From positions 661,001 through 725,000 of the forward strand of contig NZ_PGEP01000001.1 in assembly GCF_002797445.1 (NCBI RefSeq): 64,000 nt of DNA. Reading direction: 5' to 3'. Every line of letters starts with the position of its first letter. Position 1 is the first letter of the stretch. The DNA comes from Acidovorax sp. 69. Lineage in GTDB: Bacteria; Pseudomonadota; Gammaproteobacteria; Burkholderiales; Burkholderiaceae_C. A program made the translations under genes and the position numbers. A model generated the notes under the pieces. It ran no database searches and was not told the DNA's origin. It saw only the letters and a program-made list of their open reading frames with translations. Shown one piece after another: positions 1 to 64,000 of the stretch.

Positions 1-154
1 TGACTATTTCATGCTGGTGCGCACGCGCGACAGCGAGAGCTTCAACCGCTTGCATGCGGAGCAGTTGCTTTATCTGCCGGGTGTGCGTCAGGTGCGCTCG
101 TTCATGGTGTTGCGCAACGTGCTCTCGACCACTGAGTTGCCGCTCGCGGTGTAG
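1..154 (+). CDS. Lrp/AsnC-family transcriptional regulator, C-terminal fragment
   Basis: Only the last 50 codons lie in the window, in the frame that begins at base 2 and closes with TAG at 152-154. The fragment reads as the end of the ligand-binding (RAM) domain of a feast/famine regulator: a strand DYFMLVRTRD, a helix, then LPGVRQVRSFMVLRNV, the usual ending of these proteins. Family members bind DNA through an N-terminal helix-turn-helix, which lies outside the window, and sense amino acids with this domain. The gene converges on an EamA-type exporter 15 bp away. An Lrp protein beside an amino-acid exporter suggests a regulator-target pair, but that is inference. Confidence 0.75.
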   Translation, partial: DYFMLVRTRDSESFNRLHAEQLLYLPGVRQVRSFMVLRNVLSTTELPLAV

Positions 155-169
155 TGGCCAACTACACGC

Positions 170-1084
170 TCACTGAGCCCCGCGCAGCCGACCCATCACC
201 GCCGCCCAGGCCGGGCCCCCGAACAGGTTGACCACGAGGCCTGCCATCAACAGCCCTGCACCTGCAAAGTGCACGGGCAACAACTGTTCGCCAAACACCC
301 ACCAGCCTGTGGTCAGGCCCACTACCGGCACCAGCAGCGTGAACGGCGCCACACGGTTCACGGGGTAGCGCGACATGAGATACGTCCATAGGCCAAATCC
401 CAGCAGCGTTGAGATCCAGGCGATATAGGCCACGGCGGCCATGGATTTGAACGATAGTTGCTGTACGGCTGCCAGCACGGCGGCGGGGCCGTCCATCACC
501 AGCGCCAGGGCCACAAACGGCAGCGGTGCCACCACGCTGGACCAGACGATGAAGGCGAACTGGTTCATCGGTCCATACCGTCCTACGGCGCGCGTGACGA
601 TGTTGCCGCAGCCCCACAGGGCCGCAGCCGCCACGGTGAGCGCAAAGCCCGCCAGCGGCATCGAGGCGCCGTGCGCGCTGCCAATCAGCACCAGCCCTCC
701 TCCGGCCAGCGCCAGGCCAGCGACCTGATTGCCCTGCCATTTTTCACGCAGCCACCAGGCCGCCAGCAGCAGCGTGAAAAACGATTGCGCTTGCAGCACC
801 AGCGAGGCCAGGCCCGACGGCATGCCGATGTGGATGGCGGTGAACAGCAGCGCAAACTGGCCCACGGCCATGGTCATGCCATACAGCAGGTACAGCCTGA
901 GCGGCACTTTGGGCGGCTTGACGAACAGCAGGGCTGGGAAGGCCGCCAGCAGGTAGCGCAGCGCGCCGAGCAGCATGGGCGGCACATCGGCCACGCCCAC
1001 CTTGATGACGGCAAAGTTGAGCCCCCAGACCACGATGACGAGCAGGACCAGGGCCAGGTCGCGGGGGCGCAGGGCAGTGTTCAT
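170..1084 (-). CDS. eamA: EamA-type DMT-superfamily exporter (O-acetylserine/cysteine exporter-like)
   Basis: This is an inner-membrane exporter of about 304 residues with ten predicted membrane segments and two EamA repeats. The opening (VVWGLNFAVIKVGV), the LRYLLAAFPALLF segment, GLASLVLQAQSFFTLLL and VAPFTLLVPVVGL all resemble E. coli EamA (YdeD), which exports O-acetylserine and cysteine. Substrate is inferred from that resemblance. I chose the ATG at 1084 because the hydrophobic part begins 12 residues later, as in the E. coli protein; an in-frame ATG at 1093 is possible. The next gene upstream on the same strand is 96 bp away and functionally unrelated. Confidence 0.85.
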   Translation of the reverse strand: MNTALRPRDLALVLLVIVVWGLNFAVIKVGVADVPPMLLGALRYLLAAFPALLFVKPPKVPLRLYLLYGMTMAVGQFALLFTAIHIGMPSGLASLVLQAQSFFTLLLAAWWLREKWQGNQVAGLALAGGGLVLIGSAHGASMPLAGFALTVAAAALWGCGNIVTRAVGRYGPMNQFAFIVWSSVVAPLPFVALALVMDGPAAVLAAVQQLSFKSMAAVAYIAWISTLLGFGLWTYLMSRYPVNRVAPFTLLVPVVGLTTGWWVFGEQLLPVHFAGAGLLMAGLVVNLFGGPAWAAVMGRLRGAQ

Positions 1085-1180
1085 GCCTGGCATTGTCGGT
1101 GAGCCGATGGCCTTGCAGCCGTGCGTTTCAGGACCAGACTGCAGCAAAAGCCGACAGGCCCGTGGAGCAGTCCTGGGGTG

Positions 1181-2365
1181 TTATGCCGACTCCACCAAAA
1201 AGCTCAGTCCCGCATTCGCCCGCAGCCGCGCAATCAGCTTGTCGCCCAGCGCGGGGGCGGTGGTCCAGATGCCGCCAGCGGTGTCGGGGGCATCCCGCAG
1301 CAGGCACACCGCTGCCTCGGTGATCATCTTGGAAGTTGAGCCATAACCTGGGTCACGGTCGCCCTTGACGCCCACACGCAGGATATTGCCAGCGTCGTCG
1401 GTGCCGAGAAACAGAACGTCGTAAAACCCGTTGTCGCGTTCTTCGCGCGAAGGGCCTTCGCCCGGCTTGGGGCCTTGGTCCGACCCCAGAGACTTATCGC
1501 CAGCGACCGCATTGGCAATGGCCTCGCCTTTTTCACCGGGGCCGGTGATCAGCATTTCGTCATAGACAAAATCGGTGCCGTAGGCGTGCTGCAGCAAGAA
1601 GTTGGAGCGGTGCACATTGCGCGTGTTGATGGCCGCCATCACGAACGGAGCCACCCACACGCCCTCACCCAGAGCATCGTCCACCATGGGCTTGTTGCCC
1701 GAGGGCTGGCGTGGCCCTTCGAACCCGGGTGTGAGCGAGAACGGGTTCTTGAGCAGGTCCAGCACCGCTGGGTGGGTGGCCGCAGCCGCCATGGTGGCCT
1801 TCAGGCTGGCGGCGGTGCCGCCCGAGAAGGTGCCCTTCATCTTGCGCACCCGGCCGCGCACGCGGGGGGCTGCGTGGCCGAAGCGCTGGGCAAATTCCTT
1901 TTGCAGCAGGAACACGCCCAGGTCGAACGGGATCGAATCGAACCCGCACGAGAACACGATGCGCGCGCCGCTGGCCTTGGCCGCAGCTTCGTGCGCGTCG
2001 ATCATCTGGCGCATCCAGGCGGGCTCGCCGCACAGGTCGACATAGTCCACACCAGACTTGGCGCAGGCGGCCACCAGTTCGTTGCCATACAACTGGTAGG
2101 GGCCTACGGTGGTCAGCACCAGGCGCGTGGCGTCCATCAGCGCCTGCAGGCTGGCGGGGCTGTTGGTGTCGGTCACGACCAGCGGGGTGTCGGCCGGGGC
2201 TCCCACCTCGTCCCGCACGGCGGCCAGCTTGTCGGCGTTGCGCCCGCCCATGGCCCAGCGCAGGCCGCTACCGGCGGGGTAGCGCTGGAGCAGGTATTCG
2301 ACCACCAGGCGGCCCGTGAAGCCGGTGGCGCCGTGGACGACGAGGTCAAAGGGTTTTGGAGGCAT
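1181..2365 (-). CDS. Saccharopine dehydrogenase-like NAD(P)-binding oxidoreductase
   Basis: This 394-residue protein opens with a Rossmann dinucleotide-binding motif (VVHGATGFTGR) and continues with TVGPYQLYGNELVAAC and YVDLCGEPAWMRQMID. These are hallmarks of the saccharopine-dehydrogenase-like group that includes mycobacterial trans-acting enoyl reductases. Family members reduce or oxidise substrates with NAD(P); the substrate here cannot be read from the sequence. The start is the ATG at 2365, directly before the Rossmann strand; the open frame extends about 77 codons further upstream without family-like sequence. It probably forms a single-gene unit. Confidence 0.8.
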   Translation of the reverse strand: MPPKPFDLVVHGATGFTGRLVVEYLLQRYPAGSGLRWAMGGRNADKLAAVRDEVGAPADTPLVVTDTNSPASLQALMDATRLVLTTVGPYQLYGNELVAACAKSGVDYVDLCGEPAWMRQMIDAHEAAAKASGARIVFSCGFDSIPFDLGVFLLQKEFAQRFGHAAPRVRGRVRKMKGTFSGGTAASLKATMAAAATHPAVLDLLKNPFSLTPGFEGPRQPSGNKPMVDDALGEGVWVAPFVMAAINTRNVHRSNFLLQHAYGTDFVYDEMLITGPGEKGEAIANAVAGDKSLGSDQGPKPGEGPSREERDNGFYDVLFLGTDDAGNILRVGVKGDRDPGYGSTSKMITEAAVCLLRDAPDTAGGIWTTAPALGDKLIARLRANAGLSFLVESA

Positions 2366-2676
2366 GGTTGTGGGGTGATACGGAGGGTGTTGGGCACGCA
2401 TTGTGATGGCGGGTCGCAGGGAGCGGTGTCGCGCATGTGCATCTGGAGTGGCAGAGGCATGGCTCAAAGTACCGCAATTCGATACCGAAAAGCCTTTTTG
2501 ACAGGTCTCTTGGGTTTTGCCGTGGTGCATGGGGCTCCGCGCGTGATCATTTACGTGCATCCCTCCTGCCCAAGCGAGGCAAACTACCATCAACAACGCG
2601 AGCAGTGCCCTGCAACTCTGGCGCCCCTTGTGCTGCAGTAAATTGAATAGACTGGCTCACCTTGATAGGTCGCTTA
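2366..2676. other. Intergenic region, 311 bp, between divergent genes
   Basis: This gap separates the reductase on the minus strand from the exported-protein/patatin pair on the plus strand, so it should hold both promoters. I see no convincing gene, tRNA, strong palindrome or repeat in it. The short open frames here lack ribosome-binding sites and recognisable protein features. Confidence 0.5.
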
Positions 2677-3351
2677 ATGAGAAAGCTTTGCATGATCCTG
2701 CATCCGAAACGTATGCTCACCAGCGCCTTGCTGGTGATTGCGGCCAGCAGCTTGCTGCAACCGGTGGCCGCGCAGACCGTGTCGCCTGTGACGCCGTTGA
2801 TGTTGCAGCAATGGCGTTTGGGGCAGGAGTTGGGCAGCTATGGCCTTGCGCAGAATGATCCCCAGGCCTTGCTTGCAGCTGTGAAACTGCAGCGTGCCTC
2901 TGGCTTGCAGCCATCGCAAGCGCGCGTGGACGGAGACCGCAAGGGGGTGGTAGACCAGATGGATGTCGCCAGTCTTTTGGCCGCGGCAAGGTCGTTGGCG
3001 AAGAGCCAACCGTCGCTCCTGGCCTTGATCGACGAGGCCTCTGCGGTGCTGCGTCGCCGTGGGACGCTGATCGGGCCGCAAGTGCAACCCATTTTGATGG
3101 GTGCACGCGATATCAAGCCCATCCTGCTGTCGTACAAACCCGGACAGAAGGCTTTTTTCGGCATTGCCAGCGATCGGATGCAGGACATCGCTTTCTCAGT
3201 CAAGGGTCCCAGGAACGAACCGCTGTGTGAGCCCGCTCAAGCAGGAGGCGAGCTGCTGTGCGAATGGATATCCGGCGAAGCTCCTGATGTGCGCGTGGTG
3301 GTGACCAACCTCAGTACCAATGCGGTGATGCTGACGTTCTTCCATGATTGA
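2677..3351 (+). CDS. Exported protein of unknown function, partner of patatin lipoprotein
   Basis: I do not recognise a family. The product is about 224 residues with an N-terminal signal peptide (hydrophobic MLTSALLVIAASSLLQP ending PVAAQ, cleavage probably after residue 33). The mature part is Ala/Leu/Gln-rich and helical in its first half (about residues 40-130). The last 80 residues look like beta strands (ILLSYKPGQKAFFGIAS, VRVVVTNLSTNAVMLTFF) with two cysteines (LCEP and LLCEW) that could form a periplasmic disulfide. The ATG at 2677 follows an AGG at 2667-2669; ATG at 2692 is an alternative. Its last 8 bases overlap the patatin gene, so the two are probably translated together and may act together. 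Confidence 0.7.
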   Translation: MRKLCMILHPKRMLTSALLVIAASSLLQPVAAQTVSPVTPLMLQQWRLGQELGSYGLAQNDPQALLAAVKLQRASGLQPSQARVDGDRKGVVDQMDVASLLAAARSLAKSQPSLLALIDEASAVLRRRGTLIGPQVQPILMGARDIKPILLSYKPGQKAFFGIASDRMQDIAFSVKGPRNEPLCEPAQAGGELLCEWISGEAPDVRVVVTNLSTNAVMLTFFHD

Positions 3352-5122
3352 GCGCGCGGAGACTCAGGGACGTCTCGCTGTCTGGTGCGTCTTGCTTGCC
3401 GTCGCGTGCCTTGCTGGTTGTACGGTGGTGGGAAGTCGTCCTGGACTGAGCTATCGCAATGAGCCGGACCTGGGACGCTCGTTTGTGCGTCCCCAGGTAC
3501 CCGTCCCGCGCGCGGCGACGGAATGGGTTGCCGACCGATCGCAGTTCGTTGGGCTGGCCTTGAGTGGCGGCGGCAGTCGATCTGCCAACTTTGGCATGGC
3601 AGCTCTGGAGGAATTGGACAAGCTAGGCATCCTGGAGCAGGTGGATGCGATTTCTGCTGTCAGTGGTGGGTCGATTCCCGCCGCGTACTTTTCTATCCAT
3701 GGCGAGCGTCGGCAGTGGGCTGAGCAAGGTCGACAGATGGCGGCCACCGATTTTGCGATGCCTCTCATCGGCAAGTTGCTCAACCCCCTGAATCTATTGG
3801 CCACCACTTTTTCCGACCTGGATCGCAGCGACCATCTGGCCGAGTTGTTCGAGGAAAAACTCTTCGATGGCAAGCGCGTGACCTTTGCTGATCTGGGCCT
3901 GCGGGGAGCGCGCCGGCCAGCGGTCTATTTTAATGCCACAGACACCACCAATGGAGGCGTGCGCTTTGTCTTCAGTGATCGGCAGTTTCTCCGCTCCACA
4001 GGGTCCGATCTCAGCAAGTTTCCCATCGCCTGGGCCATGGCGTCCTCGGGCGCATTTCCTGGTGTGTTCAATTCGGTAACCCTGCGCCGCTACAGCCTGG
4101 ATCCGACAAAACGCCGCGAGGACATAGACAGTCCCGATGACATTCGCTATTTGCACCTGATCGATGGTGGACCGAGCGATAACCTCGGCGTTGAAACCCT
4201 GATCCGTTTGGCCCGAGAGCATCACGTCAATCGATTGAATGCGGGGCAACCGTCACAGGGCTGCATGATCATGGTGGTGGATTCGCATGTTCCCAATGCG
4301 GGTGTGACCGAGATGCGGCAGTCAGACAGACGGAATTTCGGCTCGGTGTTGATTGATCTGAATTTCCTGGACGCCATCGACGCGATGTTGTCCAACCGTC
4401 GGGATCAAACCCTGTCGCAGATGGGCATTCGGCGGGATGCGCCGCAAGGGCAGTTCAACGTTGAACTGGCACCTGGACTGTGGGAGTACAAGATTCGGCC
4501 TTATCGCCGGATCAGCCAGTTTTCCATCGAGTACTACTACCTTGAAGGCCAGGCGTTCACTGAGTCGCGGTATTTCACGCTAGCCAACTCCCTTGATCCG
4601 TCCTCCGAGAAGGTGCCCGAGCGGCGCCAGTTCGAGTGTCAGGCTTGGCACATCGCACTCGATGATGTCCAGGCCATCGTGCCTTGGCGAGTCTTGGCAG
4701 GCCAGGAAAAGCCACTCGATCTGACTGTGGAGTCGGATAAAGCGGTGTTCGCCTACCGCGCTCGCTTGGGGCGTTTGATCAGCCAGGTTGCCACCAGCTA
4801 TCGTTTGAGCGGTGTGCCAAATTGCAGTCAGGCCCAACTGCAGGATTTTCTTTATGACGCAGCGCACATCGCAGTGCGCCAAGACAAGATGTCGCTTACC
4901 GAGGTGTGCCGATGGTTCGGGCAGCGGAGCTTGGTCAGCGCAGACCAGTGCCGGTTGGAATCTGAGCCTCTGTTCCGTCCCGAATTGGCAGTCAGTCCCA
5001 TACGTCAGCCTTTGAATTTGACCGAGTCCGAACAGAATACGGACCGCTTTGTGAAGTGCGCGTCTGGTGGAGGAAGCGGGCGTTTGCCGGTCGTGCTGCC
5101 AGAACCCTTGTTGCTGCGTTGA
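3344..5122 (+). CDS. Patatin-like phospholipase lipoprotein
   Basis: This 592-residue protein begins with a lipoprotein signal peptide whose lipobox is LAGC (about residues 24-27), so it should be anchored to a membrane from the periplasmic side. The patatin fold follows: the oxyanion-hole glycines GGGSRSANFG (residues 75-84), the nucleophile elbow SAVSGGS (about 103-109) and the catalytic aspartate in LIDGGPSDNLG (D about 274). Patatins are Ser-Asp lipid acyl hydrolases. The C-terminal 250 residues match nothing I know and may be a targeting or regulatory part. It overlaps the preceding exported-protein gene by 8 bases. The substrate is unknown; both a housekeeping lipase and a toxic lipase are possible. 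Confidence 0.85.
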   Translation: MIERAETQGRLAVWCVLLAVACLAGCTVVGSRPGLSYRNEPDLGRSFVRPQVPVPRAATEWVADRSQFVGLALSGGGSRSANFGMAALEELDKLGILEQVDAISAVSGGSIPAAYFSIHGERRQWAEQGRQMAATDFAMPLIGKLLNPLNLLATTFSDLDRSDHLAELFEEKLFDGKRVTFADLGLRGARRPAVYFNATDTTNGGVRFVFSDRQFLRSTGSDLSKFPIAWAMASSGAFPGVFNSVTLRRYSLDPTKRREDIDSPDDIRYLHLIDGGPSDNLGVETLIRLAREHHVNRLNAGQPSQGCMIMVVDSHVPNAGVTEMRQSDRRNFGSVLIDLNFLDAIDAMLSNRRDQTLSQMGIRRDAPQGQFNVELAPGLWEYKIRPYRRISQFSIEYYYLEGQAFTESRYFTLANSLDPSSEKVPERRQFECQAWHIALDDVQAIVPWRVLAGQEKPLDLTVESDKAVFAYRARLGRLISQVATSYRLSGVPNCSQAQLQDFLYDAAHIAVRQDKMSLTEVCRWFGQRSLVSADQCRLESEPLFRPELAVSPIRQPLNLTESEQNTDRFVKCASGGGSGRLPVVLPEPLLLR

Positions 5123-5173
5123 CCGCCGAACCTGCACCGGACATCGGTCGATGAATTTTTGCGGGCAGTGACC

Positions 5174-5206
5174 CCTGTGAAGTATCTTTATTTGATACTT
5201 CACAGG
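5174..5206. other. Perfect 13-bp inverted repeat with 7-base loop
   Basis: The arms CCTGTGAAGTATC (5174-5186) and GATACTTCACAGG (5194-5206) are perfectly complementary around the loop TTTATTT. There is no T-run after it on either strand, so it is not a standard intrinsic terminator. It lies between the patatin gene and the YiaAB gene, 96 bp before the latter's start. It could be an operator, a Rho-assisted terminator or an mRNA-end-stabilising hairpin. Confidence 0.75.
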
Positions 5207-5301
5207 AGAAAATTGAGTACTTGGACGGTATTTTGGAGCTTTGGGCGCGTCAGCCTGCATCATCAGCGCCATGTTTAACAACGCCTTCGGGTGTGACCAC
5301 C

Positions 5302-5790
5302 ATGCAAGCTTCTCCTTTCACCGTTCAACGCGACACCAAGGCCTGGCAACTGCAGGTGTGGGTCTCGTTTGGTATCGCGGTTTTTCTGTGTGCCGTCGGC
5401 CTGGCATGGCTGCCTGGTGAGCAACTGGAGCAGGCCTTCATGGTGATGGGCTATGTGTTCTGCCTCTCGGCCGCCTTCGTGCTGGCCAAGTTTGTGCGGG
5501 ACAACGAAAGCGCTGCGCGCCGGGGCGGTGGTGACACCCCCATGTGGAAGCTGGTGGTGTGGGGTGGTTTTGCCGTGGCGATGGGCCTGACAGGCTGGGG
5601 CCTGATGAGCATGGGCATCAATGTGACTTACAAGGCTTTCCTGGGCGTGAGCTGGCTGTACCTGATCACCACCGCCTTCACGCTGGCCAAGATGCTGCGC
5701 GACCGCCATGAGGCCGATCTGATGGACGCCCGTCTGCAAGGCCGCCGCGAAGCCGCCCAGGCGGCCGCCAACGGCAACAGCGCGAACTAA
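5302..5790 (+). CDS. YiaA/YiaB-family inner-membrane protein
   Basis: The 162-residue product carries two copies of the YiaAB two-helix unit. The first is around WQLQVWVSFGIAVFL to LAKFVRDNE (residues 14-72) and the second around WKLVVWGGFAVAMG to LAKMLRDRHE (83-143). Each unit has two membrane helices and ends in a charged K-x-x-R-D motif, which is typical of the family. YiaA and YiaB of E. coli are membrane proteins of unknown role. The last 20 residues are a soluble tail rich in Ala, Arg and Gln. I chose the ATG at 5302 because the family alignment begins just after it, although the ribosome-binding site is weak. Confidence 0.8.
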   Translation: MQASPFTVQRDTKAWQLQVWVSFGIAVFLCAVGLAWLPGEQLEQAFMVMGYVFCLSAAFVLAKFVRDNESAARRGGGDTPMWKLVVWGGFAVAMGLTGWGLMSMGINVTYKAFLGVSWLYLITTAFTLAKMLRDRHEADLMDARLQGRREAAQAAANGNSAN

Positions 5791-5914
5791 CTGATCGTCT
5801 CTGTTGTGCGCAGGCGGCAACCCGCCGCTCGTGTCAGCGATTTTTCTTTCTGGTCTTTCGACCCGGCCTGTCCCGGCGCCCTGGTGCACGGTGGGGTTGC
5901 ACCTTGAGGAGTGA

Positions 5915-6397
5915 ATGATGATGAATGCTGCGTTTTCTTCGTGGGGCCGTGCCCGCCTGTCTCGCGCTTTGCTGGCGGCTGGTGTGGTGTGTGCCGCTCT
6001 GGTGGCAGCGCCCGCCCGCGCCCAGAGCGAGGCTTCCGCCGCGCTGTCGCTGTTGCCGGTGGCCTCGGTGGTGGGCACGGCGTCTGTGGCATCGGCCGCT
6101 GCGGGCGCGGTGGTGGCGGTGCCGGCCGCGTTGTCGGTGGGTGGCGCGGTGCTGTCCGTGAAGGCGGTGGAGGCCTCGGCCGTGGGTACGGTGTACCTGC
6201 TGGAGCGCGCCTCTGACGGCGCGCAGGTCAGCGTAGAGGTGGTGGGGCGCGGTGTGGCGGGCTCTGTCTACGCCGTGGGTACGTTGGTGACTTGCAGCGT
6301 GATCAGCACGGGCGTGGTCTTGTCGGCTGCGGGTGAGGCCATCGCCTTTGTGCCCAATGCCATCGGCCGTGCCTTGCTGCACAACGAGCGCCTGTGA
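5915..6397 (+). CDS. Small exported Ala/Val-rich protein, unknown function
   Basis: The family is not recognised. The product has 160 residues. A clear GAGGAG ribosome-binding site precedes three in-frame ATGs (5915, 5918, 5921). A signal peptide (LLAAGVVCAALVAAPARAQ) is likely cut after PARA. The mature part is very rich in Ala, Val, Gly and Ser with alternating small and hydrophobic residues (LPVASVVGTASVASAAAGAV), suggesting a membrane-associated or beta-rich envelope protein. The end of this gene touches the upstream extension of the DUF2145 reading frame, and the two exported proteins may form an operon with the YiaAB gene. Confidence 0.65.
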   Translation: MMMNAAFSSWGRARLSRALLAAGVVCAALVAAPARAQSEASAALSLLPVASVVGTASVASAAAGAVVAVPAALSVGGAVLSVKAVEASAVGTVYLLERASDGAQVSVEVVGRGVAGSVYAVGTLVTCSVISTGVVLSAAGEAIAFVPNAIGRALLHNERL

Positions 6398-6505
6398 ATA
6401 TGCAGTACGCCCCTCTGAGCCGCTATATCGCGCGGTGCTTGCCGCTGCAGGCGGCAGCTCTTCAGGCCGTCCAAGCCTGCGCAGTCAGGCTTGGAGTCGC
6501 GGCCC

Positions 6506-6575
6506 TCAGCCCCTTCTCTCTGCGCGCTGCGCGCTGCGGGAAGGGGGGCGATGCCCTCACTGCGGGGCGGAACGT
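6506..6575 (+). repeat. GC-rich palindromic dispersed repeat, copy R3 (partial)
   Basis: The segment has the order CCCCTTCTCTC, inverted GC-rich arms, GGGAAGGGGGGCGATGCCCT and TGCGGGGCGG. This matches the middle of the larger repeat copies at 34644 and 45283. It lies in front of the DUF2145 gene within an open frame that would otherwise extend that gene upstream, which argues that the real start is downstream of it. Confidence 0.5.
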
Positions 6576-6609
6576 GGCTTGCATCCTTCGCCGTGGTCAC
6601 GCGAGTTTC

Positions 6610-7419
6610 ATGTGCCATGGGCTCGCGGTACTGGCAGCTGTTGTAGCGATGGCGGGAACGGTTCCTGCCCATGCTGGCCGCTCCTGCGAGTCGCGCAAAC
6701 CCGTGCCCCCGCAGGTGATCGAACGCGGCATGAAGCTGGCCGAGCAGACCTCGGCCGCGCTGGATGCCGAACACGCACGATCAGGTGCGCAGGTGGTGGC
6801 TCTGGCCCGCGCGGGGCAAGACCTGAGCAAATACAGCCTGCGCTACTCGCACTTCGGCTGGGCCTACAAGACCTCCGAGGGGCCGTGGCGCGTGGCGCAC
6901 AAGCTCAACGAATGTGGGACGGCCGTGGGGTACCTATACCGGCAGGGGCTGGGCGAGTTTTTTCTGGACGACCTGTGGCGCTACGAAGCCGTCTATGCTG
7001 TGCCCACGCCCGAGGTGCAACAGCGCCTGATCGCCGTGCTGCAGGACAAGGGCCGTATCAAAGCGCTGCAGCACCCGCCCTACAGCATGGTCAGCTACGT
7101 GTGGGGCCGCAAGTACCAGCAGTCCAACCAGTGGGCGCTGGAGACGCTGGCACTGTCGATGGAGCCCACCACCGTGCGCACGCGTGAACAGGCCCATGCC
7201 TGGTTGCAGTTCAAGGGCTACGAGCCCACCACGCTCAAGATCGGCCCACTGACCCGCATGGGCGGGCGTGTGGGTTCGGCCAACATTGCGTTTGACGACC
7301 ATCCGGGCGACAAGCGGTTTTCAGACCGTATCGAGACCGTCACCGTCGATTCTGTTTTGGCCTGGATGCAGAGGGCGCAACTGGCGGGTGCACCGGCGGT
7401 GTTGACGCTAAAAAATTGA
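6610..7419 (+). CDS. DUF2145-family exported protein
   Basis: The mature protein, about 247 residues, matches the DUF2145 pattern: GRSCESRKPVPPQVIERGM at the start, then LARAGQDLSKYSLRYSHFGW, WRVAHKLNECGTAVGYLYRQG and LGEFFLDDLWRYEAVYAVP. The invariant-looking histidines and Cys-Gly-Thr suggest a papain-like or NlpC-like fold, but this is inference; the family function is not known. A signal peptide (LAVLAAVVAMAGTVPAHA) follows the ATG at 6610. The frame is open upstream to a GTG at 6394, but that stretch contains a dispersed repeat and no family sequence, so I reject it as coding. Confidence 0.75.
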   Translation: MCHGLAVLAAVVAMAGTVPAHAGRSCESRKPVPPQVIERGMKLAEQTSAALDAEHARSGAQVVALARAGQDLSKYSLRYSHFGWAYKTSEGPWRVAHKLNECGTAVGYLYRQGLGEFFLDDLWRYEAVYAVPTPEVQQRLIAVLQDKGRIKALQHPPYSMVSYVWGRKYQQSNQWALETLALSMEPTTVRTREQAHAWLQFKGYEPTTLKIGPLTRMGGRVGSANIAFDDHPGDKRFSDRIETVTVDSVLAWMQRAQLAGAPAVLTLKN

Positions 7420-7420
7420 G

Positions 7421-7476
7421 TAAAAATGCCAGCCAGCGCACTATTGATATGCGCTGAGTGCTATAAAAAACAGAGT
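7421..7476 (+). repeat. Small dispersed palindromic element, copy E1
   Basis: AAAATGCC, CAGCGCAC, then ATGCGCT and GTGCTATAAAAAACAGAG match the order of blocks in the better copies at 59039 and 61903 (AAATTGG, TAGCGCTT, AAGCGCT, AGCTAT). It is intergenic, directly after the DUF2145 stop codon. Confidence 0.65.
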
Positions 7477-7528
7477 GTGCAAACAGGGCATGCCAACTGC
7501 GGTGCGGTGTGCCCTCGAGGAGAAGACC

Positions 7529-8599
7529 ATGAGTAAATCGTTGCGACTGTCCGAAAAGTGGTTCCGCCGTGGCCTGTGGCTGGTGGCGCTGGTGTTTGCC
7601 GGATTCCTGATTGGGCTGGGTGGCACCATCGTGGGCGATCTGCCCAAGGTCGAGACTCCGTTGCGTGTGGATGACTTTCTGGACAAGCCGATGGCCCAGG
7701 CGCTGCGTGGTCAGGTGCGCGATGCCCGCCAGGCCGAGCAGGACGCGCAGACGGCCCTGGAGCAGGCCCAGCTGCAGCGCAGCAAGGCCCGCAGCGAGAG
7801 CCAGGCGGAGCGCGAGACCTTCAACAATTGGCTGGCTACGCGCAGTGTGACGCAACGCGCCGACCAGGACCCGGAGGTCATTGCCCGTACCCAGGCGTTG
7901 GATGCCCTCAAGCTGGTGGAGCGCAAGACACAGCAGGCCGTGGAGCAGCAACAACAGGCCGCGCTGGACGCGCGCCAGGGTGCAGCGGCAGCGCAGGAGC
8001 GCCTGAGCAAATTGGAGGCCGACGGCTATGAAAGGCTGGCCGCCGAGCGCCGCAAGGTTGAGCTGCGCGTGTTCCTTTACCGCCTGGCCCTCACGCTGCC
8101 ATTGCTCGCTATCGCCGGCTGGCTGTTCGTCAAGAAGCGCAAGGGGACTTACTGGCCCTTCGTGTGGGGCTTCATCTTCTTCGCACTGTTTGCCTTCTTC
8201 GTCGAGCTGGTGCCTTACCTGCCCAGCTATGGCGGTTATGTGCGTTACGTGGTGGGCATTGGCGTTACGGCCGTGGTGGGACGCTATGCCATCCAGGCGC
8301 TCAACCGCTATCTGGAGCGCCAGAAGCAGGCCGAGTCATTGCCCGACCAGGAGCGGCGCAATGAGTTGAGCTATGACGTGGCGTTGGCCAGGCTCGCCAA
8401 AAGTGTGTGCCCTGGCTGCGAGCGCCCAGTAGATTTGAAGAACGAGAAGATCGATTTCTGTCCGCATTGCGGCATCGGCTTGTTTGACCACTGCGGTGCC
8501 TGCACGACGCGCAAGAGTGCGTTTGCCAAGTTCTGTCATTCCTGCGGCACGGGGGCCCATGCCAAGCCTGCGTCCACCCCAGCTGCCACATCGGCGTGA
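7529..8599 (+). CDS. Membrane protein with coiled coil and C-terminal double zinc ribbon
   Basis: The 356-residue product has one N-terminal membrane helix (LVALVFAGFLIGLGGTIVG), a long charged coiled coil rich in Gln, Ala and Glu (about residues 50-180), three further membrane helices (about 190-285) and a C-terminal cytoplasmic part. That part holds two zinc-ribbon halves: CPGC with CPHC, and CGAC with CHSC. GAGGAG at 7517-7522 lies 6 bases before the ATG at 7529, which fixes the start. The architecture suggests a protein that reads envelope state through the coiled coil and binds a cytoplasmic partner through the ribbons, but no specific function can be assigned. Confidence 0.7.
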   Translation: MSKSLRLSEKWFRRGLWLVALVFAGFLIGLGGTIVGDLPKVETPLRVDDFLDKPMAQALRGQVRDARQAEQDAQTALEQAQLQRSKARSESQAERETFNNWLATRSVTQRADQDPEVIARTQALDALKLVERKTQQAVEQQQQAALDARQGAAAAQERLSKLEADGYERLAAERRKVELRVFLYRLALTLPLLAIAGWLFVKKRKGTYWPFVWGFIFFALFAFFVELVPYLPSYGGYVRYVVGIGVTAVVGRYAIQALNRYLERQKQAESLPDQERRNELSYDVALARLAKSVCPGCERPVDLKNEKIDFCPHCGIGLFDHCGACTTRKSAFAKFCHSCGTGAHAKPASTPAATSA

Positions 8600-8677
8600 T
8601 ACAACGTCAGGCGGCGTTCGGGCTTTTCCCGGGTGCTGCTGTTCCAGCTGTGTTCAACGTCATTTCCGGGAGTGTTT

Positions 8678-9061
8678 ATGGGCTTTTTTTCTAAGATTTT
8701 TTCGAAAATTTTCCCGTCTGCCAATGCAGCTGAAGTGGTGCCGGTGCCATCTGCAGAGGCGTCTGCGAGTGCTCCGGCGGCGCCTGCGGCTCCACCCTCC
8801 ATCCCTCTGGGTGATGTGGCACCCATCCTGGATGCCATGCCGGGTGCCAGCGCGCTGAACTGGCGAACCTCTATCGTCGATTTGCTCAAGCTGCTGGGTC
8901 TGGACAGCAGCTTGGCCGCGCGCAAGGAGCTGGCGGGTGAGCTTTTCTACAGTGGCAGCGACGAACCAGGATCGGCCGCCTGGAACATCTGGTTGCACAA
9001 GCAGGTCATGCGAAGCATCGCAGCCAACGGGGGCTCATTGCCTCCCGAGTTGCGCGACTGA
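8678..9061 (+). CDS. DUF3597-family protein
   Basis: The product has 127 residues. After a short N-terminal part (MGFFSKIFSKIFPS) and an Ala/Pro-rich linker, the C-terminal 80 residues match DUF3597: LNWRTSIVDLLKLLGLDSSL, AARKELAGELFYSG and AAWNIWLHKQVMRSIAANGG. The fold is a small helical domain resembling LysM-associated proteins in some genomes; the function is unknown. I chose the ATG at 8678 because family members begin MGxFSxIxxKIF. A strong intrinsic terminator follows at 9089, ending this run of plus-strand genes. Confidence 0.85.
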   Translation: MGFFSKIFSKIFPSANAAEVVPVPSAEASASAPAAPAAPPSIPLGDVAPILDAMPGASALNWRTSIVDLLKLLGLDSSLAARKELAGELFYSGSDEPGSAAWNIWLHKQVMRSIAANGGSLPPELRD

Positions 9062-9088
9062 CCGGCGCCGCGGGGCGCTCGTCCACGC

Positions 9089-9122
9089 AAAACCTGCCGT
9101 ACCGTGTGCGGCAGGTTTTTTT
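9089..9122 (+). terminator. Rho-independent terminator after the DUF3597 gene
   Basis: AACCTGCCG and CGGCAGGTT form a 9-bp stem around the loop TACCGTGTG and are followed by a run of T's (9116-9122). The hairpin begins 28 bp after the stop codon. Confidence 0.9.
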
Positions 9123-9352
9123 GTTTCACCGGCGCCAGCATGTTTCGTTTTTAGGCGGCGGCGTGCGTTGTGCACCAGAAGCGGTCTGCGTCTCCACCCG
9201 GCCACAGGCAAACGCAAGGCGTCGATCTGATCGGGGCTCTGGAAGGCAGGGGAAGAGCCCCCGGCGCGCCCTCCAAGGGGTCACCTGCATCGGGTGGGCA
9301 TTGTCTTGGCGTCGCCAGTGGCTTTGTGGCTGTAGCTTTGTGGCTTTATCCG

Positions 9353-10753
9353 CTATGCCGCAGCGACACGGCTGCGCCCCTCGGCCTTTGCCCGGTACAG
9401 CGCCGCGTTGGCGGTCAGCAGCATCAGGTCCATGTCCGCCTGGCCGCTCATGGTGGCGCTGTGCGCCACGCCAATGCTGAGAGTGGCGTGCAGTGGCGTG
9501 CCTTCGGCAGGCGTTGCAAACGCCTGCTGCTCAACCGTTTCGCACAGGCGCTTTGCCATGGCCAAGGCTTGTGCACGCGACACCGCTGGCAAAACGGCCG
9601 CAAACTCCTCGCCACCCAAGCGGCCCAGCAGGTCTTGCGGGCGCAGCGTGGCGCCCAGGGCCTGGGCAATACCTACCAGCAACCGATCCCCGAAGGCATG
9701 GCCATGCTGGTCATTGACCTGCTTGAAATGGTCTACGTCCAGCACAAGCACGGCCACGCCCAGGGTCTCGCGCTGGTATTGGTCGAGCAGTTTTTCACCG
9801 CGCTGCAGAAACACACGGCGCGCAAACACGCCGGTCAGCTCATCGTGGCGCATGGCTTGGTCCAGGCGGCGCAAAGCTTCTACACGCGCCGCGCTGGCAC
9901 AAGCCACGGCCAGCGGCCCCAATGCCAGCAGCGTGACGCCTACGCGCAGCGACAGCACGTCGCTGGCATGGGCCGGTGTGAAGTTGAGCACTCCGGTCGC
10001 CACACCGGCCATGGTCCACAGGCACACCACCAGCGACAGTAGGCTGGTCGTAAACAGGCTGTAGCTCAGCGCGCACCACAGCAGGCCCGGCACCACAAAT
10101 GCCAGCACACCCGGCCCGCCCACCACGGTGCGGATGCCCTCGGCCAGCAGCAGCGAACTGACCGGCGCAGCCCGCCAGAACAGCGACACGTTGGGCGTGG
10201 CCGATGGCGGGTCATTGGCATGGGGCGCCGCCAGTACCACGGGCACGATCAGCAGGTAGTTCATCAGCTCGGTGCTGAACCACAGGGACAGGAGGTCGGT
10301 CCATGGGGTGTCAAAGTACATCGGCCCAGCACCGCAACCCGCCAGGGCCCCCACCGTGCTGGCGACCAGGGCGGCCAGCAGCAGGAACAGCGCAGACGCG
10401 GTGCGCTGCAGGCGCAGGGTGCGTTCATCCAGCCGCCGCAGCACCAGCCACCCGGCGGTGGCGCCGAGCAGGTTGGCTGCGTTGAGCCACAGGGCCAGGC
10501 TCCATGAGCTGCCCGTGACCATGTCGGCTGCCACATAGCCGATGGCCGCCGCCGCCCAGGCGGGCGGGCGCGCCAGGTGGGGGTAGCGCACCAGCAGCCC
10601 CAGCAGCAGGGCATTGGCTGGCCAGAACGCCGATAAAAATCCGATGGGCCGCGCGAAGATGCCCACCAGGCACGCGGCGAAGATCAGCAGCGTCAGCCCC
10701 AGCCAGGCTCCTGGGGGAGAAAATGGTCGCACAAGCGCGAAAGGGCGGTACAT
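9353..10753 (-). CDS. Membrane-bound diguanylate cyclase (MASE1-like sensor plus GGDEF)
   Basis: This 466-residue protein has about eight membrane helices in its first 290 residues (including FLSAFWPANALLLGLLVRYP, typical of MASE1-like sensors) followed by a GGDEF domain. The active-site signature reads GGEEF, and an RxxD motif (RPQD) sits five residues before it. That is the c-di-GMP inhibitory site, so the enzyme should be active and product-inhibited. Other conserved parts are HDELTGVFARR and LVLDVDHFKQVNDQHGH. It makes c-di-GMP from two GTP and should favour attached growth. The PAS-LuxR regulator gene lies 140 bp upstream on the same strand and may be co-transcribed. Confidence 0.9.
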   Translation of the reverse strand: MYRPFALVRPFSPPGAWLGLTLLIFAACLVGIFARPIGFLSAFWPANALLLGLLVRYPHLARPPAWAAAAIGYVAADMVTGSSWSLALWLNAANLLGATAGWLVLRRLDERTLRLQRTASALFLLLAALVASTVGALAGCGAGPMYFDTPWTDLLSLWFSTELMNYLLIVPVVLAAPHANDPPSATPNVSLFWRAAPVSSLLLAEGIRTVVGGPGVLAFVVPGLLWCALSYSLFTTSLLSLVVCLWTMAGVATGVLNFTPAHASDVLSLRVGVTLLALGPLAVACASAARVEALRRLDQAMRHDELTGVFARRVFLQRGEKLLDQYQRETLGVAVLVLDVDHFKQVNDQHGHAFGDRLLVGIAQALGATLRPQDLLGRLGGEEFAAVLPAVSRAQALAMAKRLCETVEQQAFATPAEGTPLHATLSIGVAHSATMSGQADMDLMLLTANAALYRAKAEGRSRVAAA

Positions 10754-10893
10754 GGGCTGCTGGGATGGCGTTGCCCCGATTGTCTCCGGGCCAAGCCTGC
10801 CGCGCCGCTTTGGCGGGCTTCGGGCTTGGGGGGCGTGTGGAAAAGGCCCACGCAGGGGCGTTGGTGTGGGGCGGGCCTGGTGAAACGCCAGCG

Positions 10894-11466
10894 TCAGTGG
10901 GTACCGCCCAGCAGCAGTGCCACCAATTCGCCCGTGCTGGTGGCGCCCAGCTTGCGCATGAGCCGCCCCCGGTGCGCTTCCACGGTGCGGTGGCTGATGT
11001 CGAGGTGCCGTGCGATCTGCTTGCTGGTGGCGCCGGTCACGATGTGCTGCGCTATTTCGCGCTCGCGCACCGTGAGGGGCGTGCTGACCACCCGGCGGTG
11101 CGAAATGTCTTCAAACATCCAGACGGCCCGTGCAAACGGGTCGGCACGGTCGAGTGCACGGCCCACCACATGGCACCAGAACAGTGAGCCGTCCCGGCGC
11201 CGCATGATGCGCTCGTCGCTGTAGCTGCCCGATTCCATCATCGCGGGCAGCCCCAGGTTGCCGGTGTGTGTGAACTCATCCAGCGAGGGATACAGGGGCG
11301 CCAGGGGTTGGCCGATGAGTTCTGCCTGTTCGTAGCCGAACATGCGGGCGAAGGCGTCATTGCAGATTTCGATGCAGCGCTCGCGCGTGACACACATGCC
11401 CACGGGGGCAAGGTTGAAGGCCAGTTCCAGCGCTTCATGAAGAGGGGTGGACGGGGCTGCAGGCAT
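10894..11466 (-). CDS. PAS-domain LuxR-family transcriptional regulator
   Basis: The 190-residue protein has a single PAS domain (about residues 15-120; NLAPVGMCVTRERCIEICND, RRRDGSLFWCHVVGRAL) and a C-terminal LuxR-type helix-turn-helix (LTVREREIAQHIVTGATSKQ and RTVEAHRGRLMRKLGA). There is no receiver domain or kinase, so it is a one-component sensor whose PAS domain would bind a small molecule or cofactor. The diguanylate cyclase directly downstream is a plausible target. The ligand is not visible from sequence. Confidence 0.88.
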   Translation of the reverse strand: MPAAPSTPLHEALELAFNLAPVGMCVTRERCIEICNDAFARMFGYEQAELIGQPLAPLYPSLDEFTHTGNLGLPAMMESGSYSDERIMRRRDGSLFWCHVVGRALDRADPFARAVWMFEDISHRRVVSTPLTVREREIAQHIVTGATSKQIARHLDISHRTVEAHRGRLMRKLGATSTGELVALLLGGTH

Positions 11467-11553
11467 GGGGCTGATTTTGCAGCAGTCTCTGTAGGCAACC
11501 GGTGCCTGACGACGCGCCGGGACAGGCGCGTGAACGCTGGGGGGTGAACGGCC

Positions 11554-12054
11554 TTATCGCCTGCGCCAGCGCTGCTTCCATTGGCGCTTTATCACGCGCG
11601 CCACGCGCCAGGCCCATGAGGCGCGGGCGCGCTCCAGCACGGCATGTTTGATGCGGATCCAGTGCGCATGGGTCCAGGCAAACCAGCGCAGCTGCATGAG
11701 CGCGGGCTGCGTGAGCGTGAACAGCCGCGCCACCACGGCCGTGCCCACCACCTTGGCCAGCACGATCACCAGCATGCCCAGCACCACATGCCCGCGCCCC
11801 ATGGTCCACAGTGCCAGCAGCTTGATGGGCAAGAGCAGGGCTGTGGGCAGTGCAAACACGGCCACGGCGGCCCAGGGCGGCAAGGAGTGCACCCAGCCTT
11901 CGATCCAGCGCAGACCAGGCCAGCGGCCGATGCGTGCCAGCAAGCGCTGCAACGGCTCCCACCCCCATTCCTCGAACAGGATGAGCAGCGCCAGCAAGCC
12001 GCTGCCCAGGCCGGTCAGCACCCGGACGGGCCAGCGCAGCAGTTGTTGCAGCAT
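11554..12054 (-). CDS. Small membrane protein, unknown function
   Basis: The 166-residue product has about three membrane segments (VLTGLGSGLLALLILFEEWG, PPWAAVAVFALPTALLLPIK and GRGHVVLGMLVIVLAKVVGT). A strongly basic C-terminal tail (VARVIKRQWKQRWRRR) should lie in the cytoplasm by the positive-inside rule. I recognise no domain. The EEWGWEPLQRLLARIGRWP stretch after the first helix is probably an amphipathic helix. It is between tgt and the PAS-LuxR gene, all on the minus strand, but spacing gives no strong operon argument. Confidence 0.65.
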   Translation of the reverse strand: MLQQLLRWPVRVLTGLGSGLLALLILFEEWGWEPLQRLLARIGRWPGLRWIEGWVHSLPPWAAVAVFALPTALLLPIKLLALWTMGRGHVVLGMLVIVLAKVVGTAVVARLFTLTQPALMQLRWFAWTHAHWIRIKHAVLERARASWAWRVARVIKRQWKQRWRRR

Positions 12055-12064
12055 TTTTTGGGTG

Positions 12065-12121
12065 ATATTGGCCTCTTCTGCTTGTGGATTAAGCGCTGAC
12101 AGCTATCTATTTAATAGTGAG
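12065..12121 (+). repeat. Small dispersed palindromic element, copy E2
   Basis: ATATTGGCCTC, GATTAAGCGCTGACAGCTAT and the AT-rich tail match the common element. This copy is intergenic, between tgt and the small membrane protein. Confidence 0.75.
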
Positions 12122-12138
12122 GCGTTGCCCGGGCAAGC

Positions 12139-13386
<1,248 letters not shown>

Positions 13387-13421
13387 CTACACTGGACTCA
13401 CCGTATCGCAAGGAGAACAAC

Positions 13422-13901
13422 ATGCTCAAGATCCTCATCGCCGTGGATGGCTCCGAACTCTCTCTGGATGGCGTTCACCACGCGTTGGCGCTGGTGCGCC
13501 AGGGGCTCAAGGCGTCGATCGTTCTGGCCAACGTGCAGGAGCCCGCCACACTCTATGAACTGGTAACGACACGCGACCCGGACCTCATCGCCGCCGCCAG
13601 TCTGGAGGCGGGCGATCACCTCATGGCATCTGCGCGTGCGCTGCTCGATGCAGCCGGTGTGGCTTACGAAACCGACGTGGGTGTGGGCGATGTGGCGCAC
13701 ACGCTGGTGGACATGATCGAACGCTCGGGCAGCGACATGATCGTCATTGGCGCCAAGGGCCAAGGGGCCATCAGCAGTGCGCTACTGGGGTCTGTGTCCC
13801 AGGAGGTAGCGCATGCCAGCCCGGTGCCTGTGACCATCGTCAAGCACGCCGATCCACGTGATGCCAGCGACGGCGATATGGCGGAGGATGTGCCGGACTG
13901 A
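13422..13901 (+). CDS. Universal stress protein (UspA family)
   Basis: The 159-residue product is a single Usp domain. It opens MLKILIAVDGSELSLDGVHH with the expected aspartate. It ends with the ATP-binding signature G-x2-G-x8-9-G-S (GAKGQGAISSALLGS) and SPVPVTIVKH, so it belongs to the ATP-binding subgroup. AGGAG at 13411-13415 lies 6 bases before the ATG at 13422. Family members help survival under starvation and oxidative stress. It is divergent from tgt and convergent with the Bug gene. Confidence 0.92.
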   Translation: MLKILIAVDGSELSLDGVHHALALVRQGLKASIVLANVQEPATLYELVTTRDPDLIAAASLEAGDHLMASARALLDAAGVAYETDVGVGDVAHTLVDMIERSGSDMIVIGAKGQGAISSALLGSVSQEVAHASPVPVTIVKHADPRDASDGDMAEDVPD

Positions 13902-13918
13902 ATCCGGTACCCACAGAC

Positions 13919-13945
13919 AAAAAAGCCACCCCGAATGGGGTGGCT
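13919..13945 (-). terminator. Rho-independent terminator for the Bug gene (minus strand)
   Basis: AGCCACCCC and GGGGTGGCT form a 9-bp stem around GAAT. On the minus strand the stem is followed by a run of six T's (A's at 13919-13924), so it terminates the gene ending at 13968. It could also slow transcription of the convergent stress-protein gene. Confidence 0.85.
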
Positions 13946-13967
13946 GGGCAGGGTGGGGTGTGGTGGG

Positions 13968-14945
13968 TCAGTCCAGCGAGATTTTTTGCTCGCGGATCAG
14001 TTTGTGCCAGCGCTGCACCTCGGTACGGATCAGGTCGCTGTACTGCTGCGGGGTGCTGGCCACGGGCTCGATGCCAAAGTCCACCAGCTTTTGACGGATG
14101 GCGGGTTGGCTGATCGCCGCCGCCACCTGCTTTTGCAGCGCTGCTACCACCTCGGGGGGCGTACCTGCGGGGGCCACCACGCCCACTTGGGCGGAGGCTT
14201 CGACCCCCTTGAAACCCAGTTCTGCAAAAGTAGGCACGTCGGGCAGCTGGGGCAAGCGGGTGGGGTGGGCCACGGCCAGGGGGCGCACCTTGCCGCCCTT
14301 GATGAAGCCAGCGCCGGCCGCCAGGTCCACCATCATGGCGTTCACCTGGCCGCCAGCCAGATCGGTCAGCGCGGGCGCGGCACCGCGATAGGGAATGTGC
14401 ACCAGGTGCACGCCGCTGTTGACCTTGAGCAGTTCCATCGCCAGGTGATGCGGGCTGCCCGCACCGGCTGACCCATAGCTGAGCTTGCCCGGTGATGCCT
14501 TGGCCTTGGCCACGAAGTCCTTGGCGTCGCGGATGTCCGAGTTGGGGCCCACCACCAGGATCATGGGGAAACGCCCCATGAGCGTGACGGGTACCAGGTC
14601 CTTGTCGGGGTTGTACGAGAGCTTGCTGTACAGCGCCGAGTTGAACACCATGGTGCCGTTGTCGGCCGAGAGAACGGTGTAGCCATCGGGTGCAGACCGA
14701 GCCACTTCAGACGCTGCAATCGCGGTGTTGGCGCCAGGCTTGTTGTCCACGGTCACCGGGTGGCCGATCTGGGTGGACAACTGCTGACCGATGGTGCGCG
14801 CCAGGAAATCCGAACCGCCCCCTGCGGGATAGGGGACGACCCACCGAATGGGCTTGGCGGGGTAACTTTGGGCGAACGCCACAGTGGGGGCAGCAAGCAC
14901 AGCGAGCGCCGCAAGAAGTCCCGTGGCATAACGTCGATTCAGCAT
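13968..14945 (-). CDS. Bug-family tripartite tricarboxylate-type solute-binding protein
   Basis: This 325-residue periplasmic protein has a signal peptide (LLAALAVLAAPTVAFAQ) and all the Bug/TctC landmarks: YPAKPIRWVVPYPAGGGSD, VDNKPGANTAIAASEVA, SAGAGSPHHLAMELLK and VPTFAELGFKGVEA. Bug proteins bind small carboxylates and often work without a co-encoded permease; no TctA/TctB genes are in this window. It is divergent from an IclR regulator, and the 15-bp palindrome in their shared promoter also occurs before the P450 gene. The ligand may therefore be the P450 substrate or a relative, which is inference. Confidence 0.9.
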   Translation of the reverse strand: MLNRRYATGLLAALAVLAAPTVAFAQSYPAKPIRWVVPYPAGGGSDFLARTIGQQLSTQIGHPVTVDNKPGANTAIAASEVARSAPDGYTVLSADNGTMVFNSALYSKLSYNPDKDLVPVTLMGRFPMILVVGPNSDIRDAKDFVAKAKASPGKLSYGSAGAGSPHHLAMELLKVNSGVHLVHIPYRGAAPALTDLAGGQVNAMMVDLAAGAGFIKGGKVRPLAVAHPTRLPQLPDVPTFAELGFKGVEASAQVGVVAPAGTPPEVVAALQKQVAAAISQPAIRQKLVDFGIEPVASTPQQYSDLIRTEVQRWHKLIREQKISLD

Positions 14946-14990
14946 GGTGTCTCCTGAAATAGATCAAATAATTTATATTCCGCAATGATA

Positions 14991-15005
14991 TTACGCAATG
15001 CGTAA
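14991..15005. promoter_or_regulatory. Predicted IclR operator (site 1), Bug/iclR shared promoter
   Basis: TTACGCAATGCGTAA is a perfect palindrome around a central A. Outer arms CGCAATGAT (14981-14989) and ATCATTGCG (15005-15013) extend the symmetry over about 33 bp. The same core with a central T is found at 15927-15941 before the P450 gene. Size and symmetry fit IclR-family operators. Its position fits control of both the Bug gene and the regulator itself. Confidence 0.75.
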
Positions 15006-15052
15006 TCATTGCGTCGTGATTACCCTACACCGGCAGTCGTCTATCCTCGTCC

Positions 15053-15874
15053 ATGCACACACCCTCCCTCGATACCAGCACCAAGCGGCGCCAGCGCGTG
15101 CAGTCTGCAGAAACCGGCATGACCATCCTCAAGGCCCTGGCACGCCTGGGCGGGGCTGCCAGCCTGACTGCCATCGCGGCTGAGTCCGCCGAGAGTGCCG
15201 CCAAGGTGCACCGCTATCTGTCCAGCCTCACCTCCGAGGGGCTGGTGGCGCAGCACCCCACGACCCAGCATTACCACCTGGGGCCAGAGGCGGTGCGTAT
15301 TGGCCTGGCTGCGCTGCGCCAGTGTGACCCGGTCCGCATGGGCGAAGCGGCGCTGCTGCGCCTGCGCGAGTCGCTGCAAGTGACCTGCTTTATTGCGGTG
15401 ATGGGCAACATGGGCCCGACCGTCATGCGCATGGAAGAGCCTTCCCTTCCCGTCACGGTCAACATTCGCCCAGGCTCGGTGCTGCCGATGATCTGGTCGG
15501 CCAGCGGGCAGGCCTTTCTGGCGTTTTCGGACGATGCCGAATTGCGGGCCAAAGCCCAGGCGGAATACGCGGGCGCCTCTGCCGAACAGCGCTCGGTCAT
15601 CGGGGGGCCCGACCCTGTCGGCATGTTGTGCCAACAGGTGCGCACCCAGGGTTGCGCCATCGTGCGCGACACGCTGCTGGCAGGCATCAGCGCGATTGCC
15701 GCGCCGATCTACGATGCCCGGGGCCATGTCAGTGCGGTGCTCACATCCCTGGGGGCGAGCACCGGGTTTGACACAAGGCCCGGCGGCAAAGTCTGCCCCA
15801 GCGTCATGCAGGAGGCCAGCGCCATCAGCGCCGCCATGGGCTTTTCCACCCCTTCACCTGGCACCGCAAGCTAG
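15053..15874 (+). CDS. IclR-family transcriptional regulator
   Basis: The 273-residue protein has an N-terminal winged helix-turn-helix (about residues 15-75; LTAIAAESAESAAKVHRYLS) and a C-terminal IclR effector domain (about 85-265; VTVNIRPGSVLPMIWSASGQ, and GISAIAAPIYDARGHVSAVL). It sits between the divergent Bug gene and the P450 fusion. Identical palindromes flank it in both promoters, so it very likely controls both. Effectors of this family are usually small aromatic or carboxylic acids, consistent with a catabolic switch. Confidence 0.9.
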   Translation: MHTPSLDTSTKRRQRVQSAETGMTILKALARLGGAASLTAIAAESAESAAKVHRYLSSLTSEGLVAQHPTTQHYHLGPEAVRIGLAALRQCDPVRMGEAALLRLRESLQVTCFIAVMGNMGPTVMRMEEPSLPVTVNIRPGSVLPMIWSASGQAFLAFSDDAELRAKAQAEYAGASAEQRSVIGGPDPVGMLCQQVRTQGCAIVRDTLLAGISAIAAPIYDARGHVSAVLTSLGASTGFDTRPGGKVCPSVMQEASAISAAMGFSTPSPGTAS

Positions 15875-15926
15875 GGGCCTTTGCGCCAAAGGGCGGGCGA
15901 GGGGTGGGGCTTGCAGGGTTGTGATT

Positions 15927-15941
15927 TTACGCATTGCGTAA
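15927..15941. promoter_or_regulatory. Predicted IclR operator (site 2), P450 promoter
   Basis: TTACGCATTGCGTAA has the same core as site 1 and lies 30 bp before the P450 start codon. The following GCATTGCG (15944-15951) repeats part of the outer arm seen at site 1. Confidence 0.75.
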
Positions 15942-15971
15942 TAGCATTGCGCAAATTTCATTCCCTTCGCC

Positions 15972-18314
15972 ATGAACCCCTCCATTGCTCCATCCTCTGG
16001 GCGCTGCCCCATCGATCATGCAGGCGCCACCATGGCTGCTGCGCCCACCGGCTGCCCTGTCAGTGCCCGAGCGGCTGCGTTCAATCCCTTCGACCCGGAC
16101 TACATGCAGGCGCCGGGTGACTACCTGCGCTGGTCGCGGGAGGACGAGCCCGTGTTCTGGAGCCCGCAACTCGGTTATTGGGTGGTGACACGCTACGAGG
16201 ATGTGAAAGCGGTCTTCCGTGACAACCTGCTTTTTTCGCCGTCGAACGCACTCGAAAAAATCACGCCCGCCTCGCCCGAGGTGATGCAGATCCTGCAGCG
16301 CTACGGTTTTGCGATGAACCGCACCATGGTCAATGAAGACGAGCCAGACCACATGGCACGCCGCCGTTTGCTGATGGACGCCTTTTTGCCCGAGCGCCTG
16401 GTGACGCTGGAACCCATGGTGCGCGCGCTCGCGCGCCAGACCATGGACCGCTTCGTCGATCAGGGCCGTGCGGATCTGGTTGCCGAAATGTTCTACGAGA
16501 TCCCCTTGAGCATTGCGCTCAAGTTCCTGGGCGTGCCTGATGAGGGGGCTGAGCAATTGCGCCAGTTCGCGGTGGCGCACACCCTGAACACCTGGGGCCG
16601 GCCCACGCCGCAGGAGCAACTGGAAATTGCCGAAAACGTGGGCCGGTTCTGGCAGACCGCGCAAAATATTCTGGACACCATGCGAGCCAAGCCCGACGGG
16701 GAAGGCTGGATGTACGAAACCATCCGCCAGCACCTCGCGCACCCCGATGTGGTGCCCGAGTCCTACCTGCGCTCGATGATGATGGCCATCCTGGCTGCCG
16801 CGCATGAGACCACGTCCAACGCCACGGCCAATGCGTTTCTTACGCTGCTCACGCACCGCCAGGCATGGGAAGACATCTGCGCCAACCCGGCGCTCATTCC
16901 CAATGCGGTGGAGGAGTGCCTGCGCGTAGCGGGATCCATCATTGCCTGGCGCCGCGTGGCCACGGCCGATGCCGTTGTGGGCGGGGTCTCGATTCCCCAG
17001 GGGGGAAAGCTGCTCCTGGTGCAGGCCTCCGCAAATTTTGATCCCCGTCACTTCGAGAACCCCGACGAAGTGGATGTCTTTCGCGAAAGTGCCGTGGAGC
17101 ACCTGACCTTTGGTTATGGCGCTCACCAGTGCATGGGCAAGAACATCGGGCGTCTGCAGATGCGGGTGTTTCTGGAAGAGTTTGTGCGCCGTCTGCCCCA
17201 CATGCATCTGGTGCCGGGGCAGAAGGTGGAATACCTCTCCAACACATCGTTCCGGGGGCCGTCCGAACTGTGGGTGGAGTGGAACCCTGCGCTCAACCCA
17301 GAGCGCCTGGGGGCTGCACCCGTGGCGGCGGCCAATGCTTTCTATATCGGTCCTCCAGCCAAGGACTCCATCACGCGCACCGTGGTGCTTCAGGAGAAAC
17401 AGTCTGAAGGCGAGGGCCAGTGGCGCCTGGTATTTGCCGATCCGCAGGGCCGCGCGCTCCCTGCCTGGTCGGCAGGGGCACATGTCGATCTGGTGGCCGG
17501 AGGTTTTCGGCGCAAGTATTCGCTGTGTGGCCACCCGGACAATTGCGGCACCCTGCAGGTGGTAGTGCAGCGCGAAGCGCAGGGGCGCGGTGGTTCGCGC
17601 CACTTTTGCGACATCTTGCAGCCCGGCGACACCCTGCAGTTGGCCGGGCCCAAGAACCTGTTCCGCCTCGACGAAACGGCCGAGCGTTACGTGCTGATTG
17701 CTGCAGGCATTGGCATCACCCCCATGCTGGCCATGGCTGATCGCCTGCAGCGCCTGGGCAAGCCCTACACGCTGCACTACGCTGGGCGCTCACGCGCACA
17801 GATGGCGCTGTTGCCACGGCTGGAGCGCGACCATGGCGCCCAGTTGCGGCTGTACGTCAAAGACCAGGGGCAGCGCATGGACCTGCCGGAGCTTCTGGCC
17901 TCCATCAGCAGCCGCGACCGCGTTTATGCCTGTGGTCCTGATCGCTTGATCGACCCGCTCGAAGCGCTGGGCGCGGGCTGGCCTGCCGGGGTGCTGCACT
18001 ATGAGTATTTCAGCGGCGAAGGCTCGGGGCTGCAGCCCGAGAAAGAACATGCTTTTGTGGTCGAGTTGCAGGACTCCAAGGTCCAGCTCACCGTGCCTCG
18101 CGACCGCACTTTGCTGCAGGCACTGCAGGCGGCGGGTTTTGACGTGCCGTGCGATTGCGGTGAAGGCCTGTGTGGCACCTGCGAGGTGGCTGTGGTGGAT
18201 GGAGAGATCGACCACCGCGACAAGGTGCTGACCAAAAGTGAGCGGGCAACCCATCGGCGGATGCTGGCCTGTTGTTCGCGCGCCGTGGGTGACAAGATCG
18301 TGCTCGCGCTTTGA
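15972..18314 (+). CDS. Self-sufficient cytochrome P450 fused to a phthalate-dioxygenase-type reductase (CYP116-like)
   Basis: This 780-residue fusion carries its whole electron chain. The P450 domain (about 40-445) has the I-helix AAAHETTS, an ExxR (EECLR) and the heme loop FGYGAHQCMG with ligand Cys387. The reductase part has an FMN-binding motif (RKYSLCG) and an NAD(P)H site (AAGIGITPMLAM). The C-terminal [2Fe-2S] ferredoxin has cysteines at 729, 734, 737 and 767. This order (P450, FMN reductase, ferredoxin) is that of P450RhF/CYP116B enzymes, which hydroxylate or dealkylate small, often aromatic molecules. The substrate is not readable. The I-helix has Ala where AGxET is usual. It starts 97 bp after the IclR gene behind operator site 2. 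Confidence 0.93.
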   Translation: MNPSIAPSSGRCPIDHAGATMAAAPTGCPVSARAAAFNPFDPDYMQAPGDYLRWSREDEPVFWSPQLGYWVVTRYEDVKAVFRDNLLFSPSNALEKITPASPEVMQILQRYGFAMNRTMVNEDEPDHMARRRLLMDAFLPERLVTLEPMVRALARQTMDRFVDQGRADLVAEMFYEIPLSIALKFLGVPDEGAEQLRQFAVAHTLNTWGRPTPQEQLEIAENVGRFWQTAQNILDTMRAKPDGEGWMYETIRQHLAHPDVVPESYLRSMMMAILAAAHETTSNATANAFLTLLTHRQAWEDICANPALIPNAVEECLRVAGSIIAWRRVATADAVVGGVSIPQGGKLLLVQASANFDPRHFENPDEVDVFRESAVEHLTFGYGAHQCMGKNIGRLQMRVFLEEFVRRLPHMHLVPGQKVEYLSNTSFRGPSELWVEWNPALNPERLGAAPVAAANAFYIGPPAKDSITRTVVLQEKQSEGEGQWRLVFADPQGRALPAWSAGAHVDLVAGGFRRKYSLCGHPDNCGTLQVVVQREAQGRGGSRHFCDILQPGDTLQLAGPKNLFRLDETAERYVLIAAGIGITPMLAMADRLQRLGKPYTLHYAGRSRAQMALLPRLERDHGAQLRLYVKDQGQRMDLPELLASISSRDRVYACGPDRLIDPLEALGAGWPAGVLHYEYFSGEGSGLQPEKEHAFVVELQDSKVQLTVPRDRTLLQALQAAGFDVPCDCGEGLCGTCEVAVVDGEIDHRDKVLTKSERATHRRMLACCSRAVGDKIVLAL

Positions 18315-18354
18315 CGCCACAGGCCCTGGAGGGAAAGGGCTGAGGACCCCTTAC

Positions 18355-18393
18355 AAAAGAAAAATCCCCCGTGACGGCGGCCGCAACGGGGGA
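18355..18393 (-). terminator. Rho-independent terminator (minus strand)
   Basis: TCCCCCGT (18365-18372) pairs with ACGGGGGA (18386-18393). On the minus strand this is followed by a T-rich tract (A-rich 18355-18364), terminating the unknown gene that ends at 18410. On the plus strand it could also stop the P450 transcript less efficiently. Confidence 0.75.
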
Positions 18394-18409
18394 GGCAGGG
18401 GCGTGAGCG

Positions 18410-18799
18410 TCAGGCGGCCTTGCGAAACGGCTGTGCCGCAGGCCGCTGGAGCTTGCCGTGCGGCAAGGTGGCCAGGCGCGAGAACATGCGACGCACATAG
18501 CCACTGACCCACAGGCACTTGTTGAGTTCGTCCACAGGCAATGGGCCCGACACCACCACAATGTCATTGGCCACATCCTGCGCCCCGGCAGCGCGCAAGC
18601 GCCTGCGTGTGTTGTTCGCCCAGGACTGGATGCGCGTGGGGCTGCCATGTTGGTGCACCTGGCCCGTGTGCACGTCAAACGCAATGGCCACCGTGTCCGT
18701 CTTGAGCTTGAAGCGGCGTTCACCCGTGACGGCGCTGGGCGCATCGCGCATGTCATACAGGTAGTAGCTGCCTGCCTTGAGCTGGTATTGCATGTCCAT
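18410..18799 (-). CDS. Conserved-looking small protein, unknown function
   Basis: I do not recognise this 129-residue protein. It has no signal peptide or membrane segment, is basic at the C-terminus (KLQRPAAQPFRKAA) and contains two compact-looking blocks: LKAGSYYLYDMRDAPSAVTG, and VVSGPLPVDELNKCLWVSGY. A GAGGAGG ribosome-binding site about 9 bases before the ATG at 18799 and a good downstream terminator support a real gene. It sits alone, convergent with the P450 gene. Confidence 0.6.
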   Translation of the reverse strand: MDMQYQLKAGSYYLYDMRDAPSAVTGERRFKLKTDTVAIAFDVHTGQVHQHGSPTRIQSWANNTRRRLRAAGAQDVANDIVVVSGPLPVDELNKCLWVSGYVRRMFSRLATLPHGKLQRPAAQPFRKAA

Positions 18800-19109
18800 G
18801 GGTGTGTTCCTCCTCTTTGTCGGCATTGTCGAGGGCGCACGGTGCGGGCAATGGCAAGTAAAACGGTGGGAAAGGGGCTCTTATTGAGCGCGGTTCACAG
18901 AGCCTTTGTCGAATTCTGTGCGCGTGCCATTGTGGCGGCGCTTCGGCGCCACACGGAGAAACTTGAGGGCGATGTCGTAACGAGTTGTGAGTGGGCGCGG
19001 CGCGGCGCTGACCTGGGCATTTCATGGCGCGAACTGTGCGCGCCCCGCAGGTGCTGGCGCGGCCCACGCCAGGGTGGGCCGTCGCGCCGCGCCTCAGAGG
19101 GCGTCTTTG
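18800..19109. other. Intergenic region, 310 bp
   Basis: This is the gap between the unknown gene and pldA, both on the minus strand. It contains one modest hairpin (TGTGGCG at 18931-18937 with CGCCACA at 18947-18953) and the promoter region of the unknown gene. I see no gene or repeat here. Confidence 0.45.
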
Positions 19110-20318
19110 CTAGAAATCCACCAAGCTCAGGCCCACGCTGAACACGGTGCGTTTGCGGTTGTAGTCGATCATGCTGTCGCCATAGCCGCTGAACAGCGCA
19201 GTGTGCAGGCGCAGATTGCTCTTGCTGCCGAACAGGCCCGTGCCCAGGGCCTGCAGCCACTCAAGACGCACCGAGCCCCGATCGCTGCTGGCCAGCGAGT
19301 GGCGCACCGTGGCGCCGAGGGTGTTGTCCTTGTTGATGTTCCAGAACAGCGACAACTCGCCCCGGCCGATGTAGTCGCTGATACCGGGGTTGTCGTCGCT
19401 GCCCGCGCTTTCAGGGATGCGTTTCCAGATGCGGGCGTTCACACTGAAACGGTTGTCCAGCTCCATGCCGGTCATCAGGTAGGCACGGTTCCAGCTGCGC
19501 GACAGGGGTTTGCTCTGGCCGTTGGACTGGTGTACCAGTCCAATGCCGCTGTAGCGCCACTTCCAGCCCAGCGGCAGTTGCGCCGTGGTGGGGTAGACGT
19601 ACATGAGTTCGGGTTCGTGGTCGGTGGCGCGGAAGGGGCGCGAAATTTCGGGCGTGAACAGTTGCCAGTACGACTGCTGCGTGTAGCCAAACCACAGTGA
19701 ATCCTTGAGCGTGGGGTGGCCCTGCGTGAGCAGGCCCTGGGCCACCTTGGTGCGGACCGACAACTGGATACGGTTTTCGGTGCGGCGGTAGGGGGTGGAT
19801 TCAGCGGCTGAGTTGCCATCGGTATCGGACGTAGGCTGGCGGTTGACGTTGCTGCCAGCCACGACCGACACCGTGATGGGCCGGTAGCCTCGGAAGCTGA
19901 AGGTGCCGCAGTCGCTGCCCGACTCCAACTCCCAGAAGCGGGAGAGATCACTGTACTGGGGATCGCGGCAGCCCTCCGTGCGCGCCACGTCGATGACGCG
20001 GGTGGCGGGCAGCGTGGTGTCCACGGGCACAGGCATGGCAGAGGACGAAGTGCTGGCTGCACTGCCGGCGCTGGCCGACGCGCCGGGTGCTTGCCAGCCC
20101 TTGGCGGACTGCTGTGCCGCCCACTCATCAAAACAGGCCAGGCGCGCCTGGTTGTCGCTGGACAGGGCGGTGCATCGGCGCAGGGCGCTGTCGGCGCCGC
20201 CGGTGGGCGTTGCTGGCGCGGACTGGGCCAAAGCCGCACCTGCGGGTGCCAGTGCCGCGAGCACCAGGGCCGCTGCGCGTGGCAGGCGGGGAGATGTCGT
20301 CCGTGCCAGGGGCCTCAT
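19110..20318 (-). CDS. pldA: Outer-membrane phospholipase A
   Basis: The product has about 402 residues. A signal peptide (AAALVLAALAPAGAALAQ) is followed by a non-conserved N-terminal region of about 110 residues with one CxxxxxxxxxxxC-like pair, then the OMPLA barrel. The active-site segment GIGLVHQSNGQSKPLSRSWN holds the catalytic His and Ser (HQS) and the Asn of SRSWNR in the expected spacing. The protein hydrolyses misplaced outer-membrane phospholipids and is normally active as a calcium-bound dimer. The start at 20318 overlaps the stop of the upstream small exported-protein gene (ATGA), so the two are translationally coupled; an ATG at 20324 is the alternative. Confidence 0.92.
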   Translation of the reverse strand: MRPLARTTSPRLPRAAALVLAALAPAGAALAQSAPATPTGGADSALRRCTALSSDNQARLACFDEWAAQQSAKGWQAPGASASAGSAASTSSSAMPVPVDTTLPATRVIDVARTEGCRDPQYSDLSRFWELESGSDCGTFSFRGYRPITVSVVAGSNVNRQPTSDTDGNSAAESTPYRRTENRIQLSVRTKVAQGLLTQGHPTLKDSLWFGYTQQSYWQLFTPEISRPFRATDHEPELMYVYPTTAQLPLGWKWRYSGIGLVHQSNGQSKPLSRSWNRAYLMTGMELDNRFSVNARIWKRIPESAGSDDNPGISDYIGRGELSLFWNINKDNTLGATVRHSLASSDRGSVRLEWLQALGTGLFGSKSNLRLHTALFSGYGDSMIDYNRKRTVFSVGLSLVDF

Positions 20319-20803
20319 TGCCATGCCGCCTGTTTGCGCAGCACAAAGGGTGCTGACGGGGTGGTGGGGGTGGGGTTGGCGTTGTTCCATGTGCCTCGTA
20401 TTTCCTTGCCGCAACTGCCATCCACCACCCGGCCTGTCCAGGTGGCGCTGATGTTTGTTCCGTTGATTGATTCTTCCAGAGTCAGATCGCCCTCGTCGAT
20501 ATCGCCACTGACCTGCGCCGTGACGCCCTGGTGCTGGGCCGTGCCCCGCACGCTTTGTGCCAGTTCTGGGTGGGGCCCCAGCCGCAAGGTGGCTGCAATG
20601 GGTTTGGCATCCGGCGCTGCACCTTGCAGCTCTGCGTGCCACAGCCCCTGCAGGTGCTGGTGGTTCATATCGGCGGGCGCGGGGCACACCGTGCCAGATT
20701 TTGAGGGGTTTTGACTGCTTGCGCTTGTAGGATAAGCGCTGATAGCTATCAAAAACACAGCGTTTACCAGCGGCGAAGCCAGGGGGTGTATAGCGCGGTC
20801 CAT
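20315..20803 (-). CDS. Small exported protein upstream of pldA; signal peptide encoded by a dispersed element
   Basis: The family is not recognised. The product has 162 residues; ATG at 20803 is followed by a signal peptide whose hydrophobic core is VFLIAISAYPTSASS. The mature part (about 130 residues) resembles a small beta-barrel or lipocalin-like domain (LQGLWHAELQGAAPDAKPIA, ISATWTGRVVDGSCGKEIRG) with two cysteines. Residues 15-32, the signal-peptide core and cleavage region, are encoded by dispersed element copy E3. The gene overlaps pldA by 4 bases, so it may act with the phospholipase at the outer membrane; that is inference. Confidence 0.7.
   Translation of the reverse strand: MDRAIHPLASPLVNAVFLIAISAYPTSASSQNPSKSGTVCPAPADMNHQHLQGLWHAELQGAAPDAKPIAATLRLGPHPELAQSVRGTAQHQGVTAQVSGDIDEGDLTLEESINGTNISATWTGRVVDGSCGKEIRGTWNNANPTPTTPSAPFVLRKQAAWQ
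20709..20761 (+). repeat. Small dispersed palindromic element, copy E3, inside a coding region
   Basis: Blocks TTGACTGCTTGCGCTTGTAG and GATAAGCGCTGATAGCTATC plus the A-rich tail match the element. Read on the minus strand it encodes residues 15-32 of the small exported protein, including FLIAISAYPTSASS. Confidence 0.8.
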
Positions 20804-20816
20804 GGATCTGGGGGCA

Positions 20817-22928
20817 TCAGGCCGTGGGGGAGGGATTGCCGCTGGCAGCCCCATTGGCAGCCCCATTTGCGGCCGTCGTGGCCAGGGCCTTGGCGGCAAA
20901 CTCTGCGCGCAAGGCCTTGAGCTTTTCGCGCGGGTCTTCGCGGGCCGTGGTTTTGTCCAGCCCCATCTCGGCGATGAAACGGCTCGGCTGTGCCGCCACC
21001 ATCTCGCGGCCTTTCTTGCGCCGCTTGGTCCAGCTCACGGCCAAGGTGCGCTGGGCACGCGTGATGCCCACGTACATCAGGCGGCGCTCTTCCTGCAGGC
21101 GCTGCAGGGTGTCGTCGCTCACCTTGTGCTGGCGGCCTTCGTCGTCGTCGAGCTTGAAAGGCAGCATGCCTTCGGTCACACCCACCAGAATCACGTGCGG
21201 CCACTCCAGCCCCTTGCTCGCGTGCAAGGTCGACAGTGTCACCATGTCCTGGTCTTTCTCGCGCTCGCTGATGGTGGACAGCAGCGCGATCGTCTGTGAC
21301 ACCTCCAGCAGGCTCTTGGTCTCCTTGGCCACCACCGCGCCCGAGGTGTCGTCGATCTGCCCGCCCGCGCGCTGGGCCATCCAGTCGCAGAACTCCATCA
21401 CGTTGCTCCAGCGGGCGGCGGCCACTTTCTCGCTGTCTTCGTTGTCGTACAGGTGCTGCTCGTAGCCAATCTCTTTGAGCCAGTCGTTCAAGAAGGTGCG
21501 CGCATCTTCTGCACCGTGGGTGCGGCGCGCGCTGTATTCCAGGTAGTTGATGTAGCGGCCAAATTCATGCAGCCCGTCCATGGCGCGCTTGGGTACCGCA
21601 GCGGGCAGCATGCCGTTGAACAGCGCGCCAAACATGCTTTGCTTGTGCTGCGTGGCAAACGCGCCCAGCGATGCCAGCGTGGTGTGGCCGATGCCGCGCT
21701 TGGGCGTGGTGATGGCGCGCAAAAATGCCGGGTCGTCATCGTTGTTGATCCACAGGCGAAACCAGGCGCACAGGTCCTTGATTTCGGCGCGGTCAAAAAA
21801 GCTGGTGCCGCCCGACACCTTGTAGGGGATGTTGACTTTGCGCAGCGCCTTCTCGAACGGCTTGGCCTGGTGGTTGGCGCGGTACAGGATGGCAAAGCTC
21901 TTCCAGTCCGGCGGTGGGTTGCTGGCCGCGCGCAGGCTCTGGATGCGGGCCACTGCACGCTCGGCCTCGTGCTCTTCGCTGTCGGCATCGACCACGCGCA
22001 CGGGCTCGCCTTCGCCCAGTTCGCTGAACAGCGTTTTGGGAAACAGCTTTGGGTTGGGCCCGATCACGTTGTTGGCTGCACGCAGGATTGCGCTGGTAGA
22101 GCGGTAGTTTTGCTCCAGCTTGATGACCTTGAGCGCCGGAAAGTCGATGGGCAGTTTCTTGAGGTTGTCCAGCGTCGCGCCGCGCCAGCCGTAAATCGAC
22201 TGGTCGTCGTCGCCCACTGCGGTGAAGTGCCCCCGTTCGCCCACCAGCAGCTTGAGCAGTTCGTACTGCGTGGCGTTGGTGTCCTGGTACTCGTCCACCA
22301 GCACATGGCTGAGCAGTGCCTGCCACTTTGCGCGCACTTCCGGAAAGTCGCGCAGCAGGCGCAGCGGCATGCCGATCAGGTCGTCAAAGTCCACGCTCTG
22401 GTAGGCCGCCAGGCGCTCTTCGTAGCGCGCCATCAGCGTGGCAATGATGCGTTCGTTATCGTCGGCCGCCTGGGCCAGCGCCTGCTCTGAGGTCAGGCCC
22501 ATGTTCTTCCATTTGCTGATGACCCACTGCCACTGGCGGGCCGTGGCCATGTCGGTGGTGCCGCCCGAGGCTTCTTTCAGGATGCCCGTTACGTCGTCGG
22601 CATCGAGGATGCTGAACTGCGGTTTGAGGCCCAGCACCGAACCGTCTTCGCGCACCATGCGCACGCCCAGGGCGTGGAAGGTGCACACCAGCACTTCTTT
22701 GGCACGGCGGCCAATGAGGTGCTGCGCACGCTCGCGCATTTCGGAAGCGGCCTTGTTCGTGAAGGTGATGGCCGCAATGCGCTTGGGCTCCATCCCTTTT
22801 TCGATCATGTGGGCGATCTTTTGTGTGATCACCCGCGTCTTGCCCGAGCCCGCGCCGGCCAGCACCAGGCAGGCCCCGTCGGTGTAGTGAACAGCCTGGA
22901 GCTGGGCGAGATTGAGACCGGCAGACAT
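20817..22928 (-). CDS. rep: ATP-dependent DNA helicase Rep
   Basis: This 703-residue superfamily-1 helicase shows every motif of the Rep/UvrD/PcrA group: Walker A LVLAGAGSGKTRV, motif Ia TFTNKAASEM, DEYQDTNATQYELL (motif II), GDDDQSIYGWRGA (III), LEQNYRST (IV), TLHASKGLEWPHV (V) and EERRLMYVGITRA (VI). The wording is closest to Rep (LNLAQLQAVHYTDGACLVLA). Rep moves 3' to 5' on single strands and helps forks past bound proteins. The C-terminal 50 residues are a low-complexity Ala/Asn tail. It begins only 14 bp from the exported-protein gene, on the same strand and upstream of it. Confidence 0.93.
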   Translation of the reverse strand: MSAGLNLAQLQAVHYTDGACLVLAGAGSGKTRVITQKIAHMIEKGMEPKRIAAITFTNKAASEMRERAQHLIGRRAKEVLVCTFHALGVRMVREDGSVLGLKPQFSILDADDVTGILKEASGGTTDMATARQWQWVISKWKNMGLTSEQALAQAADDNERIIATLMARYEERLAAYQSVDFDDLIGMPLRLLRDFPEVRAKWQALLSHVLVDEYQDTNATQYELLKLLVGERGHFTAVGDDDQSIYGWRGATLDNLKKLPIDFPALKVIKLEQNYRSTSAILRAANNVIGPNPKLFPKTLFSELGEGEPVRVVDADSEEHEAERAVARIQSLRAASNPPPDWKSFAILYRANHQAKPFEKALRKVNIPYKVSGGTSFFDRAEIKDLCAWFRLWINNDDDPAFLRAITTPKRGIGHTTLASLGAFATQHKQSMFGALFNGMLPAAVPKRAMDGLHEFGRYINYLEYSARRTHGAEDARTFLNDWLKEIGYEQHLYDNEDSEKVAAARWSNVMEFCDWMAQRAGGQIDDTSGAVVAKETKSLLEVSQTIALLSTISEREKDQDMVTLSTLHASKGLEWPHVILVGVTEGMLPFKLDDDEGRQHKVSDDTLQRLQEERRLMYVGITRAQRTLAVSWTKRRKKGREMVAAQPSRFIAEMGLDKTTAREDPREKLKALRAEFAAKALATTAANGAANGAASGNPSPTA

Positions 22929-23215
22929 GGGGGGAGGGAAAAAGCGGAGAAGTCAGGGGAGGGGCACAAGGCCGCCACGGGGAGGCTGGGCGTCTGGCAA
23001 GGCGGTTGCCAGGTGCGCAATGATACCGGCGGGCCATTGGGGTGGGAGGGCGACGGTGCGGCTGACGCTGCCCTGACGGGTGTGCCCGCCAGGGCCGGGT
23101 AACGCGCCCGGCTGCGGGAAACCCCGCTAGGGGCCGTGTGGACACACTTTGATACTGGTGCGGCAGCTTCCACCCCACTGGTGGAGCGCCCTGCACCGAC
23201 ACAACTGCTCCCACC

Positions 23216-24475
23216 ATGACCCATTTTGATTTTGTATTGGCCCCCGTGTCTTGTTTCCTGAGGGCGCACCGCAGCGCCAGGCGCTTGGTGGCCGCCGGTG
23301 GCCTGCTGATGGGTGCGGTGCTGGCGCCACCCGTTCATGCCCAGATCGGCAGCACCACCCCCGTGCGCATTGGCGTGGTGGGGCCATTTACCGGGCCGTC
23401 GGCCGACTTTGGCGTGCCCATGCTCAATGGCATCAAGCTGGCCGTGGACGAGATCAATGCCGTGGGCGGTTATCTGGGGCGGCCGCTGGAGCTGGTGGTC
23501 AAGGACGACACGGCCGACCCGGAACAGGGCCGCAAGGTGTCGCAAGAGCTGCTCAATGACAAGGTGGTTGCCACCATCGGGTTTTGCAACACGGGCGTGG
23601 CGCTCAAGTCCATCGACCTGTTCCAGGAGGCCAAGAGCCCGCTCATCGTGCCCTGCTCCACTGGCACGGCGGTCACGGCTAAATACCCTTCGCCGCAAAG
23701 CTATATCTTTCGGGTGCAGGGGCGTGATGCGCTGCAGGCGCCCTTCATGGTGGAGGACATCGTCAAGCGGGGCTGGGACAAGGTGGCCATCTTTGCCGAC
23801 ACCACGGGCTACGGCGAGGGCGGCTACGCCGACGTGGTGGCCGCCCTGGCTGCCAAGAACCTCAAGCCCGTGTATGTGTCGCGGTTTGCGTTGGGCGTGA
23901 AAGACCTCTCGGCCGAACTCACGGCCGCCCGCAGCGCGGGTGCCAATGTGATCTTCAGCTACACCGTGGGCCAGGAAAACGCCGTGATTGCCAATGGCAA
24001 GAAGGCCTTGAACTGGAAGGTGCCCCAGGTGGGGCCGTGGACACTGTCGTTCCCCTTTTTCCTGGAGGGCGCGAAGGACGCGGCCGAAGGGGCGCTCATG
24101 GTGCAGACCTTTGTCGCCGAGCCCAGCAACGAGCGCCGCGCGTCTTTCCTGTCGAGCTACACCCGCAAATACCAGCGCAAGGTGGCCGTGCCCATGGCCG
24201 CAGCCAACGCGTACGACGCCACTTACCTGCTGATGTACTCGTTCCTGGGTATCCGCGACGGCAATCTGAACGGCAAGGCCATCAAGGAAGCGCTCGAAGG
24301 CAAGATGAAGACTTACTACGGCGTGGTGTCTACCTACGAAAAGCCGTTCAGCGTGGAGGACAAGGACGCGATCACCCGCAACATGCTCGTGATCGGCATG
24401 GTCAAGAACGGAGCCATCACCTTTGCCTACCCCGAAGACGCCAAACGCAATCTCATCATCCAGCGCAAGCAGTAG
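23216..24475 (+). CDS. Branched-chain amino acid-type ABC transporter substrate-binding protein (orphan)
   Basis: The 419-residue periplasmic protein has a long N-terminal leader (hydrophobic LVAAGGLLMGAVLAPPVHAQ) and a LivK-type type-I binding fold: PVRIGVVGPFTGPSADFGVP, LNGIKLAVDEINAVGGYLGR, LELVVKDDTADPEQGRKVSQ. No permease or ATPase gene is adjacent, so it must share a transporter encoded elsewhere. Its ligand is unknown; relatives bind amino acids, amides or aromatic acids. Next on the same strand, 115 bp on, is an AEC carrier, which is not a usual partner. Confidence 0.88.
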   Translation: MTHFDFVLAPVSCFLRAHRSARRLVAAGGLLMGAVLAPPVHAQIGSTTPVRIGVVGPFTGPSADFGVPMLNGIKLAVDEINAVGGYLGRPLELVVKDDTADPEQGRKVSQELLNDKVVATIGFCNTGVALKSIDLFQEAKSPLIVPCSTGTAVTAKYPSPQSYIFRVQGRDALQAPFMVEDIVKRGWDKVAIFADTTGYGEGGYADVVAALAAKNLKPVYVSRFALGVKDLSAELTAARSAGANVIFSYTVGQENAVIANGKKALNWKVPQVGPWTLSFPFFLEGAKDAAEGALMVQTFVAEPSNERRASFLSSYTRKYQRKVAVPMAAANAYDATYLLMYSFLGIRDGNLNGKAIKEALEGKMKTYYGVVSTYEKPFSVEDKDAITRNMLVIGMVKNGAITFAYPEDAKRNLIIQRKQ

Positions 24476-24590
24476 CTCCGTGTGGGTGGTGCGCTGCTCG
24501 CCGTTGGCGAGGGCGCCCCACTGACTTTGCGCTGACCATCCCCGCAGGCCGCGCACCGGTCTGCCAAGCGCAGCACAGACAATAGCGCCC

Positions 24591-25544
24591 GTGCTCTCCG
24601 TCCTTCTTATCACCTTCCCCTTCTTCGCCCTGGTGCTCTGCGGCTATCTGGCTGCCAGGCGCGGGGTGCTGCCCCAGCCCGCCATCCCGGGGCTGAATGC
24701 CTTCGTGCTGTACTTTGCGCTGCCGTGCATGCTGTACCGGTTTGGCGCCAGTACGCCCATTGGGCAACTGCTGGACCCGGCCGTGGCGGGCGTGTATGGA
24801 CTGTGCGCGCTGGTCATGGTGGGCGCCACGGTGGCGCTCACGCGCAAGGCGCATATCGGCTGGAACGACGCGGCCTTTGGCGCGCTGGTAGCGGCCTTTC
24901 CCAACACCGGCTTCATGGGGGTGCCGCTGCTGGTGGCGCTGCTGGGCGCGCAAAGCGCGGGCCCGGCCATCGTCACCATTGTGGTGGACATGGTCATCAC
25001 CAGCTCGCTGTGTATTGCGCTGTCGCGCCTGGATGGCGCGGGTACCCACGGCGTGGGTGTGGCATTGAAGAGCGCCTTCAAGGGCATGGCGACCAACCCC
25101 ATGCCCTGGTCGATCGCGCTGGGCGCGCTGGCATCGGCCCTGCAGTCCAAGCTGCCCGTCCCGGTGGACAAGACCATCGCCATGCTGGCTGACGCGGCCT
25201 CTCCCGTGGCGCTGTTCACCATCGGCGCAGTGCTGGCCCGCTCGCAGATGAACCAGCACGAACAGGTGCCTGCACGCGACTACGTGCCGGTGGCTCTGGC
25301 CAAGTTGCTGGTCCACCCGCTGCTGGTGTGGAGCGTGGGCACTGCCGCCATGGCGCTGGGCGTGCCGCTCACGCCGTTTGCGCTCACCGTGCTGGTGCTG
25401 CTGTCAGCGCTGCCCAGCGCCAGCAATGTGTCGCTGCTGGCGGAAAAATTTGGTGCCAACAACGGGCGCGTGGCGCGCATCATTCTGGTGTCTACCGCAC
25501 TGGCGTTTCTGAGCTTTTCGGGGGCCGTGGCTCTGTTGACCTGA
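24591..25544 (+). CDS. AEC-family (auxin efflux carrier-type) transporter
   Basis: This 317-residue inner-membrane protein has about ten helices in two inverted halves. It shows the family pattern FALVLCGYLAARRGVLPQPA, NAFVLYFALPCMLYRF, FPNTGFMGVPLLVALLG and LLSALPSASNVSLLAEKFGA. Bacterial members move carboxylates such as malate or malonate. I chose the GTG at 24591 because it begins the first helix directly; no ATG is available there. The gene is followed at once by dispersed element E4. Confidence 0.88.
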   Translation: MLSVLLITFPFFALVLCGYLAARRGVLPQPAIPGLNAFVLYFALPCMLYRFGASTPIGQLLDPAVAGVYGLCALVMVGATVALTRKAHIGWNDAAFGALVAAFPNTGFMGVPLLVALLGAQSAGPAIVTIVVDMVITSSLCIALSRLDGAGTHGVGVALKSAFKGMATNPMPWSIALGALASALQSKLPVPVDKTIAMLADAASPVALFTIGAVLARSQMNQHEQVPARDYVPVALAKLLVHPLLVWSVGTAAMALGVPLTPFALTVLVLLSALPSASNVSLLAEKFGANNGRVARIILVSTALAFLSFSGAVALLT

Positions 25545-25545
25545 A

Positions 25546-25602
25546 TGCTCTGTTTTTGATAGCTTTCTGCGCTTTGTTCATAAGCGGCTGAGGCTGCAAA
25601 TG
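25546..25602 (-). repeat. Small dispersed palindromic element, copy E4 (inverted)
   Basis: Read on the plus strand it is the reverse complement order: CTCTGTTTTTGATAGCTTTC, TGCGCTTTG, TTCATAAGCGGC and GGCTGCAAAT. It begins 2 bp after the AEC stop codon, between convergent genes. Confidence 0.75.
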
Positions 25603-25624
25603 CCACCCAGAGCCCTTTGGGGCC

Positions 25625-27760
25625 TCAAATCGTCAACGGGTCCACGTCCACCAGCCAGCGCACCACGCCCTTGTGCTCGGGCTGGCTGCGTGTGGTTTGC
25701 AGCACGGGCTGCCATGCCACCAAAAAACGCTGCAGTGCGGCGCGGCTGCCGCTTTCCATCAGCATCTGCGCGCGTTCCACATTGGCCACGCGCTGGATGG
25801 TGAGTGGCACGGGCGGGAACAAGGTCACCACCTCCAGCCCCGGCAGGTCCGCCGCATGGGCGGCAGCGGTGGCGGCCCTCAGAAAACCCTGGGCGACCTC
25901 CTGCGTGCGCGCATCGGCCCGCACCAGGGCCTGGTAGGCGAAGGGTGGCATGGCGGCCTCTTCGCGCTCCTTCAATTGCTGGGCGGCAAAAGCCTCGTAG
26001 TCGTGCTTGCGCAGCGCCTCGTACACGGCATGTTGGGGGTGAAAGCTCTGCACCCACATCTCGCACGGCGTGCCCTGCGCGGCCATATACGCCGCGTCGC
26101 GCCCGGCCCGGCCAGCGGCCTGCATCAACAGCGCAAACAGCCGTTCGGGTGCGCGAAAGTCGCTGCTGAACAGCGCGCCATCGGGCTGCACGGCGGCCAC
26201 CAGCGTGATGCGGCGGAAGTCATGGCCTTTGGCGATCATCTGCGTGCCCACCAGCACATCCACTTCGCCGGAATGCACCTGCGCCAGTTGCGCCTCCAGC
26301 GCGCCCTTGGCTTTGGTGGTGTCTGCGTCGATGCGGGCGATGCGGGCAGGGTTGCGGTCGGGGCGCTGCACATTGCGCAGCAGGGCGGCCAGTTCTTCTT
26401 CCAGTTGTTCGGTGCCCCGGCCCATGGGATGAATGTCGGGGCTGCCGCAGGTGGGGCAGTGAAACGGCACACGCACGGTGTAGCCGCAGTGGTGGCAGCG
26501 CAGGGTGCGATCGGTTTTGTGAAAGACCTGGTGTGCGCTGCAGTGCGGGCAGTCGCTTTTCCAGCCGCAATCCACGCAGTGCAGCACGGGCGCGTAGCCC
26601 CGGCGGTTGAGCAACACCATGCTTTGCTCGCCGCGCGCCACGCGCTCGGTGATGGCCTGCAGCAGCGGGGCGCTGAACACCGCGCGCCGGGGCTGCTGGT
26701 TCATGTCCACCCGCCGCACACGGGCCAGGGCGCCTGCGCCGATGCGGCTGGGCATGTGCAGCCGCACATAGCGCCCGCCTTCGGGGTCTTCGGGTGTGGG
26801 CGGGCGGCTGGCGTGCCAGCTCTCCAGTGAGGGCGTGGCCGAACCCAGGAGGACTTTGGCACCCTGCTCGCGCCCCCGCCAGATGGCCAGGTCGCGCGCC
26901 GAGTAGCGGGCGCCTTCTTGCTGCTTGTAGCTGGGGTCGTGCTCCTCATCGACCACGATGAGCTTGAGCCCCGGCAGGCTGGCAAACACGGCCATGCGTG
27001 TACCGAGCACGATGCGCGCCGTTCCGTTGTGCGCGGCCAGCCAGCTCTTGAGGCGCTGGGGGTTGGTCATGCCGCTGTGCAGCGACACCACGGCGCCCGG
27101 GCCAAAGCGCGGTGCAAAGCGGCTGACAAAACGCTCTTCGAGCTGGGGCGTGAGGTTGATCTCGGGCACCATCACCAGCGCCTGGGTAGGGAAAGCGCCC
27201 TCGGGGTCGGCCTCCAGCACTTCCTGCACGCAGCGCAGATACACCTCGGTCTTGCCGCTGCCGGTGCTGCCAAACAGCAGGAAGGGACCATTTTCCGAAG
27301 AAATTCGGGCTCTAGCGCTTTCCTGTTCTGCGGTAAGTGCTATGTTTTGAATAGCATCTTGCGAGTCCCCTGCCGCGAGCGCCGGGCGGCGCAGGCGCCG
27401 CGCCAGTTGCTCAGGCTGCAGGTCGCGCAGTTGGGGAGGCAGGGCGGCCAAAGCGACCTCGCCCAGCGCACGCTGGTAATAGCGTGCTGCAAACGCCACC
27501 AGGCGGCGCCAGGGCATGTCCAGCGGCGCCACGCCTTCCAGCACCCCGGCAATGGCGCGCAGGGTGGCGCCATCGGGCAGCTCGCCCGTCGCTTCGTCGG
27601 CATCCCACACCACGCCCAGCACTTCGCGTTTACCCAGTGGCACACGCACCAGCGTGCCGGGAGCAAGCGGGCGCTCACTGGCGTAACTCAGCAGGTCGCC
27701 CACACCGCTGTGCGCCGGGGTGTGCAAGGCAACGTGGACGATGGCAGTGTGGATAGGCAC
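25625..27760 (-). CDS. priA: Primosomal replication restart helicase PriA
   Basis: The 711-residue protein has the PriA N-terminal DNA-binding domain (TPAHSGVGDLLSYASERP, RVPLGKREVLGVVW), Walker A (GSTGSGKTEVYLR) and DEEH (VVDEEHDPSYKQQEG). The eight-cysteine zinc region has CVDC, CPHC, CHHC and CPTC. Helicase motifs V-VI (GTQMIAKGHDFRRITLVAAV, QAAGRAGRD) follow. PriA reloads the replisome at stalled forks. Just before Walker A, the region DAIQNIALTAEQESARARIS is encoded by a sequence resembling the dispersed element (copy E5), in a linker normally variable between PriA proteins. ATG at 27760 gives the usual start. Confidence 0.95.
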   Translation of the reverse strand: MPIHTAIVHVALHTPAHSGVGDLLSYASERPLAPGTLVRVPLGKREVLGVVWDADEATGELPDGATLRAIAGVLEGVAPLDMPWRRLVAFAARYYQRALGEVALAALPPQLRDLQPEQLARRLRRPALAAGDSQDAIQNIALTAEQESARARISSENGPFLLFGSTGSGKTEVYLRCVQEVLEADPEGAFPTQALVMVPEINLTPQLEERFVSRFAPRFGPGAVVSLHSGMTNPQRLKSWLAAHNGTARIVLGTRMAVFASLPGLKLIVVDEEHDPSYKQQEGARYSARDLAIWRGREQGAKVLLGSATPSLESWHASRPPTPEDPEGGRYVRLHMPSRIGAGALARVRRVDMNQQPRRAVFSAPLLQAITERVARGEQSMVLLNRRGYAPVLHCVDCGWKSDCPHCSAHQVFHKTDRTLRCHHCGYTVRVPFHCPTCGSPDIHPMGRGTEQLEEELAALLRNVQRPDRNPARIARIDADTTKAKGALEAQLAQVHSGEVDVLVGTQMIAKGHDFRRITLVAAVQPDGALFSSDFRAPERLFALLMQAAGRAGRDAAYMAAQGTPCEMWVQSFHPQHAVYEALRKHDYEAFAAQQLKEREEAAMPPFAYQALVRADARTQEVAQGFLRAATAAAHAADLPGLEVVTLFPPVPLTIQRVANVERAQMLMESGSRAALQRFLVAWQPVLQTTRSQPEHKGVVRWLVDVDPLTI
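27301..27356 (+). repeat. Probable dispersed element, copy E5, inside priA
   Basis: AAATTCGGGCTCTAGCGCTT at one end closely matches copy E7. The other end (TAAGTGCTATG and TTTTGAATAGC) is diverged. The copy keeps the priA reading frame open. Confidence 0.5.
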
Positions 27761-27866
27761 GGGCTATGAGGGCAGAGGGGCGCTTGGGTGGTGTTGTGGA
27801 TGTTACGTAGAGGTTTGGCTGCTAAGTGCTTGATTTGAATCGGGAGTGGGAGTAATCCCGAATTTC

Positions 27867-27875
27867 TGTGGATAA
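27867..27875 (-). promoter_or_regulatory. DnaA box 1 (TTATCCACA)
   Basis: This is a perfect match to the classical DnaA box on the minus strand, within TGTGGATAACTTTGTTGA. Confidence 0.7.
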
Positions 27876-28054
27876 CTTTGTTGACATCCTTGCTCAACGG
27901 CCGCCCAAGCCGCATGAAACCTGGGTGCTGACAGATTGCCCACAAAACCGGCATGCCAAAAAAATCCTTATGAATCAATCATCTGAAGAATTTTGGCTGC
28001 AAATTTTGTGCTATGGGCCGGTGAGCCAGTCATGTTGCGCTGCATCACGGTTTG

Positions 28055-28063
28055 TGTGCATAA
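28055..28063 (-). promoter_or_regulatory. DnaA box 2 (TTATGCACA)
   Basis: This matches the degenerate DnaA consensus TTWTNCACA on the minus strand, within the first ~334-bp unit. Confidence 0.6.
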
Positions 28064-28201
28064 GTCGGACATCAGCGTTTCGTCAAGCGGCTGGAGATCC
28101 CCAAATTTGTGCTAGCGGGCCTGCTCCATGTTCACTGATTTCTCCGGTTTAGGCTGCAAGTGCTTGATTTGACTGGATATTTGCAAACAATCCAGAAATT
28201 C

Positions 28202-28210
28202 TGTGGATAA
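28202..28210 (-). promoter_or_regulatory. DnaA box 3 (TTATCCACA)
   Basis: This is a perfect classical DnaA box, 335 bp from box 1, in the same local context (CTGTGGATAACTTTGTTGA). Confidence 0.7.
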
Positions 28211-28327
28211 CTTTGTTGATATCTCGTGGGTTTGCTTCGCAAGCCCTTGAAAAACCGTGCTTTCGCTGGATTGCCTGTCAAAAAAGCAGAGGGCTAAATA
28301 CGTTTGAATTCAATGACTTAGCGTAGT

Positions 28328-28353
28328 GCACTGGTTTTTTTGGAAACCAGTGC
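28328..28353. other. 10-bp inverted repeat in the hemE-priA gap
   Basis: GCACTGGTTT pairs with AAACCAGTGC around a six-base loop (TTTTGG). It lies 74 bp downstream of hemE, so it could act as part of a hemE terminator on the minus strand, though no clear T-run follows. Confidence 0.6.
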
Positions 28354-28388
28354 GCCGTCGGCCATTTACCCGATCAGCGCTCCAGTTT

Positions 28389-28397
28389 TGTGCATAA
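28389..28397 (-). promoter_or_regulatory. DnaA box 4 (TTATGCACA)
   Basis: This matches the DnaA consensus, 334 bp from box 2, 30 bp downstream of the hemE stop codon. Confidence 0.6.
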
Positions 28398-28426
28398 GTA
28401 AGCCGGCAAGGCTGTGCCGGGAGGCT

Positions 28427-29539
28427 TTAAGCCTGCCGTTGCGCGCGCGAATGGCTGTGCACGGCCTCCACGAGCGCCGACACATGCTCGGGTGGCGTGA
28501 ACTGGCTGATGCCGTGGCCCAGATTGAAGATGTGGGTGGGGCCGGTGGTGGTGCGGTCGGTGTGGGGGGCACCAAAGCTGTCGAGCACCTTGTGGACCTG
28601 CTGCACGATCTGCGCGGGCGGCGCAAACAGCACGTTGGGGTCGATGTTGCCCTGCAGCGCCTTGCCAGGGCCGCCCACGGCACCACCCACCAGGGCCCGT
28701 GCCTTGGCCAGGTTGGCCGTCCAGTCCAGGCCCAACACCTCGCAGTCGAGCGGCTTCATGTCTTCGAGCCACAGGGCGCCGCCCTTGGTGAAAACGATAC
28801 GCGGCACATCGGTGCCATCCACGCCGGTGCGCTTGAGCTGCGCCAGCACGCGCTTGGTGTAAGCCAGGCTGAACTCCTGAAACGCACCATCGGCCAGCAC
28901 GCCGCCCCAGCTGTCAAAAATCATCACGGCCTGGGCGCCCGCGTCGATCTGGGCGTTCAGGTACGCGGCCACGCTGTCGGCGTTGATGGCCAGGATGCGG
29001 TGCATCAGATCGGGGCGGCTGTACATCAGGCTTTTGACCAGTCGATAGTCGTCGCTGCCCTTGCCTTCGACCATGTAGCAGGCCAGCGTCCAGGGGCTGC
29101 CCGAAAACCCGATCAACGGCACGCGGCCATTCAGTGCCTTGCGGATGCTGGTGACGGCGTCAAACACGTAGCGCAGCTTGTCCATGTCGGGCACGGCCAG
29201 CTGCTCCACAGCGGCTTCGTCGCGCACCACCTTGGCAAACCGTGGGCCTTCGCCTTCGGCAAAGGTCAGGCCCAGGCCCATGGCGTCGGGCACGGTCAGG
29301 ATGTCTGAAAACAGGATGGCGGCATCGAGCGGAAAACGCTCGAGCGGCTGCAACGTGACTTCGGTGGCGTAGTCCACATGGGTGGCCAGGCCCATGAAGC
29401 TGCCTGCCTGGGCGCGGGTCGCCTTGTATTCAGGCAGGTAGCGGCCCGCCTGGCGCATGAGCCACAGGGGCGTGTAATCGGTAGCCTGGCGGCGGCACGC
29501 GCGCAGGAAGGTGTCGTTGGAGAGGGGTGCAAAGCTCAT
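28427..29539 (-). CDS. hemE: Uroporphyrinogen decarboxylase
   Basis: HemE removes four carboxyl groups from uroporphyrinogen III to give coproporphyrinogen III in heme synthesis. The 370-residue protein has the N-terminal signature [20 protein letters not shown] with its substrate-binding arginines and [20 protein letters not shown] with the catalytic aspartate. Further conserved blocks are [18 protein letters not shown] and [16 protein letters not shown]. Length and motifs are standard. The start is the ATG at 29539; the open frame upstream is not family-like. priA lies downstream on the same strand beyond a 666-bp gap. Confidence 0.96.
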
Positions 29540-29642
29540 CGCCTTATTGTCGCAGGCCGGACGGCAAGGCCTGGCGCAGCGCGCTGCGGCTGAAGCGGGT
29601 GCGGCAGAGGCCAGCGCCACGGTGGCTCCGGCTTTGCGGGTC

Positions 29643-29691
29643 TGCAGGGGGCATCCCCTGTGGGGTAAGCCGCGAAGCGGCTCAGGGGGCG
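29643..29691 (-). repeat. GC-rich palindromic dispersed repeat, copy R4 (partial, inverted)
   Basis: On the minus strand it reads GCGCCCCCTGAGCCGCTTCG then CGGCTTACCCC, the 5' part of the large repeat, and starts at the base after the MFS gene stop codon. The small hairpin AGCCGCTTCGCGGCT is perfect. Confidence 0.55.
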
Positions 29692-31275
29692 CTACCGCTC
29701 GGCAATGTAGTGCGACATGGTGGTGACCTCGCCCGGTGCGAGAAATGCCCTCACTTCGGTCTCCAGAGCCTGGTCGGCCATGGTGGCGCGTGCACGTTGG
29801 TGCAGGTAGTCGGCCCAGGACTCGACGATGAAGCGCTCCACATAGCGCGAGGGCTCGCCGAGGTCCTTGTAGATGCGCCAGAACGTAGCGCCGTCGCGGC
29901 GGCGCGGCGCCTTCATGCGGCTGATGGTGTCCAGAAACGCGGCATCGGTGCCAGGGGCGATGCGGTAGCCCACCTCCACGGCCACAGGGCCAGCCTCCGG
30001 CAGGGGCTCTGCCTCGATAAAGAGTTCATCCCAGGGCGTGGCCTGGGTGACCTCATGCAGAGCACCCATGCGCAGTGGCATGGGGCGTGCCAGCAGCAGG
30101 CCCGCGCCCATCAGTGCGGCCGCTACGCACAGCGTAGGGGTGAGTCCGATGAGGTCAGACGATGCCCCCCAGAACGCCGAGCCCATGGCGAACGCGCCCA
30201 GCGCGGCCACCATGTGCATGGCCACGGCGCGGGAGCGCACCCACTGCGGCGCGCTGGCCTGGGTGGCGGTGTTGAAGGTGGACATGGCTGACATCCACGC
30301 GGCGCCCGCGAACAGCATGGCGATATACACCACCCACGCCATTTTGGTCAGGGCCGCCACCAGCATGGCGGCGGCAAACACCACACCACCGGTGCCGACG
30401 ATGACCTCCAGGCCAAAGCGCGCCCGCAGCCGCCCCAGCACCAGGCCCACGCCCACGGCACCGGTGCCCAGGCAACCCATCAGCAGGCCAAAGCCCTGCG
30501 CACCCGTGCCCAACTGGCGCTGTGCAATCACCGGCAGCAGTGCCCACAGGGCCGAGCCCGCTGCGCTGAACGCCATCACCCGCACCAATTGCGCGAGGAT
30601 CATGCGCGAGTGCCAGGCAAACCGCAGGCCGCTCAGGGTGCCGCCCCACAGGCGCTCGGCGGGCAGTTTGGACGGCGGGTGTGCTTTGGGTGGCCAGCGG
30701 CGGATGGACTCCCACATCACCAGCGTGGTGGCGACCGTGACGGCAAACACCCAGCCTGCGCCCAATTGCGCAAACACCAGCCCGGCCATCGTGGGGCCCA
30801 CGGCGCGTGCGGCGTTGTAGGCAATGCTGACCGCCGTGATGGCCTGGGGCCACTCGTCACGCGGCACGGGGTCGATGACCGAGGAGTTCCAGGCCGGCGT
30901 GAGCACCGCCGTGCAGCAGCCGCAGATGAACACCAGGAACAGCACCGACGCCGGGCCGCTCCAGCCGCCCAGCGTCAGCAGCGTGAGCAATGCACAGGCC
31001 CCGGTTTGCGCCAGCAATGCGCCGGAGATCAGCCTCCGGCGGTCTGTGGTGTCGGCCAGCACACCCGCCGGCAGCGCCAGCAGAAACATGGGCAAAAACA
31101 CGGCAGTCTGCACCAGCGCCGCCAGGAACGAAGAGCCCGTCAGCTCCACCATGAGCCACGCGGCGGCCATGGTCTGCATGCCGCTGCCGATAAAAAACAC
31201 CCCGCCACAGATCCACAGGCCGCGAAACGCTGGTTGGCGCAAGGGGCTCCACAAAGAGGTCGATGGCGAGGACAT
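29692..31275 (-). CDS. MFS permease (MFS_3/DUF894 type) with C-terminal extra domain
   Basis: Residues 1-410 form a 12-helix major facilitator of the EntS-like MFS_3 family ([36 protein letters not shown] with the loop 2-3 motif, [17 protein letters not shown]). Residues of about 420-527 form a soluble tail. Its pattern ([56 protein letters not shown]) resembles the ferredoxin-like fold of antibiotic-biosynthesis monooxygenase (ABM) proteins, as seen in this permease subfamily. It should be a multidrug or siderophore-type exporter; the substrate is not known. It is followed directly by repeat copy R4. Confidence 0.85.
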
Positions 31276-31547
31276 GGGCGTGGAAGGCTGAAGGGTCTTG
31301 TTGGGACGGTGTCAAAAAGAGCACACAGGTCGTGCCAGTGCGCCATGCGTCGAGGATATAGCCACCGGGCCGTTTGGGGGTTGCGCTTGCGGGTTGTCCC
31401 TTGCAGGCGATGGCCAAGGCATCGTTCGGGGTCGCAGAGCCTGTTCGCGGTTTCTTTGCCATCGCACAGATACCTTGCCCGAGCGGTGGACGTGAGGTGG
31501 GGCGATGGCACGCCACGGCAATCTGCAGACCGACAAGGTGCCGGCGC

Positions 31548-32099
31548 TCAGTCGGTGTGCCGACCGCCCCGTAGGCGATAGGTGCGAGGTACATCGGTGC
31601 GCGTGGTGACCAGCGCCTCGGCGCGTTGCTGCATATCGGCGAGCGCCAGGTCCAGCATTTGCACGGACTGCGCGTCCAGGCCGGCCAACAGATCCTGGTT
31701 GAGTGCCTTCACCTGAGGGAACAGGCCGTCGTGCACGGCTTGCCCTGCAGGTGTGAGCGACAAAACAGCTTGGCGCCGGTCGCCTGGCATGGCGTCGCGG
31801 GTGACCAGCTTCTTGGCCAGCAGTGAGGTGATGGCGCGCGAGGTGCGGGCCCGGTCCAGCCCCAGGCGCTGCGCCAGTTCAGCCGGTGGCATGCCTGGTT
31901 GCTGGGTCAGCACCATGAGCAGGCCCCACTCGCGCCGCGTGATGCCATAGCCCCCTTCGCACAGTCGCACCACCAGACTGCCCGCCACGGCCAGAAGGCG
32001 GTTCAGGCGGTACATCAGCAGGTCATTGGCGGCCATGGGGTCGGTCAGGCGGTGGCCGGGCGGGGCGGGGGCATGGGGCGCCGGGGCAGGCTCGGGCAT
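31548..32099 (-). CDS. MarR-family transcriptional regulator
   Basis: The product has about 183 residues. After a Pro/Ala-rich N-terminal leader the MarR winged helix follows: YGITRREWGLLMVLTQQPGM, AELAQRLGLDRARTSRAITS and the wing with DAMPGDRRQAVLSLTPAG. It is divergent from a Bug protein whose start is 120 bp away, with the sulfatase gene downstream of that. The likely targets are therefore the Bug-sulfatase pair. ATG at 32099 is the chosen start; a TTG at 32117 is possible. Confidence 0.88.
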   Translation of the reverse strand: MPEPAPAPHAPAPPGHRLTDPMAANDLLMYRLNRLLAVAGSLVVRLCEGGYGITRREWGLLMVLTQQPGMPPAELAQRLGLDRARTSRAITSLLAKKLVTRDAMPGDRRQAVLSLTPAGQAVHDGLFPQVKALNQDLLAGLDAQSVQMLDLALADMQQRAEALVTTRTDVPRTYRLRGGRHTD

Positions 32100-32219
32100 C
32101 AGGGTATTTCCGGGCAAGAATTGATTAGATCAATTGATTGTGTGGCCAATACAGTGGGTCCATCAACCCGCGCGAGCCGGCGTTGGTTTTCTTTCGTTCA
32201 TGCCCTGGAGACCCTGACC

Positions 32220-33173
32220 ATGTGGAAACCCCTTGTTTCGGTGCTGGCTGCCACGCTGGCCCTCTCTGCGTCCCTGGTGCAGGCGCAGGAGGCGCCTCTG
32301 CGCATCGTGGTCGGCTACGCCCCCGGCGGCGCCACCGATCGCGTGGCCCGCATCGTGGCCGACAAGCTGGGCACCAAGCTAGGCACACCGGTGATCGTGG
32401 AGAACAAGACCGGCGCAGGCGGTCGGCTGTCGGCCCAGGCCGTGAAGGCCGCACCGGCCAACCAGCCCACACTGCTCTTGGCCAATCCGGCTGTGATGCT
32501 GGTGGCGCCCCTCGTGTTCCCGGATGCGGGCTATGACCCGGAGCGCGACTTCCGCCCTGTGAGCCATGTCAACAGCTACGAATTTGGTGTGGCCGTGGCC
32601 AGCGCCGTGCCCGTGAAGGAGCTACCGCACCTGATGGCCTGGCTGCGCGCCAACCCCGACAAGGCCAACTTTGGCGTGCCTGCCACAGGCAGCCTGCCGC
32701 ATTTCTTTGGGCTGATGGTGGGCGATGCCGCCAAGGTGCGCGCCGAGGTGGTGGGCTACCGGGGCTCGGCACCGCTGCTCAACGACCTGCTGGGCGGCCA
32801 GGTGCCGGTGGCGTTCGACACCTTCGACACCCTGCTGCCCCAGCACGAGGCCGGCAAGATCCGCATCCTGGCCGTGTCTAGCGCCAAGCGCAGCCCCCTG
32901 GACGCCAAGATCCCCACGTTCAAGGAAGCCAGCATGGACCTGGCCGCCACGGGTTGGAACACCTTCTTTGCCCCCATGAGCATGCCCAAGGCCCAGGCCG
33001 AACGCCTGTCCGGGTTGATTGTCGAGGTGATGAAAGACCCCGACACCCAGCGCAAGTTCGAAGCCGCCAAGATGGAGCCCGTGGTGGCCACCATGGCGCA
33101 GACCGAGGCGATGCTCAAGGCCTACCGTGCGCAGTGGGCGCCCGTGGTGCAACGCTCTGGCTTTAAACCTTGA
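32220..33173 (+). CDS. Bug-family solute-binding protein
   Basis: This 317-residue periplasmic binding protein has a signal peptide (LVSVLAATLALSASLVQAQ) and the Bug pattern: APLRIVVGYAPGGATDRVAR, VIVENKTGAGGRLSAQAVKA, VGYRGSAPLLNDLLGGQVPV, FDTLLPQHEAGKIRILAVSS. It should bind a small carboxylate, or given the sulfatase next to it, a sulfated or sulfonated acid; this is inference. ATG at 32220 has GGAG about 12 bases upstream. The sulfatase starts 128 bp downstream, so the two may be one operon under the divergent MarR regulator. Confidence 0.88.
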   Translation: MWKPLVSVLAATLALSASLVQAQEAPLRIVVGYAPGGATDRVARIVADKLGTKLGTPVIVENKTGAGGRLSAQAVKAAPANQPTLLLANPAVMLVAPLVFPDAGYDPERDFRPVSHVNSYEFGVAVASAVPVKELPHLMAWLRANPDKANFGVPATGSLPHFFGLMVGDAAKVRAEVVGYRGSAPLLNDLLGGQVPVAFDTFDTLLPQHEAGKIRILAVSSAKRSPLDAKIPTFKEASMDLAATGWNTFFAPMSMPKAQAERLSGLIVEVMKDPDTQRKFEAAKMEPVVATMAQTEAMLKAYRAQWAPVVQRSGFKP

Positions 33174-33301
33174 TGTCCATCTGCTTTCACCCAACACCCA
33201 ACCGTTCACGCTGAGCCTGCCGAAGCGCCGCGCAGGGCTTCGACAAGCGCAGGCCGAACAGTTGTTATGCACCGAGTGCAACGCCGCCCCGTAAAACGCC
33301 C

Positions 33302-34630
33302 ATGTCCCAGCGCCCCAACATCATCTTCATCGTTGCCGACGACCTCGGCTATGCCGACCTGGGCTGCTACGGCGGGCGTGAGGCAGGTTTCGGCCCGGTA
33401 TCGCCGGTGCTCGATGGCCTGGCCGCCAACGGCCTCCAGCTCACCCAGGGCTATTCCAATTCGCCGGTCTGTTCCCCCACGCGGTTTGCGCTGATGACGG
33501 CGCGCTACCAGTACCGCCTGCGCGGCGCGGCCGAGGAACCCATCAACAGCAAGAGCCGGGGCAGTAACACGCTGGGCCTGCCGCCCGAGCACCCCACGTT
33601 GCCCTCGCTGCTGCAAGGCGCAGGCTATCGCACGGCGCTGATGGGCAAGTGGCACCTGGGCTACCCACCAGCGTTCGGGCCGCTGCGTTCGGGCTACGAA
33701 GAGTTCTTCGGGCCCATGTCGGGCGGGGTGGATTACTTCACGCACTGCAGCTCGGGCGGCCAGCACGACCTGTATCTGGGCGAGGCGGAAAAGCAGCAGG
33801 ACGGTTACCTCACCGACCTCATCACTGACCATGCGCTCGACTACGTGGAGCGCATGGCGCCGGGTGCACAGGCAGGCAACCCCTTCTTCCTGAGTCTGCA
33901 CTACACGGCCCCCCACTGGCCGTGGGAGACGCGCGACGACGAAGCGCTGGCGCAGGAGGTCAAGGGCAATCTGTTCCACCTGCACGGCGGCAACATCGAG
34001 ACCTACCGCCGCATGATCCACCACATGGACGAGGGCATCGGCCGCCTGATGGCGTTGTTGGAAAGGCAAGGTTTGGCGCACAACACGCTGGTCGTCTTCA
34101 CCAGCGACAACGGCGGCGAGCGCTTTTCGGACAGCTGGCCCCTGGTCGGCGGCAAGATGGATTTGACGGAGGGTGGCATCCGCGTGCCCTGGATCGCCCA
34201 CTGGCCCGCCGTGATCGCCCCCGGCGGCGTGAGCGCGCAGACCTGCATGACCATGGACTGGTCGGCCACGATGCTCGATGCTGCCGGTGTGGCCGCACAT
34301 GCGGACTACCCGCTCGACGGCCGCTCGCTGATGCCGTTGCTGCGCAATGCATCGGCGCTGAACGAGCCCGCGCTGTTCTGGCGCATGAACCACCGGGGCC
34401 AGCGTGCCATGCGCCAGGGCGACTGGAAGTACCTGCGCGTCGATGGCAACGATTACCTGTTTGACCTGTCACAGGACGAGCGCGAGCGTGCCAACCGGGG
34501 CCCCGTGGAGCCCCAGCGGCTGCAGGCCATGCGGGCGGCATGGGACGCGTGGAACGCCACCATGCCGGTCATTCCCGGGGATGCCACGGTCAGCCTCGGT
34601 TATTCCGTCAAGGACATGCCGCAGCGCTGA
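33302..34630 (+). CDS. Type I sulfatase (arylsulfatase-like)
   Basis: The 442-residue enzyme has the sulfatase fold signature PNIIFIVADDLGYADLGCYG with the metal-binding Asp pair. The formylglycine site is C57-S-P-T-R, which is the CxPxR type activated by FGly-generating enzyme or anSME. Further landmarks are ALMGKWHLGYPPAFGPLRSG and VVFTSDNGGERFSDSW. It hydrolyses sulfate esters. There is no signal peptide, so it is probably cytoplasmic, in keeping with import of the substrate by the preceding Bug system. The C-terminal region (FDLSQDERERANRGP) is as in other arylsulfatases. The ribosome-binding site is weak. Confidence 0.9.
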   Translation: MSQRPNIIFIVADDLGYADLGCYGGREAGFGPVSPVLDGLAANGLQLTQGYSNSPVCSPTRFALMTARYQYRLRGAAEEPINSKSRGSNTLGLPPEHPTLPSLLQGAGYRTALMGKWHLGYPPAFGPLRSGYEEFFGPMSGGVDYFTHCSSGGQHDLYLGEAEKQQDGYLTDLITDHALDYVERMAPGAQAGNPFFLSLHYTAPHWPWETRDDEALAQEVKGNLFHLHGGNIETYRRMIHHMDEGIGRLMALLERQGLAHNTLVVFTSDNGGERFSDSWPLVGGKMDLTEGGIRVPWIAHWPAVIAPGGVSAQTCMTMDWSATMLDAAGVAAHADYPLDGRSLMPLLRNASALNEPALFWRMNHRGQRAMRQGDWKYLRVDGNDYLFDLSQDERERANRGPVEPQRLQAMRAAWDAWNATMPVIPGDATVSLGYSVKDMPQR

Positions 34631-34643
34631 AGCAGCAGGAACA

Positions 34644-34753
34644 ACCCCCCTGCGCCGCTTCGCGCAGTCCCCCTTCTCTTAAATGACTGCGCCATTCGGT
34701 GAGGGGGACGCAGTCAGTGCGGCGGGGCGGCCCTTGCGCGGCGGCCCTGGCTT
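34644..34753 (+). repeat. GC-rich palindromic dispersed repeat, copy R2
   Basis: The blocks are CCCCTGCGCCGCTTCGCGC, TCCCCCTTCTC, GAGGGGGACGC, GTGCGGCGGGGCGGCCCTTG and GCCCTGGC, in the same order as copy R1. It starts 14 bp after the sulfatase stop codon. Confidence 0.7.
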
Positions 34754-34787
34754 TGACCGCGCGCCATCAATGGGTTTGATAGCTTCT

Positions 34788-36461
34788 TCACGCTGCAGCC
34801 GGCGCGGCCACATGCTCGCGCCGCTGCACGATCACAAAGCGGTCGGCCACGAAGGCCAGGTTGGTGTAGCTGGCGTTGGCGGCCGGGTTACCACCCGTGG
34901 CGTGGTAGTCCGAGAACGAGGCGGACTGGTTCACGAACACTCCCTGCGTGAGGTTGATGGACAGGGCCACACGCGTGCGCCGGCCCAGGGCCACGGCGGC
35001 GTCGATGTAGCCACGGTCCGTGGAGTACACGCCCAGGGTCAGCGCGCCGTGTTCGCGCAGCGTGGCCTCGGCCACCTGCAGGCTGGCGGCACCGGAATCG
35101 GTGGCCACCAGATATGACACGGGGCCGAAACATTCCTGGCTGTAGATGGCGCTGTCGGCCTGCTCCAGCGCCACGATCACCGGCGTGTGGATCTGTGCAT
35201 TCGCGAACTCGGGGTGTGGCAGGGCGCGCGATGCCAGCACCAGGCGACCCTGGCCGCTGGCCTGCTGCATGCGGGCCAGTGTGTCGGGTGAGCCCAAGGC
35301 GCCCAGCACCGACGTGGCCACGCGCGGGTTGGACGCCAGCTCCGTCACAGCGGCGGCGAGGTCTGCACCCACCTGCTCGAAGCTCTTGGGGCCCTCGTCG
35401 GTTGCAATGCCACCGCGTGGCACCAGGATGTTTTGCGTGGTCGTGCACATCTGGCCGCTGAACAGCGACAGCGCGAACGCCAGGTTGCGCAGCATGGCCG
35501 CGTACTGGTCGGTGGATTCGATGATGACCGTGTTCACCCCGGCCATCTCGGCATACACACGGGCCTGGCGGGCATGGTCGATGAGCCAGCGGCCAAACTG
35601 GTTGCTGCCCGTGAAGTCGATGCTCGCCACCGCGCTGTGGGTGGCCAGGGCCTGTGTGTCCTCGGCGCGCGGGCTCAGGGCCAGGGTGACCGTATTCGGG
35701 TCCAGGCCCTGCTCGGCCAGCACGTCCCGCAGGATGCTGACGGAGATGGCGGCGGGCAACACGGCATTCGGGTGGGGCTTGACGATGACGGGGTTGCCTG
35801 TGGCCAGGGCGGCGAACAGACCGGGGTAGGTGTTCCAGGTGGGGAAGGTGGCGCAGCCGACCACCAGCGCCACGCCGCGGCCCACGACCTCGTAGTGTTT
35901 TTGCATCACCAGTGGCGGGTTCTTGCCCTGGGGCTTGTCCCACAGCGCTTCACCGGGCACGTCGGCCATGGCCTTCCAGGCATAGGCAATGGCTTCCAGT
36001 GCGCGGTCCTGCGCATGGGGGCCGCCGGCCTGGAAGGCCATCATGGGGCCCTGGCCGGTGGTCAGCATCACAGCGTGTGCGATCTCGTGGCTGCGGCGGT
36101 GGATGCGCACCAGCGCCTCCAGCAGCACGCCCACGCGGCCCTGCGCGCCCAGCGCCTGCCAGGCGGGCTCGGCGGCCTGGGCCGCAGCTACCAGCGCCTG
36201 CACATCGCAGTCGGGGTAGCGCACATCCAGTGCCACGCCGTAGGGCGAGCGCTCGGTGGCCAGGCGGCCCCGTTCGCCGGGCTGCAGCAGCGGGTAGTCC
36301 TTGCCCAGCAAGGCGTTGACGGCTGCCTGGCCATCGGCCTGGCCGGTTTCTCCATAGACCTTGGGCGAGGGCGATTCGGGGAAGGGTGTCCAGTGGCCGC
36401 GCGTGGCAAGGGCGTTGAGGGCGCCGTCCAGAAGGGCGCGGTGGGTATCGAACAAGGGCAT
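34788..36461 (-). CDS. paaN: Phenylacetate degradation protein PaaN (aldehyde dehydrogenase family)
   Basis: This 557-residue protein is the PaaN-type aldehyde dehydrogenase, longer than classical ones, with VVGCATFPTWNTYPGLFAAL, GNPVIVKPHPNAVLPA and the nucleotide-binding ASIDFTGSNQFGRWL. The active-site cysteine is in LSLFSGQMCTTTQNILVPRG. It is proposed to oxidise the ring-opened semialdehyde of the phenylacetyl-CoA route, the step done by PaaZ elsewhere; it lacks PaaZ's hydratase domain. It is divergent from paaG across a promoter containing a PaaR-type operator. ATG at 36461 follows GGAGACAAATTG; a TTG directly before it is less likely. Confidence 0.88.
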   Translation of the reverse strand: MPLFDTHRALLDGALNALATRGHWTPFPESPSPKVYGETGQADGQAAVNALLGKDYPLLQPGERGRLATERSPYGVALDVRYPDCDVQALVAAAQAAEPAWQALGAQGRVGVLLEALVRIHRRSHEIAHAVMLTTGQGPMMAFQAGGPHAQDRALEAIAYAWKAMADVPGEALWDKPQGKNPPLVMQKHYEVVGRGVALVVGCATFPTWNTYPGLFAALATGNPVIVKPHPNAVLPAAISVSILRDVLAEQGLDPNTVTLALSPRAEDTQALATHSAVASIDFTGSNQFGRWLIDHARQARVYAEMAGVNTVIIESTDQYAAMLRNLAFALSLFSGQMCTTTQNILVPRGGIATDEGPKSFEQVGADLAAAVTELASNPRVATSVLGALGSPDTLARMQQASGQGRLVLASRALPHPEFANAQIHTPVIVALEQADSAIYSQECFGPVSYLVATDSGAASLQVAEATLREHGALTLGVYSTDRGYIDAAVALGRRTRVALSINLTQGVFVNQSASFSDYHATGGNPAANASYTNLAFVADRFVIVQRREHVAAPAAA

Positions 36462-36532
36462 CAATTTGTCTCCGGTGAGGGTTTGCCCTGATCGGTTTGA
36501 CTTGCGTCAGGGTTGTGGAAAGTTTATTCTCT

Positions 36533-36546
36533 ACCGAACGGTCGGT
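36533..36546. promoter_or_regulatory. Predicted PaaR operator between paaN and paaG
   Basis: ACCGAACGGTCGGT fits the ACCG-NN-CG-NN-CGGT core that I recall for TetR-type PaaR. It lies 72 bp from the paaN start and 60 bp before paaG, so it can control both directions. A TTGACT at 36497-36502 could be a -35 hexamer for paaG, but I do not see a well-spaced -10. Confidence 0.7.
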
Positions 36547-36605
36547 CAATAATGTTTGCGATCGATCAAAACTAGCTTCTCCCACTTTGGTAGGCAGGAA
36601 CATCC

Positions 36606-37409
36606 ATGTCCGAACCCCTGGTCCTCGTGACGCAATCGGGCGCCGTGCAAACGCTGGCGCTCAACCGGCCCTCTGCGCTCAACAGCTTCACGGCGGAGTT
36701 GCACGCGCAACTGCTGGCCGCGCTGGAGGCGGCAGCGGCCAACGCCGAGGTGCGCTGCGTGGTGCTCACGGGCACGGGCCGTGCCTTCTGCGCGGGGCAG
36801 GACCTGGCCGATCCGGCGGTAGCGCCCGACCTCACACCCGGCGCCACGCCCAAGGATCTGGGTGGCGTGATTAGCAAGCTGTATGGCCCGCTGTGCCAGC
36901 GCATCCGCAGCATGCCGATTCCGGTGATTGCGGCCGTCAATGGCGTGGCTGCGGGCGCCGGGGCCAACCTGGCGCTGGGCTGCGACCTGGTGTTGGCGGC
37001 GCGCTCGGCCAGCTTCATTCAGGCTTTCACCAAGATTGGCCTGGTGCCTGACACCGGCGGCACCTGGTTGCTGCCGCGCCTGGTGGGCCGCGCGCAGGCC
37101 CTGGGCCTGGCACTGCTGGGCGACAAGCTGCCTGCGCCCGACGCCGAACGCCTGGGCCTGATCTGGCGCTGCGTGGACGATGCAGCGCTGCAGGACGAAG
37201 CGCAGGCCCTGGCCCACCGCCTGGCCGCCATGCCCGTCAAGGCGCTGGTCGCCACGCGCAATGCCATGGACGCCGCCACGCAGATGGACTTCGGCCAGGC
37301 CCTGGCACAAGAGGCTGCGGTGCAGCGCACCTTGGGCGCATCCGCCGACTACCGCGAAGGCGTCGAGGCCTTCATCGGCAAGCGCGCACCCACTTTCACT
37401 GACCGCTGA
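36606..37409 (+). CDS. paaG: 1,2-epoxyphenylacetyl-CoA isomerase (crotonase family)
   Basis: The 267-residue protein is a crotonase with the PaaG pattern: AFCAGQDLADPA, PIPVIAAVNGVAAGAGANLA forming the oxyanion hole, and GLVPDTGGTWLLPRLVGRAQ with the catalytic aspartate. PaaG isomerises ring-1,2-epoxyphenylacetyl-CoA to the oxepin and also shifts double bonds later in the route. Being first gene of the operon directly behind the PaaR operator supports this over PaaF. paaI follows after 8 bp. Confidence 0.9.
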   Translation: MSEPLVLVTQSGAVQTLALNRPSALNSFTAELHAQLLAALEAAAANAEVRCVVLTGTGRAFCAGQDLADPAVAPDLTPGATPKDLGGVISKLYGPLCQRIRSMPIPVIAAVNGVAAGAGANLALGCDLVLAARSASFIQAFTKIGLVPDTGGTWLLPRLVGRAQALGLALLGDKLPAPDAERLGLIWRCVDDAALQDEAQALAHRLAAMPVKALVATRNAMDAATQMDFGQALAQEAAVQRTLGASADYREGVEAFIGKRAPTFTDR

Positions 37410-37417
37410 ACCCGCCC

Positions 37418-37882
37418 ATGGACTCCACCACTTCTTTGACAAGCCCAGAGGCCGTTGCCGAGCATGTGCGCAGCGGCATGTTTGCGAATGACCGCGCCAC
37501 GCAAGGCCTGGGTATCGCCATCATGTCTATCGGCCCCGGGCGGGCCACGCTGGAGATGACCGTGCGTGTCGACATGCTCAACGGCTTTGACATCTGCCAC
37601 GGCGGCTTCATCACCACGCTGGCCGATTCGGCGTTTGCCTTTTCGTGCAATGCGCGCAACGAGATGACCGTGGCCTCGGGTCTGTCGATCGACTTTCTGG
37701 CGCCAGCGCGCGAGGGTGATCACCTCACGGCTGTGGCCAACGAAGTTTCCCTGGCGGGGCGCACTGGCGTGTACGACGTGAACGTGCACAACCAGCGCGG
37801 CGAGACGATTGCCGTGATGCGCGGCCGCTCGTATGCCATGAAGGGCCGGCCCACCGTGCCGCTGGGCACTGCTGCCCGCTGA
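37418..37882 (+). CDS. paaI: Hydroxyphenylacetyl-CoA thioesterase PaaI
   Basis: This 154-residue hotdog-fold thioesterase has the PaaI core: VRVDMLNGFDICHGGFITTL, ADSAFAFSCNARN and LSIDFLAPAREGDHLTAVAN. It salvages CoA from dead-end hydroxylated phenylacetyl-CoA esters formed by the epoxidase. It starts 8 bp after paaG and ends 31 bp before paaK, consistent with one operon. Confidence 0.92.
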   Translation: MDSTTSLTSPEAVAEHVRSGMFANDRATQGLGIAIMSIGPGRATLEMTVRVDMLNGFDICHGGFITTLADSAFAFSCNARNEMTVASGLSIDFLAPAREGDHLTAVANEVSLAGRTGVYDVNVHNQRGETIAVMRGRSYAMKGRPTVPLGTAAR

Positions 37883-37913
37883 ACGCTCACACCGATAACC
37901 ACAGGAGACATCC

Positions 37914-39221
37914 ATGGCCGTGCGCCAACCCGCTCCGGGCGACCTGGAGCCCATCGAAACCGCCAGCCGTGACGAGGTCCAGGCACTGCAGCTGCAGCGC
38001 CTGCGCTGGACGCTGCAGCACGCCTACGACAATGTGCCGCACTACCGGCGCGCGTTCGATGCCAAGGGGGTTCACCCGTCCGACCTCCAGCAGCTGTCCG
38101 ACCTGTCGAAATTTCCTTTCACGGTCAAGAAGGACCTGCGCGACAACTACCCCTTTGGCATGTTCGCCGTGCCGCGCGAGCAGGTGGCGCGTATCCATGC
38201 TTCGTCCGGCACCACTGGCAAGCCCACCGTGGTGGGCTACACGCGCAAAGACATCGACACCTGGGCCGACCTGGTGGCGCGCTCAATCCGCGCTGCGGGT
38301 GGGCGCGCGGGTGACATGGTCCATGTGGCCTATGGCTACGGCCTGTTCACGGGGGGGCTGGGCGCGCACTACGGTGCTGAGCGCGCGGGCTGCACGGTGA
38401 TCCCCATGTCCGGCGGCCAGACCGAAAAGCAGGTGCAGCTGATCCGCGACTTCGGGCCCAGCATCATCATGGTGACGCCCTCGTACATGCAAGTCATCAA
38501 CGAGGAGTTCGTGCGCCAGGGGCTGGACCCGCGCGAAAGCTCGCTCAAGATCGGCATCTTTGGTGCCGAGCCCTGGACCGAGGCCATGCGCCGCGAAATC
38601 GAGACCAAGTCGGGCATCGATGCGGTGGACATTTACGGCCTGTCTGAAGTGATGGGCCCGGGCGTGGCCAGCGAGTGCATCGAGAGCAAGGACGGCCCGG
38701 TGGTCTGGGAAGACCATTTCTACCCCGAGATCATCGACCCCGATACCGGTGAAGTGCTGCCCGATGGCCAGGAGGGTGAACTGGTGTTCACCTCGCTGAG
38801 CAAGGAGGCGCTGCCCATGATCCGCTACCGCACACGCGACCTCACGCGCCTCTTAGCGCCCACCTCGCGCGCGTTCCGGCGCATGGGCAAGATTGTGGGC
38901 CGCTCGGACGACATGCTCATCATCCGTGGCGTGAACGTGTTCCCCACGCAGATCGAAGAGATCGTGCTGCAGAACGAAAAACTGTCGGGCCAGTACCAGA
39001 TCGTCGTTGCGCGCGACGGCAACCTCGACCGCGTGACCGTGCGCTGCGAGTTGCAGCCGGGCATCTCTGACGGCGATCGCCCTGAGCTCACTGGCTGGGT
39101 GCAGCACCGCATCAAGACCCTGGTGGGCATCACCTGCCAGGTCGAGGTGCTGGCCACTGATTCCATTGAACGTACGCTGGTGGGCAAGGCCCGCCGCGTG
39201 ATCGACCAGCGCCCGCATTGA
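37914..39221 (+). CDS. paaK: Phenylacetate-CoA ligase
   Basis: PaaK activates phenylacetate with ATP and CoA, the entry step of the route. The 435-residue enzyme shows the adenylate-forming P-loop HASSGTTGKPTVVGYT, then DIYGLSEVMGPGVASECIES with the acyl-binding region, LPMIRYRTRDLTRL and DMLIIRGVNVFPTQIEEIVL. A C-terminal lysine-containing IERTLVGKARRVIDQRP completes the AMP-binding domain. Length is standard. ATG at 37914 has AGGAGA about 9 bases upstream. Confidence 0.95.
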   Translation: MAVRQPAPGDLEPIETASRDEVQALQLQRLRWTLQHAYDNVPHYRRAFDAKGVHPSDLQQLSDLSKFPFTVKKDLRDNYPFGMFAVPREQVARIHASSGTTGKPTVVGYTRKDIDTWADLVARSIRAAGGRAGDMVHVAYGYGLFTGGLGAHYGAERAGCTVIPMSGGQTEKQVQLIRDFGPSIIMVTPSYMQVINEEFVRQGLDPRESSLKIGIFGAEPWTEAMRREIETKSGIDAVDIYGLSEVMGPGVASECIESKDGPVVWEDHFYPEIIDPDTGEVLPDGQEGELVFTSLSKEALPMIRYRTRDLTRLLAPTSRAFRRMGKIVGRSDDMLIIRGVNVFPTQIEEIVLQNEKLSGQYQIVVARDGNLDRVTVRCELQPGISDGDRPELTGWVQHRIKTLVGITCQVEVLATDSIERTLVGKARRVIDQRPH

Positions 39222-39266
39222 GCCACCGGCGCACCCACCGCATCCACCGCACACAAGGACATCACC

Positions 39267-40280
39267 ATGTACACCCAGGCTATGGACACCATGGGCAAGG
39301 ACGGCGGCGACGCCAAGACCTTGCGCAGCGCCGAAGAGTTGCAGCGCCAGGCACAGTTTGACGCGCGCATCGATGCGGGCGAATTCATCGAGGCCAAGGA
39401 CTGGATGCCCGAGCACTACCGCAAGACCCTGCTGCGCCAGATCAGCCAGCATGCGCACTCGGAGATCGTGGGCATGCTGCCCGAGGGCAACTGGATCACG
39501 CGCGCGCCCACGCTCAAGCGCAAGGCCATCCTGCTGGCCAAGGTGCAGGACGAAGGCGGGCACGGCCTGTACCTGTACGCGGCGGCTGAGACCCTGGGCT
39601 CCTCGCGTGACCAGATGCTGGAGGCGTTGCACACGGGCCGCGCCAAATACAGCTCCATCTTCAACTACCCCACGCTCACCTGGGCCGACATGGGCACCAT
39701 CGGCTGGCTGGTGGATGGCGCGGCCATCATGAACCAGGTGCCGATCTGCCGCTGCTCGTACGCCCCGTATGCGCGGGCCATGGTGCGTATCTGCCGCGAG
39801 GAGAGCTTCCACCAGCGCCAGGGTTACGACGCGCTGCTCACCATGATGCAAAAGGGCACCGACGCGCAGCGCGCCATGGTGCAGGACTCGGTCAACCGCT
39901 GGTGGTGGCCGTCGATCATGATGTTTGGCCCGCCAGACGACCAGTCGCCCAACTCCGCGCAGTCCATGCGCTGGGGCATCAAGCGGGTGTCCAACGACAC
40001 GTTGCGCCAGAAGTTCATCGACGCCACCGTCGAGCAGGCCAAGGTCTTGGGCGTGACCCTGCCCGACCCGGACCTGCGATGGAACGAGGAGCGCCAGGCC
40101 CACGACTACGGCGCCATCGACTGGTCCGAGTTCTGGCGCGTGATCGGCGGCGACGGCCCCTGCAACGAAGAGCGCCTGGGCGCCCGTGTCAAGGCCTGGG
40201 ACGACGGTGCCTGGGTGCGCGAGGCTGCCCTGGCCCACGCCGCCAAACATGCGCCGCAGCCCCAGCGTGCCGTGGCGTGA
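39267..40280 (+). CDS. paaA: Phenylacetyl-CoA epoxidase subunit A (catalytic di-iron oxygenase)
   Basis: PaaA is the catalytic subunit of the multicomponent 1,2-phenylacetyl-CoA epoxidase. The 337-residue protein carries the di-iron ligands in helices with [17 protein letters not shown] and [14 protein letters not shown] (ExxH pairs) plus an earlier glutamate. PaaA landmarks include [20 protein letters not shown] and [20 protein letters not shown]. It pairs with PaaC; PaaB bridges the complex and PaaE supplies electrons. It lies 46 bp after paaK; element E6 separates it from paaB. Confidence 0.96.
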
Positions 40281-40305
40281 GCGGGCCTTTTTGGGTCTTT
40301 TGAAC

Positions 40306-40359
40306 AAAATTGGCTTACAGCGCAGATAAATAAAGCGCTAGCAGCTATCAATAAGTGAG
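40306..40359 (+). repeat. Small dispersed palindromic element, copy E6, in the paa operon
   Basis: AAAATTGGC, CAGCGCAG and AAAGCGCTAGCAGCTATCAA match the element. It lies in the 115-bp paaA-paaB gap and would be transcribed as part of the operon, so its hairpin may affect the mRNA. Confidence 0.8.
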
Positions 40360-40395
40360 CGTTTCACCGTCCCTAACGATTGGACCAGGCACACC

Positions 40396-40746
40396 ATGAG
40401 CAATCCCGACCACACCGCCCCAGCCCCAGGCACGGCCGCTGCCGCTGCACCCACCCCTGCACCCGCCAACGAATGGCCCCTGTGGGAAGTCTTCGTGCGC
40501 AGCAAGGCGGGGCTTGACCACAAACACTGCGGCAGCCTGCACGCTGCCGACCCGCGCATGGCCATCCAGCTGGCGCGCGACGTCTATACCCGGCGCCAGG
40601 AAGGCACCAGTGTCTGGGTGGTGCGCTCCGACCAGATCGTGGCCAGCGACCCGGGCGAGAAAGACATGTACTTCGATCCTGCCCAGGACAAGGTCTATCG
40701 CCACCCCACCTTCTACGTGCTGCCCGAGGCCGTGGACCACATGTGA
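40396..40746 (+). CDS. paaB: Phenylacetyl-CoA epoxidase subunit B
   Basis: The 116-residue PaaB is the bridging subunit holding PaaAC pairs together. After an Ala/Pro-rich N-terminal extension of about 25 residues the conserved part reads EWPLWEVFVRSKAGLDHKHC, GSLHAADPRMAIQLARDVYT and SVWVVRSDQIVASDPGEKDM. The extension is longer than in E. coli PaaB (95 residues). paaC overlaps its end by 4 bases. Confidence 0.95.
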   Translation: MSNPDHTAPAPGTAAAAAPTPAPANEWPLWEVFVRSKAGLDHKHCGSLHAADPRMAIQLARDVYTRRQEGTSVWVVRSDQIVASDPGEKDMYFDPAQDKVYRHPTFYVLPEAVDHM

Positions 40747-41534
40747 GCGCACCCACCATGCAAGCAACCAGCCTTTGTATCAGCCGCGATCCGTCCGTTC
40801 AATACGTGCTGCGCCTGGCAGACACCTGCCTGATCCTGGGCCAGCGCCTGGGCGAGTGGTGCGGCCACGGCCCCATCCTGGAAGAAGATATCGCGCTGTC
40901 CAACATGGCACTGGACCTGGTGGGCCAGGCGCGCGCACTGCTCACCCGGGCGGGCCAGCTGGAAGGCAGTGGGCACGACGAAGATCAGTTGGCCTTCCTG
41001 CGTGACGAGCGCGACTACGTCAATCCGACCCTGGTCGAACTGCCACGCGGCGACTTCGCCTTCACCATGGTGCGCAACGCCATGGTCGCCACCTTGCTCA
41101 AGCTGCTGTGGCAGCGCCTGGCAGGCTCCAGCGATGCTGAGCTGGCCGCCATCGCTGGCAAGGCCCTCAAGGAGGCGCGCTACCACCAGCAGCATGCCGC
41201 CGACTGGGTGGTGCGCCTGGGCGACGGCACCGCCGAGTCGCGTCGCCGCACCGAAGCCGCACTGACCACGCTGTGGCGCTACACACCGGAGCTGTTTGTG
41301 GCCGACGCGGTGGACGATGCCGCCCACGCCATGGGCCTGGGCCCCCGATGGGCCGACCTGCAGGGCGCCTGGACCGAGGAGATGGCGCAGATCTTTGCGG
41401 CCGCCAGCCTGGCGACACCCCAAGCATCGGCCTTTCGCAGCACCGGCCGCAACGGTGTGCACAGCGAGCACATGGGCTACATCCTGGCCGAGATGCAGCA
41501 CCTGCAGCGCAGCTTTCCGGGAGGCGTGTGGTGA
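40743..41534 (+). CDS. paaC: Phenylacetyl-CoA epoxidase subunit C (structural)
   Basis: PaaC is the structural partner of PaaA with the same helical fold but no metal. The 263-residue protein reads VQYVLRLADTCLILGQRLGE, WCGHGPILEEDIALSNMALD and ALKEARYHQQHAADWVVRLG. The GTG at 40743 overlaps the paaB stop (GTGA), fitting translational coupling; the ATG at 40758 is an alternative giving 258 residues. Confidence 0.93.
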   Translation: MSAPTMQATSLCISRDPSVQYVLRLADTCLILGQRLGEWCGHGPILEEDIALSNMALDLVGQARALLTRAGQLEGSGHDEDQLAFLRDERDYVNPTLVELPRGDFAFTMVRNAMVATLLKLLWQRLAGSSDAELAAIAGKALKEARYHQQHAADWVVRLGDGTAESRRRTEAALTTLWRYTPELFVADAVDDAAHAMGLGPRWADLQGAWTEEMAQIFAAASLATPQASAFRSTGRNGVHSEHMGYILAEMQHLQRSFPGGVW

Positions 41535-42103
41535 CACCCACCCCCGCCATCTGCGACACGCCCGCCGGGGGACATGCCCCGCAGCCGGGCGGGGCCCCGT
41601 CGCGCATTGAGCGTGCGTGGGAGGTGCTGGACGGTGTGCTCGACCCCGAGGTGCCAGCGGTCTCCGTGCGCGACCTGGGTATCGTGCGCGACGTGCGGCT
41701 GGCGGGCGAATCGCTCGATGTGGTGCTCACCCCCACCTATTCGGGCTGCCCAGCCACCGAGGTCATCGAGCACGACGTGCTGGCTGCCATCGAGGCCGCA
41801 GGCCTGGGGCCCGCCTACGTCACACTGCAGCGCGCACCGGCCTGGACGACCGACTGGATCACCGAACAGGGCCGCGCGCGCCTGTTGGCCTATGGCATCG
41901 CACCGCCCGGCCCGCTGCCGCCGGGCACCGAGGTGCCCTTGCGTTTCATGCCACGCGCGAACGCCGTGGCGCCTGCGCTGGCCTGCCCGCGTTGCGGCAG
42001 TCTGCAGACCGAGCGCCTGTCCGCCTTCGGCTCCACGGCCTGCAAGGCGCTGTACCGCTGCCTGGCCTGCCGCGAGCCCTTCGAGCACTTCAAGCCGTTG
42101 TGA
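41531..42103 (+). CDS. paaD: Phenylacetate degradation protein PaaD (iron-sulfur assembly type)
   Basis: PaaD is thought to help assemble or insert the metal centres of the epoxidase system. The 190-residue product has an N-terminal MIP18/DUF59 domain (LDPEVPAVSVRDLGIVRDVR, TPTYSGCPATEVIEHDVLA with its reactive Cys). A C-terminal zinc ribbon follows (CPRCGS and CLAC, ending EPFEHFKPL). The only well-placed start is a GTG at 41531 overlapping the paaC stop; it gives a Pro-rich leader of about 25 residues before the domain. Confidence 0.9.
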   Translation: MTPTPAICDTPAGGHAPQPGGAPSRIERAWEVLDGVLDPEVPAVSVRDLGIVRDVRLAGESLDVVLTPTYSGCPATEVIEHDVLAAIEAAGLGPAYVTLQRAPAWTTDWITEQGRARLLAYGIAPPGPLPPGTEVPLRFMPRANAVAPALACPRCGSLQTERLSAFGSTACKALYRCLACREPFEHFKPL

Positions 42104-42137
42104 AGCCCCCTTCTTCGCCCCCACACAAGACACCGAC

Positions 42138-43235
42138 ATGAGCGTCATCTTCCATCCCCTGCGCGTGCGCGCCATCGAGCCTGACACCGCCGAAGCCGTC
42201 ATCGTCTCCTTCGACGTGCCGCCCGAGTTGCGCGAGGTCTTCGGCTTTACCCAGGGCCAGTACCTCACGTTGCGCACTGACATCGGCGGCCAGGACCTGC
42301 GCCGCTCGTACTCCATCTGCGCGGGTGTCGACGACGCCGAGCTGCGCGTGGGCGTGCGCAAGGTCAACGGCGGCGTGTTCTCCAACTGGATCCATACCCG
42401 ACTTCGGGTGGGCGACACCCTGCAGGTCATGGCGCCGCAGGGCCGATTCTTCGTTCCCATGCAGCCCGGTGCGCAGCGCCACTTCCTGGGCATCGCCGGC
42501 GGCAGCGGCATCACGCCCATCCTGTCCATCATGAAGACCGTGCTGGCGCGCGAGCCACGCAGCCGCTTCACGCTGATCTATGGCAACCGCACGCTGCAGT
42601 CCACCATGTTCAAGGAGGAGATCGAGGACCTCAAGAACCGCTACCTCACGCGCCTCGTGCTGCACCACGTGTTCTCGGCCGAGCAGACCGATGCGCCGCT
42701 GAACATGGGGTTCGTCAACCGCGAAAAGCTCGCCGAGTTCCTCAAGGCCCTGATCCCCGCGCAGAAAATCGACGAGGCCTTCATCTGCGGCCCCTTCCAG
42801 ATGAACGACGAGGCCGAGGCCGCGTTGCTGGCCGGCGGCGTGGCGGCCGAACGCATCCATGTGGAGCGTTTTGGCGTGGCCCTGCCGATCAATGGAAGCG
42901 GTGGTGGACAGGTGGGCGCAGTGGTGCACGAAGCCCTGCCCGGTGACGCCAAGACCGCGCGCATCGCCATCGTGCGCGACGGTCTGCGGCGCGAGTTTTT
43001 TTTCTCCCAGGGCCAGGCGAGCATTCTGGATGCCGCATCGGCTGCGGGGCTGGAGGTGCCGTTCTCTTGCACGTCAGGGGTGTGTGGCACCTGCCGCGCG
43101 AAGTGCGTGGAGGGCGAGGTGCGCATGGAACGCAACTTTGCGCTCGACAAGAACGAGGTGGCCGCAGGCTTCGTGCTCACCTGCCAGTGTCGGCCACTCT
43201 CGGAGAAGGTGGTGCTGTCGTTTGATGAGCGGTAA
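42138..43235 (+). CDS. paaE: Phenylacetyl-CoA epoxidase reductase subunit E
   Basis: PaaE passes electrons from NADPH to PaaA. The 365-residue protein has an FAD-binding part (RRSYSICAG), a nucleotide-binding part (LGIAGGSGITPILSIMKT) and a C-terminal plant-type [2Fe-2S] ferredoxin. That ferredoxin reads CTSGVCGTCRAKC and ends LTCQCRP. The order reductase then ferredoxin is normal for PaaE. ATG at 42138 follows paaD by 34 bp; the frame is open far upstream but overlaps paaD there and is not coding. Confidence 0.95.
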   Translation: MSVIFHPLRVRAIEPDTAEAVIVSFDVPPELREVFGFTQGQYLTLRTDIGGQDLRRSYSICAGVDDAELRVGVRKVNGGVFSNWIHTRLRVGDTLQVMAPQGRFFVPMQPGAQRHFLGIAGGSGITPILSIMKTVLAREPRSRFTLIYGNRTLQSTMFKEEIEDLKNRYLTRLVLHHVFSAEQTDAPLNMGFVNREKLAEFLKALIPAQKIDEAFICGPFQMNDEAEAALLAGGVAAERIHVERFGVALPINGSGGGQVGAVVHEALPGDAKTARIAIVRDGLRREFFFSQGQASILDAASAAGLEVPFSCTSGVCGTCRAKCVEGEVRMERNFALDKNEVAAGFVLTCQCRPLSEKVVLSFDER

Positions 43236-43372
43236 GGGTGATGGCGCTGGCGGATGCCGTATCGCACGATGCCCGTTCCTTGCGAGGGCGGTATCGATGG
43301 TATGGACGGTGTGGCCGAAAACATGCGGCAAGATGGCGGCCCTTCACTTCAGGATACAAAGGAAAACTGCCC

Positions 43373-44002
43373 ATGGCCCGAGGCCGATCTCCCGGATACG
43401 ACGACCAGCGCGAAATGATCCTGCGCCACGCCGCCGAGCTGTTTGCCCGCCGTGGCTACCCGGCCACGTCGATGAACGAGGTGGCCGAGGCCTGTGGCCT
43501 GTCCAAGCCCACGCTGTACCACTACTTTCGCGACAAGTACAACTTGCTGGTGCACATTGCTGACGGCCATGTCTCTCGCCTGCAGGCGCTGGTAGAAGAG
43601 GTGGAGGGTAAACACCTCGAACCCGAGGCAAGGCTGCGTGAGCTGATCCACCGCTTCGTCGAGGAATACGCCGAGGCCCAGCATGCCCACCGTGTGTTGA
43701 CCGAGGATGTGCGCTTTTTGCAGCCCGAGGACAGCGAACGCATTTTGGGCAAGGAGCGCGCCGTGGTGGCCGTTTTTGCCCAGGCGCTGGCGCAGATGCG
43801 CCCCGACACCGACGCTGCAGGCCTGACCAAGGCGCTGACCATGCTGCTGTTCGGCATGATCAACTGGATGTTCACCTGGCTCAAGCCCGATGGCGAGCTG
43901 GACTACGAAACCATGGCACCCATCGTGGCCGACCTGTTTTTTGGCGGTTTTCCCGCCGTGCGAATGCCGCCGCCTCTGGCCGAAAGGCCAGCCCGTCCAT
44001 GA
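43373..44002 (+). CDS. paaR: TetR-family regulator of phenylacetate catabolism (PaaR)
   Basis: The 209-residue protein has a TetR helix-turn-helix (AAELFARRGYPATSMNEVAE and ACGLSKPTLYHYFRDKYNLL) and a C-terminal effector domain. It sits at the 3' end of the paa operon, as the TetR-type PaaR does in other betaproteobacteria, where phenylacetyl-CoA releases it from ACCG/CGGT-type operators. One such site lies in the paaN-paaG gap. AAAGGAAAA upstream of ATG 43373 is a plausible ribosome-binding site. That it rather than another regulator controls paa is inference from position and operator. Confidence 0.85.
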   Translation: MARGRSPGYDDQREMILRHAAELFARRGYPATSMNEVAEACGLSKPTLYHYFRDKYNLLVHIADGHVSRLQALVEEVEGKHLEPEARLRELIHRFVEEYAEAQHAHRVLTEDVRFLQPEDSERILGKERAVVAVFAQALAQMRPDTDAAGLTKALTMLLFGMINWMFTWLKPDGELDYETMAPIVADLFFGGFPAVRMPPPLAERPARP

Positions 44003-44125
44003 CAATGCCAAGGCACGCACACCGTGCACCAATCACCGGCCGCGAAGAGCCGGAACCCCGCCAGGGCGCCTTTCTGCGCTGACCTTTTCCCCTTCCTTCA
44101 CAACGATCCACAGGAGACAAAAAGC

Positions 44126-45280
44126 ATGCTGTTCCGTTTCACACAACTCGCGCTGGTGGCTGCCGCCGCTGCCATGGTCTGCGGCGCTGCCGTGGCTGAC
44201 ATCACGGTCGGCGTCACGGTGTCGGCGACCGGCCCCGCCGCATCGCTGGGCATTCCCGAGAAGAACACCGTGGCCCTGATGCCACGCACTATCGGGGGCG
44301 AAAAGGTCAACTACATCGTGCTCGACGACGCGTCGGACACGACCACCGCCGTGGGCAACACGCGCAAGCTGATCAGCGAGAGCAAGGTGGACATCATCCT
44401 GGGGTCGAGCACCACGCCCAACTCGCTGGCCATGATCGATGTGGTGGCCGAGGCGCAGACACCCATGATCTCCATGGCCGCTTCGGCGCGCATCGTCGAG
44501 CCCATGGACGCCAAGCGCAAGTGGGTGTTCAAGACGCCGCAGAACGACATCATGATGTCCCTGGCCATCGTGGATCACATGGCCAATGCGGGCGTGAAGA
44601 CCGTGGCCTTCATCGGCTTTGCCGATGCCTATGGCGAAGGCTGGTACCAGGAGTTCGGCAAGGCGGCAGCCCTCAAGAAGATCCAGATCGTGGCCAACGA
44701 GCGCTATGCGCGCACCGACACCTCGGTGACGGGCCAGACCCTGAAGATGATCTCGTCCAAGCCCGACGCAGTGCTGATCGCTGGCTCCGGCACACCTGCT
44801 GCGCTGCCCCAGAAGGCGCTCAAGGAGCGTGGCTTCAATGGCAAGGTCTACCAGACCCACGGCGTGGCCAATGCCGACTTCCTGCGTGTGGGCGGCAAGG
44901 ATGTGGAAGGCACCTTCCTGCCCTCGGGCCCGGTGCTCGTGGCTTCGCAGCTGCCCGCCTCGCACCCGGTGAAGAAATCGGCCGCCGCCTACGTGGCCGC
45001 GTACGAAGCCGCCCACGGCAAGGACAGCGTCTCCACCTTTGGCGCCCATGGCTGGGATGCGGGTGTGCTGATGACCGCTGCAGTGCCGGTGGCTCTCAAG
45101 AAGGCCAAGCCGGGCACGGTGGAGTTCCGCATCGCCCTGCGCGATGCGCTGGAGCAGATCAAGGAAGTGCCCGGCGCACACGGCATCTTCAACATGTCCG
45201 AGAACGACCACCTGGGTCTGGATCAGCGCGCCCGTGTGATGGTCAAGATCGAGAACGGCACCTGGAAATACCAGCCGTAA
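44126..45280 (+). CDS. Branched-chain-type ABC transporter substrate-binding protein (paa-linked, first)
   Basis: The 384-residue periplasmic protein has a signal peptide (LALVAAAAAMVCGAAVADIT) and a LivK fold: ITVGVTVSATGPAASLGIPE, DDASDTTTAVGNTRKLISES, VDIILGSSTTPNSLAMIDVV. CAGGAGACA before ATG 44126 is a strong ribosome-binding site. It is the first gene of a five-gene ABC transporter cluster next to paaR, so phenylacetate or another aromatic acid is the most likely ligand; this is inferred from location only. Repeat copy R1 follows its stop codon by 2 bp. Confidence 0.9.
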   Translation: MLFRFTQLALVAAAAAMVCGAAVADITVGVTVSATGPAASLGIPEKNTVALMPRTIGGEKVNYIVLDDASDTTTAVGNTRKLISESKVDIILGSSTTPNSLAMIDVVAEAQTPMISMAASARIVEPMDAKRKWVFKTPQNDIMMSLAIVDHMANAGVKTVAFIGFADAYGEGWYQEFGKAAALKKIQIVANERYARTDTSVTGQTLKMISSKPDAVLIAGSGTPAALPQKALKERGFNGKVYQTHGVANADFLRVGGKDVEGTFLPSGPVLVASQLPASHPVKKSAAAYVAAYEAAHGKDSVSTFGAHGWDAGVLMTAAVPVALKKAKPGTVEFRIALRDALEQIKEVPGAHGIFNMSENDHLGLDQRARVMVKIENGTWKYQP

Positions 45281-45282
45281 GC

Positions 45283-45387
45283 ACCCCCTGAGGCGCTGCG
45301 CGCCTTCCCCCTCTCTCGCATTGCTGCGCAAGGCGGGAGGGGGACGCTCCCGGTGCGGCGGGGCGGCCCTTGCACGGGAGCGCTGGC
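45283..45387 (+). repeat. GC-rich palindromic dispersed repeat, copy R1 (full)
   Basis: Two stacked hairpins are visible. TCCCCCTC and GAGGGGGA flank the first. CGCTCCCGGTGC and GCACGGGAGCG flank the second. Between them GCGGCGGGGCGGCCCTTGC is identical to copy R2. It starts 2 bp after the binding-protein stop codon and is transcribed if the cluster is one operon, so it may cut expression of the permease genes relative to the binding protein. Confidence 0.75.
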
Positions 45388-45522
45388 ATTGGCCGCGCCG
45401 GTTGCCTGGGTCGTTTGCGGTGCGGGAGCTTCGAGAAAGACGGGCGCGTTGCGCCTGGCGCCGTGGCGCAGGGAAGTTCCCTGCGGCCTGCGGCGTGTCT
45501 GCCTTGTGAAAGAAAGCCGAAT

Positions 45523-46551
45523 ATGGATTTGCAGATCGCCCTGTTGCTGGGGCAGGACGGCATTGTCAACGGCGCCATCTATGGACTGATGGCGCTGGCG
45601 CTGGTGCTGGTTTTTTCCGTGACCCGGGTGATCTTCATCCCCCAGGGCGAGTTCGTGGCGTTTGGTGCGCTCACCATGGCCATGATGCAGGGCGGGCGCA
45701 TACCCGCCACGCTGTGGCTGCTGGTGGGGATGGCGGCCGTGGTGCTGGTGGTCGAGGCCGTGCGCTACCAACGCGGCAGCCCCGTGAACTGGCCCTCTAC
45801 CGTGGTGTGGTGCCTGGTGTTGCCGCTGGTGGCTTGTGCATTGGTCCTGGGGCTGCGTCCCACCTCGCTGGGTATACAGGCCCTGGCCACGCTGGTGCTT
45901 ATCATGCCCATGGGGCCGTTGCTGTACCGCCTGGCCTTCCGGCCGCTGGCCGATGCCACGGTGCTGATGCTGCTCATCGTCTCGGTGGCGTTGCATGGTG
46001 TGCTGGTGGGGCTGGGCTTGTTGTTCTTCGGTGCAGAGGGGCAGCGCACGCCGCCGTTCTCGGAAGCGCGCTTCGAACTTGGCGGCATCCCCATCTCGGG
46101 CCAGTCGCTGGTGGTGCTGGGCGTCACGCTGGCACTGGTGATGCTGCTGTTCCTGTTTTTTGGCCGCTCCATGGTGGGCAAGGCGCTGCGCGCCACGGCC
46201 ATCAACCGCGTGGGCGCACGCCTCATGGGCATTCCCACAGAACTCTCTGGTGACGTCAGTTTTGCGCTGGCCGCGCTGATTGGCGCCGTCTCGGGCCTGC
46301 TGATCGCACCCCTCACCACCGTGTACTACGACACGGGTTTTTTGATTGGCCTCAAGGGCTTCGTGGCGGCCATCGTCGGCGGCCTGGGCAGCTACCCCAT
46401 GGCGCTGGCCGGCGCGCTGCTCGTGGGCCAGCTGGAGGCGTTTGCTTCGTTCTGGGCCAGTGCTTACAAGGAGGTGCTTGTGTTCACCCTGATCGTGCCC
46501 GTGCTGTGGTGGCGCTCGCTCAACAGCCGCCATGTGGAGGATGAAGAATGA
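45523..46551 (+). CDS. Branched-chain-type ABC transporter permease (LivH-like)
   Basis: The 342-residue inner-membrane permease has LivH landmarks: NGAIYGLMALALVLVFSVTR at the N-terminus and GKALRATAINRVGARLMGIP, the loop that meets the ATPase. The end is LIGLKGFVAAIVGGLGSYPM. It is longer than usual (about 290), with an extra membrane stretch between residues 60 and 130. It overlaps the fused permease-ATPase gene by 4 bases (ATGA). ATG at 45523 fits the first helix; ribosome binding is weak. Confidence 0.9.
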   Translation: MDLQIALLLGQDGIVNGAIYGLMALALVLVFSVTRVIFIPQGEFVAFGALTMAMMQGGRIPATLWLLVGMAAVVLVVEAVRYQRGSPVNWPSTVVWCLVLPLVACALVLGLRPTSLGIQALATLVLIMPMGPLLYRLAFRPLADATVLMLLIVSVALHGVLVGLGLLFFGAEGQRTPPFSEARFELGGIPISGQSLVVLGVTLALVMLLFLFFGRSMVGKALRATAINRVGARLMGIPTELSGDVSFALAALIGAVSGLLIAPLTTVYYDTGFLIGLKGFVAAIVGGLGSYPMALAGALLVGQLEAFASFWASAYKEVLVFTLIVPVLWWRSLNSRHVEDEE

Positions 46552-48476
46552 GCACGCCCACCAAGACAGAGATTGCCGCTGGCACGCAGGCCGCAGCCGG
46601 CGCATCGCGCGGCGTTGTCACGCGCACCCAGCTGACGCTCGCGGCCGTGGCGTTGCTGGCCCTGTGCTGGGGCTGGCTGCCCGATTTCACCGTGGTCATG
46701 CTCAGCTACATCGGCCTTTACGCCATCGTCGCGGCAGGCCTGGTCATGCTCACCGGCGTGGGCGGCATGACGTCCTTCGGCCAGGCGGCCTTTGTGGGCG
46801 TCGGGGCCTATGCCACCGCCTGGGTTTGCACGGCGCCTGCGTCGGTGCAGGCCTTGAGCGGCATCGTGGGCATGGCCGGTCTGCCCTGGGTCGGCCTGGC
46901 GCTGGGTTTGTTGGTTACCTTCGCGGTGGCCTGGGGCCTGGGTTCGGTCACGCTCAAGCTGTCGGGCCATTACCTGCCGCTGTGCACCATCGCCTGGGGG
47001 CTGTCGCTGTACTACCTGTTCGGCAACATGGAATTCCTCGGGGGGCAGACCGGCATCACCGGCATCCCGCCGCTGGTGGTGGGCGGGCTCTCGCTGGCTT
47101 CGCCGCGCGCCATCGGCGTGCTGATCTGGGCAGTTCTTCTGGTGTCGCTGTGGCTGATGCATAACCTGCTCGACTCGCGGGAGGGACGTGCCATCCGTGC
47201 GCTCAAGGGCGGGCGGGTGATGGCCGAATCCATGGGTGTGGACACGGCGCACTACCGCATCAAGCTCTTTGTACTGGCTGCCCTGCTGGCGGCCATCTCG
47301 GGCTGGCTGTACGCGCATTTGCAGCGCTTCGTGAGCCCCACACCGTTCAACCTGAACATCGGCATCGAATACCTTTTCATGGCCGTGGTGGGCGGCGCCG
47401 GGCACCTGTGGGGAGCGGTGCTGGGTGCCACGCTGATCACCTTGCTCAAGGAAAAACTGCAGGACGTACTGCCCTCGCTGCTGGGCACCAGCGGCAATTT
47501 CGAGGTCATCGTTTTTGGGCTGCTCATGGTCTTTGTGCTGCAGCGTTTTGCCGATGGCCTGTGGCCCACGCTGAACGGGTGGAGCGAGCGCTGGTTGCGC
47601 CGCGAGGCACCGCGCACGGTGCGCCAGGCCATTGATCTGGTGCAACGCACGCTGCCAGCGCGTGGCACCGTGCTGCTGCAGGCGCGCAAGGTCACCAAGC
47701 GGTTTGGCGGGCTGATCGCCAACAACAACGTGTCCATGGATGTGAAGGCTGGTGAGGTGCATGCGCTGATCGGCCCCAACGGCGCAGGCAAGAGCACCTT
47801 CTTCAACATGATCTCGGGTGTGGACGATGCGACCGAGGGCGAGGTGCGCCTGATGGACCAGCCCATGCTGCGCCGCCCCTCGCGCGCCTTCGCCCGCCTG
47901 GGCATGGCGCGCACCTTCCAGCATGTGCGCCTGCTGGGCCAGCGCAGCGTGGTGGAGAACGTCGCCCTGGGCGCCCACCAGCGCGCCCACCGCGGCTGGC
48001 TGGCCTCGATGCTGCGGCTGGACCGGGCCGAAGAGGCCGCCCTGCTGGCCGAGGCGCGCCGCCAGATCGAGCGTTGTGGTCTGGGCGCGCATGCCGACGC
48101 GCCCGCTGCCTCGCTGGCACTGGGGCAGCAGCGCATCGTGGAGATTGCGCGTGCGCTGGCGGGTCAGCCGGCCATCCTGCTGCTGGACGAACCCGCCGCC
48201 GGCCTGCGCCATCTTGAAAAACGCGCCCTGGCCGACCTGTTGCGCCAACTGCGTGCCGAGGGCCTGGGCATCCTGGTGGTGGAGCACGACATGGAGTTTG
48301 TGATGAACCTGGCTGACCGTATCACCGTGCTGGAGTTCGGCACGGTGATTGCCGAGGGAACCCCGGCGCAGGTGCAGCGCAACCAGCGTGTGCTCGATGC
48401 CTACCTGGGCGGTGCCGACGATGACCTGTCCGCTGCCAAGGCTGCTGCGGCCGCCGCTGAAGGAGCCACCGCATGA
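46548..48476 (+). CDS. Fused branched-chain-type permease and ATPase (LivM-LivG)
   Basis: This 642-residue protein joins two subunits. Residues 1-355 are a LivM permease (GGMTSFGQAAFVGVGAYATA, HYLPLCTIAWGLSLYYLFG, GGQTGITGIPPLVVGG, AIRALKGGRVMAESMGVD). After a linker, residues 370-620 are a LivG ATPase with Walker A GPNGAGKS (about 409-416), signature LALGQQRIVEIARAL (about 522) and Walker B ILLLDEP (about 543). In most clusters these are separate genes. The fusion fixes one permease to one ATPase; the second ATPase (LivF) is separate. It overlaps both neighbours by 4 bases, showing tight coupling. Confidence 0.93.
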   Translation: MSTPTKTEIAAGTQAAAGASRGVVTRTQLTLAAVALLALCWGWLPDFTVVMLSYIGLYAIVAAGLVMLTGVGGMTSFGQAAFVGVGAYATAWVCTAPASVQALSGIVGMAGLPWVGLALGLLVTFAVAWGLGSVTLKLSGHYLPLCTIAWGLSLYYLFGNMEFLGGQTGITGIPPLVVGGLSLASPRAIGVLIWAVLLVSLWLMHNLLDSREGRAIRALKGGRVMAESMGVDTAHYRIKLFVLAALLAAISGWLYAHLQRFVSPTPFNLNIGIEYLFMAVVGGAGHLWGAVLGATLITLLKEKLQDVLPSLLGTSGNFEVIVFGLLMVFVLQRFADGLWPTLNGWSERWLRREAPRTVRQAIDLVQRTLPARGTVLLQARKVTKRFGGLIANNNVSMDVKAGEVHALIGPNGAGKSTFFNMISGVDDATEGEVRLMDQPMLRRPSRAFARLGMARTFQHVRLLGQRSVVENVALGAHQRAHRGWLASMLRLDRAEEAALLAEARRQIERCGLGAHADAPAASLALGQQRIVEIARALAGQPAILLLDEPAAGLRHLEKRALADLLRQLRAEGLGILVVEHDMEFVMNLADRITVLEFGTVIAEGTPAQVQRNQRVLDAYLGGADDDLSAAKAAAAAAEGATA

Positions 48477-49222
48477 CCGCCTTGCTGCAACTGCAGGATA
48501 TTTCGGTGTCGTATGGCCCGGTGGAAGCCGTCCACCAGGTGCGGCTCGATGTGAATGAGGGCGAGATCGTCACCGTGATCGGCCCCAATGGCGCCGGCAA
48601 GACCACGCTGCTGTGCGCTGCCATGGGCCTGTTGCCGGCCAGTGGCTCCATCACCCTGGCTGGCGAGCGCATTGCTCGCCCCAGCGTGGAAGCGATGGTG
48701 GCACGCGGCGTAGCCCTGGTGCCCGAAAAGCGCGAGCTGTTTGGCGAGATGTCGGTCGAGGACAACCTGCTGTTGGGTGGCTTCTCGCGCTGGCGCCGTG
48801 GCCAGCGCGACCAGGCGCAGCGCATGCAAGAGGTCTTTGAGATTTTCCCGCGCCTGCGCGAGCGCCGCCCGCAGCTGGCGTCCACCCTCTCGGGCGGTGA
48901 GCGGCAGATGCTGGCCATCGGCCGTGCGCTGATGGCGCGGCCCCGTTTGTTGATGCTGGACGAACCCTCGCTGGGCCTGGCCCCGCTGATCGTGCGCGAG
49001 GTGCTGCAGGTGGTGTCCTCGCTGCGCCAACACGGTGTGTCGGTGCTGCTGGTGGAGCAGAACGCACGCGCCGCGCTGCGTGTCGCTGACCGCGCCTATG
49101 TGCTGGAGATGGGGGCTGTGGCGCTCACGGGCGACGCGCAGGACCTGCTCAATGACCGCCGCATCATCGATACCTACCTGGGTATAGGCGGTGCGGTGCA
49201 CGCCCCGGTGCAAGCCGCCTGA
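48473..49222 (+). CDS. Branched-chain-type ABC transporter ATPase (LivF-like)
   Basis: The 249-residue ATPase has LivF features: ISVSYGPVEAVHQVRLDVNE, Walker A GPNGAGKT, LVPEKRELFGEMSVEDNLLL, signature LSGGERQMLAIGRALMARPR and Walker B LLMLDEPSLGLAP. It overlaps the fused permease-ATPase gene (ATGA), with which it should form the nucleotide-binding pair. Together with the two permease parts it makes a complete importer. Confidence 0.93.
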   Translation: MTALLQLQDISVSYGPVEAVHQVRLDVNEGEIVTVIGPNGAGKTTLLCAAMGLLPASGSITLAGERIARPSVEAMVARGVALVPEKRELFGEMSVEDNLLLGGFSRWRRGQRDQAQRMQEVFEIFPRLRERRPQLASTLSGGERQMLAIGRALMARPRLLMLDEPSLGLAPLIVREVLQVVSSLRQHGVSVLLVEQNARAALRVADRAYVLEMGAVALTGDAQDLLNDRRIIDTYLGIGGAVHAPVQAA

Positions 49223-49373
49223 GCGCTGGCCAGGAAACCCTTGCGTTCCGTGCGTTGTGGCGTGATGCCACAGCGCCCGTTTCACCACCCTTGCATCTGC
49301 CTGGCTTGGCCTGGCACTGCGAGGATATTTTCGTCGTGACGACGCAGCATCCAACGGCAGGAGACAACACAAC

Positions 49374-50546
49374 ATGGCAGCAGGAGTTCAATGCGTCCCC
49401 AGCGCGGGCGTCGTACGCAGGCGCACAGCGCTTGCGATGGCCCTCGGCTGGGCCGCAGGTTCGGCCACGGCCCAGGACATTGCGGGCGTGACCGACAGCG
49501 AGATCGTCATCGGCCAGTCGTGCCAGCTCAGCGGTCCGCTCGCCGCGCTCACGAGCGAGGTGCGCCAAGGCGCCAGTCTTTACTTCGATCACGTCAACGC
49601 ATCGGGTGGCGTGCGCGGTCGCAAGATCCGCGTGGTTGCCATCGACGATGCCTATGACCCCACGAAGGCGGCCGAGAACACGCGCAAGCTGATCGACGAG
49701 GACAAGGTGATCGCGTTGTTCCAGTACGCCGGCACGCCCCCGTCGTTGGCCGCCCTGCCGATTGCAGAGGAGCGCGGGGTGCCTCTCATCGCACCGTTCA
49801 CAGGGACGGATGGTCTGCGACAGGCCGGTAGCCGCTATGTCTTCAACATCAAGGCGGGCTATGCCGCCGAGCTGGATGCCACCGTCAAGCAACTGGCCTC
49901 CGTGGGCATCACGCACATTGCGGCGGTCTACCTCAACAACCCTTTCGGCACCGGTGGGCTGGCGTCGGTCAAGACATCCGTCCAAGCCCATAAGGTGGGC
50001 CTGGTGGCCCAGGCTCCGCTGGAGGTGGATGGCTCGAAGATGGCAGAAGCCGTGGCCACGGTGGCCAAAACATCGCCCCAGGCCATCATCGTCATCAGTG
50101 CCGGCAAGCCCAGCGTGGATTTCGTGGATGCCTACCTGGCGGCCGGTCACCGATCGGCGTTTTACATGCTCTCGGTGATCAGCAACGCGCAGCTTGTCAA
50201 GGCACTGGGCGAACGGGCGCGTGGCATCGTGGTCTCGCAGGTGGTGCCATCGCCCTGGAACCAGAGCATGCCCGTCTCGCGCGAGTTCCAGGTCCTGGCC
50301 AAAGCCAAAGGCATCACCGAGTACACCTTCAGCCAGATGGAGGGCTTCATATCGGCCAAGTTCCTGGTCGAGGCGTTACTGCGTGCGGGCACCAAACCCA
50401 CGCGCGCAGCGCTGGTGCAGGCGATGGAGTCGATGAAGAACGTGAGCCTGGGCGGCTACCCCGTGGAGTTGTCCGCCACGCAGCACAGCTCGGGCAAGTT
50501 CGTGGACTTGTTGATGATGGGCCGCGACGGCAAGTTCACAAAGTAG
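49374..50546 (+). CDS. Branched-chain-type ABC transporter substrate-binding protein (paa-linked, second)
   Basis: This 390-residue periplasmic protein opens with a signal peptide (RRRTALAMALGWAAGSATAQ). The binding fold follows: IVIGQSCQLSGPLAALTSEV, RQGASLYFDHVNASGGVRGR, VVAIDDAYDPTKAAENTRKL, VPLIAPFTGTDGLRQ. It differs clearly from the first binding protein, so the one transporter probably serves two ligand classes. CAGGAGACA about 7 bases before ATG 49374 mirrors the ribosome-binding site of the first binding-protein gene. It is 151 bp after livF. Confidence 0.9.
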   Translation: MAAGVQCVPSAGVVRRRTALAMALGWAAGSATAQDIAGVTDSEIVIGQSCQLSGPLAALTSEVRQGASLYFDHVNASGGVRGRKIRVVAIDDAYDPTKAAENTRKLIDEDKVIALFQYAGTPPSLAALPIAEERGVPLIAPFTGTDGLRQAGSRYVFNIKAGYAAELDATVKQLASVGITHIAAVYLNNPFGTGGLASVKTSVQAHKVGLVAQAPLEVDGSKMAEAVATVAKTSPQAIIVISAGKPSVDFVDAYLAAGHRSAFYMLSVISNAQLVKALGERARGIVVSQVVPSPWNQSMPVSREFQVLAKAKGITEYTFSQMEGFISAKFLVEALLRAGTKPTRAALVQAMESMKNVSLGGYPVELSATQHSSGKFVDLLMMGRDGKFTK

Positions 50547-50677
50547 GGCGAATCAAAACCGCGACTGGTGGTCTTGGCACCGGGGATCGTGTGGGGCGCC
50601 TGGCCGCGATGCCGTGCCTGGCCAGAACCGCTGTGCTGCCGGTAGTGCGCTGCTTTTGCGGGGGGGCCGGCTTCGGC

Positions 50678-51583
50678 TCAGTGATTGAGGAGTGCCCCAT
50701 CTGTGGCGGCCTCCAGCAGCCGCGTGAGCAGCGGGTGCATCACTTTGCGCGCGCTGTAGATCAGGTGGAACTGCTCTTGCACATCGGGCGTGGTGCCCAC
50801 CTGCACCAGTCCATGCGTCTTTGCGAGGTGCTCGCCCAGCGACACCGGCGCAGGCATCACGCCCATGCCGGTGGCGGCAAAGGTGCTCAGCAGTGCGCTG
50901 TCTTCAAACTCCCCCGCGATGCGCGGGCGGATGCGCTCGCGCTCCAGCCAGTGGTCGATGCGGGCGCGCATGGCGGCGTGGTCGGTGGGCAGCAGTACGG
51001 GCACCACGGCCAGGCTGTGCGGAAAGTTTTTTTCAGCGGCCTCGGCCCATAGCGGCGGTGCGTACCAGGCGATGGCGCTGCTGCCCAGCAACTGGCTGGT
51101 CGTGCGCAGGGCCGGGTTGGGCGGAGCGGGCCGGTCGGCCAGCACGGCGTCGAGCTTGTGCAGTGCCAGCTCGCCCAGCAGGGGCTGGAACTCGCCCTCG
51201 TGGCACAACAGCCGCAGGTGGGGTTCGTCCAGCACGGGGGTCAGCAGCCGGTGCACGGCCAGCTTGGCAATGCCGTCCGAGATGCCCAGGTTCAGCCGCA
51301 GCGTCTGCCCGCTCGCGGCCTCGCGCACGCGCACGGGCAGCAGCTCGCCCAGCGCAAAGATGTGGTCCGCCTCGTGCAGCGCGGCCACGCCCGCGTCGGT
51401 CAGCACCAGGTTGCGCCCTTCGGTGCGCAGCAGGCTGACGCCCAGGGACTTTTCCAACTCGCGCACCTGAGCGCTGATGGTCTGCACGGCCATGTCCAGC
51501 CGCTCGGCGGCGCGCGCAATACCGCCTTCCTTGGCCACCACCCAGAAGTAGAAAAGATGGCGGTAATTGAAGCTCTGGCTCAT
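50678..51583 (-). CDS. LysR-family regulator, NhaR-like
   Basis: The 301-residue regulator opens FNYRHLFYFWVVAKEGGIAR and AAERLDMAVQTISAQVRELE, the distinctive NhaR version of the LysR helix-turn-helix. The effector domain follows. NhaR in E. coli responds to sodium and pH and activates a sodium/proton antiporter. Here the divergent neighbour is a TerC-type membrane protein, which could be its target. A palindrome (TTGGTTCG-N7-CGAACCAA) lies in the shared 152-bp promoter, as expected for a divergently read LysR pair. Confidence 0.88.
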   Translation of the reverse strand: MSQSFNYRHLFYFWVVAKEGGIARAAERLDMAVQTISAQVRELEKSLGVSLLRTEGRNLVLTDAGVAALHEADHIFALGELLPVRVREAASGQTLRLNLGISDGIAKLAVHRLLTPVLDEPHLRLLCHEGEFQPLLGELALHKLDAVLADRPAPPNPALRTTSQLLGSSAIAWYAPPLWAEAAEKNFPHSLAVVPVLLPTDHAAMRARIDHWLERERIRPRIAGEFEDSALLSTFAATGMGVMPAPVSLGEHLAKTHGLVQVGTTPDVQEQFHLIYSARKVMHPLLTRLLEAATDGALLNH

Positions 51584-51608
51584 GGCGTTCTCCTGGGATC
51601 AAACCGGT

Positions 51609-51631
51609 TTGGTTCGTAAAAACCGAACCAA
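51609..51631. promoter_or_regulatory. Predicted operator between the NhaR-like gene and the TerC gene
   Basis: TTGGTTCG and CGAACCAA are perfect 8-bp arms around TAAAAAC. A second small palindrome AACCGGTT (51602-51609) adjoins it. It is 25 bp from the regulator's start and about 105 bp before the TerC gene. Confidence 0.6.
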
Positions 51632-51735
51632 TACTACCAATATCACAGGTTTTTAAGAATTTACGGCGCCCCTACAGTGCGGTCTGTTGCCGGGTGGAGT
51701 GCCCGGCAGGATGAATGCCCTTTCGGAGGAAATGC

Positions 51736-52716
51736 ATGGAAACGATAGGAACCTGGTGGATGTGGGCGGGTTTTGCCGTCTTTGTGGTCGTGGCCATCGC
51801 CATCGACCTGTTGGTGATGGAGCGGCAGGGCGCGCACAAGGTCACGATGAAAGAGGCCGTGCGCTGGAGCCTGCTCTGGTTCTCGCTCGCCTTTGTGTTT
51901 GTGGCCATTTTGTGGTGGTACCTCGACACCAGCCAGGGCCGAGAGGTCGCCAACACGGTATCGATGCAGTTCATTACCGGGTATCTGGTCGAAAAGAGCC
52001 TGTCGATCGACAACATCTTCGTCTTCCTGATGCTGTTCAGCTACTTCGCGGTGCCGCAGCAATACCAGAAGCGCGCGCTCATCATCGGCATCATCGGTGC
52101 CATCGTGCTGCGCACCTTGCTCATCCTGGCAGGCGCATGGCTGCTGGCCACCTTCCACTGGCTGCTGTATGTGTTCGGCGCGTTCCTGGTGATTACCGGC
52201 GCCAAGATGTGGTTTGCTGCCGGGCAAGAGCCCGACATTGCCACCAACCCCGTGCTCAAGCTGCTCAAGAAGCGCATCCGCATCACCGACCAGTTTGATG
52301 GTGAAAAGCTGTCGACCCTGATCAACGGCGTAAAGCACTACACCCCGCTGTTTGTGGTGCTGGTGCTCATTGGCACCACCGACATCATCTTCGCGGTGGA
52401 CAGCATCCCGGCCATCTTCGCGATCACCAGCGACCCGTTCATCGTGCTCACGGCCAACATCTTTGCCATCCTGGGTCTGCGCGCGCTGTACTTCCTGCTG
52501 GCCGACCTGGCCAACCGCTTCCATCTGTTGGCCTACGGCCTGGCGCTGGTGCTGGTATTCATTGGCGGCAAGATGTTGCTCATCGACCTGGTGAAGATAC
52601 CCATCGGCTACGCGCTGCTGGTGACGGCTTCGCTGATCGCGGGCTCCATCTTCCTGTCGCTGCGCAGCTCGGGTGAGAGCGCCCACGGTGCTCCCGCGCT
52701 GCCCCGCAAGGATTGA
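51736..52716 (+). CDS. TerC-family integral membrane protein
   Basis: The 326-residue protein has eight or nine membrane helices and the TerC landmarks: AIAIDLLVMERQGAHKVTMK, FITGYLVEKSLSIDNIFVFL and VLIGTTDIIFAVDSIPAIFA with buried acidic residues. TerC proteins handle metal ions: some export manganese and others take part in tellurite resistance or metallate exported enzymes. GGAGG at 51725-51729 precedes ATG 51736 by 6 bases. It is divergent from an NhaR-like regulator. Confidence 0.92.
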   Translation: METIGTWWMWAGFAVFVVVAIAIDLLVMERQGAHKVTMKEAVRWSLLWFSLAFVFVAILWWYLDTSQGREVANTVSMQFITGYLVEKSLSIDNIFVFLMLFSYFAVPQQYQKRALIIGIIGAIVLRTLLILAGAWLLATFHWLLYVFGAFLVITGAKMWFAAGQEPDIATNPVLKLLKKRIRITDQFDGEKLSTLINGVKHYTPLFVVLVLIGTTDIIFAVDSIPAIFAITSDPFIVLTANIFAILGLRALYFLLADLANRFHLLAYGLALVLVFIGGKMLLIDLVKIPIGYALLVTASLIAGSIFLSLRSSGESAHGAPALPRKD

Positions 52717-52721
52717 GCGCC

Positions 52722-53276
52722 GTGGTAACCCAGACCCTGTGTTCCCTGCGCCGCTGGCTGCGCGCTCTGGAGCCCAAGGCGCGCGCACATCTGGGGCGTG
52801 GATGGCTGGCGCAGTTCCAGCCCTGGCTGGAGCAGCGGGCACTGTTCCGCTTTCAGCGCCAGCCACTGGCGCGCGGGGTGGCAGCAGGCATGTTCTGCGG
52901 CCTGATCCCTGGGCCGTTGCAGATCCCCGGCACGCTGCTGGTGTGCGCCTGGCTGCGCGGTAACGTGGTGGCGGGCGGTGTGGCCACGTTCTATACCAAC
53001 CCCCTCACCACGGTGCCGCTGTATGCGCTGGCTTTCTGTCTGGGCGCACTGGTGATGCCAGGCCTGCAGACGCTGCCCGACTGGAGCGGCCTGGCTCCGG
53101 GCGGAGACTTTTCGGTGCAGGCGCTGGGGGCCTGGATGCAAGCGCTGGGTATGCCGCTGCTCGCAGGCCTGCCCATTCTGGGGCTGCTGATGGCGGTGCT
53201 GGGCTACGCCACGGTGCAACTGCTGTGGCTGGCCCCCGCTTTGCAGCGCAAGCGCCGGTGGGAGCGCAGCCGCTGA
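52722..53276 (+). CDS. DUF2062-family membrane protein
   Basis: The 184-residue protein matches DUF2062: PLARGVAAGMFCGLIPGPLQ followed by a helix pair, then TFYTNPLTTVPLYALAFCLG. It has about three membrane segments and a basic C-terminal tail. The function is unknown. I prefer the GTG at 52722 because AAGGA ends 9 bases before it; a TTG at 52713 overlapping the TerC stop is possible. It begins 5 bp after the TerC gene and is probably co-transcribed. Confidence 0.82.
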   Translation: MVTQTLCSLRRWLRALEPKARAHLGRGWLAQFQPWLEQRALFRFQRQPLARGVAAGMFCGLIPGPLQIPGTLLVCAWLRGNVVAGGVATFYTNPLTTVPLYALAFCLGALVMPGLQTLPDWSGLAPGGDFSVQALGAWMQALGMPLLAGLPILGLLMAVLGYATVQLLWLAPALQRKRRWERSR

Positions 53277-53323
53277 GCCTTCTCTTCGGCGTGTGATCCG
53301 CGCGCGACCCCAGGCCTGTGCAG

Positions 53324-53367
53324 CCGATGAACGGGGGCGTGCCACGGGTGGCGCCCCCGTTCATCGG
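53324..53367. terminator. Long hairpin between convergent genes
   Basis: CCGATGAACGGGGGCG (53324-53339) pairs perfectly with CGCCCCCGTTCATCGG (53352-53367), and the inner GCCAC/GTGGC adds to the stem. There is no T-run on either strand, so it would be a Rho-dependent or bidirectional blocking hairpin rather than a classic terminator. Confidence 0.55.
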
Positions 53368-53390
53368 GAGGCGGCGAAGCCACCCAGGGG

Positions 53391-53763
53391 TCAGTCCAGC
53401 CTGACTCCGACCTTGGTGATGACCCGGCCCCACTTCTCCCGCTCGGAGCGCGCAAAGCTGCCCATTTGCGCGGCGGTGCCGGGCATGGGCTCTACGCCCA
53501 GGGCCTGCAGGCGGGCCTTGGTGCGCGTGTCGGCCAGGGCCGTCTGCAGCGCCTTGCTGAAGTGGGCCACCATGTCGGTCGAAGCGCCCGCAGGCACCAC
53601 CAGCCCCTGCCATGCAAACCCTTCAAAGCCCTGCAGGCCCTGCTCGGCCATCGTGGGTACGTCTGGCATGGTGCCCACGCGCTGCGGACTGGCCACGCCA
53701 ATGGTGCGCACCCTGTTGCCCGCCAGAAACGGGTACACGGTGGCGCTGTGTGCGGCTATGCCG
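53391..53763 (-). pseudogene. Bug-family binding protein, truncated remnant (C-terminal third)
   Basis: The minus strand encodes only the last third of a Bug protein: GGIAAHSATVYPFLAGNRVR, TIGVASPQRVGTMPDVPTMA, then QGLQGFEGFAWQGLVVPAGA to the natural-looking end. The N-terminal two thirds, including the signal peptide and ligand-binding loops, are missing. Homology stops at about 53763, where the frame runs into the end of the DUF2783 gene. There is no ribosome-binding site or good start. It is most simply a deletion remnant of a Bug gene that belonged to the monooxygenase operon. Confidence 0.75.
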
Positions 53764-54016
53764 CCACGGCGTGCGTAGGCACCACGGGCGTGATGGCCTG
53801 CCCGGTGCGCCGATCATCTGACGTGAGCAAGGCTGCGCCGCGCGCCAGTTGCAATGCCTGCAGCAGTGTGGCCTGGTCGCCGATGTGATTGGCCAGCAGC
53901 AGCACCAGACGGGCGTTCATGGCGTGGCTCTCGGGCGTGGACAGGCCCTGGTGCGCCGCAATCAGCGCTTCATAAAAATCGTCGCAGGCCTGCAGGTTTG
54001 GTCGGGTGTTCAGCAT
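53756..54016 (-). CDS. DUF2783-family small protein
   Basis: The product is about 86 residues. The first 60 match DUF2783: LNTRPNLQACDDFYEALIAA, HQGLSTPESHAMNARLVLLL and ANHIGDQATLLQALQLAR. The family is found beside flavin-dependent aromatic monooxygenases, and the gene lies 26 bp after one here, so it is probably an accessory to that enzyme. ATG at 54016 follows AAGGA by 8 bases. The last 20 residues (from GAALLTSDDRR) look unlike the family and may have been acquired when the neighbouring Bug gene was deleted. Confidence 0.8.
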   Translation of the reverse strand: MLNTRPNLQACDDFYEALIAAHQGLSTPESHAMNARLVLLLANHIGDQATLLQALQLARGAALLTSDDRRTGQAITPVVPTHAVAA

Positions 54017-54042
54017 GGGCATGTTCCTTGTCGTCTTCCTGG

Positions 54043-55695
54043 TCAGACGGCTGCGGCCGTGGCACGGGCCAGTGCGCTGCGCACCGCCGCCTCGGTGGGC
54101 GTGCGCCAGCGTGCGCACACATGCTGGTCGGGTCGCACCAGGACCACGGTGCGCGGCAGCGCATCCAGCCGCTGGGCGGCCAGCGCCTGGTGGTCGATCA
54201 CATCGATACCGATCTGCAGCACCTTCACGCCGGGCAGGTCATGGGCCCACGCAGGGGCTGAGCCAAACACCAGCAGCGTGAAGTCCCGCCCCAGCTCGCG
54301 CAGCAGCCAGGTAGGCTGGCCTTGCTTCGTCAACGGCGCGTCCAGGAGCACGGCGCCGGGCACCTGTGTGCCCACAAACGCATCGGTGTCGGGCGTGTTC
54401 AGCGGCGATGTGTGCAGGGTGGCCGGCACCGACAGGCGCCCGCTGTTGACGATGCGCCGTGCAAAGGCGTGTTCACGCGCCAGATGCAGTGCCGCGTCGC
54501 GGAACAGGCGGCTCACCTCGCTCTTGGGCGTGATGAAGTCGGTGGCGCGGGTGGAGTTGCACAGGTTCTCGTCGGCCGCGTACTCACGCTCCGGGCCGTA
54601 CGTATTCACCAGTTCCGGGCTGGCGCGGCCCTGGAGCACCCAATCGAGCTTCCAGGCAAGGTTCTCAGCATCCTGCACACCGCTGTTGGCGCCGCGTGCG
54701 CCAAAGGGCGACACACCGTGCGCGCTGTCGCCTGCAAACACCACGCGGCCGTGCACAAAGCGGTCCAAGCGCAGGCAGGCAAATGTGTAGACGCTCGCCC
54801 AGTCCAGTTCAAACTGGGCGTCTGCGCCCAGCAGCGCCTTCACGCGGGGGATGATGTTCTCGGGCTTTTTCTCTTCCTCGGGGTCGGCGTCCCAGCCCAG
54901 CTGGAAGTCGATGCGCCACACGTTGTCGGGCTGGCGGTGCAGCAGCACGCTCTGGTTGGGATGAAAGGGTGGGTCGAACCAGAACCAGCGCTCGGTGGGG
55001 AAGTTCGCCTCATCCGCCAGCTTCACATCGGCGATCAGGAAGCGGTCCTGAAAGATGCGCCCTTTGCTCTCCAGCCCCAGCATCTGCCGCGTGGGCGAGC
55101 GCGCGCCGTCGCAGGCCACCAGCCATTGCGCATCCATCTGGTAGGCGCCCTCGGGCGTGTCGATGCTCAGCAGCGCGCCGTCCGCGCGGCTTTGCACAGC
55201 CGTCACCTTGTTGTGCCAGCGGATGTCGATGCCCGGCAGCTGCAGCGCACGCTCCACCAGATAGGCCTCGGCGTAGTACTGCTGCAGGTTGATGAAGGCG
55301 GGGCGCTCGTGGCCCGATTCGGGAAGCAGGTTGAACTCATACAACTGCTCGTCTTTGAGGAACACCTTGCCCACGTTCCACGACACGCCCTTGTCCACCA
55401 TGCGCTGGCCCACGCCCAGGCGGTCCCAGATCTCCAGCGTGCGCTTGGCAAAGCAGATGGCGCGCGAGCCGATGGAGAGCTTGTGGTCGTTGTCCAGCAC
55501 CACCACACGCTGCCCGCGCTGGGCCAGGTCGATGGCCAGCGAAAGGCCCACGGGGCCCGCACCCACGATCACGACCGGATGCTGCGCGGGCGTGGCGCTG
55601 TCTTGGTCGGGTGAACGAACGTAGCCGAAGTCGATGGCCTGCACCTCGGCGCCACTGGCGTGGAAGGCCTCTCGGGGAATGTCTCTGGGGTTCAT
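54043..55695 (-). CDS. FAD-dependent aromatic monooxygenase (MhpA/PheA-like)
   Basis: The 550-residue flavoprotein hydroxylase has the FAD motif PVVIVGAGPVGLSLAIDLAQ, the DG-type WLVACDGARSPTRQMLGL and the second FAD motif RVVFAGDSAHGVSPFGARGA. A C-terminal thioredoxin-like domain follows as in phenol and 3-(3-hydroxyphenyl)propionate hydroxylases. It should add one oxygen to an aromatic acid or phenol using NAD(P)H. The substrate is not defined by sequence. GGAGGAGACA before ATG 55695 is a strong ribosome-binding site. It is second in an operon after the MBL gene and before DUF2783. Confidence 0.9.
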   Translation of the reverse strand: MNPRDIPREAFHASGAEVQAIDFGYVRSPDQDSATPAQHPVVIVGAGPVGLSLAIDLAQRGQRVVVLDNDHKLSIGSRAICFAKRTLEIWDRLGVGQRMVDKGVSWNVGKVFLKDEQLYEFNLLPESGHERPAFINLQQYYAEAYLVERALQLPGIDIRWHNKVTAVQSRADGALLSIDTPEGAYQMDAQWLVACDGARSPTRQMLGLESKGRIFQDRFLIADVKLADEANFPTERWFWFDPPFHPNQSVLLHRQPDNVWRIDFQLGWDADPEEEKKPENIIPRVKALLGADAQFELDWASVYTFACLRLDRFVHGRVVFAGDSAHGVSPFGARGANSGVQDAENLAWKLDWVLQGRASPELVNTYGPEREYAADENLCNSTRATDFITPKSEVSRLFRDAALHLAREHAFARRIVNSGRLSVPATLHTSPLNTPDTDAFVGTQVPGAVLLDAPLTKQGQPTWLLRELGRDFTLLVFGSAPAWAHDLPGVKVLQIGIDVIDHQALAAQRLDALPRTVVLVRPDQHVCARWRTPTEAAVRSALARATAAAV

Positions 55696-55723
55696 ATCTT
55701 TTGTCTCCTCCAGCTTCGGCGAC

Positions 55724-56680
55724 TCAGCCTTCCAGCGATTTCCACATTTGAATGTCGCGTTCAGCGGTCCAGATGCGCGGGTCCAGGTACTGCGTGGCTT
55801 CGTCATACGCGCGGGTCACGTCAAACGGCATGCAGTGGTTGAAGATGACCCACTGGCCGTACTTCGGCTGCAGCTTGGCAAAGGTGGCCTCGTACACCTT
55901 GCGCAGGTCTTCGCCTTGCGCAGCGCTGGCCTTCACGCTGTCGTACAGGTCGCTGATGAAGGCGCGCGTTCCGGCCAGGCCTGCCTGCACCTGCTCGGGC
56001 GTCTGCAGCGCGGCGCCCCGGCCTGGCACCAGCTTCTCGGGCTTCAGGGCTGCCAGGTTGTCCAGCGTCTGAGGCCAGTCCTTGAAATACGCATCGCCCG
56101 CATACGGCGTGGCGTCGAACTCCACCAGGTCGCCACTGAACAGGATCTTTTCCTGCGGCAGCCAGGCCACGGTGTCGCCCTTGGTGTGGCCCCGGCCCAG
56201 TTGCAGGATCTGCACTTCGAGTTTGCCCAGCCACAGGGTCATCTTCTTATTGAAGGTCATGGTCGGCCAGGTCAGGCCGTCGGGCACGCTCTCCACGTTC
56301 TGGAACAGGCGGGGGAAGCGGCCGATCTCGCTGTCCTTGTCGAACTGGCCCCGCTCCACGATCAGGTCGCGCGTGTCTTCGCTGGCAATGATGTGCTCGG
56401 CCCCATAGGCGCTGGCGCCCAGCACCCGCACGGCGTGGTAGTGGCTCAGCAGCACGTATTGGATGGGCTTGTCCGTCACCTCGCGGATACGGCGGATCAC
56501 GTCCTGCGCCATCACGGGCGTGGCCTGGGTGTCGATGACCATCACCGCGTCGTCGCCAATGATGATGCCGGTGTTGGGGTCGCCCTCGGCCGTGTAGGCA
56601 TAGGCGTGGTCGGAGAGCTTGTCGAAGCTCACCTTCTTGACTTCAAGGTCGGCGGCGGAGGCGAAGGTTTTGGTGGTCAT
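55724..56680 (-). CDS. Metallo-beta-lactamase-fold hydrolase with unusual metal motif
   Basis: The 318-residue protein has the MBL fold (AVMVIDTQATPVMAQDVIRR, TKGDTVAWLPQEKILFSGDL). The canonical HxHxDH motif reads HYHAVR in LLSHYHAVRVLGASAYG, so the aspartate and third histidine are replaced. It keeps two histidines and later candidate ligands (GRGHTKGD; SGDLVEFD), so it may bind one metal. It is the first gene of the monooxygenase operon and may hydrolyse a lactone or ester formed downstream of hydroxylation; this is inference. Confidence 0.88.
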   Translation of the reverse strand: MTTKTFASAADLEVKKVSFDKLSDHAYAYTAEGDPNTGIIIGDDAVMVIDTQATPVMAQDVIRRIREVTDKPIQYVLLSHYHAVRVLGASAYGAEHIIASEDTRDLIVERGQFDKDSEIGRFPRLFQNVESVPDGLTWPTMTFNKKMTLWLGKLEVQILQLGRGHTKGDTVAWLPQEKILFSGDLVEFDATPYAGDAYFKDWPQTLDNLAALKPEKLVPGRGAALQTPEQVQAGLAGTRAFISDLYDSVKASAAQGEDLRKVYEATFAKLQPKYGQWVIFNHCMPFDVTRAYDEATQYLDPRIWTAERDIQMWKSLEG

Positions 56681-56685
56681 GGTTT

Positions 56686-56752
56686 GAAATTCGTTATGAA
56701 TGAATTAATTTAACTAAACGGAATGTTTTGATGTTAGTCACGAAATTCGTTA
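56686..56752. promoter_or_regulatory. Direct repeats in the MBL/IclR shared promoter
   Basis: GAAATTCGTTA occurs at 56686-56696 and 56742-56752, in an AT-rich 140-bp divergent promoter, with TGAATGAATT and CTAATTCATT nearby. The sites are probable binding sites of the divergent IclR-family regulator. Confidence 0.5.
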
Positions 56753-56823
56753 ATGTCTAATTCATTTGTTTAGGTGAAAACCCGAAGGCGTTCGGGAATT
56801 GCTCCGGCGTGGACAATCACGCC

Positions 56824-57642
56824 ATGCCCACCCATGCCCCCGACTTGCCCCGCCCCGACGACGAAGACGACAGCAGCCCACGCAGCCCGCGCGGCATCCA
56901 GAGCGTGGAGGTCGGTGGCCAGCTGTTGAAGGTGCTGGCGCGCACCGGTCGCCGCATGGCGCTCAAAGACCTTGCGAAGGCTGCTGACATGACCGCTGCC
57001 AAGGCCCACCCTTACCTGGTGAGCTTCGGCAAGCTGGGCTTGATTGAGCAAGACGCAGTGAGCGGCCACTACGGCTTGGGCCCTTTGGCCATGCAGCTGG
57101 GTTTGATCAGCCTGCAGCAGGTAGACCCCGTGCGCCTGGCCATTGCCGAGCTGCCAGCGCTGGCCCAGCGCATTGGCTACACCGTGTCGGCCTCGGTGTG
57201 GGGCGACAGCGGCCCCGTCATCATCCGTGTCGAAGAAGGCCCCACGGCCGTGTACGTGGCCATGCGCCACGGCACCACCGCGTCGGTGCGGCACACGGCC
57301 ACGGGCAAGGTGTTTGCGGCCTTCGGCCCGCGCGAACGGGCCGCGGGTGCTCTAGCGGCAGAAGGGTTTGCAGGGGCGCTGGATGAGCCCGCGTTTGCGG
57401 CCGAGCTGGATGCTGTGCGCGTGCACCAAGTCGCAGAAGTCACGGATCAGCTTCTGCCTGGCATCAGCGCGCTGGCCACGCCGGTGTTTGACGGGTTTGG
57501 GCAGCTGGTGCTGTGCCTGGCGGTGATCGGGCCGAGTGCCACGCTGCAGACGGGGCCTGCGAGTTCGGCCGCGCGGCATTTGCGCGAGGCGGCGCGGAGT
57601 TTGTCGCAGCGGCTGGGCGCTGCCCAAGGCCCGCGCGCCTGA
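56824..57642 (+). CDS. IclR-family transcriptional regulator
   Basis: The 272-residue protein has a winged helix (VEVGGQLLKVLARTGRRMAL, DLAKAADMTAAKAHPYLVSF) and an IclR effector domain (RIGYTVSASVWGDSGPVIIR, TASVRHTATGKVFAAFGPRE, GISALATPVFDGFGQLVLCL). It is divergent from the MBL-monooxygenase operon and probably controls it. A GTG at 56809 would add five residues, but ATG 56824 is the better start. metY converges 11 bp after its end. Confidence 0.9.
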   Translation: MPTHAPDLPRPDDEDDSSPRSPRGIQSVEVGGQLLKVLARTGRRMALKDLAKAADMTAAKAHPYLVSFGKLGLIEQDAVSGHYGLGPLAMQLGLISLQQVDPVRLAIAELPALAQRIGYTVSASVWGDSGPVIIRVEEGPTAVYVAMRHGTTASVRHTATGKVFAAFGPRERAAGALAAEGFAGALDEPAFAAELDAVRVHQVAEVTDQLLPGISALATPVFDGFGQLVLCLAVIGPSATLQTGPASSAARHLREAARSLSQRLGAAQGPRA

Positions 57643-57653
57643 TTGGCAGGCGC

Positions 57654-58991
57654 TCAGGCCCCGCGCGCCAGCGCCTGGTCGATGTCCCACAGGATGTCGT
57701 CGAGGTCTTCAATGCCCACCGACAACCGCACCATGTCCGCGCTCACGCCCGCGCGGGCCAGTTCCTCTTCGTTCAGCTGGCGGTGGGTTGTCGATGCGGG
57801 GTGGATCACCAGCGTCTTCGCATCGCCGATGTTGGCGAGGTGGCTCAGGAACTCGCAGGCGTCGATGAACTTCTCGCCCGCCGCCGCGCCACCCTTCACA
57901 CCAAACGTGAGGATGCCGGAGGCGCCGGGTGTGCCGTCCACGGTGCGGAACTGCTTTTGCGCGAGGCCGTAGTACGGCGAATCCGGCAAACCGGGGTAGT
58001 TGACCCATGCCACCTGCGGGTGGCTTTGCAGAAACTTCGCCACGGCCAGCGCGTTGCGGCAGTGCTCGCGCATGCGCAGGTGCAGCGTCTCGGCGCCCTG
58101 CAGCAGCTGCCACGCGTTCATGGGCGAGAGCACGCCGCCAAAGGTGCGGTTGACCTCCATGCGCGCCTTCATGGTGTAGCCAAAGTCGCCAAAGGTCTCG
58201 TAAAACTTTACGCCGTGGTAGGCCCGGCTGGGCTCCACCATCTCGGGGAACTTGCCGTTGTCCCACGGGAATTGGCCGCCCTCCACCACCACGCCGCCCA
58301 TGGTGGTGCCATGGCCGCCGATGTATTTGGTGGCGCTGTGCACCACGATGTCGGCGCCCAGCGCCAGCGGGTTGCACAGGTAGGGGCTGGCCACCGTGTT
58401 GTCGATGATGAGCGGCACGCCGTGGGCATGTGCCACTGCGGCCACGGCCGCGATGTCGAGCACGTTGACCAGCGGGTTGCCGATGGTTTCGCCGTACACC
58501 GCACGGGTGTTGGGGCGCATGGCGCGCGCAAAGTTTTCGGTGTCGGCCGGGTCGACAAAGGTGGTCTCGATGCCCAGGCGGCTGAAGCCCACGCCCAGCT
58601 GCCCCACCGTGCCGCCATACAGCGTGCTGGCTGCCACGATGTGGTCGCCGGTCTTGAGGATGGCCAGCAGCGCCGCCATCTGCGCAGCCATGCCGCTCGC
58701 GCAGGCCAGGGCGGCGCGGCCGTTTTCAAGGCTGGCGATGCGCTCTTCCAACACCGCCACCGTGGGGTTGCTGATGCGGCTGTAGACGTTGCCAAAGGTC
58801 TGCAGGTTGAACAGGCTGCTGGCGTGTTCTGCGTTGTCGAACACAAAACTCGTCGTCTGGTGGATGGGCGTGGCGCGTGCGCCGGTCACAGGGTCGGGCT
58901 GCGCGCCCGCGTGAATGGCGCGGGTGCCAAAGCCGAAATTGCGGTCGGCGCCGCTGGCTGCGGGAGTGCTCTTCGAGAGGGGCTCGGTCAT
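57654..58991 (-). CDS. metY: O-acetylhomoserine sulfhydrylase (aminocarboxypropyltransferase)
   Basis: The 445-residue PLP enzyme belongs to the Cys/Met metabolism family. It opens FGFGTRAIHAGAQPDPVTGA and ATPIHQTTSFVFDNAEHASS, and the PLP-lysine lies in HSATKYIGGHGTTMGGVVVE. The longer length and the GKFPEMVEPSRAYHGVKFYE insertion are typical of MetY rather than MetB or MetC. MetY makes homocysteine from O-acetylhomoserine and sulfide, direct sulfhydrylation in methionine synthesis. It stands alone on the minus strand. Confidence 0.93.
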   Translation of the reverse strand: MTEPLSKSTPAASGADRNFGFGTRAIHAGAQPDPVTGARATPIHQTTSFVFDNAEHASSLFNLQTFGNVYSRISNPTVAVLEERIASLENGRAALACASGMAAQMAALLAILKTGDHIVAASTLYGGTVGQLGVGFSRLGIETTFVDPADTENFARAMRPNTRAVYGETIGNPLVNVLDIAAVAAVAHAHGVPLIIDNTVASPYLCNPLALGADIVVHSATKYIGGHGTTMGGVVVEGGQFPWDNGKFPEMVEPSRAYHGVKFYETFGDFGYTMKARMEVNRTFGGVLSPMNAWQLLQGAETLHLRMREHCRNALAVAKFLQSHPQVAWVNYPGLPDSPYYGLAQKQFRTVDGTPGASGILTFGVKGGAAAGEKFIDACEFLSHLANIGDAKTLVIHPASTTHRQLNEEELARAGVSADMVRLSVGIEDLDDILWDIDQALARGA

Positions 58992-59038
58992 GGCGGTGGC
59001 GCAGACGCTGCGCGGTGATGAAGTTGAAGGTTTTGAGT

Positions 59039-59093
59039 CAAATTGGCCTCTAGCGCTTATTCCATAAGCGCTAGTAGCTATTAATTTGCTAGT
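59039..59093 (+). repeat. Small dispersed palindromic element, copy E7
   Basis: AAATTGGCCTCTAGCGCTTA, TCCATAAGCGCTAGTAGCTA and TTAATTTGCTAGTA give one of the best copies. TAGCGCTTA and ATAAGCGCTA form the inner palindrome. It ends in the stop codon of the CoA-binding protein gene. Confidence 0.85.
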
Positions 59094-59604
59094 AAGGCAA
59101 CTGCCGCAGACGCTTGGCGCTGATGACCTTGGTGTTCACGCCCATCCAGCCCAGCCCGCCAAACAGCCGTGCGTGTTCGATCTTCACGCAGCGGTTCTGG
59201 ATCACCTGCAGCCCGGCGGCTTCGGCACGTTGCCCGGCCGCCTCGTTGAACACACCCAGTTGCAGCCACAGACACTTTGCGCCGATGGAAATCGCTTCGT
59301 CCGCCAGCGGCGGGATGTCTTCGCTCTTGCGAAAGCAGTCCACCATGTCGATCTTTGCGCCCTGCGCCGCCAGTGCGGCAGCGGCTTCGGTGACGCTGGC
59401 GTAGGCCGTCTCGCCCAGAATTTGGCCGCCCTCACGCGCGACCAGTGGATTGACCGGAACGATGCGGTAGCCATGCGCCTGCATGTACTTGGCCGCGAAG
59501 TAGCTGGGCCGGTGCCATTGCGGCGAAAGGCCCACCACCGCAATCGTGCGGCAGTGCGTGAGCAGGTCACGCAGGGTGCTGATGGTGTCGGGGGTGTGGA
59601 GCAT
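59089..59604 (-). CDS. CoA-binding-domain protein (YccU-like)
   Basis: The 171-residue protein is a single Rossmann-type CoA-binding domain: CRTIAVVGLSPQWHRPSYFA, AAKYMQAHGYRIVPVNPLVA, DMVDCFRKSEDIPPLADEAI, KCLWLQLGVFNEAAGQRAEA and a final cysteine (IQNRCVKIEHARL). It matches E. coli YccU and relatives, which bind acyl-CoA or CoA with an unsettled role. ATG at 59604 begins the family alignment; the frame upstream is not coding. Element E7 adjoins its stop codon. Confidence 0.88.
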   Translation of the reverse strand: MLHTPDTISTLRDLLTHCRTIAVVGLSPQWHRPSYFAAKYMQAHGYRIVPVNPLVAREGGQILGETAYASVTEAAAALAAQGAKIDMVDCFRKSEDIPPLADEAISIGAKCLWLQLGVFNEAAGQRAEAAGLQVIQNRCVKIEHARLFGGLGWMGVNTKVISAKRLRQLPY

Positions 59605-59746
59605 GCAAACAGTGTACGCATGCGGTGCGGCCTTGCACCCCACCCTGGCCGTGGGTCTCGTGCGTCGACTTGCGCTCGGTGTCTTAGCCCCTGCAGTCTG
59701 GTCGCCATGGCAGCGACGGGCTTGTCCGCCCGTGCCCCGCATCCAT

Positions 59747-61990
59747 CTACAACTGGGCGATGGTGGCGCGCACTTCGTCCACGCTGAGCACTTCGGTCAG
59801 CACCATGGGCGGCTTGCCAGGGCGGTAGAACACATACACCGGCACGCCGCTGCGGCCCAGGGCGGCCAGGGCGGCGGTGATGGCGGGGTCGCGCCGCGTC
59901 CAGTCGGCGCGCAGCAGGGCCACGTTCTTGGTTTGCAGGTCTGCGATGACGTCGGCGTGGGCCAGGGTGGTCTTCTTGTTGTATTGGCAGGTGACACACC
60001 AGGCGGCGGTGAAGTCCACAAACACCGGGCGGCCCGTGGCCACGATCTGCTCAGCCGTGCCAGGCACCCATGGCTGCCAGCCGGTGGTGGACGCCTGTGT
60101 GGCGCTCGGGGTGGTCGGCACGCCGGTGATGTGGGGCGCAAACGCCCAGACCAGCAGCGCCATCGTGGCCAGCGACACTGAGCCCATCCACATGCGGGCG
60201 CGGCCCGCCAACGACAGGGCCCACACCACCAGCGACAGGCCCACCAGCAGGATCAGCAGCGCACCTGCGCCATCGATGCCGCTTTGCTGCCCCAGCACCC
60301 ACACCAGCCAGACCACGGTGGCGAACATCGGAAACGCCATGAGCTTGCGGAACGTGTCCATCCACGCGCCGGGGCGTGGCAGGGCACGGGCCACGGCGGG
60401 GATAAAACTGGCCGCCAGAAACGGCAGCGCCAGCCCCAGGCCCAGCGCCGCAAACACGGCCAGCGCCTGGGGTGCCGGCAGCGTGGCCGTGAGGCCCAGC
60501 GAGGCGCCCATGAACGGCGCGGTGCAGGGTGATGCCACGGCCACGGCCAGCACGCCGGTCAAAAACGAATCCGCCACGGGGTGGCGCGCCTGCAGACTGG
60601 CCACGGAGGATGGCAGGAAATGCCCGAACTCGAACAGGCCCGCGAGGTTGAGTGCAATCAGTGTGAACAGCGCTGCCAGCGATGCCACCACGGCGGGCGA
60701 CTGCAATTGAAAGCCCCAGCCAATGGCGTCGCCCGCAGCGCGCAGGCCCAACATGAGTGCGCCCAGGGCGATGAACGACAGCACCACGCCCAAGGTGTAG
60801 GCGATGCCGCTCAGGCGGTGCGCAAGGCGGTCCTGCGCATGCTGGGTGAAACCCACCACCTTGATCGCCAGCACGGGGAACACGCAGGGCATGAGGTTGA
60901 GGATGAGGCCACCCAACAAGGCGCCCAACAGCGCGGCAGTGAGGGTGAGCGACGAAGCGCCGGTGTTTGCCGTGGGCGCGCCCGTGCCACCTGCCTGCGC
61001 TGCATTGGCCTTGAGTGCGGCCTCCAGTGCGGGCGACACGCTGGCCACTGACGCTGCCGGGGGCCAGGTGCCCAGCACCTTCAGCTCGGCCCGGTAGCCG
61101 GTGCGCGCGTCGGGGCCGATGCTGTGCGCGGCACTCTGCTCGGCCAGCACCACGGGCATCAGGGTCGGGCTGTTGCTTCGTTGGGACGACAGGGGGATCT
61201 TGGCCGTCCACACGCTGCCGTTCCACGTTTGCGTCCACGCCGCAGCGTTGTCGATGACCTCGGCGGTTTCGGGGAACAGGTCCAGCGTCTTGCCGCGCAG
61301 TGCCACGGGCAGGCCCTGCACGCTGATCTGCAGTGCCTTTGCATCGTTGGACATCTGGGCCTGGCTGTCCGGCACGATGCCGGTAGTGCCCGCCAGCACG
61401 GGCCGGGGTTGCGCCTTGGCCGCCGCCTCAAAGGCAGCACCGTTCAGTGCCGTGGTGCTCTGGATGGGCAGTTGCAGCGTGAATTCGCCTTCTTCGGGAA
61501 TGCACTCCTTGCGGCAGACCAGCCACGATGCGCGCAGCTTGATGGTGGCGTCCTTGGTGAGCGGGCCGGGGGCAAAGGTGCTGGCCACGGTGACGGGCAC
61601 GGGCAACAGCACCGTGCCTTCATAGCCATAGTTGGCCAGCGTGCCGATGGGGATTTTTTTGGGCAGGGGCCAGGCGATCTCGCCCGCGTCCAGCCCGGCG
61701 GGCAGCTGCCAGGCCAGGTCGGTGGGCAGGCCGGAGTCGCCGGGGTTCTTCCAGTAGGTGTGCCACTCGGGCTGGTGGGTGATTTGCAGGCCCAGCCACA
61801 GCGGCTGGCCGGGCACCACGCCCTGGGGGGCATGGGCCAGCAGCTCGGCACGCACATAGGGCGTGGTGACCACGCTGGTGCCTTGTCCGCTGGTTTTAGG
61901 GCTAAATTGGGCGTTAGCGCTTGTCCATAAAGCGCTGGCAGCTATCAAAAGCAGAGTAACTGCAAGGCGGTGGAGCAGGCGATGGGGCAT
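59747..61990 (-). CDS. ScsB/DsbD-like thiol:disulfide reductase; signal peptide encoded by a dispersed element
   Basis: The 747-residue protein moves reducing power from cytoplasmic thioredoxin to the periplasm. After a signal peptide (cleavage about residue 27) comes a periplasmic domain of the ScsB type (HQPEWHTYWKNPGDSGLP, AGEIAWPLPKKIPIGTLANY) with two cysteines in VCRKECIP. The eight-helix DsbD membrane region follows (LNLMPCVFPVLAIKVVGF; SPCTAPFMGASLGLTATLP), with redox cysteines in PC motifs. A C-terminal thioredoxin domain has WCVTC. Residues 11-30 are encoded by dispersed element E8, giving VTLLLIAASALWTSANAQF. ATG at 61990 is the start that precedes this signal. Confidence 0.9.
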   Translation of the reverse strand: MPHRLLHRLAVTLLLIAASALWTSANAQFSPKTSGQGTSVVTTPYVRAELLAHAPQGVVPGQPLWLGLQITHQPEWHTYWKNPGDSGLPTDLAWQLPAGLDAGEIAWPLPKKIPIGTLANYGYEGTVLLPVPVTVASTFAPGPLTKDATIKLRASWLVCRKECIPEEGEFTLQLPIQSTTALNGAAFEAAAKAQPRPVLAGTTGIVPDSQAQMSNDAKALQISVQGLPVALRGKTLDLFPETAEVIDNAAAWTQTWNGSVWTAKIPLSSQRSNSPTLMPVVLAEQSAAHSIGPDARTGYRAELKVLGTWPPAASVASVSPALEAALKANAAQAGGTGAPTANTGASSLTLTAALLGALLGGLILNLMPCVFPVLAIKVVGFTQHAQDRLAHRLSGIAYTLGVVLSFIALGALMLGLRAAGDAIGWGFQLQSPAVVASLAALFTLIALNLAGLFEFGHFLPSSVASLQARHPVADSFLTGVLAVAVASPCTAPFMGASLGLTATLPAPQALAVFAALGLGLALPFLAASFIPAVARALPRPGAWMDTFRKLMAFPMFATVVWLVWVLGQQSGIDGAGALLILLVGLSLVVWALSLAGRARMWMGSVSLATMALLVWAFAPHITGVPTTPSATQASTTGWQPWVPGTAEQIVATGRPVFVDFTAAWCVTCQYNKKTTLAHADVIADLQTKNVALLRADWTRRDPAITAALAALGRSGVPVYVFYRPGKPPMVLTEVLSVDEVRATIAQL
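61903..61960 (+). repeat. Small dispersed palindromic element, copy E8, inside a coding region
   Basis: AAATTGGGCGTTAGCGCTTG, TCCATAAAGCGCTGGCAGCT and ATCAAAAGCAGAGTAAC form a full copy, closely like E7. Read on the minus strand it encodes residues 11-30 of the ScsB/DsbD-like protein, the signal-peptide core and cleavage site. Confidence 0.85.
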
Positions 61991-62147
61991 GGTTGCAGTG
62001 TGGGAGCGGGCTGGCTGGTTTTGGTTCCAGCCGGCCTTTCCGTTCTGGTTCAGTCCGCCATTGTGCTTTGGGCTGACCACGCCCCGTCGCTAAGGCTGCC
62101 GTTGCCTTTCGGGGGGCTGGACGACTCAGGGGGGTCAGCACCCGGGG

Positions 62148-64000
62148 TTACTGCGTGCCCAGGGCCAGTTCTGCACGCGGCGTCCATTTGTCCGCCTGTT
62201 TGCCCGCCTTGGGTGCGGCCACGAAGAGCCGCTCGGCGGGCAGGTTCTGCGACACCAGGTAGGCGCGGATGGCCTGGCCGCGCTGCGTTGCCAGTTCGGC
62301 GGCGGTGGCCTCGGTGGCGCTTTGGTGGGCCAGCAGCAGGGCCTCCATCTCGGTCACCGTGAGGTCTTTGGCCAGCCCGACCAGGTTGCGCGGCTTGGGC
62401 ATGTCGGCGCGGCGGTACACCTCCTTGAGCAGGGCGGGGTATTCGGCGGCCGATACGGGGGCCGTGTCGGTGGGGTTGGCGCGGCGTTTTTCGGCCAGCA
62501 CCCGTTGCTGCAGGCCTTCGCGCTGCATGCCTTCGCGTTCGTCCTGCAGGCTGGCCATGCCGGTCACGGTGATCTTGAGCGCGGGGCGGTCCGTCAGGGC
62601 CTTGACCACCTTGCCCAGGTTTTGTTGTGCCTCGGGGGTGAGGGTGGCGCTGCCGGGGGCAAAGGGCACGTTGCTCATTTCATCGCCGCCGCCCAGGGCG
62701 CTGGCCAGCAGGCTGAAGGGTGAGGTCAGCGCTTTGCCGATCAGGTTGATGATGATCTTGAAGATCACAGGGCCAATGCGGAACTGCGGGTCGTTCAGCG
62801 AGCCGCTGATGGGCAGGTCCAGGTCGATCACGCCCTGGCGGTCGGCCAGCAGGGCCACGGCCAGCTTCACGGGCAGGCTGTTGGGGGCGCCCTCCACGGC
62901 TTCGCCAAAGGTCAGCTGATGGAGCACCAACCGGTTGCTGGCCGTGAGTTGGCCGTTGGGCAGCACCTTGTAGCTCACGTCCACGCTGAGCTTGCCGCGC
63001 TCGATGCCGTGGCCCGCGTATTTCACGGAGTAGGGCGTGAGCGGGGGTAGTTCCAGGTCGCGCACCTTGCCGGTGATGTCGAGCGCCAGCGGCTTCGCCA
63101 GGGGATTGAGTTTGCCAATGACCTCCAGCGATGCCGAACCCTCGGCGCGGCCACGCAGCTCCAGGTCGGCCAGCACGGGCTCGCCACCGGGGGCTTCAGA
63201 CGAAAACGCGCTCAGCTTGCCGGTCAGCTCGGAGAGATCGGCCGAGTAGTTGGGCTTGATGAAAAAGTCGGAGAACAGCACCTTGCCATTGACCAGGCTC
63301 ACCGGGCCAAAGACCACCACGGGGGCCAGCGGATCGGCTTGGGCCACGGCGGTGGTGGCTGCCGATGCTGAGGACACGGGCGAAGATGCCGCTGCCGTTT
63401 GTGGGGGGGCAGATGCCGTATTGGCCGTGGCACTGGCCGCATTGGCGGCACGGGCTTCTTCGGGTGTCTTGGCGATGTCGCTGAGGTTGATGCGGCCAGC
63501 CTCGTTCACCGTGACACGCGCAAAAAAGTCCACCAGGCTGGTCTCCTTGACCTCTACGCGCGGTGCGGTGCCGGGGGCGGTGGCCACAGTGAGGCCACGC
63601 AGGTTCAGGCTCTTCCAGGCCAGCAACTCCTCGCCCACCTGGGCCTCGGTCTTGGGGGTGAAGGCTGCCGTGCTGTTGGCCTTGAGGTCTTCCACCACCA
63701 CATCACCCGCCAGGCGCAGGCTGATGCCCTTGTCTGATTGCGCCAGGGCCACCTGCCCCCGGTAGCCCACATCGGCGCGCAGCAGCTCTACGGAGAGCTG
63801 GCTGGCCAGGTAGCCGTCCAGTGCGTGCAGGGGCAGGCGCGTGGCGTCCAGCTTGCCCTGGGCAACCAGGGGTTGCAGGGCCAGCGTGCCCTGGTAGTCG
63901 ACCTTGCCGGGCGTGGCCTTGTTGTTGCTCGCGCCCTTGCCCGGCGCCGCTGCGCGGGCCGTCAGCGAAAAGGCTTCAGGCTTGCTGCCGTCGCTGGCCA
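62148..64000 (-). CDS. DUF748/AsmA-like envelope protein, 3' part
   Basis: The frame is open to the window edge, so the N-terminus is missing; about 617 codons are visible. The visible part shows AsmA/DUF748 beta-groove repeats: GYRGQVALAQSDKGISLRLA, VEVKETSLVDFFARVTVNEA, KYAGHGIERGKLSVDVSYKV, KLAVALLADRQGVIDLDLPI. A C-terminal OmpA-like part follows (VPFAPGSATLTPEAQQNLGK). A Ser/Ala/Thr-rich linker interrupts it. Such proteins span the periplasm as lipid-transfer grooves near the inner membrane. It begins upstream of, and on the same strand as, the ScsB-like gene. Confidence 0.85.
   Translation of the reverse strand, partial: ASDGSKPEAFSLTARAAAPGKGASNNKATPGKVDYQGTLALQPLVAQGKLDATRLPLHALDGYLASQLSVELLRADVGYRGQVALAQSDKGISLRLAGDVVVEDLKANSTAAFTPKTEAQVGEELLAWKSLNLRGLTVATAPGTAPRVEVKETSLVDFFARVTVNEAGRINLSDIAKTPEEARAANAASATANTASAPPQTAAASSPVSSASAATTAVAQADPLAPVVVFGPVSLVNGKVLFSDFFIKPNYSADLSELTGKLSAFSSEAPGGEPVLADLELRGRAEGSASLEVIGKLNPLAKPLALDITGKVRDLELPPLTPYSVKYAGHGIERGKLSVDVSYKVLPNGQLTASNRLVLHQLTFGEAVEGAPNSLPVKLAVALLADRQGVIDLDLPISGSLNDPQFRIGPVIFKIIINLIGKALTSPFSLLASALGGGDEMSNVPFAPGSATLTPEAQQNLGKVVKALTDRPALKITVTGMASLQDEREGMQREGLQQRVLAEKRRANPTDTAPVSAAEYPALLKEVYRRADMPKPRNLVGLAKDLTVTEMEALLLAHQSATEATAAELATQRGQAIRAYLVSQNLPAERLFVAAPKAGKQADKWTPRAELALGTQ

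Follow-up and report, generated by a model that had tools for sequence, protein, structure and literature searches.

A dispersed palindromic repeat gives three unrelated Acidovorax proteins their apparent signal-peptide cores

Introduction

The origin of new signal peptides is usually hidden because signal peptides evolve fast. A 64,000-nucleotide stretch of the Acidovorax sp. 69 genome (the window) raises the question of whether part of that origin can be read directly from the DNA, as two of its genes begin with what seems to be the same short palindrome that also lies between genes. If one repeat encodes the hydrophobic segment of unrelated exported proteins, did it bring an export signal with it, was it adopted as one after landing in a gene, or is the overlap incidental to another role of the DNA?

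Results

A family of short palindromes

Copies were detected with a profile of 75 columns (R1) built from 24 copies elsewhere in the genome, with both signal-peptide copies of the window (E3 and E8) and a third case described below (L003) excluded from training. Searched against the window, R1 matched seven copies, namely E8 (E = 3.6e-17), E3 (E = 2e-11), the three that the original prediction had named at 12065, 40306 and 59039, and two more (Table 1). All five copies named there thus belong to one family, and E3 and E8 had been placed correctly, their true extents being slightly longer. The description of the other three as intergenic stands insofar as none has coding signal on both sides, but two of them overlap ORF ends by 8 bases.

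Table 1. Copies of the element in the window and the genes and likely signal peptides associated with them
Feature	Position	Strand	Remarks
Likely signal peptide MPHRLLHRLAVTLLLIAASALWTSANA, ScsB/DsbD-like	61910..61990	-	Cleavage inferred from the A-N-A/Q motif; predicted from the sequence
ScsB/DsbD-like gene	59747..61990	-	Pfam: DsbD_N, DsbD_TM, Thioredoxin_7; 747 aa from ATG
Likely signal peptide MDRAIHPLASPLVNAVFLIAISAYPTSASS, small protein	20714..20803	-	Start and cleavage site uncertain; predicted from the sequence
Small conserved protein, function unassigned	20315..20803	-	162 aa; between UvrD/Rep-like helicase ORF (20817-22928, -) and pldA ORF
E8 copy	61886..61960	-	ScsB/DsbD-like residues 11 to 35, LIAAS frame; 74.1 bits
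E3 copy	20690..20764	-	LIAAS frame of the small protein before pldA; 51.7 bits
Intergenic copy	59022..59096	-	66.2 bits; ORFs 57654-58991 and 59089-59742 on either side, the final 8 bases of the second being shared
Copy taken as intergenic	40289..40363	-	56.4 bits; no frame with positive coding score across it
Copy upstream of ORF 11554-12054 (-)	12047..12121	-	41.7 bits; shares the first 8 bases of the ORF
Copy absent from the original prediction	7405..7479	-	34.4 bits; overlaps 3' end of ORF 6394-7419 (+)
Diverged copy absent from the original prediction	25544..25621	+	24.5 bits, E = 2e-4; begins at the last stop-codon base of ORF 24591-25544

The element is an imperfect palindrome of 66–75 bp with the core TTTTGATAGCTGCTAGCGCTT..AAGCGCTAGAGGCCAATTT and a GC content of 39–50% across the seven best copies of the window. 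In genome-wide counts, which used a 19-base core and allowed up to two mismatches, TTGATAGCTRYYAGCGCTT gave 218 matches and the reversed control pattern none, and a profile search of the genome found at least 150 places (150 of 2534 candidates were scored). With nhmmer, 211 copies were found at E < 1e-3 in 747 kb of genome stretches that were picked mostly for holding copies, which makes the 211 a non-random sample; most of these surveyed copies are intergenic. The reversed 747 kb gave three hits at E ≤ 10, the best at E = 0.55, and in this search E8, E3 and L003 scored 61.5, 40.2 and 43.8 bits versus 9.1 bits for the best reversed hit. Chance and low complexity are excluded as the source of the E3 and E8 matches. 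Rfam yielded no match in the window at gathering score, and a permissive search of 61700–62100 gave one sub-threshold match, located outside the element.

Three apparent signal peptides in one frame

In the ScsB/DsbD-like protein the element spans VTLLLIAASALWTSANAQF onward, from V11, leaving MPHRLLHRLA outside it; in the small protein it spans NAVFLIAISAYPTSASSQ onward. As predicted, the two copies share a frame and each lies at the 5' end of an ORF. The small protein has no Pfam or NCBIfam match, and its neighbours were named helicase and pldA from their ORF sequences and the original prediction rather than from a domain scan. The small gene looks real, because the ORF is intact in all 25 full-length orthologues of the genus. 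Reading the first 30 copies revealed a third case, L003 (G000:1625450), with the N-terminus MKNTIVLIAASALFTCASA/GNVQIQVLDR, in which the element has the same orientation and the same frame and matches the core at 21 of 21 bases. The mature protein of L003 is unlike both others and has only sub-threshold Pfam matches.

These cases support the reading, as had been proposed, that a single dispersed element encodes, in one frame and one orientation, both the hydrophobic core and the probable cleavage region of proteins unrelated to each other; the firm cases number three instead of two. By their sequences, three of the 211 surveyed copies are firm signal-peptide candidates. Two weaker matches that had at first resembled additional signal peptides were not counted: that in LolA (G000:1533537, 20.0 bits), where the LIAASA-like segment is also conserved in element-poor relatives, and that in HupE/UreJ (3956565, 19.5 bits).

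The LIAAS frame is open across the core in 119 of 198 near-full copies and is the most hydrophobic one, with a mean best 9-residue hydropathy of 2.0 (at most 1.6 in the other frames) and values of at least 2.0 in 55 of the 119 open cores (22/84 in the next frame). Its commonest residues are L-I-A-A-S-A-Y/L-x-I/S-S-A-R-G-Q-F, roughly TTVLIAASALxxSARGQF, that is, a hydrophobic run followed by small residues, one to two changes away from an A-x-A site. It is mainly at the likely cleavage site that the three signal peptides depart from this consensus (SANA/Q, SASS/Q and CASA/G).

An enrichment of nearby ATGs in the signal-peptide frame was considered and rejected. Among 68 of the 72 listed matches (four ATGs of already counted copies were left out, nested G000 ATGs were kept), 20 lie in this frame versus 17 and 31 in the other two; adoption would therefore be rare. 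In other genera, two of nine in-frame stop-free copies have downstream coding signal (L382 and L387), and both are E3-family orthologues; the same retrieval also took in two copies with a stop.

Copies inside enzymes and the moeA segment

Genes were called from open frames, codon scores and homology. To score the open frames around the 211 copies, a codon model was trained on the long ORFs that these stretches contain. Of 210 copies, 22 have a best frame with coding signal to either side of the element; the LIAAS frame accounts for 10 of these and three opposite-strand frames for 6, 5 and 1; three of the 22 (457037, 2992782 and 4077971) look by eye like antisense shadows. For all eight intragenic proteins tried, enzymes of solved structure align on both sides of the element. 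Relative to these structures there is, at the element, an alignment gap of some 29 residues in MoeA (compared with E. coli MoeA), a net insert of 11 residues in acyl-CoA dehydrogenase, 7 in PurL and 3 in NAD synthetase, and no net insert in CCA-adding enzyme, TrpF and CDP-glucose dehydratase, while in formate dehydrogenase (FdhA) the element falls within an unaligned stretch. NCBIfam confirms EarP, with two element copies, and 3-hydroxyisobutyryl-CoA hydrolase; the element matches in GlmU, RarA and LigA are weak (18–22 bits). We know of no export role for the host enzymes that carry the element in the signal-peptide frame.

Judged by these predicted coding contexts, the element is not a dedicated export module, as it also reads in frame inside MoeA, PurL, FdhA, EarP and acyl-CoA dehydrogenase, over four frames. 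The earlier notion of a ready-made mobile export signal is not supported, given such same-frame and other-frame copies inside enzymes and the small share of firm signal peptides.

Across 39 moeA loci the segment is cleanly missing in three relatives (G098, G090 and G064), shortened in two (L363 and L378) and replaced by a loop of other sequence in L362 (G061). An element match at E < 0.01 anywhere in the locus was found in 32 of the 39, and L295 and L297 have kept the segment but lost the match. In a DNA alignment of 17 chosen rows, an element of about 66 nt is present or absent between conserved codons. The three relatives with the empty site have two core matches each (G090 also has one match to the reversed control); two congeneric genomes have 218 (G000) and 231. 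Empty and filled sites have diverged flanks, and no target duplication could be called by eye. The moeA difference is the strongest evidence for arrival, or loss, of the element as a unit.

Orthologues with and without the element

The E3 protein has matches in 30 of 40 genomes of the genus, and the element is present in all 25 full-length loci (L209–L233), with E no higher than 8.2e-5; another five loci (L234–L238), partial or broken and in four cases with the element nearby, were set aside. Matches were found in 57 of 200 genomes of the wider family, including 54 that lie outside the genus, and of the loci studied there, from 28 of these 54 genomes, nine have the element at E < 1e-3 and 19 lack it. 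Among 29 L003 orthologues (a distant paralogue, L268, was set aside) the element is found in 24 at E < 1e-3 and in one more at 0.001, and is absent in four. For ScsB, 80 of 589 loci were covered, and 21 of these have the element at E < 1e-3, all at the same residue; the nearest named loci are mostly from Acidovorax (83–91% identity). The ScsB element requires five changes on a FastTree tree and the E3 element four on a weakly supported tree with long branches.

The original prediction had called for a check on orthologues without the element, and most of these, with examples in all three families, have N-termini that by eye are signal-peptide-like. In L003, three of the four element-free orthologues (G064, G098 and G090) encode their N-termini in different codons and have the same mature start, GNVQIQVLD. 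The signal peptide begins at about the same distance from the mature protein in element-free or eroded relatives (19 residues before the mature G in both L003 and the element-free L261). Since the signal peptides are no longer than others, a simple insertion into a working signal peptide would need later trimming.

Eroded remnants, with ATAGC in the same codons, persist in some genomes with 0–9 core matches (for example, L392, L393, L410, L416 and L417) and in ScsB of Acidovorax sp. Root219, and other element-poor relatives have no trace. From the remnants in genomes with 0–9 core matches it follows that the copies are older than the pattern of element load described below suggests. By their distribution, the three signal-peptide copies are old, largely vertical and shared across the genus. 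The original prediction had set vertical sharing combined with unrelated intergenic copies against itself; the vertical sharing is indeed seen, but the intergenic copies are clearly related.

Element load and the E3 signal peptide

Among 30 genomes with the E3 protein, all nine that have at least 63 core matches carry the element in its signal peptide (E no higher than 2.3e-8), compared with none of the 21 genomes with at most 54 at E < 1e-6 (Fisher 7e-8 over 30 genomes, with cut-offs set post hoc and kinship ignored). Weak matches occur in G039 (23 core matches, E = 7.6e-4) and G050 (0 core matches, E = 4.5e-4), and G003, with 54 core matches, has none.

In the genomes tested, a strong E3 signal-peptide match is confined to element-rich ones, and element-poor relatives have eroded remnants or nothing.

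Either the coding copies keep pace with the resident repeat family, or both have been preserved in lineages rich in the element. A more far-reaching reading, in which the palindrome repeatedly supplies signal peptides across the bacterial family and its coding copies evolve in concert with the others of the genome, we regard as improbable. Should it hold, evolution of the repeat would change the signal peptides of unrelated exported proteins jointly.

Selection on the DNA or RNA

The signal-peptide overlap might be incidental if the element is a feature of gene borders such as a hairpin, terminator or regulatory site, and selection acts on the DNA. The mostly intergenic location speaks for such a role, as does the folding of three intergenic copies (z −2.6 to −3.9) and the strong hairpin kept by the L003 copy (−16.4 kcal/mol); the hairpins of E3 and E8 are, however, weak (z −1.1 and −0.5), and the median is −11.3 in 23 coding copies versus −14.5 in 181 others (p 0.03; score-matched p 0.09). 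As a group, the hairpins of coding copies are only slightly weaker.

The codons are similarly divided. The rare Ile codon ATA (7.3% of Ile codons) is retained in 24/27, 15/15 and 20/25 orthologues, counting element-bearing ones only and, for ScsB, 15 chosen of 22. Within the element, synonymous identity exceeds the downstream value for E3 (0.836 versus 0.688; equalled by 8 of 111 downstream windows) and L003 (0.768 versus 0.667; 36 of 219 windows), whereas in ScsB it is not above the rest of the gene (0.763 versus 0.749). Synonymous-site constraint is thus mixed across the three families. Against selection on the DNA, moreover, the cleavage region diverges from the element consensus towards A-x-A. 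Taken together, we consider a DNA- or RNA-level role unlikely as the explanation, although it is the strongest competitor.

Discussion

With good confidence, we propose that a dispersed repeat landed in genes and that copies near the starts of exported proteins became signal-peptide h- and c-regions, which were then inherited and tuned. A small, apparently non-autonomous repeat would spread, or would once have spread, through several genera of the family. Some copies would have fallen inside ORFs and stayed there because several frames of the element are often stop-free. Near the start of the gene of an exported protein, the element would have become the h- and c-regions, with the start codon and the basic n-region supplied by the host, and the encoded segments presumably direct export. 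Each copy would then have been passed down with its gene while the cleavage site was tuned (SARG to SANA, SASS and CASA), and gain probably preceded loss at each site. The proposal draws on the relatedness of the copies, their shared frame, the conservation of the ORFs, the element-free orthologues and the clean presence or absence in moeA. A search of the Y1 transposase family found no mobilising enzyme.

A Y1 transposase was considered as driver and rejected: there is a single gene, without an adjacent element, and 33 of 34 genomes contain a homologue regardless of element load. In the 3,282 bases around this gene the core has no match at six or fewer substitutions.

The opposite direction, in which the dispersed element originated from signal-peptide codons of an ancestral gene, is very unlikely. 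In some genomes with 0–1 core matches the signal peptide of the E3 family does retain LIA, encoded with ATAGC, showing that a coding copy does not depend on other family members being present. Yet the element occurs in genes in four frames as well as in three unrelated signal peptides, is present or absent as a unit in moeA, and shows no trace in some E3- and L003-family N-termini and at many ScsB loci. Convergence of low-complexity signal peptides on the repeat, by chance or selection, can be practically dismissed: the LolA case warns that weak matches can mislead, but the nucleotide statistics already contradict convergence, with bit scores far above the best reversed hit, and the matches use uncommon codons (TTG ATA GCT).

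If adoption of a landed repeat is correct, it would show how repeated DNA can turn into protein, one sequence being at once a repeat between genes, a cleanly inserted piece of an enzyme and the apparent signal peptide of three unrelated proteins, for which element-free relatives provide the controls. The birth of new signal peptides could then be tested directly. A practical warning is that the repeat can mislead start-site annotation and signal-peptide alignments in this bacterial family.

Comparison with known systems

A literature search found no description of this element, with many candidate papers lying beyond its reach. What appears to be new is the element family, the finding that three unrelated conserved proteins use it in a single frame, and the matched relatives that lack it.

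REP/BIME repeats associated with RAYT transposases are dispersed palindromes, mostly intergenic, and flank the Y1 transposase gene; MITEs have terminal inverted repeats and a target-site duplication, often TA. Like REP/BIME, the Acidovorax element is dispersed, palindromic and mostly intergenic. Unlike REP/RAYT, the only Y1 transposase gene found in the genome has no element within the surrounding 3.3 kb.

The Betaproteobacterial repeat element (BRE) is dispersed in Acidovorax, Polaromonas and other Comamonadaceae, with some copies in coding sequences, and the available text describes it as about 90 bp long, with a mean GC content of 69% in Bordetella, and sometimes tandem (Hot 2011, PMC3110155). 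At 66–75 bp and a GC fraction of 0.39–0.50, the Acidovorax element is a different repeat, set apart by these descriptions rather than by the letters. Rickettsia palindromic elements are, in the portions available, small palindromes that occur both intergenically and, in frame, within genes of conserved proteins (PMC10969869, PMC2229807). The Acidovorax element resembles them in lying in frame inside conserved protein genes (8/8 enzymes, with the moeA segment missing in three relatives). Compared by description, they differ in that the Rickettsia elements are about 150 bp long, whereas ours belongs to an unrelated host and makes up apparent signal peptides as well.

A further case is the Yersinia RU-2 or Yersinia palindromic repeat. 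In YPO1552 it lies in a predicted signal peptide, whereas the related sequences of other genera have signal peptides that bear no relation to the repeat; a frame of the enterobacterial RU-1f gives predicted membrane segments (Delihas 2007, PMC2759123). RU-2 is thus a partial precedent in print. As far as this account extends, it concerns one main signal-peptide locus and a 168-bp repeat, whereas the Acidovorax element occurs in three unrelated conserved proteins in one frame, each followed across dozens of loci that either have or lack the repeat.

The ATA codon in apparent signal-peptide copies

The isoleucine codon ATA in the core of the element is retained in 24 of 27 element-bearing orthologues examined of the small protein before pldA, in all 15 of those of the ScsB family and in 20 of 25 of those of a third protein, all three carrying the element in their apparent signal peptides; across long open reading frames in genome stretches, ATA accounts for 7.3% of isoleucine codons. 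Scans of Pfam and NCBIfam returned no match for the family of the small protein before pldA (Table), which is present in 57 of 200 genomes of the taxonomic family.

The intergenic copy at 59022-59096 was not counted as a signal peptide because, in the LIAAS frame, which yields a hydrophobic core and small residues, the 16 codons preceding it have non-coding codon scores.

Table. Coordinates in the window.
Feature	Position	Strand	Remark
Intergenic element copy	59022-59096	-	LIAAS frame open into downstream gene
Small protein before pldA	20315-20803	-	Family without Pfam or NCBIfam match

Element copies in other proteins

In the CCA-adding enzyme (G000:4423074; G000, the genome under study), the element occupies a loop that is two residues longer than in the comparison genomes G064, G090 and G098 and has no extra residues relative to other relatives without a match. 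The loop looks as if it had been replaced by the element rather than the element having been added. The C-terminal tail of a protein that is aconitase-like by eye (G000:2468296) appears to be element-encoded (SSAYLESTSSYQN).

Two genes each contain two copies in opposite orientations: the EarP arginine rhamnosyltransferase gene (G000:3207788 and 3208247), where both are apparently in frame, and an Hsp70-like gene (G000:4443364 and 4443873), where both are in frame.

Element load across the genus

Within one genus code, the number of core matches (19-base pattern, at most two mismatches) varies about a hundredfold, from 1–2 in G061, G064, G090 and G098 to 218–231 in G000 and G060.
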